Shown: positions 1-23,698 of the stretch, piece by piece
Numbering within the stretch: position 1 is the stretch's first letter
Layout of the letters: each line of letters begins with the position of its first letter
Virus record (IMG/VR): IMGVR_UViG_3300008110_000865
Coordinates: 1-23,698 of that record
Reading direction: 5' to 3' (one strand)
Length of the DNA: 23,698 nucleotides
From: a virus
Notes under the pieces: model-generated
The model's input: the letters and a program-made list of their open reading frames with translations, nothing else
What the model was told of the DNA's origin: nothing
The model's database searches: none
Made by a program: the position numbers and the translations under genes

Positions 1-153
1 CCGGTACTAGTGAAGAGGATACTCAAGTACACGATAAAGAAAATAAAAGAAGAGTTGGTAGACGTAGAAAGAATGGGGAAGATAAATCTGTCTGAGCCCC
101 ATCGCTTTTGGACTGAAGTAGAAAAGGAAATAGAAAATGGAAGCTATACTTAA
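1..153 (+). CDS. 3'-terminal part of an unidentified gene
   Basis: An open frame enters from the left edge and ends at TAA 151-153, giving the last 50 residues of a protein. The visible part is basic and helical (KRILKYTIKKIKEEL), then acidic at the end. The next gene starts inside it at 137, a 17-nt overlap typical of co-translated phage genes. Its reading frame carries one copy of the CTGAGNCCC motif at 92-100. Function cannot be judged from this fragment. Confidence 0.6.
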   Translation, partial: PVLVKRILKYTIKKIKEELVDVERMGKINLSEPHRFWTEVEKEIENGSYT

Positions 154-358
154 ATTTAATCTCCCTGATGATCAGGACGATTTTCGTTATGCCGTAGAAG
201 GTACTAAGTGGTTTTTGGTTGTTCACACCTTTGACCAATACCTTCGGAATCAGATGAAGTACAACGATAACTTAACTGATGAGGAATATGGGTTACTAGA
301 AAAGGTAAGAGAAGAATTACGCTCTACAATAAATGAAAATCAATTGAGTTTTGAATAA
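137..358 (+). CDS. conserved phage hypothetical protein, 73 aa
   Basis: A small acidic soluble protein beginning MEAILKFNLPDDQDDFRYAV. From memory this N-terminus (MEAILKFNLPED plus an aromatic/acidic stretch, a D-x-x-LR segment and a C-terminal helix) recurs as a hypothetical protein in many siphophage genomes, with no assigned role. The start overlaps the end of the preceding frame by 17 nt, so the two are probably translationally coupled. A promoter-like element lies at its 3' end and drives the next gene. Function unknown. Confidence 0.8.
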   Translation: MEAILKFNLPDDQDDFRYAVEGTKWFLVVHTFDQYLRNQMKYNDNLTDEEYGLLEKVREELRSTINENQLSFE

Positions 359-373
359 AAATAAGTAAATTTG
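344..373 (+). promoter_or_regulatory. Bacteroidetes-type promoter, nearly leaderless
   Basis: TTG at 344-346, 19 bp spacer, then TAAATTTG at 366-373, matching the Bacteroidetes pattern (TTTG / TAnnTTTG). The ATG of the following gene is only 4 nt past the -7 box, so the transcript should be leaderless or almost so. It lies inside the 3' end of the upstream gene. Confidence 0.55.
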
Positions 374-377
374 TAAC

Positions 378-719
378 ATGACACCAGGACAATTTATCGG
401 AACTTTGCTTGCTAGCAGAGATGCTATGCATCTAGCACATTGGAATACTCGTTCTTATTCAGAACATAAGACGCTTGATTCTTACTACAACGGCATACTT
501 GATCTGACAGACTCTTTTGTAGAAGCCTATATGGGTTTGCATGGCCGGATTAACATAGTGGTTAAAGATGTTAAGATAGAGAATGCCAGCACCCATCTTT
601 CGGGCCTCAGAACAATTATCCGCAAGGAGAGAGATAAGTACGAAAGCGAGTTACAGAACATCATGGACGAAATGATGGCTTTGATAGATAAAACTTTGTA
701 TCTACTTACTCTAAGCTAA
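378..719 (+). CDS. Dps-like / DUF5856-like helical protein
   Basis: A 113-aa all-helical protein. Near the N-terminus it shows a Dps/ferritin-like pattern: H21-x-W ('AHWNT'), H30, D42, D45 and E49 in a 'Y..L.D..D...E' helix. Dps proteins use H, D and E residues of this kind for di-iron binding between subunits. From memory, phage homologues of this length are catalogued as DUF5856. It is shorter than bacterial Dps (about 150-170 aa), so cage formation or ferroxidase activity is uncertain. Its own promoter sits immediately upstream (344-373). The frame contains one reverse CTGAGNCCC motif (602-610). The fold is an inference; iron binding is not shown. Confidence 0.75.
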   Translation: MTPGQFIGTLLASRDAMHLAHWNTRSYSEHKTLDSYYNGILDLTDSFVEAYMGLHGRINIVVKDVKIENASTHLSGLRTIIRKERDKYESELQNIMDEMMALIDKTLYLLTLS

Positions 720-848
720 TTAGCCCTCTGGTGGTGCACCACTAAGGATCGAAGATAGAGTAACCCATGACATAAGCGCACCGGTGGTCTCTCCGAATCG
801 TAGGTCGGCACAGTTAGCAACTCTGGGGATATTTTAAAAGTTGCACAC
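720..848 (+). other. gene-free stretch before the tRNA-like element
   Basis: About 130 bp with no convincing ORF. It contains a perfect 12-bp palindrome GTGGTGCACCAC near 731-742 and is GC-richer than its surroundings. No U-tract follows the palindrome, so it is not a normal intrinsic terminator. No tRNA T-arm was found in it. It could be the 5' part of a longer RNA that includes 849-948. Confidence 0.35.
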
Positions 849-948
849 GAGAGAGTAGCGGAATGGTATCCGATCACAGACGAGGTGATTACGGCTTAGC
901 AGGCGTCCTTAATATGCTGTACATACAGGTTCGAATCCTGTCTCTCTC
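849..948 (+). tRNA. tRNA-like element, 100 nt, non-canonical anticodon arm
   Basis: The ends are clearly tRNA-like: GAGAGAG (849-855) pairs with CTCTCTC (942-948), and a perfect 5-bp T-arm with loop TTCGAAT occupies 925-941. A D-arm CGG/CCG with a GG in the loop lies at 858-873. Between them, ATCAC/GTGAT (873-877, 885-889) encloses a 7-nt loop AGACGAG that lacks U33. It is followed by an unusually long variable region (890-924) with TAC/GTA and AGCA/TGCT pairings. No CCA is encoded. The element is longer than ordinary class II tRNAs, and the amino acid cannot be assigned (an ACG anticodon by position is doubtful). It may be a degenerate tRNA, a tRNA mimic, or a tRNA whose true anticodon arm I have not found. 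Confidence 0.45.
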
Positions 949-953
949 TCAAA

Positions 954-1214
954 ATGTTAAGAACACCACTAATACTAGACATCATTGCCAACGATGGTGA
1001 TGAGGAGGATACTGAGTACCTGGAAAGTTTGGGCCTCAGTTCAATTTACGATGCTGCCACTTTCCCCATTCTCTTCTACCATATAGACCATATACACGAA
1101 GACCTAAGAAGCACAGAAGAAGAACCACTATCTGTTATCTTCAGCGGAGGAGAGAGTTACATAACTAAACACAGTCTTATATCTCTTGCGAAAATGATTG
1201 CGACTTGTCAATAA
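954..1214 (+). CDS. hypothetical acidic protein, 86 aa
   Basis: The ATG begins 6 nt after the tRNA-like element, so the two are probably on one transcript. The product is acidic (DIIANDGDEEDTEYLESLG; a later STEEEP stretch) with no membrane segment and no motif I recognise. The frame contains a reverse CTGAGNCCC motif at 1031-1039. The downstream gene appears to have its own promoter overlapping this gene's end. Function unknown. Confidence 0.65.
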   Translation: MLRTPLILDIIANDGDEEDTEYLESLGLSSIYDAATFPILFYHIDHIHEDLRSTEEEPLSVIFSGGESYITKHSLISLAKMIATCQ

Positions 1215-1229
1215 TTTATATTATATTTG
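1198..1229 (+). promoter_or_regulatory. Bacteroidetes-type promoter, nearly leaderless
   Basis: TTG at 1198-1200, 21 bp spacer, TATATTTG at 1222-1229. The next ATG (1236) starts after only 6 nt, again predicting a transcript with almost no 5' leader. Confidence 0.55.
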
Positions 1230-1235
1230 CACCGT

Positions 1236-1439
1236 ATGGAAAATCAAGAAAAAATCAGTGCTATGGTATCGGCCCTAGCAATGCAACAGATCAACGTAAA
1301 TGAAATAGTAGCAGATGCTATTGTTCAGACTTACGAAAAGATTAATGAGATCGGTGGAGAGTTCAGCCTTAACCACGCTCGTGAGATTCAATTGGGTCTT
1401 ATGCAGAAGTACAATATAGGCGTACCTCCTACAGAGTAA
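1236..1439 (+). CDS. hypothetical protein, 67 aa
   Basis: A small helical protein (MENQEKISAMVSALAMQ...; ends in the acidic/proline tail GVPPTE). I chose ATG 1236 rather than the in-frame TTG at 1227 because 1227 lies inside the TAnnTTTG promoter box. It is the last rightward gene before a bidirectional terminator. No recognised domain; function unknown. Confidence 0.7.
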   Translation: MENQEKISAMVSALAMQQINVNEIVADAIVQTYEKINEIGGEFSLNHAREIQLGLMQKYNIGVPPTE

Positions 1440-1459
1440 AAAAAATTACTCCAAGAATT

Positions 1460-1489
1460 AAGCCCCATGTGAGTGGGGCTTATTTTTTA
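1460..1489. terminator. bidirectional intrinsic terminator
   Basis: AAGCCCCA (1460-1467) pairs perfectly with TGGGGCTT (1474-1481) around a 6-nt loop and is followed by ATTTTTTAT. A-rich sequence lies on the other side. It sits between a rightward gene ending at 1439 and a leftward gene ending at 1487, as expected for a terminator shared by convergent units. Confidence 0.85.
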
Positions 1490-2110
1490 TATCTCTAGAA
1501 GTGTAAAGTCTATTGATTCTCCGTTAACAAAATTGTTAGTGATCGGGAACCAGTGATTATCCGGAATGACCATACATCCGGCAGACCAAGATCCTACGAT
1601 AGCAGTTACACCACCACGGTGTATATTGATTCCAAAGAGGCCGAACTGCTTATTTACTTTACTAACTGTTCTATCCCTACTGCCATCTCTCCATATGGTG
1701 ATGGGAAGGATCTGCTGAAAGTATGGGGCTCCGAGCCAAAGAGTACTCCACTTCTTATTAGTAACAAAGCGATGTGATCCGATTACTTGTTGTTCGGCAG
1801 CTACTGCGGTCCCGGTTATTCCCATATGGGTAATAGGAGAAAAGACATACTTATCTCCGGCTGTAGTAGAACATGGAACAACCGCTACGCATACTCCTCC
1901 TTTATACACAGCACAGTAATCGTCAAAGGTGTTTGAAAAGACTGCGTCTGTCCTCAAGAACACTAGGCCATCTTTGGGCCTCAGCCATTTATTGGTATTA
2001 ATCCTATTAGTAATATACCAATCAAGAGCAGTAAGAGTCTTAGCCCCAATAATACCATCCTCGGTAAGCTGGGCCCCTTTAGCATTAAGAATCTGTTGTA
2101 ACTTTTTCAT
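1487..2110 (-). CDS. YkuD/L,D-transpeptidase-fold cell-wall enzyme with N-terminal peptidoglycan-binding-like segment
   Basis: 207 aa. The N-terminus (QILNAKGAQLTEDGIIGAKTLTAL) resembles a peptidoglycan-binding-1 repeat with its 'DGIIG..T..AL' signature. The C-terminal half carries the YkuD-like active-site arrangement: H164 in 'NIHRGG' and C179 in 'WSAGCMV', with SAGC in place of the canonical SHGC. Bacterial L,D-transpeptidases cross-link peptidoglycan, but phage proteins of this type are usually taken as lysis enzymes cutting or modifying peptidoglycan; which applies is not visible. No signal peptide is seen, so release would need a holin or another route. ATG 2110 is preferred over 2170 because GGGAGA lies just upstream and the overlap with the upstream gene falls to 26 nt. 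It forms a leftward pair with that gene. Confidence 0.75.
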   Translation of the reverse strand: MKKLQQILNAKGAQLTEDGIIGAKTLTALDWYITNRINTNKWLRPKDGLVFLRTDAVFSNTFDDYCAVYKGGVCVAVVPCSTTAGDKYVFSPITHMGITGTAVAAEQQVIGSHRFVTNKKWSTLWLGAPYFQQILPITIWRDGSRDRTVSKVNKQFGLFGINIHRGGVTAIVGSWSAGCMVIPDNHWFPITNNFVNGESIDFTLLEI

Positions 2111-2558
2111 ATTGTTTCTCCCAATAAAAGGTAGGTTTCTTATCAACGTACTCACCAATAACATTAGCACGGAAATCAGAATTCCAATGCTCCGCTATAG
2201 ACATGAATAATAAGTCATCGTACTCATATCCTAAATCAAATAAAGCATTTTTCAAACGCTCCAAGAAAGGACACGTATAAGTAGAGCATATAATAATAGT
2301 ATGAAAGCGTGCTTGGAATGAAGAAGCAGATAAACCAAAGATCTTGAGATACGATTCCTCGCTCCTATCGTCTGGAATATCTATCGAGAGGACCACCGGA
2401 ATGTAAGTAGGTACGGAGATAGCATGAGCAACACGCTGTGCCAGTATCCCACTATGCTCAGGTTCAACCGCCAAGATAACTGCATCACTGCCATCTATGG
2501 CAGGCATACGATTAATCATCGACTTAATTAATCTATCCTCTTTGATCAAATCAATCAT
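2085..2558 (-). CDS. hypothetical protein, possible distant phosphoribosyltransferase-like fold
   Basis: 157 aa, soluble, with alternating strand/helix pattern. 'AVILAVEPEHSGILAQRVAHAI' then 'VPVVLSI' and later 'TIIICSTYTCPFLERLKNAL' resemble in layout the Rossmann-like core of phosphoribosyltransferases, but the acidic PRPP loop (DD..TG.T) is not present, so catalytic activity is unlikely or altered. The C-terminus has an aromatic 'PTFYWEKQYEKV' tail. It is co-transcribed with the cell-wall enzyme and overlaps it by 26 nt. A TAnnTTTG box lies 4 nt before its ATG, so the mRNA should be nearly leaderless. Function uncertain. Confidence 0.7.
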   Translation of the reverse strand: MIDLIKEDRLIKSMINRMPAIDGSDAVILAVEPEHSGILAQRVAHAISVPTYIPVVLSIDIPDDRSEESYLKIFGLSASSFQARFHTIIICSTYTCPFLERLKNALFDLGYEYDDLLFMSIAEHWNSDFRANVIGEYVDKKPTFYWEKQYEKVTTDS

Positions 2559-2562
2559 ATGA

Positions 2563-2570
2563 CAAAGATA
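2563..2570 (-). promoter_or_regulatory. -7 box of a leftward promoter, nearly leaderless
   Basis: On the minus strand TATCTTTG ends 4 nt before ATG 2558. The -33 element is weak (only a TGT-like match at the right distance). It would drive the two-gene leftward unit 2558-1487. Confidence 0.4.
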
Positions 2571-2955
2571 AATAAAAAATATATACTTACAGTATATAAC
2601 AAAATATATACCGGGGTAAAAAATAAGCCCCCCCCCTCTATATGGAAAAAACAGAAAAATTCATGCAGTTTGAGCAAAAGCGAAAGTTTGTGTGGGTGGT
2701 GGAGGTAATACGCTGCAAACAGCCGGGCCGGTGGTTCAAAAAAAACATCCCCCCCTATGCTCAAGCGATTTGCTGTAAAACATTGATCCTTAATGCTTTA
2801 GCAATTTACATTAGATTAAATTCAAAATATAAAACGATTCCATGCATACACTATCGAACGATTGTATATGCATATATTATACCTCATCACATCCATGCAC
2901 CTAAATAATATGTATATGCATGATCTGGAAAGCGTCTACTTTATTACACAGCACT

Positions 2956-3046
2956 CTGTCCAGGTTTTTGGACACTTTTGCTGTCCACTTTCCGGGACAC
3001 CGGGCTGTCTAATTTCCTGGACACCGGCTGTCCACATTATTGGTCG
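2956..3046. repeat. four tandem dyad repeats, TGTCC-N8-GGACA
   Basis: Units start at CTGTC(C/T) 2956, 2981, 3005 and 3028 (steps of 25, 24 and 23 bp). Each carries TGTC(C/T), exactly 8 bp, then GGACA; the last copy is degenerate (GGTCG). The spacers differ (AGGTTTTT, ACTTTCCG, AATTTCCT, ACATTATT), so the half-sites and the fixed 8-bp gap are conserved while the middles are not. This is the signature of binding sites for a dimeric protein (iterons or operators), or of tandem 5-bp hairpins if transcribed. Confidence 0.85.
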
Positions 3047-3141
3047 CTTTCCTGATCATCACATGGCGTTTTTTTTGTACTTTTTTGCTCCCTTTTTACC
3101 CAATAAAGGTTACCCTCATCCCCTCTAAAAACTATCGAACT

Positions 3142-3150
3142 TTATCCATA
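3142..3150 (+). promoter_or_regulatory. DnaA-box-like site TTATCCATA
   Basis: Matches the bacterial DnaA box TTATCCACA at 8 of 9 positions and lies in the candidate origin region. The phage encodes two DnaA-domain-IV-like proteins at 13147-14364. A single near-match in AT-rich DNA can occur by chance. Confidence 0.35.
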
Positions 3151-3262
3151 TTTCGCAACGAGCAAAAAAAACTTTCAAAAAAATTCACTTTCTGAAACCC
3201 TTACCATTATTGGCTTTTTTACAATTTTGTAGATTTGTTCTAAAATTATTTTTCGATTTCAC

Positions 3263-3294
3263 TTGCATGGTATTTCGAAATGGATTTACCTTTG
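3263..3294 (+). promoter_or_regulatory. Bacteroidetes-type promoter for the rightward small-gene region
   Basis: TTG (3263-3265), 21 bp, TACCTTTG (3287-3294), then about 50 nt of leader before ATG 3345. The initially transcribed sequence (TTTGCAACATCGAAACGAC...) is nearly repeated after the 6405-6412 box. Confidence 0.65.
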
Positions 3295-3344
3295 CAACAT
3301 CGAAACGACAAAAAAACATCATTAAAACACTAAATTAAAAAATC

Positions 3345-3839
3345 ATGAAAACCACATTCACACTCTCGCAAGGCACTTATGTGCACACCATCACAATCAA
3401 CACCACTAACAAGTTCGCTGACCATAGCGTAGGGCAAGTGGTAGGTATGTTAGCCCATCGATTCTACACCGCCATAGGCACTATGCGTATGATGGGTAAT
3501 GGTAGTGGGATTAACCTTCGCAATCCTTTTGACATCACTATTGAGTCCGAAGGTATCACTTTGCTTAACACTTTGACCATAGACGAGTCTATTAAGGCAC
3601 GAATCACTTGCGGTCTTACTGCTCGTGGGCAGAAACGATTCGCTAAATTGCTCGCCTTGTCCCTTTGGGCAAATGGCACTGAAAATGGCGAGGGTTTTGC
3701 CCAAATTACTGACAGCGTAGTGCATGACCTATTGGACGAAGATAACTGCGTTGAACTTGAGCATATCGCCATGCAAGTTCGTGCCTTACTCGATTTGCCT
3801 TATGCTGATGTGGTAGAGTGTTCCATACTTAGGGACTAA
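3345..3839 (+). CDS. hypothetical protein, 164 aa, first gene of the rightward region
   Basis: Soluble protein with a Thr/Ile-rich beta-like N-terminus (TFTLSQGTYVHTITINTTNKF), a central helical part (QKRFAKLLALSLWANG) and an acidic C-terminal helix. No recognised motif. Its promoter is at 3263-3294 and its ATG is preceded by an AT-rich leader without a Shine-Dalgarno sequence. It is followed by a long structured, apparently non-coding stretch and a tRNA-like gene, so all may be one transcript. Being first after the control region suggests early expression. Function unknown. Confidence 0.75.
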   Translation: MKTTFTLSQGTYVHTITINTTNKFADHSVGQVVGMLAHRFYTAIGTMRMMGNGSGINLRNPFDITIESEGITLLNTLTIDESIKARITCGLTARGQKRFAKLLALSLWANGTENGEGFAQITDSVVHDLLDEDNCVELEHIAMQVRALLDLPYADVVECSILRD

Positions 3840-3848
3840 CTACCTTTA

Positions 3849-4121
3849 TCCCCTCACAAGTGTGCAAGATGCGGAGCGTTACCGCATAGGGGAGCGAATC
3901 AACGGATAACAGCAGTTTGAACTGCCAAACCCATGGGATGAGGGGGGGGTTTGTGGCCGATAGATTTACGAATCTATCCTCGATTAGCAGAGATGCGAGG
4001 CCTTGCCGAAGATAGTTCTTTGACATACCAACGTGATTGCATAAAGGGAACTTGCAATCGTTCGTGGCACACGTTCCTACTGACTATGTAAGGACTCCAA
4101 TAATATGGTATGGTACATAGT
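3849..4121 (+). ncRNA. hairpin-rich non-coding stretch, candidate structured RNA
   Basis: No good ORF, but stable stems occur in series: CCCCTCA (3850-3856) can pair with TGAGGGG (3939-3945); ATGCGG/CCGCAT (3869-3874/3882-3887); GCAGT/ACTGC (3912-3916/3921-3925); GATAGATT/AATCTATC closed by a TACG tetraloop (3959-3966/3971-3978); CCTCG/CGAGG (3978-3982/3996-4000); AACGT/ACGTT (4030-4034/4071-4075) enclosing GATTGCA/TGCAATC (4035-4041/4053-4059); CTATGTA/TACATAG (4084-4090/4114-4120). It lies directly upstream of a tRNA-like gene. It does not match any RNA family I can recognise. Confidence 0.55.
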
Positions 4122-4144
4122 ATGGACGTGTTCGATATACCTCC

Positions 4145-4217
4145 GCAGTGGTGCAAATGTAAAGGCATGGCATATGGTTTTGACTCCATGTGTTAGGGTT
4201 CGATTCCCTCCCACTGC
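4145..4217 (+). tRNA. tRNA-Gln(UUG)-like gene with 8-nt anticodon loop
   Basis: GCAGTGG (4145-4151) pairs perfectly with CCACTGC (4211-4217). The T-arm AGGG-TTCGATT-CCCT is at 4195-4209. The anticodon stem ATATGG/CCATGT (4172-4177/4186-4191) encloses an 8-nt loop TTTTGACT (4178-4185). Reading U33 at 4179 and A37 at 4183 gives anticodon UUG (Gln); shifting by one gives UGA (Ser). The D-arm is weak (GTGC/GCAT or ATG/CAT) and lacks the usual GG placement. No CCA is encoded. Total length is normal for a class I tRNA, so it is probably expressed, but it could be degenerate. Confidence 0.6.
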
Positions 4218-4242
4218 ACTAATACCTAAATAATATAGACAT

Positions 4243-4332
4243 ATGGAATTCGCAATCGTATTTGGCTTTGCTTCATGTATTGCCATCATCTTTGTTTGTC
4301 TGCTTGCTTATATAGTGGACAAGATTATCTGA
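4243..4332 (+). CDS. 29-aa single-pass membrane peptide
   Basis: MEFAIVFGFASCIAII followed by FVCLLAYIV forms one continuous hydrophobic helix covering nearly the whole peptide, ending VDKII. It begins 25 nt after the tRNA-like gene with no Shine-Dalgarno sequence. A CTGAGNCCC motif (4329-4337) overlaps its stop codon. Tiny membrane peptides are common in phage early regions. Coding is plausible from the clean hydrophobic pattern and neighbour spacing but is not proven. Confidence 0.5.
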   Translation: MEFAIVFGFASCIAIIFVCLLAYIVDKII

Positions 4333-4360
4333 GACCCAAACCTAACCAATAAATAAACAA

Positions 4361-4513
4361 ATGAAATCATTATCATTATCGTGTACAATCGCCTTGGGCG
4401 TATGTGCTGTGCTGTCTTATCAGCAAAACCAAATCATGCTCATGGGAGTTTGCATTTTTCTGGCAATCACCTATGGCATCGGATTCATCAGTCAAATCAA
4501 AACTAATAACTAA
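4361..4513 (+). CDS. 50-aa two-helix membrane protein
   Basis: Two hydrophobic segments, about residues 5-19 (LSLSCTIALGVCAVLS) and 26-44 (MLMGVCIFLAITYGIGF), joined by the polar turn YQQNQ; the C-terminus is basic/polar. It lies between another membrane peptide and a soluble small gene. The size and hairpin topology recall small phage membrane proteins (including class II holins), but it is far from the lysis genes, so a holin role is not supported. Confidence 0.55.
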   Translation: MKSLSLSCTIALGVCAVLSYQQNQIMLMGVCIFLAITYGIGFISQIKTNN

Positions 4514-4518
4514 TAGTC

Positions 4519-4833
4519 ATGAATAGAGCATTTTATTTCAACGAGCAAGTCACCCATGTATTGGATGTGCTTAACTACGAATTCGGTAGTGATACTGCTG
4601 TAGAAACTACAGACAGACATGATGAATGTCCCTCAGTTATAGTCAGTTTATTATTAGACCCACCATTTGTCCAAAATTACAAACTTTATTTGCCATCCGA
4701 TCATCGTGGTGACTATGCGGAATTTATTGTTATCCGATTGCATAACATTAAGCAAGACCCAGCCGATGGTGACTTTATTGATGGCTTCAAGTGTCTTGGA
4801 GATGTAGTGGCTTTCTTTAACAATGTTATCTGA
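4519..4833 (+). CDS. hypothetical protein, 104 aa
   Basis: A soluble, mixed alpha/beta acidic protein (starts MNRAFYFNEQVTHVLDVL; contains 'DCECPS'-like polar turns and ends FKCLGDVVAFFNNVI). It follows the two membrane peptides by 5 nt. A CTGAGNCCC motif spans its stop codon (4830-4838), just as in the 29-aa gene upstream. No domain recognised. Confidence 0.7.
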   Translation: MNRAFYFNEQVTHVLDVLNYEFGSDTAVETTDRHDECPSVIVSLLLDPPFVQNYKLYLPSDHRGDYAEFIVIRLHNIKQDPADGDFIDGFKCLGDVVAFFNNVI

Positions 4834-4853
4834 GTCCCAAAAATAAAAATATC

Positions 4854-5231
4854 ATGAACACAATATCTATTTACGAAGAGGGTAATCCCTTTATCAAAAA
4901 TCTTAGTCCTAAGAAAGCGTGCGAGGTATATCGCAGTCTGCAATTAACCCATCCATCCTTGGCACATTACTTCGTTGATCAGGAGAGCGGACAGCAAGTG
5001 GGTCTGCCAGATCTTGAGCCATGCCTTACCATAGTCCCATTCATAGACGATGCCGGAGAACTTATCGGTTTCAATGTCTCCTTTGGAATAGATGGGTTTG
5101 CCGTTGTAGTTATCAATGAAGACAAGTCCCTCACCATAGACGATTGGGACTACGATTGTCTGCACCCATCTATAGTGGATGAGTTTGATGAGTACATCTT
5201 CGATGCAGTGAAACGCAAACTAATTAAGTAA
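4854..5231 (+). CDS. hypothetical protein, 125 aa
   Basis: Soluble, acidic, with repeated short strands (LTIVPFIDDAGELIGFNVSF and GFAVVVINEDKSLTIDDWD) and a helical, lysine-ending C-terminus (FDEYIFDAVKRKLIK). The N-terminal part 'KACEVYRSLQLTHPSLAHYF' is helical. It is separated by 4 nt from the next gene, so they are likely co-translated. No family recognised. Confidence 0.7.
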   Translation: MNTISIYEEGNPFIKNLSPKKACEVYRSLQLTHPSLAHYFVDQESGQQVGLPDLEPCLTIVPFIDDAGELIGFNVSFGIDGFAVVVINEDKSLTIDDWDYDCLHPSIVDEFDEYIFDAVKRKLIK

Positions 5232-5235
5232 GCAT

Positions 5236-5952
5236 ATGAAAAACGTAGTATTTAGACAAGGCAATACCATCGTATTGTTCACCTTCGGTAAGACATCCAA
5301 TAAAAAGATTGCTCAGCAAGGCGAGACCATCGTGCAGTCATTCCATTTCAGTCGGTCTCAGTTCGAACTCGCACAAGGTAAGACATCCATGCGAGAGTTC
5401 TTCGGTGCTGATGGGGATGTATGTTTCGATTGTCCTTTCTCAGTGAGTAATGGTGCATCACTATCCGCTTGTTATACTCATAAACTTATGCAGTATAGTG
5501 GATTCCTTTCTTCTCTCCGCTCTATAGGTAAGAAGTACTCATCCTTTGATGACATACCCGATCTGAGCCCCAAACTATTCGAGCAGATAGTTGAGCAGTC
5601 TCGTGGTAAGTACGTCCGCTTCGGTTCATATGGAGAACCTATCCTTATACCATACTCCTTAGTTAACGATATCGTAAGTGTGGCTAAGTCCTGGACTGGG
5701 TACACCCACCAATGGATGAGTTACCCGGAGTTCAGCAAGTTCTTCATGGCTTCGACCCATACACCATGTGGAGAGAGCATGGCTCGTGCCTTTGGATGGA
5801 AGTCATTCGTGGCTACCGAAGACAAGTTAACCGATATGGTCAACTGCCCGGCCTCCGAAGAACAGAACTTTAGAAGTAACTGCTCCAAGTGTGGACTATG
5901 TAGTGGCACTGAGGGTAAGGGAAGTAAATCAGTATTCATTTTAGAACATTAA
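5236..5952 (+). CDS. Cys-cluster protein resembling the phage/plasmid DUF7227-type family
   Basis: 238 aa. Ordered signatures: an early Cys pair 'CFDCPF' (about residue 57), another Cys in 'SACYTHK', then 'VRFGSYGEPILIPY' (about 126-140), 'SWTGYTHQW' (about 152-160), 'FFMAST' and 'GWKSF', and a C-terminal 'NCPASEE ... CSKCGLC.GTEGKG'. From memory this series (R-x-G-x-YG-P, TGYTHQW, CPASEE, C-x-x-C-x-x-C) defines a family widespread in phages and plasmids, of unknown function; a metal or Fe-S cluster is plausible from the cysteines. It is the largest recognisable conserved protein of the small-gene array. The family number is from memory. CTGAGNCCC occurs at 5563-5571. Confidence 0.75.
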   Translation: MKNVVFRQGNTIVLFTFGKTSNKKIAQQGETIVQSFHFSRSQFELAQGKTSMREFFGADGDVCFDCPFSVSNGASLSACYTHKLMQYSGFLSSLRSIGKKYSSFDDIPDLSPKLFEQIVEQSRGKYVRFGSYGEPILIPYSLVNDIVSVAKSWTGYTHQWMSYPEFSKFFMASTHTPCGESMARAFGWKSFVATEDKLTDMVNCPASEEQNFRSNCSKCGLCSGTEGKGSKSVFILEH

Positions 5953-5962
5953 TAATAATCAC

Positions 5963-6133
5963 ATGAACACAGAACAAAAAATCAAAGAAGTAAAAGAACA
6001 AATTCAGCAAGACATTCTTGTAATCCTTGAGTCCTTTGGCGTAGATGAAGCCATGGAAGGCTCGGACTACAACGCTATGGTCACAGCAATGTGCGAATCG
6101 GTAATCGCAAACATCAACAAATTAAATAATTAA
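5963..6133 (+). CDS. hypothetical helical protein, 56 aa
   Basis: A charged helical peptide beginning MNTEQKIKEVKEQIQQDILVILESFG and continuing with an acidic loop and a second helix (MVTAMCESVIANINKLNN). The two-helix layout suggests a small protein-protein adaptor, but no family is recognised. It starts after the array's usual AT-rich leader (AATAATCACATG) and ends 5 nt before the next ATG, so it fits the gene string. Confidence 0.6.
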   Translation: MNTEQKIKEVKEQIQQDILVILESFGVDEAMEGSDYNAMVTAMCESVIANINKLNN

Positions 6134-6138
6134 AGCAT

Positions 6139-6363
6139 ATGGAAAACAAATATTTATTATTCGGACGTGAAGTGTGTAACATCCTATTAAACGAAGACAT
6201 TCATGCAGTCGTTCAGCACATCGAACATTGTAACATTAGTAGTTACGATACCTATGTGCTGAGTCCCAATACCAATCCCTTAGAACTGCTTAGTGAGTAT
6301 GATGGATGGAATGGCTATGCAGTAATATCCGAAGAGGAGTTTAACCTGATCAATGGATTGTAA
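6139..6363 (+). CDS. hypothetical protein, 74 aa
   Basis: A small soluble protein (MENKYLLFGREVCNILLNED...; ends EEEFNLINGL). Helical first half, acidic second half. It contains CTGAGNCCC at 6259-6267, read in frame as Leu-Ser-Pro. It is the last gene before a new promoter at 6383-6412. No family recognised. Confidence 0.65.
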   Translation: MENKYLLFGREVCNILLNEDIHAVVQHIEHCNISSYDTYVLSPNTNPLELLSEYDGWNGYAVISEEEFNLINGL

Positions 6364-6382
6364 AAAATAATTTCAAAAAGTA

Positions 6383-6412
6383 TTGTATTGTAAAAGTAAA
6401 GAACTATATTTG
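6383..6412 (+). promoter_or_regulatory. Bacteroidetes-type promoter inside the small-gene array
   Basis: TTG (6383-6385), 19 bp, TATATTTG (6405-6412). The downstream sequence TTTGCACATCGAAACAACAAAAAC is almost identical to that after the 3287-3294 box. It places the start of the next gene at ATG 6440 rather than at an upstream in-frame codon. Confidence 0.65.
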
Positions 6413-6439
6413 CACATCGAAACAACAAAAACTAAGCAC

Positions 6440-7174
6440 ATGAACTACAAAGACATCACTAAAATCCAAGGCAGATGGTCAGCAAAAGAACTGCAAAACA
6501 TTGCCAAAATCGCAACCATGCTACAAGTAAAGGACTACACACACTACCCAACCGGTGGTGGGTGTGAAAACATTGTACTGCATCTTAATGATGGCAGAGT
6601 AATTGTTTTCGACAACTTTAACGCTGGTGTTCAGTGCAGTAAGATAACCTACAAAGATCTGGAGCATGAGTTCTATAACGATGAACATTACGAGAATTGG
6701 GGATGGATTCCTAATGTAGAAATCAAAGATAACTACAGCAATTGGAGAGCAATCGTTGATGCAATCCTAAATCCTGGAGATTGGAAGTTTGCATACGAGA
6801 ATGAAGATGGTACACATAATATCCATACTCTCATCATCGAAAAATTCGAATCTTCCGACCGCACGATCATTTTGTTCATTGACAAGTTTCGCCAATTGAT
6901 TGGCGTGAACTTCTACCAAGGATGGTATGAAAAACCTTTGGAAGATTTTATGACCCCAAATTCAAAACTTACAAAGTATGTGATAGAAAATCTATTGGAA
7001 CTTTGGGATGATGATGTGCTGTTAATCCATCCGCACCCGGAGTATAATGACATTATAGCAAACATAAACACAGCGTGCGAATTTTGGTTAGACATCCGCT
7101 TAGAGATAGATAAAATCGAAGACCAGATCACAGAATTAAATTGCAGATTGAAACAATTAAAAGACATAGCATAA
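6440..7174 (+). CDS. hypothetical protein, 244 aa, with C-terminal coiled coil
   Basis: Begins MNYKDITKIQGRWSAKELQ. The middle is rich in aromatic and acidic residues; the last 40 residues (IRLEIDKIEDQITELNCRLKQL) form a clear heptad-like coiled coil, suggesting oligomerisation. The upstream in-frame ATG 6383 was rejected because it lies within the promoter. The stop overlaps the next start by one base (TAATG). It heads a co-directional run of about 20 genes. No family recognised. Confidence 0.75.
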   Translation: MNYKDITKIQGRWSAKELQNIAKIATMLQVKDYTHYPTGGGCENIVLHLNDGRVIVFDNFNAGVQCSKITYKDLEHEFYNDEHYENWGWIPNVEIKDNYSNWRAIVDAILNPGDWKFAYENEDGTHNIHTLIIEKFESSDRTIILFIDKFRQLIGVNFYQGWYEKPLEDFMTPNSKLTKYVIENLLELWDDDVLLIHPHPEYNDIIANINTACEFWLDIRLEIDKIEDQITELNCRLKQLKDIA

Positions 7175-7425
7175 TGATACAGCAAAAGCAAAAAACACAC
7201 AGACCGATTCACGAAATCGCAAGAGAGATTCGCCAAGATTGGCAGAAAGTAAATTATGGTGCTAAGCCATATCTCGAAGTCATGGAGTTCTTAACCCATA
7301 AGGATGAGATGTATATGTATGACCGAGCAGATAACTTAATCCGATACTTTCTATCCAACGCAACATCATGGAAAGGCGAGACAGCAAAGAGAATTAAAAA
7401 AGAATTGAAACAACTAATTAAATAA
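7174..7425 (+). CDS. hypothetical protein, 83 aa
   Basis: Starts MIQQKQKTHRPIHEIAREIRQDW at the TAATG junction with the previous gene. The motif 'IHEIAREIR.DW..V.YGA.PYLEVM' recurs, as far as I recall, in small proteins of gut phages and mobile elements, with no known function. Mostly helical and basic; the C-terminus is lysine-rich (ETAKRIKKELKQLIK), compatible with nucleic-acid contact but not evidence for it. The in-frame start at 7141 was rejected because it lies within the upstream gene. Confidence 0.7.
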   Translation: MIQQKQKTHRPIHEIAREIRQDWQKVNYGAKPYLEVMEFLTHKDEMYMYDRADNLIRYFLSNATSWKGETAKRIKKELKQLIK

Positions 7426-7432
7426 TAAAAAC

Positions 7433-7678
7433 ATGAGCACAGAACAGAACCTCAGAGACATGATTGATAGTTGCTATACCTATGGTGGCTATACAAGAGA
7501 CACTTGGAATTTTGAAAGATACATAACGCCATATCGTGAAGCACTTGGCGAAGATAGATTTAATCAGGTGTATGATGAACACGTTAAGAATCTGCAAGAG
7601 AACTTTGAAATACATCACAACGTGTATACCGATTCAGAAGGATGCACATACAATAGTCTAGTAAAAAAAATTAAATAG
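7433..7678 (+). CDS. hypothetical protein, 81 aa
   Basis: Soluble, Tyr-rich protein (SCYTYGGYTRDTWNFERYITPYREAL) with a helical middle and a lysine tail. It starts 7 nt after the previous gene with an AT-rich leader. Function unknown. Confidence 0.65.
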   Translation: MSTEQNLRDMIDSCYTYGGYTRDTWNFERYITPYREALGEDRFNQVYDEHVKNLQENFEIHHNVYTDSEGCTYNSLVKKIK

Positions 7679-7680
7679 TC

Positions 7681-7935
7681 ATGAATAAAAAACAAGCAAT
7701 CGAAATCATTAAGTCCGGGCTCTTCTTTAGTGCAGAGTTCATTAAGAAAGATGGTAGTGTACGCAAAGTCCGTGCAAGATCAGGAGTAAAAAAGTATCTG
7801 AAACCCAATGCAAAACCTCGCACGTACAACCCTAGTGAACTCGGCTACATTACAATCTTTGACTTAGACAAAGAAGACTACAGACTCATTAACCTACAAA
7901 CATTAACCAAAGTAAATAGAAAGGAAGTTAAATGA
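7681..7935 (+). CDS. small SH3-like beta-barrel protein, 84 aa
   Basis: An N-terminal helix (KKQAIEIIKSGLFFSAEFIKKDGS) precedes a basic strand-rich stretch (VRKVRARSGVKKYL) and a final strand block (YITIFDLDKEDYRLINLQTLTKV). This order matches small phage proteins annotated as SH3 beta-barrel fold proteins, which I recall from Bacteroidetes phages; such barrels often bind nucleic acid or mediate protein contacts. The stop overlaps the next ATG (ATGA). The fold is inferred by pattern only. Confidence 0.7.
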   Translation: MNKKQAIEIIKSGLFFSAEFIKKDGSVRKVRARSGVKKYLKPNAKPRTYNPSELGYITIFDLDKEDYRLINLQTLTKVNRKEVK

Positions 7936-8072
7936 TATTCACAAGCAATCTCTTCTTTTGGGGAGAAGTAAAACGTAAGCCCCACGATGCAAGTGGTATC
8001 ACTAATCCAGAAGATTGGATGTGGTGGAGACAGCATGGCATCTTTTATCCTAAATTCAAAATCATTAGATAA
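7932..8072 (+). CDS. hypothetical protein, 46 aa
   Basis: The ATGA overlap with the preceding gene and one base before the next ATG show it fits the gene string. The peptide is aromatic-rich (NLFFWGEVKR; EDWMWWRQHGIFYPKFKIIR) with many Trp. It is too short to assign. Coding is supported mainly by the overlap arrangement. Confidence 0.55.
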   Translation: MIFTSNLFFWGEVKRKPHDASGITNPEDWMWWRQHGIFYPKFKIIR

Positions 8073-8073
8073 T

Positions 8074-8322
8074 ATGGAGACAATAATTATTGCAGATGTT
8101 TATGTATCCGACATGGGTTATTCAGTTGAATCTTTCTTCCGGGACTACGCAGTGGAATGGAGAGATGTAAGTAATCTCAGCGAAGATATATGTCGCATAG
8201 AAGATATTGAGGACATTGCTGAGTACGAAAAACTGAGCCCCAAACACAAAGAAATAATCGAAGAAATAAAATCCAAAGTAAAACTATTAAACGCATCCTA
8301 CATAAGACTAGTTAACGTATGA
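8074..8322 (+). CDS. hypothetical acidic protein, 82 aa
   Basis: Starts METIIIADVYVSDMGYSVE; an upstream in-frame start at 7987 was rejected because it lies wholly inside the 46-aa gene. Acidic helix-rich C-terminal half ending in a lysine-rich helix. CTGAGNCCC occurs at 8233-8241 and is read as Leu-Ser-Pro. The stop overlaps the next ATG by 4 nt. Function unknown. Confidence 0.65.
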   Translation: METIIIADVYVSDMGYSVESFFRDYAVEWRDVSNLSEDICRIEDIEDIAEYEKLSPKHKEIIEEIKSKVKLLNASYIRLVNV

Positions 8323-8591
8323 AAAAAGTAACCATCACAACACGAGCAGTCTACCACAAAATTGCATCAGTATCTATTGATGTACCGGCAGACATTCCTA
8401 ATGACAAAGTACAAGATTGGATTTGGGAGAACGAGCATCTATTCACCGATGATCTGGACAAGAAGTTAAGCGAAGCACCCTACGAATTCGGCTTCGGTCT
8501 CAGCGATAACATGGACTGGATAGACCAAGAGTCGGAGTCACGATACGATGTAGAAGAAAACGGAGAGATTACATACGGAGGACATATATAA
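8319..8591 (+). CDS. hypothetical protein, 90 aa
   Basis: A beta-strand start (KKVTITTRAVYHKIASVSIDVP) followed by an acidic, helical and loop-rich portion (DDLDKKLSE; ESRYDVEENGEI). The first strand pair is typical of small phage accessory proteins. ATGA overlap with the upstream gene. No family recognised. Confidence 0.65.
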   Translation: MKKVTITTRAVYHKIASVSIDVPADIPNDKVQDWIWENEHLFTDDLDKKLSEAPYEFGFGLSDNMDWIDQESESRYDVEENGEITYGGHI

Positions 8592-8603
8592 AATAATAAA
8601 CAC

Positions 8604-8825
8604 ATGAAAAACATTTTTGGTTTAGACGCTTATCCCATATTTATTATGTGGGAACAATTGAACTTGAATAACTTCTTAGATGATATGGCTTTAGATGAAA
8701 GCTGGGAACACTCTTGCTTGCACTATGGCATATTTCTACAAAGTGAATTCAATAAAGAATCAGAATCAGAATACGAGTGCATCAGAAAATATGTGCAGTC
8801 ATTAGTACAATTTTACATCAATTAA
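8604..8825 (+). CDS. hypothetical protein, 73 aa
   Basis: Acidic soluble protein (MKNIFGLDAYPIFIMWEQL...; DESWEHSCLHYGIF) ending in a helix (CIRKYVQSLVQFYIN). AT-rich leader ATAATAAACACATG; 4 nt before the next gene. Function unknown. Confidence 0.6.
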   Translation: MKNIFGLDAYPIFIMWEQLNLNNFLDDMALDESWEHSCLHYGIFLQSEFNKESESEYECIRKYVQSLVQFYIN

Positions 8826-8829
8826 TCAC

Positions 8830-9177
8830 ATGGCAAACAATTGTTATAATTTCGCAACCTTAATTGGTTCTAAAGAAAGTTTAGACTTGCTCGAAGCAAG
8901 GTTAATCGAAAGCAAAAAAGAAACACCACACTTGTGGTATGGTTCGTTTCACGAAGTTCTTAACATCCCTATCGTAGAGGATGGCAATTCATATCAAGAC
9001 TTCGGCACACGATGGTTCGATGCTGAATGGAACAGAGAGTCCGATACCGAAGCTAGGCTGAGTGGCGATAGTGCATGGTCTCCACCATCCGAGTTCTTCC
9101 GTAAATTGTCTGATGTATATCAGCTGGCAATTGAATCCGAATACGAAGAACCGGGATGTGACTTTGGTGGTTGCTAA
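8830..9177 (+). CDS. YubB/DUF1281-like ferredoxin-fold protein, possibly frameshifted at its end
   Basis: 115 aa beginning MANNCYNFATLIGSKESLDLLEARL, the 'MAN.C.N...I.G....L..L' signature of YubB/DUF1281-like proteins common in plasmids and phages. The later 'FGTRWFDAEW', 'SGDSAWSPPSEFF' and 'ESEYEEPGCDFGG' also fit that family, where 'SAWSPP' and 'YEEPG' are conserved. In relatives the chain continues past the 'EPG.' motif, whereas here it stops at once. The alternative frame stays open to 9259 with plausible protein (SPKEIEEIKEQFN). Function of the family is unknown. Confidence 0.75.
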   Translation: MANNCYNFATLIGSKESLDLLEARLIESKKETPHLWYGSFHEVLNIPIVEDGNSYQDFGTRWFDAEWNRESDTEARLSGDSAWSPPSEFFRKLSDVYQLAIESEYEEPGCDFGGC

Positions 9178-9281
9178 GCACAATGAGGATGTAGTTCAGG
9201 CACTGAGTCCCAAAGAAATAGAAGAAATCAAAGAACAATTTAACACAATAACAAAGTAATAAATCAAACAAATCAAAAACC

Positions 9282-9857
9282 ATGAATAACCTAACTAAAT
9301 TTCAAAACCAATTGATTGCAGATTTGCAAAACGAATTCGCAAAGTTAAACCCACCGGCAACACAAGATTCTGGAAGGTTCAGTATCGCATCCTTAAAGAA
9401 AGATGTGCAAGAGGTGGATGCGTTTAAGAAGTCCATATGGGATTACAATATAAAGATGTCTGCCATGCTAAAAGAAAGTATGCTTGAGCAGATAGAACAA
9501 TTCAACAAAGAGTTCGCCCCGGTCAACTTGTATTTCGATAAGAAACTTCGTATGTTCTCAGAAGATTCGGATTACTATTATGCTAAGAATCCCTACCACG
9601 CAGAAACACAATTGAGTTTTGAGAAACAAGAATACGTAGGGTTGTATGTTCTTTTTAACACCACACGAGTAACAATTACAACATCGTGCGAGACTATTAG
9701 CATGAGTAAAATCAAAGGATTGCTATGGTCAACACGAGGTTGGATTCATAGAAATGAATCGGACGCAGTTCACTACGCAACCTTAGATGACTTCGTTCAG
9801 CAGAATAAAAACTTTCAAAGAAAGATTACAAACGAGTATAACAATTTAACGAAGTAA
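9282..9857 (+). CDS. hypothetical protein, 191 aa
   Basis: Helical first half (MNNLTKFQNQLIADLQNEFAKL...; 'SIWDYNIKMSAMLKESMLEQIEQFNKEF') suggests a coiled segment. The second half is strand-rich (YVGLYVLFNTTRVTITTSCETISM), and a final basic helix precedes the stop. No domain recognised. It begins 20-odd bases after the possible frameshifted end of the previous gene and is 4 nt upstream of the next ATG. Confidence 0.7.
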   Translation: MNNLTKFQNQLIADLQNEFAKLNPPATQDSGRFSIASLKKDVQEVDAFKKSIWDYNIKMSAMLKESMLEQIEQFNKEFAPVNLYFDKKLRMFSEDSDYYYAKNPYHAETQLSFEKQEYVGLYVLFNTTRVTITTSCETISMSKIKGLLWSTRGWIHRNESDAVHYATLDDFVQQNKNFQRKITNEYNNLTK

Positions 9858-9861
9858 AACC

Positions 9862-10104
9862 ATGAAGAACAAAAACAATATGAGTAAGAAAATTGAAAAT
9901 GCAAAGAAAGTCCTAAAGGATGCTGGCTATTATGTCGATAACCTTTGGCACATCAATGATGTAAAACAAAATTACAAAGTAAGTGATGATGAAGCCTACA
10001 AGATATTGGATGTAGCACTTACAAGTGATTGGATTACTGAGCGTACATTCGAAATGATAAATGATGTAAGGATAGATTTAATTAATTCAATAGATGAGCA
10101 ATAA
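9862..10104 (+). CDS. conserved phage-type hypothetical protein, 80 aa
   Basis: After a Lys/Asn-rich start (a second in-frame ATG 18 nt on could be used) comes 'AKKVLKDAGYYVDNLWHINDVKQNYKVSDDEAYKILDVALTS' in pieces: a helix, 'GYYVDNLWH.NDV', then a helix with 'D.EAY.ILD.AL'. I recall this pattern as a recurrent small domain in phage and plasmid genomes with no known function. It overlaps the next gene by 11 nt. Confidence 0.7.
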   Translation: MKNKNNMSKKIENAKKVLKDAGYYVDNLWHINDVKQNYKVSDDEAYKILDVALTSDWITERTFEMINDVRIDLINSIDEQ

Positions 10105-10318
10105 ACAATACGATGTGCTGAGCCCGGATGGGTTCAGCATATCATTCTCACAGACCTACTCTTCTCCAGAAGAGGCATACAAAGCCACATTGGAATGGGC
10201 AAAACGATACGAGAGACAAGGTTACTACAGCAGTGTAGACTATGGCAGAATTTTGGTTATTGATCTCCCGGATTTCTGCAAATTAATTCAAGTAGATCAG
10301 GAAGGAATAATGGTTTAG
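10094..10318 (+). CDS. hypothetical protein, 74 aa, 3' end rebuilt by a repeat
   Basis: Soluble small protein (QYDVLSPDGFSISFSQTYSSPEEAYKA; ends QVDQEGIMV). The last 11 residues are encoded by the first copy of a 33-bp repeat. The second copy at 10614-10646 in the same frame would read LIQVDQEGLMV and stop, so that copy looks like the original gene end. A near-match of the CTGAGNCCC motif is at 10118. Overlaps the upstream gene by 11 nt. Function unknown. Confidence 0.65.
   Translation: MSNKQYDVLSPDGFSISFSQTYSSPEEAYKATLEWAKRYERQGYYSSVDYGRILVIDLPDFCKLIQVDQEGIMV
10282..10314 (+). repeat. 33-bp direct repeat, copy 1
   Basis: ATTAATTCAAGTAGATCAGG continuing to AAGGAATAATGGT; repeated at 10614-10646 with one mismatch. 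It encodes the C-terminus of the gene ending at 10318 and includes AGGAAGG, a possible ribosome-binding site for the next start. Confidence 0.9.
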
Positions 10319-10321
10319 GTC

Positions 10322-10618
10322 ATGAAAGCAACACTAGATTACTGGAATCCGAGAAGTGAAGATGTTGTTACCCAAGATGGTTTTCGTTATGTTAAAACAG
10401 AATCGGTTATTACCAACACAAAGGACATTGAGGACGAAACCGAGATAGGTTTGTTTGAGCAGTTCTACAAACTTAACAATAGTTTGAGATATTGCAATGG
10501 TTCTTATTACAAGTTCCAAGACAAACAATGGGAACAGAAGTACCAAGCATGGTTGAAGTCGGACGATTATAAAAAGAAAAGTTTTAATCTTTATTACGGG
10601 AACGGGGTTGTTGATTAA
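10322..10618 (+). CDS. hypothetical protein, 98 aa, on an inserted segment
   Basis: Starts MKATLDYWNPRSEDVVTQDGF; aromatic and charged residues throughout (LRYCNGSYYKFQDKQWEQKYQAW), basic C-terminal stretch (YKKKSFNLYYGNG). It sits precisely between two copies of a 33-bp repeat, so it looks like a recently inserted accessory gene. AGGAAGG in the first repeat copy lies about 14-19 nt before its ATG. No family recognised. Confidence 0.65.
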   Translation: MKATLDYWNPRSEDVVTQDGFRYVKTESVITNTKDIEDETEIGLFEQFYKLNNSLRYCNGSYYKFQDKQWEQKYQAWLKSDDYKKKSFNLYYGNGVVD

Positions 10619-10646
10619 TTCAAGTAGATCAGGAAGGATTAATGGT
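10614..10646 (+). repeat. 33-bp direct repeat, copy 2
   Basis: Differs from 10282-10314 by a single A-to-T change. It directly abuts ATG 10647 and supplies AGGAAGG as ribosome-binding site. Read in the frame of copy 1 it ends LMV-stop with TGA overlapping ATG 10647 (ATGA), the typical junction of this genome. Confidence 0.9.
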
Positions 10647-11207
10647 ATGAAATTCGAAACATTTTGCCCCTTATTTCCCGGCTTTTACGGAACACTCTTT
10701 GAAGCCGATGAGACCAATGAGATTTACTCCCATAACCAAGAGCATGACACTGACCTAAATTACGATGATTTCGAATGGGATTACGAAGATTACAAAAACA
10801 GAGTAGCATCTGCTTTTGTTGAACGCTTCGAGCGTGAATTCAAAGATATATTTCCCATCGAAGCTACATTCCAAAAAGTTAACAGTCCAAAGTATTATAA
10901 CTTCTCCAATGATACCATATATATCGAAGTAGAAATGAACTTCCTAAAGTTTATGGTATTGGTAAACGATAACAAGGAAAATATTAGGCAGTACATCAAG
11001 GACAATTACACAAGTCGGAGCGGTTATATCAGTTACCATAGCAATGATGTTGAAGATTGGTGCAATCCGGATTACATCATGGAGAGGCCAGGACATAGGA
11101 TTGGGGCTCTGATGGAAGCACTTGCTACCCATTACATGGATACCGATAATATTATCTATTGGGTAGACAGCGAAATGTATATTAACTACGAAGTAAAAGA
11201 ACAATAA
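10647..11207 (+). CDS. hypothetical acidic protein, 186 aa
   Basis: Starts MKFETFCPLFPGFYGTLFEADE, where 'FYGTLFE' and the following acidic stretch (DLNYDDFEWDYEDYKNRVA) are prominent. Later come a strand block (NDTIYIEVEMNFLKFMVLV) and a C-terminal 'ALMEALATHYMDTDNIIYWV'. The pattern 'CP.FPGFYGT..E..E' is familiar to me from hypothetical proteins of gut phages and mobile elements. ATG 10647 is chosen because AGGAAGG lies at a proper distance; the in-frame start at 10608 is inside the upstream gene. Function unknown. Confidence 0.7.
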   Translation: MKFETFCPLFPGFYGTLFEADETNEIYSHNQEHDTDLNYDDFEWDYEDYKNRVASAFVERFEREFKDIFPIEATFQKVNSPKYYNFSNDTIYIEVEMNFLKFMVLVNDNKENIRQYIKDNYTSRSGYISYHSNDVEDWCNPDYIMERPGHRIGALMEALATHYMDTDNIIYWVDSEMYINYEVKEQ

Positions 11208-11210
11208 ACC

Positions 11211-11519
11211 ATGTACACAATTAAACACACACCAAGTAATCAAACTGAAGAAAAGTTTGCGACAATTGACATTGAGTCAGTAGAAAAATTATATGTAGGC
11301 AAAGGCAACTGCTGTAGATGTGGATGCCGGGGCGAGTATTATTATCTTGAACAATATAGAGATAAGATTCAAAGGTCACTCAAAAAGATGGCTTCAGGTA
11401 AGTATCAAATCGAATCCATAGATGATTACATTTTCGATATGACCATATCAGAAACCTATGATGACTTTGGAGATTTGAAAGCAAGTAGAGTACATACCAT
11501 TTATCTTAAAGAAAAATAA
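11211..11519 (+). CDS. hypothetical protein with Cys-rich knuckle, 102 aa
   Basis: Around residue 30 it has 'GKGNCCRCGCRGEYYY', four cysteines in a CC-x-C-x-C arrangement suggesting metal binding. After it come a basic helix (RDKIQRSLKKMASG) and a strand-rich end. I recall similar 'VGK.NCCRCGC.GEY' proteins in Bacteroidetes phages, without function. 3 nt downstream of the previous gene and 2 nt from the next. Confidence 0.7.
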   Translation: MYTIKHTPSNQTEEKFATIDIESVEKLYVGKGNCCRCGCRGEYYYLEQYRDKIQRSLKKMASGKYQIESIDDYIFDMTISETYDDFGDLKASRVHTIYLKEK

Positions 11520-11521
11520 TC

Positions 11522-11803
11522 ATGAATAAAACACAATTAATCGATGCTTTGGAGAAGCAATTCCCAACAATTCACATCCTCCCGGATAACACCGGTTGGG
11601 TTGCAAAGAGCGATACATCCTTTGCCGTATCTGCCGAGCATTACTCCTTCGATTCAAGAGGATACGATTTGCTAAATTACTGGACAGAAAATTATGAACA
11701 CTACGAGTTGGGAGTAAGTAATGAATTAGTAAGTTTCCTTGATGATGCTGGATGGTATGCCGAGTGGGTTAATCCGGGAGTCGTTGCAATCGTGAAAGAT
11801 TAA
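11522..11803 (+). CDS. hypothetical protein, 93 aa
   Basis: Soluble acidic protein. N-terminal helix (NKTQLIDALEKQFPTIHILPD), central 'ISAEHYSFDSRGYDLLNYWTENYEHYELG'-like aromatic part, and a C-terminal 'LDDAGWYAEWVNPGVVAIVKD'. The ending 'DAG.Y.EWVNPG...' is reminiscent of small plasmid/phage proteins, but I cannot name a family. Confidence 0.65.
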   Translation: MNKTQLIDALEKQFPTIHILPDNTGWVAKSDTSFAVSAEHYSFDSRGYDLLNYWTENYEHYELGVSNELVSFLDDAGWYAEWVNPGVVAIVKD

Positions 11804-11813
11804 AATAAATAAA

Positions 11814-12212
11814 ATGAAAAATATAATAAACAAATTGATTGATCAGGGTAGCGTGGAATTTAATCCGTTCACCTTGCAAACAAAGGTACAGCGTTACTCA
11901 TTTTGTGTAGGCTACAGCGAGGACGATTTAATCGATAGCGTAACTCCTGAAAGTATTATTGAAGACCTGATCGAGAATGCAAAGGACATTCGTAGTGAGA
12001 TTGTTCCTGACTGCCCGGAAGAAAACTTCTTCTGCATCGTGTACGCAATGGATTCAACCTACACAATTTATTTTCAATGGGGCTCAGAAAATCTCAAGGA
12101 AACAATCAAGTACGCCCTGGAGTATGATGAGAATGAAATACTGGACATTAAGTATGGAGAGTACATGGCAATTGATCAGGAAGGAAATATAATAGACAAT
12201 GGAGAAGATTGA
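11814..12212 (+). CDS. hypothetical acidic protein, 132 aa
   Basis: Strongly acidic, with a Cys-containing middle (PDCPEENFFCIVYAMD) and strand-like 'STYTIYFQWGSENL'. The C-terminus 'IDQEGNIID' resembles the 'VDQEGIMV' end of the protein encoded at 10094-10318, hinting at a shared C-terminal module. It overlaps the next gene by 14 nt. A reverse CTGAGNCCC copy is at 12079-12087. Function unknown. Confidence 0.65.
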   Translation: MKNIINKLIDQGSVEFNPFTLQTKVQRYSFCVGYSEDDLIDSVTPESIIEDLIENAKDIRSEIVPDCPEENFFCIVYAMDSTYTIYFQWGSENLKETIKYALEYDENEILDIKYGEYMAIDQEGNIIDNGED

Positions 12213-12483
12213 TGTTTTTGTTCCGATAGAGGACTACAATGAGTTCGTATCTCGTTTTGACAATGCTAAGGTTGCCATAGATGCGCTGACCATAGCTGTT
12301 GAAAACCGGGTGCGTTCTCATCGTAGCCTACTGAATCGTGATTTAATTAATCGCAAGGATAGAATTAAGATTACTATCCCAGTTAAGGAACATCTCATGC
12401 CATACCTCAATGAGTATTGCGTAATGAAAGGACTAACAAGAACTGAGTTTATAACCAAAGTATTAAAGAGAAGAAACATATGA
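12199..12483 (+). CDS. ribbon-helix-helix-like DNA-binding protein upstream of the recombinase
   Basis: 94 aa. The N-terminal half is helical and acidic; the C-terminal half reads 'DRIKITIPVKEHLMPYLNEYC' followed by 'MKGLTRTEFITKVLKRR', which matches a ribbon-helix-helix fold: a strand, helix A, turn, helix B with basic end. RHH proteins bind DNA as dimers through the paired strands and often repress their own operon or assist recombinases. The stop overlaps the recombinase ATG by 4 nt, so the two are translationally coupled. The fold call is by pattern. Confidence 0.65.
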   Translation: MEKIDVFVPIEDYNEFVSRFDNAKVAIDALTIAVENRVRSHRSLLNRDLINRKDRIKITIPVKEHLMPYLNEYCVMKGLTRTEFITKVLKRRNI

Positions 12484-13160
12484 AAGCGTTAGGTTACATC
12501 CGTGTATCAACAGATATGCAAGCAGAGAAAGGTACTTCACTTGAGAACCAAGTTGCACGTATCAAAGAGTTCGCTGAAAGTCGTGGTCTTGAACTCGAAA
12601 AGATTTACGAGGATGCCGGGTTCAGCGGTAAGAATACCAATAGGCCGGCTTTTCAGGAAATGTTTAGCAGAATAAGTTTTGGTGGTGTGAGTGCAGTTAT
12701 CGTATGGCACAGCACACGCTTTGCTCGTAATCTCCGGGACTTCATTAACCACATGGCTGAGCTGGAAAAGAGAAAGATTAAGTTCTATTCCATAGAGGAG
12801 CCTGAGATGTCTGGATCTTCCGGCAAGGCAATGCGTAATCTTATGGCTGTCTTTGCCGAATATCAGTCCGATGTAACCTCCGAGTATACCAGATCAGTTA
12901 AGGCGAATCTTAAAAAGAATCTGCAAGTATACTGCGCTACTCCTCCCCTTGGGTTTATACATGAGGATGGTAAATTAGTCCGAGACCCAAACACTTACCA
13001 GATCGTGGAGCAAATCTTTTCCTTCAAGGCAGAAGGTATGTCGATGCATACCATAGCCAAAACACTTAATCGTTTAGGTTATAGTGGTCACAAAGGTGGT
13101 AAGTTTTATACAAGTACAATACAGAAAATATTAAACAATAAGATATATGAAAACATTTGA
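12480..13160 (+). CDS. serine recombinase lacking a zinc-ribbon domain
   Basis: 226 aa. Catalytic N-terminal domain: 'YIRVST' with R8 and nucleophile S10, R55 in 'NRPAF', and 'TRFARN' (R80, R83) in place of the usual DRLxR. 'GSSGKAMRNLMAVFAEYQSD' matches the region before the long E helix. Residues about 155-226 ('PPLGFIHEDGKLV...YQIVEQIF...GMSMHTIAKTLN..G...TIQKILNNKIYENI') are a recombinase domain (PF07508-like). The chain ends directly after it, so the zinc ribbon and coiled coil of large serine integrases (450-550 aa) are missing. It may be an invertase/resolvase-type enzyme, or a truncated integrase. The 3' end overlaps the next gene by 14 nt. Confidence 0.9.
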   Translation: MKALGYIRVSTDMQAEKGTSLENQVARIKEFAESRGLELEKIYEDAGFSGKNTNRPAFQEMFSRISFGGVSAVIVWHSTRFARNLRDFINHMAELEKRKIKFYSIEEPEMSGSSGKAMRNLMAVFAEYQSDVTSEYTRSVKANLKKNLQVYCATPPLGFIHEDGKLVRDPNTYQIVEQIFSFKAEGMSMHTIAKTLNRLGYSGHKGGKFYTSTIQKILNNKIYENI

Positions 13161-13506
13161 AACAAAACAAGACAGACAAATCATAGAACAAATTCAAGAT
13201 TGTATCGAGGAAGTAATTGGTGTGCCTCGTGAGTTCTGGGTACACAGAAGAAGTAGGAAAATTGAAGAAGTAACGATACGTCACATCTATGGTTACTTCC
13301 TGAAAAATATGACCGGGATGTCCTTGCAGAGTATTGCAAATCACTTGGGTCACATTAATCATACAACCATTATCAGTTCAAATAGAGTGGTTGATAATTG
13401 GTTAAGCGTTCCTACTATGTATAGAAAAGAAAATCAAATCATTAAGCAAGTCGAGAAGTTATACGCAGAAAGGTATCCGGAATGTATTACTGAACTTATT
13501 GATTAA
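13147..13506 (+). CDS. DnaA domain IV-like DNA-binding protein (paralog 1)
   Basis: 119 aa. 'VTIRHIYGYFLKNMTGMSLQSIANHLGHINHTTIISSNRVV' in pieces corresponds to the DnaA C-terminal helix-turn-helix: an R-H-I helix, 'SLQ.IA..LG', then 'NHTTI' at the place of DnaA's DHTTV box-recognition signature. The AAA+ domain of DnaA is absent. The N-terminal part has 'IEEVIGVPREFW..RRSRK', also seen in paralog 2. Such stand-alone domains may bind DnaA-box-like sequences to start or regulate phage replication. Its start lies within the end of the recombinase gene. Confidence 0.8.
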   Translation: MKTFETKQDRQIIEQIQDCIEEVIGVPREFWVHRRSRKIEEVTIRHIYGYFLKNMTGMSLQSIANHLGHINHTTIISSNRVVDNWLSVPTMYRKENQIIKQVEKLYAERYPECITELID

Positions 13507-13516
13507 TCCTATTAAT

Positions 13517-14014
13517 ATGAAAGTAAAAATAGATCATGAGATGAACATTGTTCCTATCAAAAAGAGAACAGCGTTGAAATTATTCACACTGATAATGGTT
13601 GGTGTAGTTGTTATTACCAATATATATCTATTGACAAAGAACCCGGAGATTCAGACCATATACCGGTATCTGAGTCCCGATCACAACCACAATGATGTAC
13701 CGCTGACACAAGATTCTTTGACTGCGGAATTGCACAAAGATGGATGTGTTCTAGTTAACGTAGCGATTGCTCAGGCTCGTCTGGAATCTAATCTCGGCAA
13801 GAGCAATGTGGGTAGGAACGCAAAGAATATGTTTGGTATTACTTACCACAACTGCAAGTATGTCTCCGGCAAGTACGGACCATACGCAACCTACAAAACG
13901 TATCGTGACAACATCAAATGCTACATCCACATCCAAGACTATTATCTCCGGGCAATCGATGGCAAGTATGCTGAAGCACCGGATTACGTTCAAACAATAA
14001 AGAAACTGAAATGA
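13517..14014 (+). CDS. membrane-anchored GH73-like glucosaminidase (FlgJ/LytG-type)
   Basis: 165 aa. A basic cytoplasmic start is followed by one membrane helix (about residues 20-39) and an extracytoplasmic domain. 'VAIAQARLESNLGKS' with E90 as the likely catalytic acid, then 'NAKNMFGI' and 'YATYKTYRDNI..YI.IQDYYLRA', are hallmark features of mannosyl-glycoprotein endo-beta-N-acetylglucosaminidase domains that cut peptidoglycan glycan strands. ATG 13517 was chosen; an in-frame TTG at 13499 overlaps the previous stop. The stop overlaps the next start (ATGA). Its position between two DnaA-like genes, far from other lysis genes, is unusual. Confidence 0.85.
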   Translation: MKVKIDHEMNIVPIKKRTALKLFTLIMVGVVVITNIYLLTKNPEIQTIYRYLSPDHNHNDVPLTQDSLTAELHKDGCVLVNVAIAQARLESNLGKSNVGRNAKNMFGITYHNCKYVSGKYGPYATYKTYRDNIKCYIHIQDYYLRAIDGKYAEAPDYVQTIKKLK

Positions 14015-14364
14015 TATACATAGAAACAAAACAGCAGACGAAAGTAAGACAGAACATTGTAGAATCTATCGAAGATGTACTCGGTGTTCCAAGAGAACTA
14101 TGGGAGATACGCAGAGGTCGTACCTCACAAGAGGTAATGATTCGCCATATCTTTATCCATATGTTGCACAACTACGGAAAGTTTACACTGCAAAACATTG
14201 CACGTATCGTAGGACTCAAAAATCATTCTACTGTTATCCAGTCTATCAATCTTACCAAAGAGTGGTATACTGAGTACAGATGGGTGCATGAAAGAATTTT
14301 GTTAGACCAGATCAAAGAAAACTATGAACAAAGAATTAATAAAACTGCTGAGTCATTTGCTTGA
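14011..14364 (+). CDS. DnaA domain IV-like DNA-binding protein (paralog 2)
   Basis: 117 aa, clearly paralogous to the protein at 13147-13506: shared 'IE(D/E)V(L/I)GVPRE(L/F)W..RR.R...EV.IRHI' and 'LQ.IA...G..NH(S/T)T(V/I)I.S'. The HTH recognition segment reads 'LKNHSTVIQS', equivalent to DnaA's DHTTV region. The two paralogs differ in the loop before NHxT, so they may recognise different sites. The 3' end overlaps the next gene by 41 nt. Confidence 0.8.
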   Translation: MIYIETKQQTKVRQNIVESIEDVLGVPRELWEIRRGRTSQEVMIRHIFIHMLHNYGKFTLQNIARIVGLKNHSTVIQSINLTKEWYTEYRWVHERILLDQIKENYEQRINKTAESFA

Positions 14365-14629
14365 TAAGAGCGATCCCAATTGGGCTCAGAACCCGGAACT
14401 AATCGATGCTATGAATAAGCTACATGAAAGAAAAACTTTTGCTCCACCAACTCTTCAGGAAGTAATTGATGAGCTGGCAAGACAAAAAGTATTTAATCAT
14501 GTGGTCCAGGCTACCAAGTTTTGGAATTTCTATGAGGCTAAGAATTGGATGATAGGAAAAAACAAAATGAAAAATTGGAAAGCAGCCATCAAGACTTGGA
14601 ACTTTGAAAAAGAAAGTATATTTTTGTAA
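14324..14629 (+). CDS. replication-protein C-terminal-domain-like protein, 101 aa
   Basis: The second half, 'FAPPTLQEVIDELARQ...VVQATKFWNFYEAKNWMIGKNKMKNWKAAIKTW', is the pattern 'PP.leEV...., A.kF.n.Y...nW.vGknkMknWkaAi..W' found at the C-termini of many Bacteroidetes phage and plasmid replication proteins. Here it stands nearly alone, without the usual N-terminal helix-turn-helix domain. A helicase-loading or primosome role is plausible from that resemblance and from the neighbouring DnaA-like and primase genes. Confidence 0.75.
   Translation: MNKELIKLLSHLLDKSDPNWAQNPELIDAMNKLHERKTFAPPTLQEVIDELARQKVFNHVVQATKFWNFYEAKNWMIGKNKMKNWKAAIKTWNFEKESIFL
14596..14626 (+). promoter_or_regulatory. Bacteroidetes-type promoter before the primase-polymerase run
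   Basis: TTG (14596-14598), 20 bp, TATTTTTG (14619-14626), overlapping the end of the previous gene; ATG 14638 follows after 11 nt. It could raise expression of the primase-helicase and polymerase downstream. Confidence 0.5.
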
Positions 14630-14637
14630 ACTTGCTT

Positions 14638-14769
14638 ATGAAAAAGACCATAGACATAGTCGTAGGAATACTATATTTTATCTTTTTGATATACGCATCG
14701 TATTGGTGTTGCTACAAATCTTTTAAGAACATGGATGATCTAGTCGAACAAACAACTAAAAAGAAATGA
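14638..14769 (+). CDS. 43-aa single-pass membrane peptide
   Basis: MKKTIDIVVGILYFIFLIYAS then YWCCY: one hydrophobic helix (about residues 5-25) with a basic N-terminus, then a charged cytoplasmic or periplasmic tail (KSFKNMDDLVEQTTKKK). It has its own promoter-like element and its stop overlaps the next ATG (ATGA), which supports coding. Role unknown. Confidence 0.6.
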   Translation: MKKTIDIVVGILYFIFLIYASYWCCYKSFKNMDDLVEQTTKKK

Positions 14770-14975
14770 AGATACCTGAAATCAAGGAGATACCATTCTC
14801 CATCTGTGAACACAGCCCAAGGGCACAGAGCATCTGCGAACCAGATGAGATACTTGGCTACAACGAGTTCTGTAAAAACATTCAAAAACAAATATTAAAC
14901 ATTTATGAATCTACGAGAAGCATTGAGACTCAAGAAAGACTTTGGGTTTCAGAAGAAAACAGTAACAACTACTGA
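14766..14975 (+). CDS. hypothetical protein, 69 aa
   Basis: Soluble (MKIPEIKEIPFSICEHSPRAQ...), with two Cys in 'ICEHSPRAQSICEP' and a helical end. ATGA overlap with the membrane peptide upstream supports its start, but its last 71 nt overlap the next ORF in another frame, so either its end or the neighbour's start may be misjudged. Confidence 0.5.
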   Translation: MKIPEIKEIPFSICEHSPRAQSICEPDEILGYNEFCKNIQKQILNIYESTRSIETQERLWVSEENSNNY

Positions 14976-15162
14976 GAGCGGTCACGATAAAGTATTCCAT
15001 TACTTTGAGACAACGATTAATGGTTTGCCCTTGATGATAACCAATGACGATGATAATCCAAATTGGTACGGAACAATCTTTGATTACCCGGTCAAGTTCT
15101 ATACACCGGCTAGTTTTAGGGGATTGATTCTATCTGTTATGGAAGGACATTGGAATGAGTAA
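14905..15162 (+). CDS. hypothetical protein, 85 aa
   Basis: Begins MNLREALRLKKDFGF; strand-rich middle (VFHYFETTINGLPLMITNDD, 'NWYGTIFDYPVKFYTPASF'). The start at 14905 overlaps the previous gene by 71 nt; a later TTG (14923) would reduce this. The stop overlaps the next gene by 8 nt. Composition looks genuinely coding. Function unknown. Confidence 0.6.
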   Translation: MNLREALRLKKDFGFQKKTVTTTESGHDKVFHYFETTINGLPLMITNDDDNPNWYGTIFDYPVKFYTPASFRGLILSVMEGHWNE

Positions 15163-15601
15163 ACTTGAGTATGTAAATCGTAATAACAATGTAATTACAT
15201 TTACCAAGTTGGATGACCAGTCAGTTATCATGGAAGGTGTGCAGTTTATGCGTGCCAAGTATGATGCTGATTTGTATCAGCCGGATGATAATGTGTATGA
15301 CATGGTTGACCCGGATGGTGGACCGTATCTTACTAAGGGTATGTCTTTAGAGCATATCAATAAGAATTGGTATCACCTGATCATCCGGTACTTCTCGATT
15401 GAGGACACAAATAAAATCCATATTTATTTCTATCCGGACACCATCAGCAAGAACATTACCAATGACCGTGTGATCTGGAAGATATACAATACTGATGGAG
15501 AGATAATTGCTCAGAAGGATTCTTATGAGAAGGCTATTAGATTTATAGAAAGTAAGTACGACTACGATGAATTCGGACAAGCTTGTAAGGTTGGGAATTG
15601 A
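15155..15601 (+). CDS. hypothetical protein, 148 aa
   Basis: Soluble acidic mixed alpha/beta protein. 'MEGVQFMRAKYDADLYQPDD' and 'YDMVDPDGGPYLTKGMSLE' in the first half; strand-rich 'HLIIRYFSIED', 'IHIYFYP', 'VIWKIYNTDGEIIAQKDSYEKAI' in the second. The repeated strand pattern suggests a compact beta-sandwich or alpha/beta domain, but no family is recognised. It overlaps the primase-helicase start by 35 nt, so the two are likely coupled. Confidence 0.7.
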   Translation: MSKLEYVNRNNNVITFTKLDDQSVIMEGVQFMRAKYDADLYQPDDNVYDMVDPDGGPYLTKGMSLEHINKNWYHLIIRYFSIEDTNKIHIYFYPDTISKNITNDRVIWKIYNTDGEIIAQKDSYEKAIRFIESKYDYDEFGQACKVGN

Positions 15602-17306
15602 CTTGAGGAACAGATGGAGCGGAGAGGTTAAGACTCTCTGCCCCAAATGTTCTAATCAAAGAAAGAAAAAGAATGATCCTTCACTCGGTGTAAACATAGA
15701 TACCGGTGTTTGGAAATGTCACCACTGCGGATGGTCAGGTTCAGTTAATCAGTATGTGAGACCCGAACCAAAGAAACCTATTCAGACCGATGGGATTTAT
15801 ACTTACTTTGAGAAACGTAAGATTACGAAGGAAACAGTGGACCTTTTTGGAATTACTGAGTCAACCGAATGGATGCCCCAGGATCAGAAAGAACACAAGG
15901 TTATTTGCTTTAATTATTTTCTAAACGATGAACTTATCAATATCAAATTCAAGACCGCTGACAAGAAGTTCAAGATGGTCAAAGACGCACGCAAAATCCC
16001 TTATAATGTGGATTCAATCAAAGACTCTGAGTATGTTATCATATGCGAAGGAGAAGAAGAGACAATGGTCTGGCATCAGTCTAACCTCAGAGCAGTTTCT
16101 GTGCCTAACGGTGCTAGTCGGAACAATAACAATCTTGACTGGCTTGATGCTACTTATGACCTTTTTGAGTCAAAAATAATTTACCTTGCAACTGATAACG
16201 ATGAGCCCGGAAGGAAACTGCGCCAAGACATAGCACGTAGGTTCTCTAGCCATGATATCCGTATCATAGATTTTCCGGAGAGCGAGAAGGATGCCAATGA
16301 TTGCCTTAAGAGATACGGTCAGGATTTTATATCTCGTTTATTCCACGATGCTAAACCACTTCCGGTGGAAGAAATATCTTACGCCATGGACTACTTGGAT
16401 ACCATCAAGTCTTTTCAGACCGATGGATATCCTGTTGGTGCTTTGGTAGATATGACTGAGACCGATAAGCATCTGTCGTGGAACCGGGGAGAACTCGGTG
16501 TGGTTACAGGCATCCCGGGTTCAGGTAAAAGTACATGGCTCGACTATATGTTTGTTCGCCTTGCCTACCTAAAGAACTGGAAGTTTGGAATCTTCTCACC
16601 TGAGAACATAGCACCGCTGAAAATTACCCGGATGAGCGAGCAATTGTTGAACAAGCCATTGAATCAGATGAATACCGGTGAGTTGGAAGCAAGCGTGAAC
16701 ATTTTAGATAAGCACTTTTGGTTCTACAATGTTGAGACTATGGAAGACTACTCGCTAACCAATCTGCTACGCTTGGGTGAGATGCTTGTTAAACGGCACG
16801 GAATCGATTGTCTATGCTTAGATCCTTTCAATTACATCGAGCAGGATGGAGACGAGGAAAGTTCCAACGAGAGAATCGGTGGACTGCTGAGAAGACTGAA
16901 GAAATTTGCTGTTAAGAACAATGTCTGCGTAGTACTTGTGGCTCACCCAAGAAAGATGGATAAGTCTGCCAATGGTTATAATGTACCTAGGCTGTACGAT
17001 ATCAGCGGATCCCACCATTTCTTTAACGTTCCGGATTGGGGTTTGGCAGTACACCGCTCTTTCCAAAACGGAGAGAAGGATCCGGTAGAAGTATACGTGC
17101 AAAAAATAAAATACCACTTCCGTGGAAAATTGGGCCGGGTTGATTACGAATTCAATCGTGCAACTGGACAGTACAGCGAGGATGGGAAGTTTCACAATTT
17201 AATACACTTGAAAAATGATAGCGATATTGATGAACATAATTTGTTCAGCTCACCGGAAGCGTGGGGAAGAGGTGCTGGAATTCAACCTCAGTCCACACTA
17301 CTATAA
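15567..17306 (+). CDS. primase-helicase, T7 gp4-like
   Basis: 579 aa with three parts in order. (1) Zinc-binding primase domain: C25-P-K-C28 and C51-H-H-C54. (2) TOPRIM: E161 in 'VIICEGEEE', D210 and D212 in 'YLATDNDEPG'. (3) RecA-like ring helicase: Walker A GIPGSGKST at 315-323 and Walker B-like 'IDCLCLDPFNYI' near 413-424. Such enzymes lay RNA primers and unwind DNA 5'-3' at the fork, working with the phage polymerase encoded just downstream. Length is close to T7 gp4 (566 aa). The start overlaps the upstream gene by 35 nt. Confidence 0.95.
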   Translation: MNSDKLVRLGIDLRNRWSGEVKTLCPKCSNQRKKKNDPSLGVNIDTGVWKCHHCGWSGSVNQYVRPEPKKPIQTDGIYTYFEKRKITKETVDLFGITESTEWMPQDQKEHKVICFNYFLNDELINIKFKTADKKFKMVKDARKIPYNVDSIKDSEYVIICEGEEETMVWHQSNLRAVSVPNGASRNNNNLDWLDATYDLFESKIIYLATDNDEPGRKLRQDIARRFSSHDIRIIDFPESEKDANDCLKRYGQDFISRLFHDAKPLPVEEISYAMDYLDTIKSFQTDGYPVGALVDMTETDKHLSWNRGELGVVTGIPGSGKSTWLDYMFVRLAYLKNWKFGIFSPENIAPLKITRMSEQLLNKPLNQMNTGELEASVNILDKHFWFYNVETMEDYSLTNLLRLGEMLVKRHGIDCLCLDPFNYIEQDGDEESSNERIGGLLRRLKKFAVKNNVCVVLVAHPRKMDKSANGYNVPRLYDISGSHHFFNVPDWGLAVHRSFQNGEKDPVEVYVQKIKYHFRGKLGRVDYEFNRATGQYSEDGKFHNLIHLKNDSDIDEHNLFSSPEAWGRGAGIQPQSTLL

Positions 17307-17457
17307 GAAACTGAAATCCAAAGAATTCAATTACCATGGATTAATAATTCCCATAGTATGCGAGGGATGGATTAAAGTAAAAGACTACTACTACTTAGAA
17401 CTAGAAACAACACACGGAAATTTATTAACCAATCAAATAACATATAGACTAAAATGA
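17272..17457 (+). CDS. hypothetical protein, about 61 aa, between primase and polymerase
   Basis: Reading frame to 17457 with 'LEFNLSPHYYKKLKSKEFNYHG' and 'IPIVCEGWIKVKDYYYLELETTHG' in two strands-rich blocks. In-frame ATGs at 17215 and 17233 would give overlaps of 92 and 74 nt with the primase-helicase, so GTG 17272, just after GGGGAAGAG, is preferred; the start is uncertain. The stop overlaps the polymerase ATG by 4 nt. Function unknown. Confidence 0.55.
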   Translation: MLEFNLSPHYYKKLKSKEFNYHGLIIPIVCEGWIKVKDYYYLELETTHGNLLTNQITYRLK

Positions 17458-19382
17458 TAAAGGTATACGACATAGAAACATTCTCCAATTGTTTTACATA
17501 CATAGATTACGATCCGGAGGATCAAACATTTAATGAATTTGTTGTCTGTGAATTCAGAAACGATCTGGATGCATTTATTGCCTACATGGATTCTCTTTTG
17601 AAAAAGAAGGCCGGAATGATTGGTTTCAATAACGTGAACTTTGACTGGCCGATAGTTAAAGCATTGTGGGAAGGACAAATTCGTACTGCTGAGCAAGTCT
17701 ATGCCATGGCTCAGGAGATAACTTCCAGGGAAAAGAAACAATATGTTAAGCAAGACATACCACAATTAGACTTATATTTGCTGAATCATTATGACAATAA
17801 GGCACGTTCAACATCTCTGAAGGCACTTGAGGTTTCCTTGGGATGGAACAATGTGATGGATATGCCCTTTCATCATACTGAGAAAATCGATAAGATAAAA
17901 TTACTTAAGGTGCTAGAGTACAACAAGAACGATGTACTATTCACCGCTAAGTTTTATGAGAAATGTTCTGAGAAAATTGAACTCAGAAAAAAGATAGGCA
18001 AGAAATATAATCTGAACGTTTTGAATAAATCTGATGTGGTTATCGGAGAATCTATCTTCCTTAAGTACATGAGCGAGGCCATGGGAATCCCCATGCGACA
18101 ACTGGCTGAGATACGTGGTAAAAGATCTGATGTGCCTCTGAAGGATATCATATTACCTAACGTAAGGTTTGAGGCTCAAGAGTTTAACAAGTTGCTTGAA
18201 CTTATGAGAGTTACAACTTCTTCCCCGCAGTTCTTGCAAAATTTTGTGGATGGGCTCGATATGCGTTCAAACGTTAATGATTTATACGATAAATTTAAGG
18301 ACAACAATATTCGTGTGCAGAGAATAGCACAGCAGAAAAAGAGTTTTTCCTTCTCAGTCAACTTCGGTGGTCTGTGTTTAGATTATGGTGTGGGTGGTAT
18401 ACATGGTTGCATAACTCCGGGAGTTTATGTGTCCAGTAAATATAGTAAAATACTGGACATTGATGTTAAGTCTTATTATCCTAATTTATTTATACAGAAT
18501 CGTTTACATCCACGCCAAATGGATCAGGATACCTTTGTAAATGTGTATAGTGATATTTATCAGCAAAGGTTAAAAGCGCAGCAGGAAAAAGATACGCTGA
18601 CCTCTGATGCGTTAAAACTTGCACTGAATGGAATGTTCGGTAAGACTGGTAGTGATGTGTCATGTTTCTTCGATCCTTTTGTATTTTATGGGGTTACTGT
18701 GAATGGTCAGCTCTTCTTGTCCATGCTCGTGGAACAATTGGTTAAGAACGGAGCAGAACTGCTTCAGGTTAACACAGATGGTGTGACAATTAGCATACCT
18801 CGTAAATTGGAAGAAAAGATATTAGAAGTTTGCAGAAGCTGGGAGAAGGAAACTAAGTTAACCCTTGAGTACGCATCTTACAGCAAAATGATTATCCGGG
18901 ATGTGAATAACTACATTGCTGTATCTGAGAACGGTAAGATTAAAGAGAAAGGTGCATTTGAGACCAAAAAGGATTGGCACAAGGATAACTCCTTTATGGT
19001 AGTTCCTTACGCTGTCCGTGAGTACTTTGTCAATGGGACTCCGATAGAAGATACCTTACGTAACCATGAGAACATTCTAGACTTCTGTGGTCGATATAAA
19101 GCATCTAAGGGATGGCACGTGGAATACATTTATTTGGATGGCAATAAGGAAAAGAGAATGGACTTTGGTAAGATGTATAGATACCTTCCGGTGAACAAAG
19201 GTGGGACCTCTATGAAGATAAATAAGGACGGAAGAGAACACCATCTGTGCGAAGGAATTCAGACTATACCTTATAACACAACTGAACTTTTCGATAAGTC
19301 CAACTTGAACTACCAGTTTTTTGAAAACGAATGCAGGAAATTAATCGAGACGATCAAGCCGAGTCAATTGATACTCCTATGA
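17454..19382 (+). CDS. family B DNA polymerase with 3'-5' exonuclease
   Basis: 642 aa. Exonuclease: 'YDIETF' (D6, E8), 'NVNFDWP' (D64) and 'YNKNDV' (about 157-162). Polymerase: motif A 'DIDVKSYYPNLF' (about 335-346), motif B 'KLALNGMFGKTGS' (about 386-398), motif C 'VNTDGVTI' (about 438-445), where NTDG replaces the YxDTDS form. The overall size is that of compact phage polymerases. Protein priming (phi29-type) is not indicated, since a primase-helicase is encoded next to it. It overlaps neighbours by 4 nt on the left and probably 4 nt on the right. Confidence 0.95.
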   Translation: MIKVYDIETFSNCFTYIDYDPEDQTFNEFVVCEFRNDLDAFIAYMDSLLKKKAGMIGFNNVNFDWPIVKALWEGQIRTAEQVYAMAQEITSREKKQYVKQDIPQLDLYLLNHYDNKARSTSLKALEVSLGWNNVMDMPFHHTEKIDKIKLLKVLEYNKNDVLFTAKFYEKCSEKIELRKKIGKKYNLNVLNKSDVVIGESIFLKYMSEAMGIPMRQLAEIRGKRSDVPLKDIILPNVRFEAQEFNKLLELMRVTTSSPQFLQNFVDGLDMRSNVNDLYDKFKDNNIRVQRIAQQKKSFSFSVNFGGLCLDYGVGGIHGCITPGVYVSSKYSKILDIDVKSYYPNLFIQNRLHPRQMDQDTFVNVYSDIYQQRLKAQQEKDTLTSDALKLALNGMFGKTGSDVSCFFDPFVFYGVTVNGQLFLSMLVEQLVKNGAELLQVNTDGVTISIPRKLEEKILEVCRSWEKETKLTLEYASYSKMIIRDVNNYIAVSENGKIKEKGAFETKKDWHKDNSFMVVPYAVREYFVNGTPIEDTLRNHENILDFCGRYKASKGWHVEYIYLDGNKEKRMDFGKMYRYLPVNKGGTSMKINKDGREHHLCEGIQTIPYNTTELFDKSNLNYQFFENECRKLIETIKPSQLILL

Positions 19383-19681
19383 AGATAAATGTCCCACATT
19401 ATGGGATAGATCTTCGCAGAATCTTATTTGCTCTCAAGGATGAGATTCTGACTCATGAGTTATGCTTCTCGCCTAAGATTGAAAAGAAGTTTGACAATGT
19501 AATTGTACCCACACTGCGGAGGAGATTTAAGATGCGTCCGGTACGTGACTTTATCGTTATTCATTACATCCGGGACGTAAAAGTTCCGGTTATCATGGAT
19601 GGAGACAAATTGTCTGACCACACCATAGATGTAATTTCAAATTATCTGGAGCGGATGCAAGTTAATTATCCTAAACCCTAA
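19379..19681 (+). CDS. hypothetical protein, 100 aa, end of the replication operon
   Basis: Starts MKINVPHYGIDLRRILFALKDE, with basic 'VPTLRRRFKMRPVRDFIVIHYI' and a final helix. ATG 19379 is preferred over the in-frame 19331 because it makes the genome's usual ATGA overlap with the polymerase stop. It is the last rightward gene and overlaps the convergent terminase gene by 11 nt. Its basic middle could contact DNA, but no family is recognised. Confidence 0.65.
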   Translation: MKINVPHYGIDLRRILFALKDEILTHELCFSPKIEKKFDNVIVPTLRRRFKMRPVRDFIVIHYIRDVKVPVIMDGDKLSDHTIDVISNYLERMQVNYPKP

Positions 19682-21482
19682 CCTTCTTCCAAACACGGAT
19701 GTATCTGCCATTGACAAATTCCAAGACCGGAATCTCTTTCTCAGTTAACTTCTCCGGCTGTTTCTGTTCGTGTTTCTTAACGATGTTCTTATGGAATATC
19801 TCGCACGCTACCATGGCATCCACGATATCTGTGTTATCGACAAGATAGTTTTTCAATTCCTGAATCATTTCGAGGAACCAAATGTCCTCGGTGTATGTCT
19901 TCAGATAATCTATGAGGTATGAGTTGCCTCTTTCTGCTGTAATATCGTTCTTATAATAACCAACTGAATCATCGTCCTTCCAAAATCCCTTACCTAGGAA
20001 GATAGGTTTCTTGGCCAATAGATGAATCTTTCCGGCATCCTTGTACTTCTGCTTCACCACACCACCCCGGTTGATTTCTATCATGGCCACAGCGTTATTG
20101 TAGTACTCCTGGAGTAGAATCATATTATTAACGATCTGATCAGGATCTGAGTCCCGTTCTGCATAATACGCAACGTACCTATTGGTATCGATATCTTTAA
20201 TGGCAATGGCTTGCTTAGAACCATCGCCCATGTTCTTTGAGTTAAATGGAATGGGGTCAATCCCGGCTATGTACGTATGATCTGGCTGTGGATTCTCTAA
20301 AAAGTGTATCGGACTGGTTATGGCAGCACGTTTAATTATATTGCCATCGTAGTTACGATGTAACTCGGACCGATCAATTGGTGGGCGAGACGCTAAGATA
20401 ATCCTCTCCTGAGTATCGAGTTTATCCATGATCGCTTTAGGGAAAGCACCGTGACCGCTAACAGAGAAGACTTCTTGAATCTCAAGCGGATACTGTTTGA
20501 TAAATGAGTTCAAATAACTTTTATCATCCAGTTTGTCTAGTGTCTCCCTTGTCTTCATAATCCATTCGGTTGCAGCCTTCTCATCGCTATACCCATTGGG
20601 ACAGAAGTTCAGTATGCGTCCGGTTTCTTTTCCGTTCTCATCCAACTCCGGAGCCTCCATGATTCCTTGGTTTCCGGGAAGAAAGAGCGTAAGAATCTTC
20701 AGCGACTCAGCGTTGTCCCACAGTGTCTTAGCCAATTTCTGTCCGATTGAAGTAGCTTCACCGGCACTTCCACCGATAACGATGGGAGCCACTTTTACGA
20801 AACCCGACTTCGTACTCGCTTGAGCAGATTTATAAACCTGATCGGCCTTGGGGTGAAGCATACACTCGTCTATGAAAATATGCATAGCACGATACGCCTC
20901 GAATGCTGTTGGAGTATCAACTGTTTCCTTGGTGATGATCTGGGAGTCTAGTCCAGTTATTGTTCCGGTCTTTGTGTCTCTTTTACCAAGGTGCAGATAA
21001 CCTTCTTGCCTTGTGGATACAATACCGGGCCGGGCATACTCATCAAACTCATCATACACCACACGAACCTTATCCTTGAATAAAGCCGTCAGACGCTGTT
21101 TATCTGCTGATGTAATCAAAGATGTAGAACCGGGGTAAGTCATGGCTATCCACAGCGGAATAATTCCACCAAAGACAAAGGAGAGACCGACCTCTCGTCT
21201 CTTGGTTACAAATAAATCATGATTGCTCCTACGAGCTTCCATGTAACCTTCGTAAATCAATTCGTCTATATCACGCCAAACTGGTCTCTTCTTGAAGCCT
21301 CTTGCATCTTTAACCCATCCTTGGGTAAGGGCAAAGTAGTGTGGTCCGGTTAATCCGAAACGACCCTCTAGCCAATACTCTCTTTCTTGGATCCACCACT
21401 TATCCTTCTCGCTTTTGGTAGCGTTAAGGCTCAGTCCATATTTGGACCACCATTCGTTATATTCGAACTTTGGTTTTTTCAT
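19671..21482 (-). CDS. terL: terminase large subunit (TerL)
   Basis: 603 aa ATPase-nuclease that packages DNA into the prohead. ATPase: Walker-A-like 'TKRREVGLSF' (93-102; a non-classical P-loop common in TerL), Walker B 'MHIFIDE' (200-206). Nuclease: 'YIAGIDP' with Asp (about 411), 'VAMIEIN' with Glu, and 'TDIVDAMV' with Asp near the C-terminus, the RNase H-fold acidic set. Length is slightly above average for TerL. It is leftward and convergent with the replication operon, overlapping its last gene by 11 nt; no terminator is visible between them. The ATG overlaps the upstream gene stop (ATGA). CTGAGNCCC lies at 20147-20155. Confidence 0.95.
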   Translation of the reverse strand: MKKPKFEYNEWWSKYGLSLNATKSEKDKWWIQEREYWLEGRFGLTGPHYFALTQGWVKDARGFKKRPVWRDIDELIYEGYMEARRSNHDLFVTKRREVGLSFVFGGIIPLWIAMTYPGSTSLITSADKQRLTALFKDKVRVVYDEFDEYARPGIVSTRQEGYLHLGKRDTKTGTITGLDSQIITKETVDTPTAFEAYRAMHIFIDECMLHPKADQVYKSAQASTKSGFVKVAPIVIGGSAGEATSIGQKLAKTLWDNAESLKILTLFLPGNQGIMEAPELDENGKETGRILNFCPNGYSDEKAATEWIMKTRETLDKLDDKSYLNSFIKQYPLEIQEVFSVSGHGAFPKAIMDKLDTQERIILASRPPIDRSELHRNYDGNIIKRAAITSPIHFLENPQPDHTYIAGIDPIPFNSKNMGDGSKQAIAIKDIDTNRYVAYYAERDSDPDQIVNNMILLQEYYNNAVAMIEINRGGVVKQKYKDAGKIHLLAKKPIFLGKGFWKDDDSVGYYKNDITAERGNSYLIDYLKTYTEDIWFLEMIQELKNYLVDNTDIVDAMVACEIFHKNIVKKHEQKQPEKLTEKEIPVLEFVNGRYIRVWKKVRV

Positions 21483-21865
21483 TTACGCCCTGAGACCCGA
21501 TCCAAAAATGAGCTCTCGTCTTCCTCTAGTTTATCTTCCGGATACGCTTCCAGTTTAGCAAGCTTCAGACTCTTGTTAATTTTATCTCCAGCTTGTAGCA
21601 ATTGGAATAAACCCTTCTGATAAGGATCATCCAAATCGAGAACTTCATCCCGAACTTTCTGCATTAATTGCTTAGATGCTGAGACTAAAGTCCCATAGAA
21701 GTCCTTGGCAGGATCAAAGTTCTGAACCTGCAGTTTCTCTATGGCATCCTCCGGAGAAAGATTATTTTCCTTTAGGTACTCCGAGAGTTTTTCTAAGCTC
21801 GCTGATTTTTCGCTTTTGTTCTTCAATTTCTTTTTGAGCTTTGTTCGCTTCAATTGGATTATCAA
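21479..21865 (-). CDS. hypothetical protein in the small-terminase position; start uncertain
   Basis: Frame of up to 128 aa, highly charged and helical: 'KLSEYLKENNLSPEDAIEKL', 'FYGTLVSASKQLMQKVRDEV', ending 'EDESSFLDRVSGRK'. It sits immediately upstream of TerL with an ATGA overlap, the position typical of TerS, and the all-helical composition fits, but no HTH is clear. Only TTG starts (21865, 21853, 21826) are available before the body, and the frame overlaps the 62-aa gene upstream by up to 104 nt. It might be reached by +1 frameshifting from that gene. Confidence 0.6.
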   Translation of the reverse strand: MIIQLKRTKLKKKLKNKSEKSASLEKLSEYLKENNLSPEDAIEKLQVQNFDPAKDFYGTLVSASKQLMQKVRDEVLDLDDPYQKGLFQLLQAGDKINKSLKLAKLEAYPEDKLEEDESSFLDRVSGRK

Positions 21866-21950
21866 TGGCGGTATAATATTCCCACCACGACATTAACTTC
21901 TGAAGTTTAATAACTTCCTCTTCGATTATTTGTTTATTGCTTTTAGCCAT
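21762..21950 (-). CDS. small coiled-coil protein, 62 aa
   Basis: MAKSNKQIIEEEVIKLQKLMSW, then a helical 'ANKAQKEIEEQKRKISELRKTLG' with heptad-like hydrophobics, ending in GVPKGK. Two antiparallel helices are likely. Overlaps the gene upstream by 25 nt and the TerL-adjacent frame by up to 104 nt. May be a separate protein or the N-terminal half of a frameshift product. Confidence 0.55.
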   Translation of the reverse strand: MAKSNKQIIEEEVIKLQKLMSWWEYYTAIDNPIEANKAQKEIEEQKRKISELRKTLGVPKGK

Positions 21951-22294
21951 TGCGGTAAATCAAAATTAAGTAAATCGCCTTCTTCTACATTGTAACCCAT
22001 AGAAAGATAAAATCTAACCAGGTTTGAAAGAGTGAGCAGTTGATCGCTTGTCGCTGTATTACAGAGTCTGTACTCTTCATCTATTCCACCTATTAAGGCG
22101 ATATGTATATCTGAGACCCTTTCCTTTAGCACATACATATAACCTTGCTCATTTATACAATGCGTAAAGATTGGTGTTCTTCCCAATCCTCCTATGTGAA
22201 ATGTATCAGTGCTTAGTCTAGGCATAGATCTTTCGTGCTTATGCACTTCGCTGGGCCTCAGACTTGTTTTGGAATATGTCCAATAGATTTTCAT
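21926..22294 (-). CDS. hypothetical protein, 122 aa
   Basis: Starts MKIYWTYSKTSLRPSEVHKHER; contains 'FHIGGLGRTPIFTHCINEQGYMYVL', a strand-rich middle, and an acidic helical end. It carries a reverse CTGAGNCCC (22253-22261) and a forward copy (22111-22119). It overlaps both neighbours (4 nt with the DUF1599-like gene, 25 nt with the next), typical of one packaging operon. Function unknown. Confidence 0.65.
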   Translation of the reverse strand: MKIYWTYSKTSLRPSEVHKHERSMPRLSTDTFHIGGLGRTPIFTHCINEQGYMYVLKERVSDIHIALIGGIDEEYRLCNTATSDQLLTLSNLVRFYLSMGYNVEEGDLLNFDLPQWLKAINK

Positions 22295-22593
22295 AATCTA
22301 GAAAAATAATCAATATTTATTTTCTCCGGTTTTTTCTTCATCTTAATCTTTAGTAGAATCAGATAACCGATTAAATCCGTTATAGTATCTTCAGTTTCAT
22401 CTTCCTGCAAGTTTTTAAGCCTATTTAGTTTATCATCGATACGTACCTTTAACTGTTCGGTAGCGTCTGTCTTACTGAATATGCGTACAGGATTGATAGC
22501 AGAATCCCCATACTTCCTATTCTTATCTAGTAGGAGTTGTTTAATGTCGTCACATACTGTAACGATTTGCTCTTGGGTATTACTCAGGCTCAT
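22291..22593 (-). CDS. DUF1599/Nmad1-like protein (nucleotide-metabolism associated)
   Basis: 100 aa, all-helical. 'DKNRKYGDSAINPVRIFS', 'VRIDDKLNRLKNL' and 'EDTITDLIGYLILLKI' match the DUF1599 arrangement: a 'N.KYGdS' motif, 'dDKl.Rl', and 'tDLigY'. From memory this Pfam family is also called nucleotide modification associated domain 1, and its helices resemble MazG/dUTPase-type proteins. ATG 22593 is chosen over upstream in-frame codons because it leaves a normal 14-nt overlap. A TAnnTTTG box lies upstream at 22612-22619. Confidence 0.75.
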   Translation of the reverse strand: MSLSNTQEQIVTVCDDIKQLLLDKNRKYGDSAINPVRIFSKTDATEQLKVRIDDKLNRLKNLQEDETEDTITDLIGYLILLKIKMKKKPEKINIDYFSRL

Positions 22594-23029
22594 AAAATTC
22601 TTTAGGTGGCACAAATATACATAATTCTTTTGGAACACGATAAAAAATATCTGTTCCTTGTCTATAATTAGTTTTTATTCTCAGAAATTGTTTATACTTC
22701 TCCTGAAAAATAATATCAGAAGAACACATCAAAGCAGCTCCGGTTTCTCTACATATGATCACATACCAAAACAATTCATCTTTCCACTTCTCTTTGCGTC
22801 TCAGAAAGGAAACTGTATCGAATTCAAAATCTTCTCTGTTTGTCCATGGTCTAAGAGATTTCATCTCCACTTCCCACCGGTATATTTTATCATCTTTCTC
22901 AGAAAATAAATCAATACCATATCTATTTTCGTTATCTGTTATAACGTGACCTCTTCTGACTAGGTAAGCTTTGAGCAAAGTTTTACCTATATCATCGCTG
23001 CTGTCAAATAAAGATTGTACGAATTTCAT
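22580..23029 (-). CDS. PD-(D/E)XK nuclease-like protein
   Basis: 149 aa. After an N-terminal helix ('IGKTLLKAYLVRRGHVI') comes 'RYGIDLFSEKDDKIYRWEVEMK', giving D40, E53/E55 and K57, the D-(n)-(D/E)xK active-site layout of the restriction-endonuclease fold. 'FLRRKEKWKDELFWYVII' supplies the following basic helix and strand. Such phage proteins are often annotated as endonucleases of unknown target; a role in resolving or trimming DNA before packaging would suit its place in the TerL operon. The stop overlaps the next start. Confidence 0.7.
   Translation of the reverse strand: MKFVQSLFDSSDDIGKTLLKAYLVRRGHVITDNENRYGIDLFSEKDDKIYRWEVEMKSLRPWTNREDFEFDTVSFLRRKEKWKDELFWYVIICRETGAALMCSSDIIFQEKYKQFLRIKTNYRQGTDIFYRVPKELCIFVPPKEFYEPE
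22612..22619 (-). promoter_or_regulatory. possible internal -7 box (TATATTTG)
   Basis: Matches TAnnTTTG on the minus strand, 18 nt before ATG 22593 and inside the upstream gene. The -33 element was not clear, so it may be a chance match in coding sequence. Confidence 0.25.
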
Positions 23030-23460
23030 TTACGTGATATAAACACGGTAGTCAGTACGCCCAATGTAAAGGCGAAGAAAATTATCGGCCAGTTCCACAC
23101 TTTCTTTTCTACCACACGACCTGGAACCTTGACTTCTAGACGAGTCGTATCTCTGTAAATAAGAGTATCCGGCTTAATGTTTACTGTAAACTTATCTTTG
23201 AACTTGGTTACGATTAAACGCTTGGTTTCAATAAAGGTATCGGTCTTAATGATAAAAGAATCTTTGTACTCAGGAACCGGAACTTTAATCTCCTTGGTGA
23301 AGGTGTCTCGGTAAACTAGCGTATCTAATTTCACACATTCCGGATGTCTGCGGAAGAATCTCTCGCACCTCTTTTGGGTATTGCACGAAATCATGCTAGC
23401 AATAATCAGGGTGAGAATGCCGATTAGAATTAGTCTGGCAATTGTTTCTTTGTACTTCAT
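23026..23460 (-). CDS. candidate unimolecular spanin (lipoprotein with C-terminal membrane helix)
   Basis: 144 aa. A hydrophobic N-terminal signal ends in 'MISC' with C26 as a likely lipid-attached cysteine. The middle is beta-prone with a partly repeated unit ('DTLVYRDTFTKEIKVPV' and 'DTLIYRDTTRLEVKVPG'), and a C-terminal membrane helix (about 121-141, 'WPIIFFAFTLGVLTTVFI') precedes RK. Outer-membrane lipoprotein plus inner-membrane anchor in one chain is the layout of u-spanins, which fuse the two membranes in the last lysis step. ATG 23460 is chosen because the promoter box ends 7 nt before it. It may instead be another phage envelope protein. Confidence 0.6.
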   Translation of the reverse strand: MKYKETIARLILIGILTLIIASMISCNTQKRCERFFRRHPECVKLDTLVYRDTFTKEIKVPVPEYKDSFIIKTDTFIETKRLIVTKFKDKFTVNIKPDTLIYRDTTRLEVKVPGRVVEKKVWNWPIIFFAFTLGVLTTVFISRK

Positions 23461-23467
23461 TGCACGG

Positions 23468-23497
23468 CAAATATAATACAAAAATTGTAAATACAAA
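23468..23497 (-). promoter_or_regulatory. Bacteroidetes-type leftward promoter for the packaging operon
   Basis: On the minus strand TTTG (23497-23494), 18 bp, TATATTTG (23475-23468), then 7 nt to ATG 23460. This is the only clear promoter upstream of the leftward run that ends with TerL, and it again predicts an almost leaderless transcript. Confidence 0.6.
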
Positions 23498-23503
23498 AAA
23501 CGT

Positions 23504-23698
23504 CTTTGAGGCTCACTGCATATTCTTTATTTATACCTGTATTTGATATATAAAATATATAAATATATCAAAAATATAAAAAATAATGTTTTCCCTTAAA
23601 ATAGTAAGAGTTGACATTCACCCTCTTGGGGCATCAGCCGATCTGAATATCTTGTATTCCAGCTGACATATGATCAATATCTTGCAGGAGCCTCAAAG
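23504..23698. repeat. inverted repeat at the right edge
   Basis: CTTTGAGGCTC (23504-23514) is exactly inverted at 23688-23698 (GAGCCTCAAAG). Allowing one inserted base the arms extend to 23504-23520 and 23683-23698 (CTGCA/TGCAG). They bracket about 162 bp. The right arm ends at the window edge, so its true length is unknown. Confidence 0.7.

Follow-up and report, generated by a model that had tools for sequence, protein, structure and literature searches.

A gapped nine-base word under site-by-site selection in a phage family, tentatively read as a Chi-like signal

Why is one gapped nine-base word, CTGAGNCCC, written again and again into the DNA of a virus, and what might read it? The question was addressed in IMG/VR record IMGVR_UViG_3300008110_000865, whose whole stretch of 23,698 nucleotides is called the window here. 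An earlier note had counted the word by eye, and its 16 exact copies in 23.7 kb were all found again at the same positions, with an exact 11:5 split between plus and minus strand; dinucleotide shuffles gave an expected mean of 0.27 and a maximum of 2 (n = 100). N takes all four bases (A3 C4 G4 T5 among the 16 window copies) and the next base is mostly A or G (A 11, G 4, T 1), both as described before. Single-base variants of any fixed position occur 0–4 times each in the window. The exact copies and variant sites are:

92..100, plus, CTGAGCCCC, outside tabulated ORFs
602..610, minus, CTGAGGCCC, antisense in ORF 378-719
1031..1039, minus, CTGAGGCCC, antisense in ORF 954-1214
1976..1984, minus, CTGAGGCCC, sense frame 0 in ORF 1487-2170(-)
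4329..4337, plus, CTGAGACCC, outside tabulated ORFs
4830..4838, plus, CTGAGTCCC, spans the end of ORF 4519-4833
5563..5571, plus, CTGAGCCCC, sense frame 0
6259..6267, plus, CTGAGTCCC, sense frame 0
8233..8241, plus, CTGAGCCCC, sense frame 0
9203..9211, plus, CTGAGTCCC, sense frame 0 in small ORF 9062-9259
12079..12087, minus, CTGAGCCCC, antisense in ORF 11814-12212
13670..13678, plus, CTGAGTCCC, sense frame 0 in a glucosaminidase-like gene
20147..20155, plus, CTGAGTCCC, antisense in terL
21490..21498, plus, CTGAGACCC, antisense in a TerS-like gene
22111..22119, plus, CTGAGACCC, antisense in ORF 21926-22294(-)
22253..22261, minus, CTGAGGCCC, sense frame 0 in ORF 21926-22294(-)
5353..5361, minus, variant site CTGAGACCG
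8495..8503, minus, variant site CTGAGACCG
10118..10126, plus, variant site CTGAGCCCG
14381..14389, minus, variant site CTGAGCCCA
16456..16464, plus, variant site CTGAGACCG, within the primase-helicase gene

The stretch from 13679 to 20146, described as empty of the word, indeed holds no exact copy, but two variant sites lie inside it (CTGAGCCCA at 14381(-) and CTGAGACCG at 16456(+)). The word had also been said not to be a codon pair. It does exceed the codon-shuffled null proposed at that time, with 13 copies in genes of the window compared with a mean of 0.40 and a maximum of 4 in 2,000 shuffles (ORF 2555-2764 was left out and 9161-9259 was used for 9062-9259), but all seven copies lying wholly in a gene and in sense direction read CTG-AGN-CCC and thereby encode Leu-Ser/Arg-Pro; the word spells 7 of the 12 such tripeptides in the window. 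Coding opportunity therefore shapes the placement of copies. Since the word was picked in the window itself, its score there is post hoc, and the relatives are the independent test.

The count in relatives was run on 28 records chosen from 97 loci (59 contigs). All 28 were positive, with 306 sites in 762 kb and 1 for the reversed pattern, and all 97 close-relative loci hold at least one site, although G001 and L010 are near copies (polymerase and terminase 100% identical), which bears on the independence of relatives. Near 40% polymerase identity 25 of 27 records carry the word (27 of 29 loci were taken; L266 and L282 were left out), with 169 sites and 11 for the reversed pattern. Over-representation of the word as a whole is thus confirmed in window and relatives. 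Homologous sites (at least 45% identity over the flanks) were dropped before distinct sites, flanks and strands were counted. Seven clade-1 records had 116 distinct word sites, compared with 4 in total for five controls, of which four were letter permutations and one a single-letter variant; observed/expected for the word was 24–38. Relatives also use CCG and CCA endings; with all three endings counted, the density is one site per 1.6–2.6 kb in large relatives and six large records have 28–44 sites per genome. Four relatives are circular by terminal overlap. Record IMGVR_UViG_2814122945_000004 measures 67.6 kb and has a 77-bp terminal repeat. The same word is found at family loci of 50% and of 34% G+C, which does not point clearly to one host lineage. 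The carriers are an undescribed virus family, probably with Bacteroidota as hosts.

Outside this family the word was not clearly enriched. Thirteen other phages had 2 sites (reversed pattern 7), the 805 kb from relatives of two Bacteroidota phages contained 3, and loci sharing only a 28–35% identical primase 1 site in 167 kb with 2.4 expected; the viral-group count used 49 of 50, L386 being left out. Close motif pairs occur at no fewer than 80 viral loci, and the 10 examined were repeat-rich or isolated pairs of 40–58% G+C. TerL and polymerase alignments against genome contigs found no relative. A 1.77-Mb Prevotella replicon, a stand-in for the host, was not enriched (4 sites, reversed 4), and plasmids of Runella, Emticicia and Haliscomenobacter, likewise host stand-ins, had 1 site in 461 kb (reversed 2). 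Hymenobacter plasmids (9 sites, reversed 4) and Spirosoma plasmids (5 and 1) have at most a weak excess.

Conservation was followed in alignments seeded on shared words, with controls drawn from the same alignments, HSPs of more than 97% identity or fewer than 300 bases left out and pairs counted both ways. In the 70–75% identity band 49% of sites were intact, compared with 8.5% of neighbouring windows, and sites were conserved above neighbouring windows in all eight identity bands examined. Of 34 aligned sequences, 31 keep the terL site at 20147..20155 intact; every one of these has the peptide RDSD and identical motif bases, while adjoining synonymous bases vary; both the terL and the conservation counts are of sequences, not evolutionary events. 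The terL alignment comprised 33 of 43 loci plus the window, the polymerase alignment 39 of 54 loci plus the window and the primase alignment 32 of 66 loci plus the window; in the latter, the CCG-ending variant site at 16456..16464 is present in 26 of 33 genes. No enrichment was found in the DNA outside ORFs of at least 60 aa, which makes up 7.6% of the bases and holds 10 of the 116 distinct sites. An operator or promoter, for which intergenic enrichment would be expected, was rejected on these numbers. Spacing between sites is close to random (CV 0.76–1.17), which together with the occurrence in both gene orientations and the lack of enrichment outside ORFs argues against an RNA-level or promoter-like element. 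That the word acts as DNA, as claimed before, is supported by both orientations, by the lack of enrichment outside ORFs and by synonymous constraint confined to the motif. Across the family, selection keeps the word as DNA and acts on individual sites.

The refined consensus is tCTGAGNCC(C>G>A)aa. It extends beyond nine bases, with a preferred T before and AA after, and the last base, with CTGAG fixed, was C in 230, G in 135, A in 72 and T in 10 cases in the pooled relatives. No partner element was found within 60 bp of distinct sites. In a sister clade, position 5 is relaxed or shifted. Four loci of that kind were once taken as motif-less (L273, L277, L279 and L280; records G042, G046, G048 and G049, with 1, 0, 0 and 2 sites), and G056, G057 and G058 are also site-poor (1, 3 and 0 sites); their use as a natural negative was dropped because the shifted form, CTGAANCCC / TCTGANNCCC, is present in G057, a member of 65 kb. 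The search for clade variants took CTGANNCCC as its seed and would overlook any larger shift. The word is self-contained; its specificity has not stayed the same across phage clades but has drifted.

Orientation was examined next to coding opportunity. The raw late-arm bias of 119 plus to 32 minus sites (three groups) was set aside as strong evidence, since it is largely coding opportunity, but a residue remains: with codon opportunity removed, 179 of 257 distinct in-ORF sites are plus compared with 150.2 expected (z 3.7). Exact-form sites outside ORFs of at least 60 aa are 18 plus to 4 minus. Sites ending in CCG or CCA alone gave 49:35, which is not significant, and G003 is without strand bias (13:17). 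By eye, the late arm is mostly of one orientation and the early region mixed. There is, in sum, a modest strand preference beyond codon opportunity.

The following genes of the window were identified; in the search for proteins shared by relatives, ORFs of at least 100 aa from the window, G013 and G055 served as queries:

12480..13160, plus, serine recombinase of 226 aa (Resolvase and partial Recombinase domain), possible reader of the word, with homologues in 14 of 14 large records
13147..13506, plus, stand-alone DnaA domain IV protein, weighed as reader and disfavoured
14011..14364, plus, second stand-alone DnaA domain IV protein
14324..14629, plus, 101-aa protein present in 14 of 14 large records, with a C-terminus that we take by eye to resemble a helicase loader
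15567..17306, plus, DNA primase/helicase
17454..19382, plus, DNA polymerase (phrog_1252)
19671..21482, minus, terminase large subunit
21479..21865, minus, small protein adjoining terL, in 14 of 14 large records, without a PHROG match and TerS-like by position only

Small proteins without assigned role and the serine recombinase are common to all 14 large records. An SSB-like protein of 206 aa also belongs to the phage core. A YqaJ/RecE-like exonuclease is encoded in 16 of 25 records, among them each of the 14 that reach 47 kb; every large record has a homologue of the RecE-like exonuclease of G013. An annealing protein was not identified.

The best reading, to which we give slightly less than an even chance, is that the word is a Chi-like signal which has a direction and serves DNA-end processing or recombination. 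Among the three roles named in the earlier note it fits best, the word being dispersed, asymmetric, conserved and modestly strand-biased, and the interpretation given there is supported in part. CTGAGNCC(C/G/A), in the form tCTGAGNCCCaa, would be a short asymmetric one-site word that modestly favours one orientation. An enzyme that moves along DNA and processes its ends or recombines it would read the word and switch from degrading phage DNA to sparing or recombining it. The reader would be a helicase-nuclease, most likely of the host RecBCD or AddAB type; the RecE-like exonuclease system of the phage itself is a further possibility. The phage would gain survival of its linear or concatemeric DNA and recombination-dependent replication. 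Two features of Chi were found, a short non-palindromic word strongly over-represented in the replicon and a strand polarity, though a modest one. Chi is strand-biased, its variants are partly tolerated, different bacteria have different Chi words and enrichment in the host chromosome is a key feature. The graded last base (C>G>A>T) resembles this partial tolerance, and the drift between phage clades parallels the differing words of bacteria. To our knowledge, a selected short word that runs throughout the genomes has been demonstrated in few phage families, and we know of no Chi word for Bacteroidota; a word search of the literature, limited in depth, found no paper stating one. Chi of RecBCD/AddAB is likewise short, asymmetric, dispersed in coding sequence, variant-tolerant and strand-biased, and it is enriched in phages (Bobay, Touchon and Rocha 2013, PMC3784561). 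According to that article, Chi is over-represented in lambdoid phages without a RecBCD inhibitor, its excess in other E. coli phage genera is greatest in T5-like and P1-like phages, and E. coli phages with their own recombinase enrich it less, as a tendency and not a strict requirement (PMC3784561). The carriers do not follow this tendency of strongest enrichment without a phage recombinase, as all 14 records of at least 47 kb encode the exonuclease. The median observed/expected given there for recombinase-plus, inhibitor-minus lambdoids is 2.5 (PMC3784561), and the 24–38 of the family is far above it, under expectation models that differ. Unlike Chi, the phage word is another word, is gapped, extends with its flanks to about 12 bp and stands in genomes that also encode an exonuclease, and the softness of its flanking preferences is closer to what a site bound as duplex would show. 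The lack of clear enrichment in the host stand-ins and in other phages, the large share of coding opportunity in the raw strand bias and the occurrence of one word over loci of differing G+C also speak against Chi.

In the close rival, possible though not the probable one, a DNA-binding protein of the phage core would recognise the word as duplex. Such a protein, which might be the serine recombinase, the TerS-like protein or a further small one of the core, would use the dozens of sites scattered over each genome in compaction, segregation, replication or packaging. The word follows the phage family over 34–50% G+C, is absent where only the 28–35% identical primase is shared and drifts with the phage clade; the soft flanks resemble a duplex site matrix, and small proteins without assigned role and the recombinase are indeed shared by all large records. 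But the polarity beyond codon opportunity is unexpected for a simple architectural protein, the lack of a partner half-site within 60 bp is unlike a recombinase dimer site, and co-variation with a recognition element, which was checked for DnaA domain IV only, failed. A silencing or nucleoid protein, also named in the earlier note, may be the reader. Likewise possible though not probable is a phage-autonomous directional system, in which a core phage protein working in DNA-end processing, replication or packaging would read dozens of dispersed 12-bp sites, a Chi-like grammar carried from host to host and diverged between clades. If a phage protein reads the word, it is a phage-borne directional DNA signal system; if a host enzyme does, a Chi word used in part of the Bacteroidota has come to light through these phages.

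The other explanations are far less probable. That the stand-alone DnaA domain IV proteins recognise the word as a re-targeted form of the DnaA box (TTATNCACA against TGAGNCCCA) is very unlikely. The DnaA box is TTATNCACA, also an asymmetric 9-mer with internal N and a partial letter match, and PF08299 proteins are encoded in 37 of 54 family records, many of these records being fragments, but 3 of 8 fixed positions differ in the best alignment and the recognition helices vary (NHTT, NHST, DHST, KYHTS, KDHTG and others) while the word is constant. PF08299 proteins are moreover present in the clade with the shifted word (G042, G046, G048, G049), and none was detected in G015, a motif-rich record of 57 kb that may be incomplete; as neither presence nor helices track the word, this reader was rejected. 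An asymmetric type III or IIG-like modification or restriction target, possibly protected by orientation, would suit the asymmetry and the mild orientation bias, and G013 encodes a methyltransferase-family protein (phrog_757, the only such family recognised by PHROGs). Restriction, however, selects for loss of sites, which would be avoided or neutral in phage genomes, whereas these are enriched and conserved, and this methyltransferase is not among the proteins common to at least 6 of the 14 large records; the earlier proposal of a methyltransferase target leaves the retention of sites unexplained and is highly improbable. KOPS-like sites directing an FtsK-type translocase in a plasmid-like phage have, if anything, even less in their favour. 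The KOPS of FtsK, GGGNAGGG, is also gapped, G-rich on one strand and directional, the word is dispersed and modestly polar, and four relatives are circular, but the word is different, by eye the circle showed no convergent pattern with two points at which polarity switches cleanly, and the density is high, KOPS sites usually being sparser. Chance, codon usage or shared ancestry alone has a next to negligible probability: related phages do share sites by descent and all whole sense copies of the window are Leu-Ser/Arg-Pro codons, but codon-preserving nulls, the 116 distinct non-homologous sites and conservation above neighbouring windows contradict it.

For finding the reader, the position-5 shift between clades is a natural experiment.

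A recount of the window, which is the whole 23.7-kb virus record, confirmed the sixteen exact copies of the gapped 9-mer CTGAGNCCC claimed in the earlier note; the reversed pattern, used as control, was absent. The motif had the top score among the gapped words tried, and one-letter variants at its fixed positions occurred in at most 4 copies each. It also withstood codon-preserving shuffling: 13 copies are present in 46 ORFs of the window, whereas 2,000 trials in which proteins and codon usage were preserved yielded 0.40 on average and 4 at most. A second dispersed word, TGATCNGGA / TCCNGATCA, was enriched in the window (10 versus 0.8), with just 0–3 copies per locus in relatives, and the pattern AAAAN6CCCC was found 10 times versus 0.5.

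No near match to the window was found among 50,697 phage records. Besides many small genes, it has genes for the terminase large subunit, a DNA polymerase and a primase-helicase, and for:

12480–13160, small serine recombinase with the catalytic domain and half a Recombinase domain
13147–13506 and 14011–14364, pair of stand-alone DnaA domain IV proteins encoded near each other

The serine recombinase is a core gene with homologues in all 14 large relatives (47 kb or more).

Searches with the terminase and the polymerase collected 43 and 54 viral loci, respectively, and each of these 97 loci carried at least one motif site. The enrichment was indeed shared by relatives: all 28 whole records counted contained the motif, with 306 sites over 762 kb versus 1 for the reversed pattern, and it was the best-scoring gapped word tried in the pooled relatives, where its last base was C in 230, G in 135, A in 72 and T in 10 cases. 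Distant records with 39–44% polymerase identity had it in 25 of 27 cases (169 sites over 827 kb, versus 11 for the reversed pattern), and 9 further loci with 62–71% primase identity, one of them at 50% G+C, had 42 sites versus 1.7 expected. In the 67.6-kb relative G013 (L106-L109), TGCANNNNNTGCA scored 36 versus 2.3 expected, summed over both strands.

Single sites were conserved beyond their surroundings. In pairwise alignments at 70–75% identity, 1,654 of 3,385 motif sites were intact; the corresponding figures were 8.5% for same-frame windows next to them and 8.1% for windows matched in GC. Each of the eight identity bands between 60 and 97% showed the excess. Of 34 terminase-gene sequences, 31 had the site at 20147 intact; each of these encodes the peptide RDSD with identical motif bases, while the flanking first base of Arg and third base of the last Asp vary, and the other three encode RDTD. 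Gene-wide, identical residues use identical codons with a probability of 0.52. The primase gene carried a CTGAGACCG site in 26 of 33 sequences and, therefore, the form ending in CCG is kept as well. The region 13679–20146, noted earlier as free of exact copies, does lack them but is not empty, since this primase variant lies there. None of the remaining sites in the genes for terminase, polymerase and primase was carried by more than 10 sequences, showing that sites also turn over.

The consensus tCTGAGNCCCaa was derived from 116 distinct sites in seven clade-1 records (379 kb) after removal of homologous sites; no further strong element was found within 60 bp of these sites. Sites inside and outside ORFs were roughly proportional to length, and spacing was near random in six large records; in the 69-kb relative G019 it was a little more even than chance (3.3% of random sets). 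In a sister clade (G029, G031-G033, G044) position 5 was relaxed (A39 C15 G43 T28) and C was favoured at position 10 (67/125), and in the relative G057 CTGAANCCC (10) was commoner than CTGAGNCCC (3), indicating that the recognised word has drifted. G057 (L309-L312) also contained AACCNNNGGTT 22 times versus 2.2, counted over both strands.

Exact sites in 16 records, read in polymerase orientation, were 172 plus and 74 minus. Codon-preserving shuffles revealed a roughly two- to threefold greater opportunity for the plus orientation in late-strand genes and, therefore, much of the raw bias is opportunity. A residual plus excess was found for 257 distinct sites in ORFs (179 versus 150.2 expected, z 3.7), and, outside ORFs of at least 60 aa, sites of the exact form were 18 plus and 4 minus. 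Sites ending in CCG or CCA in clade 1 were 49:35, overall not significant, and the record G003 had no bias (13:17). Directionality is thus supported but modest.

Outside the family, 14 loci with 28–35% primase identity had 1 site together versus 2.4 expected, and across the 810 kb of 13 other phages (9 Bacteroidota-named or -hosted) there were 2 sites, versus 7 for the reversed pattern. In loci from viral relatives of Tenacibaculum phage JQ and Flavobacterium phage elemoA, the counts were 1 (83 kb), 0 (362 kb) and 2 (360 kb). Bacteroidota plasmids had 1 site in 461 kb (reversed, 2) and, in 3.1 Mb, 22 sites (reversed, 14), with Hymenobacter at 9 versus 4, Spirosoma at 5 versus 1 and Prevotella at 5 versus 5 (two records). 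In elemoA relatives (L337-L361) the palindromic TTAGNNNCTAA (218 versus 31, both strands) and GGTCN6GACC (46 versus 1.5) were over-represented, counts that are inflated by descent of these related records.

An RNA-level or promoter element does not fit the motif, and a restriction target is at odds with the conservation of the sites. The motif resembles a DnaA box, which makes the DnaA domain IV proteins tempting as reader, but neither their presence nor their recognition helices track it; of the 54 family records, 37 encode proteins similar to the window's pair, and the recognition helices of these are highly diverse. A Chi-like signal and the site of a phage-encoded duplex-binding protein remain. 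The motif is a candidate Chi-like signal, a reading we consider plausible if somewhat short of probable. Chi is enriched in phages that leave host RecBCD uninhibited (PMC3784561), and low Chi content has been associated with more intense targeting of viruses by CRISPR (PMC10076291). The RecE-like exonuclease encoded in all 14 large records weighs against a Chi-like signal. A protein encoded near this exonuclease has the tail DDDLPF, which resembles that of SSB. Recognition by a putative phage-encoded duplex-binding protein, for which the coincidence of the motif's limits with the phage family and its constancy across loci of 34–50% G+C speak, is possible, if on balance doubtful. The exact strings CTGAGNCCC, GGGNCTCAG, CTGAGNCC and CTGANNCCC were absent from 5.39 million open-access papers, and a Bacteroidota Chi was not reported in titles and abstracts found by word search, a scope outside which most subscription journals lie.

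We infer Bacteroidota as the host. Shine-Dalgarno-like leaders were lacking, as they preceded 2 of 18 window genes (control, 2) and 1–4 of 44–48 genes in five relatives (control, 4–8), and leaders were A-rich in all six; Bacteroidota genes typically have A-rich leaders without Shine-Dalgarno sequences. The TAnnTTTG box gave a mixed picture against its reversed control (135 versus 84 in G013, 86 versus 87 in G057). Phages of Tenacibaculum and Flavobacterium, as well as vB_RanS_PJN03, are among the named primase matches at 32–34% identity; the best named polymerase matches (32–36%), phages of Edwardsiella, Agrobacterium and others, do not point to Bacteroidota. No relatives of the phage family were found in the genome contigs searched. 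ARAGORN identified a tmRNA with the tag GNVELSPMAFEDAMSFVSNEYKVAA and a tRNA-Ala in G019 (L112:4798-5144), and G013 carries a B12-dependent ribonucleotide reductase-like gene (L109:642-2498) whose product is 51% identical to a Sphingobium plasmid-encoded protein.

Follow-up and report, generated by a model that had tools for sequence, protein, structure and literature searches.

Background

The replication origins of phage lambda and of the Stx phages contain tandem imperfect inverted repeats of ~19 bp, four in lambda and six in Stx phages, which are located within the O gene beside an A+T-rich tract (PMC7466680). Our literature search retrieved papers on such lambda-type origins and none on the array described below or on phage DnaA-domain-IV proteins like those encoded with it; the array itself is unreported, but the kind of element is already known. 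Repeated short DNA sites also occur in other settings. The operators of ribbon-helix-helix (RHH) repressors consist of short repeats, usually with tighter steps, which are bound by small beta-strand proteins, while the res sites of Tn3 resolvases are dyad clusters with TGTCY outer ends. The DnaA box, TTATCCACA, has the core TATCCA.

Here we analyse a repeat array in a virus record of 23,698 bp, to which we refer over its full length as the window. The record is a linear phage fragment with genes for a terminase, a primase-helicase (15567-17306) and a PolB-type polymerase (17454-19382). Its phage is uncharacterised, the host probably belongs to the Bacteroidota, and INPHARED contained no near-identical phages. 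Phages of this group possess PolB and a primase-helicase, but neither an initiator nor an origin has been recognised in them; the array offers a concrete 90-bp target, together with two or three small candidate proteins, for the replication start or an early switch.

Results

Four tandem dyads in a divergent control region

A first-pass annotation had noticed four tandem dyads of the form TGTCC-N8-GGACA at 2956-3046, and all four are present. They lie in the non-coding region 2559-3344, bounded by a leftward gene on one side and a rightward operon on the other. The annotation was correct in placing them between divergent units, but this is not the only large intergenic region, as a second non-coding stretch of 679 bp is found at 3840-4518. 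The features of the region are:

2085-2558, minus strand: first leftward gene (phrog_29004), no assigned function
2863-2873 and 2911-2921, plus strand: exact repeat TGTATATGCAT, with an inverted copy from 2842
2920-2934, plus strand: left arm of an inverted repeat (14/15 match) that brackets the array
2957-2974: dyad unit 1, TGTCCAGGTTTTTGGACA, a perfect 6-6-6 dyad (TGTCCA-GGTTTT-TGGACA) with 0 mismatches to TGTCC-N8-GGACA
2982-2999: dyad unit 2, TGTCCACTTTCCGGGACA, 0 mismatches
3006-3023: dyad unit 3, TGTCTAATTTCCTGGACA, 1 mismatch
3029-3046: dyad unit 4, TGTCCACATTATTGGTCG, 2 mismatches, with the degenerate right half GGTCG
3045-3059, minus strand: right arm of the bracketing inverted repeat, touching unit 4
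3047-3260: A+T-rich tract adjoining the array (31% GC; array 52%, window 39%)
3159-3167, plus strand: CGAGCAAAA followed by A-rich DNA, seen by eye
3262-3294, plus strand: predicted Bacteroidota-type promoter of the rightward operon, CTTG-N21-TACCTTTG
3345-3839, plus strand: first rightward gene, 164 aa, family not recognised

The units are 18 bp long and follow each other in steps of 25, 24 and 23 bp. Preservation of the half-sites through all four units, as previously proposed, overstates the case, given the mismatches in units 3 and 4. To estimate chance occurrence, the window and 60 dinucleotide-preserving shuffles of it were scanned for chains of dyads sharing any half-site, with gaps of 4-11. 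The real window yielded a 4-unit chain, while the best shuffled chain comprised one unit in 38, two units in 21 and three units in a single one of the 60 shuffles; as no shuffle reached four units, the array is real and not a product of chance. It is intergenic, without a conserved ORF across it, and neither the tRNA scan nor the Rfam scan of the window gave a match at gathering thresholds.

The array overlaps no predicted promoter. Its end is 216 bp from the first base of the promoter predicted at 3262-3294, and predicted Bacteroidota-type promoters lie 184-241 bp beyond the array in the window and 92-93 bp beyond it in the relatives G004 and G053. Wherever a predicted -7 element was found near an array of at least three units, it starts at least 92 bp away, which makes plain occlusion of the promoter cores unlikely. 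The same predicted promoter layout, CTTG-N21-TANCTTTG, occurs in L152 and L164, and CGAGCAAAA with A-rich DNA was likewise seen by eye downstream of the arrays in G004 (L156) and G053 (L149). The tract at 3047-3260 is a candidate unwinding element; since the left side of the array is A+T-rich too, this neighbourhood discriminates weakly. GC skew, suggested earlier as a check for an origin, has its minimum near 3.2-3.8 kb, but follows gene direction (+0.075 for plus-strand genes, -0.107 for minus-strand genes) and is therefore uninformative in this respect.

Conservation, gain and loss of the array in related phages

Relatives were collected through PolB (54 loci) and through the protein encoded at 5236-5952 (50 loci); a search with peptides of the 164-aa protein found none. 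About a dozen relatives have an array of 3-6 units or single dyads in their early non-coding region, usually some 1.8-2.6 kb upstream of the homologue of the 5236-5952 protein, and homologues of the 3345-3839 gene lie directly downstream of them in G044, G048, G055, G009, G022 and G046. From 29 units of the window and its relatives the unit can be refined to TGTCCA-N6-TGGACA. There are four units in G044 (steps 24, 25 and 23) and six plus one single in G048, while G022, G046, G047, G055 and G009 possess single dyads (two each in G009 and G055, one in G047); in some relatives a second dyad lies at a distance of about 1 kb. In G004 and G053 three units are found instead about 2 kb downstream of the 5236-5952 homologue. 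Outside the early region, contigs of 40-69 kb contain dyads with up to two mismatches only at control level, so that the sites are confined to the early control region.

Among these relatives the TGTCCA and TGGACA half-sites stay while the spacers drift without compensation, which supports the earlier suggestion of selection on the dyads. A counter-test proposed with it was that close relatives might have lost the symmetry of the dyads: the array-bearing relatives keep the symmetry, whereas the sister phages G019/G020 and G015 are devoid of the whole array. Both flanks of the array in G044 are closely alike in G019, where GCACAC-type simple repeats occupy its position. Being present or absent between alike flanks and relocated in other relatives, the element is acquired, lost and relocated in one piece. 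Array-less relatives were also scanned for other half-sites, and no dyad arrays were detected. Gain and loss between sisters, together with the single-dyad genomes, fit a reading as iterons and one as operators alike. We regard a functionless chance or neutral repeat expansion as having next to no probability: GCACAC repeats replace the array in G019 without obvious damage, but the shuffle test and the retention of half-sites around freely varying spacers in some dozen relatives are at odds with it.

The exchange of simple repeats for a TGTCC array between sister phages can be followed at L126 (5300-5480) against L195 (6400-6560), and similar simple repeats occur in G010, G057 and G046. A second repeated element, TAACTCATTGATTWTCAACAACTTACA, with the palindromic core TTGAWWWTCAA, is repeated 3-4 times within this control region in several relatives (L155, 3161-3723; L158, 3076-3271; L140, 3377-3524; L157, 4028-4185).

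DNA sites rather than RNA hairpins

Dyads of this kind could also act in the transcript, as terminator- or attenuator-like hairpins; indeed, units 1 and 3/4 score as terminator-like stems, and in G033 one dyad forms the anticodon-like arm of a tRNA-like element. Across the 29 units, however, the arms pair in 89.7% of cells against 89.9% in shuffles, with one both-side change, and the letters of the half-sites are conserved beyond what mere pairing would need. Uncompensated arm changes with retained half-site letters identify the dyads as DNA sites and, as far as sequence can tell, are the signature of a protein-bound palindrome. RNA hairpins are accordingly a very improbable explanation.

Several tRNA-like elements were seen nearby. 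Tiny ones, consisting of an acceptor stem and a T-arm, occur in the non-coding gap that follows the 3345 homologue (L326, 3355-3406; L157, 5109-5158; L334, 581-639); two of them end in CCA, and the one in L334 (G033) carries the dyad TGTCCACTATCCTGGACA at its anticodon-arm position. They are possibly processing signals or degenerate tRNAs. The window itself has a tRNA-like cloverleaf at 4145-4219 (7-bp acceptor GCAGTGG/CCACTGC, T-loop TTCGATT, over-long anticodon arm), which ARAGORN does not call and for which Rfam gave only a sub-threshold match to the tmRNA 3' end (E 0.029).

The same pattern in other genomes

When IMG/VR was scanned blindly for pairs of adjacent TGTCC-N8-GGACA dyads, 54 contigs were returned, against one for a control with a permuted half-site of the same composition. 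In most matches the dyads form a multi-unit array, stepping by 22-27 bp, within an ORF whose N-terminus carries a winged helix; 21/32 array-bearing ORFs match a replication-initiation PHROG and 19/32 match HTH_36. TGTCC arrays also occur in bacterial chromosomes, outside any initiator gene. The link of the array to replication genes holds for most viral contigs and not for bacterial chromosomes, and a search for tandem TGTCC-N8-GGACA dyads is a useful way of recognising O-like initiator genes at the DNA level in uncultured phages. Chromosomal intergenic dyad repeats (L198-L277) were seen in Segatella, Prevotella, Porphyromonas, Armatimonadota, Nocardiopsis and Methylobacterium; in L218 and L229 they adjoin TTATCCACA-like boxes.

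Candidate binding proteins

The following genes of the window encode small proteins which could act at the array:

12199-12483, plus strand: candidate binder A, a 94-aa RHH-like protein with the C-terminal beta strand RIKITIP
13147-13506, plus strand: DnaA-domain-IV protein no. 1 (PF08299), with orthologues in array-less relatives
14011-14364, plus strand: candidate binder B, DnaA-domain-IV protein no. 2 (PF08299), which tracks dyad presence
14324-14629, plus strand: 101-aa protein directly after DnaA-domain-IV protein no. 2, homologous to the C-terminal domain of O-like initiators

Both DnaA-domain-IV assignments of the first-pass annotation were confirmed (PF08299, E 4e-11 and 1e-8), and such a protein is encoded in 14/16 genomes (the window and 15 relatives). 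Its RHH assignment finds weak database support: the beta-alpha-alpha order fits, but the Pfam family RepB-RCR_reg, matched in 6/15, falls below cut-off for the window protein, and a Foldseek match to the CopG fold (E about 6) is only suggestive. The 14324-14629 protein resembles the O-like initiators of two TGTCC-array-bearing loci (L048, E 3.5e-11; L020, E 2e-9) as well as annotated phage replication proteins. Neither an HTH_36 nor a lambda-O-like initiator was found in the window or in 15 relatives, whose records are incomplete. The replication operon also includes a gene for an endolysin-like protein (13499-14014, phrog_10967) between both DnaA-domain-IV genes.

Dyad presence follows the RHH protein. 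Its identity to the window protein in dyad-bearing genomes is 80% in G004, 72% in G053, 55% in both G022 and G046, and 50% in L326; dyads occur in 6/6 RHH-clade genomes with coverage (window included) and in 0/9 genomes with a divergent RHH protein (G010, G015, G019, G020, G027, G030, G036, G057 and G068), including G015 and G019, whose neighbouring genes are close to those of the window. A mid-strand lysine of the C-terminal beta strand (RIKITIP, RVKITIP, RIKLTIP, HQKISIP, HIKINIP) is absent from the dyad-less genomes. Exceptions are G009, G055 and G047, with single dyads despite a divergent RHH protein. Both candidates had been named as possible binders, and both do covary with the sites; they do so equally, however, and covariation cannot choose between them. 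The sample, moreover, consists of few genomes, partly near-duplicates with few independent events, and is phylogenetically confounded.

These observations bear on the reading we rank second, a possible one that we do not favour, in which the tandem RHH protein (12199-12483) would bind the array as side-by-side dimers and control the early divergent promoters remotely, by looping or spreading, so that the array would be operator- or enhancer-like. The sorting of genomes by RHH identity, the lysine missing from dyad-less genomes, and an array that is acquired, lost and, in G004 and G053, shifted to a position upstream of a promoter (-7 element at 92-93 bp) are in its favour. Against this, the clade pattern is common to DnaA-domain-IV protein no. 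2 and confounded by phylogeny; G009, G055 (two single dyads each) and G047 (one) break it, the RHH assignment is itself weak, predicted promoter cores are too distant for plain occlusion, and RHH operators generally step more tightly than about 24 bp.

A serine recombinase of 226 aa is encoded at 12480-13160 (PF00239; a catalytic domain and a truncated Recombinase domain), its start overlapping the RHH gene, and this short form is conserved in 32 of the fetched loci. The array and its bracketing 14/15 inverted repeat might thus constitute a resolution or inversion site for this enzyme, and the TGTCY outer ends are typical of Tn3 resolvase res dyads. Nevertheless, the dyads measure 18 bp and resolvase sites 25-34 bp, recombinase identity does not track dyad presence, and the bracketing repeat was not found in that form in relatives. 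We consider such a site improbable.

Discussion

A tentative origin of replication

The array, its geometry and location, its conservation as a DNA site and the domain homologies of the candidate proteins are established by the sequence. On this basis the four dyads, placed in the main early control region, are most likely a tandem array of sites bound by a dimeric DNA-binding protein of the phage itself, with a role, most likely, in the replication start of the viral DNA or in early-gene control. The first-pass annotation had offered both iterons and a multi-operator switch; the geometry is that of lambda-O-type iteron arrays, but the O-like initiator that accompanies these was not found here. 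Our first choice, to which we give slightly less than an even chance, is that the dyads are lambda-ori-type iterons of an iteron-like origin, ranked ahead of the operator array.

Several lines of evidence were counted for an origin. The 18-bp unit, the 23-25 bp step and the four units (3-6 in relatives) reproduce a lambda-type layout, and the arrays of the blind scan lie mostly in O-like initiator genes. The prevalence of DnaA-domain-IV proteins, the O-like C-terminal homology and the A+T-rich neighbour point the same way, as do the position of the array clear of predicted promoters and the confinement of dyads to the early region. The half-site TGTCCA is, in addition, one base off the TATCCA core of the DnaA box, which is a weak argument. 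Counted against an origin are the lack of an HTH_36 initiator in the window and 15 relatives with an array outside any initiator gene, the array-less G019/G020 and G015 (G019 despite the flanks it has in common with G044), the single-dyad relatives, some with their second dyad about 1 kb off, the RHH protein covarying as well as DnaA-domain-IV protein no. 2, and the chromosomal TGTCC arrays outside initiators.

If the array is an origin, the binding, unwinding, origin function and choice of binder that we infer could proceed as follows. The dyads would be occupied by several initiator dimers lined up next to each other, with opening of the A+T-rich tract beside them (3047-3260) and recruitment of the phage's own primase-helicase and PolB. 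A DnaA-domain-IV protein next to an O-like C-terminal homologue led us to propose a split initiator, in which the 14011-14364 protein would bind DNA and the 14324-14629 protein would contact the helicase. The more specific version, a lambda-like origin where a stand-alone DnaA domain IV replaces the winged helix, the O-like C-terminal domain is separate, and the array is swapped between sisters as the DNA-binding partner changes, is rather unlikely.

Comparison with known systems

With lambda-type origins the locus has in common tandem imperfect inverted repeats (here four of 18 bp) and an A+T-rich neighbour; it differs in its intergenic array, its half-site TGTCCA and the missing O-like initiator. 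As the in-gene array and the initiator are two defining features of that class, we do not file the array as a member. Operators of RHH repressors (CopG, Arc, omega, ParG type) similarly comprise several short repeats, and a putative RHH-like protein encoded here covaries with them as DnaA-domain-IV protein no. 2 does, but the steps of about 24 bp and the lack of overlap with predicted promoter cores set this array apart. From a Tn3-type res site it differs in its 18-bp dyads, compared with 25-34 bp. The chromosomal TGTCC repeats of Prevotella, Segatella, Porphyromonas and others possess the same palindrome with a similar step, in different genomes and gene contexts. Finally, the arrays within HTH_36/O-like genes (for example L020, L035, L048, L050 and L053) belong to initiators with a winged-helix DNA-binding domain, and the sixth half-site base, mostly A in this phage group, is free in them; yet they agree with the present array in the core half-sites, the 8-bp gap and a step of 22-27 bp, and in two of them (L048, L020) the C-terminal initiator domain is common to both systems.
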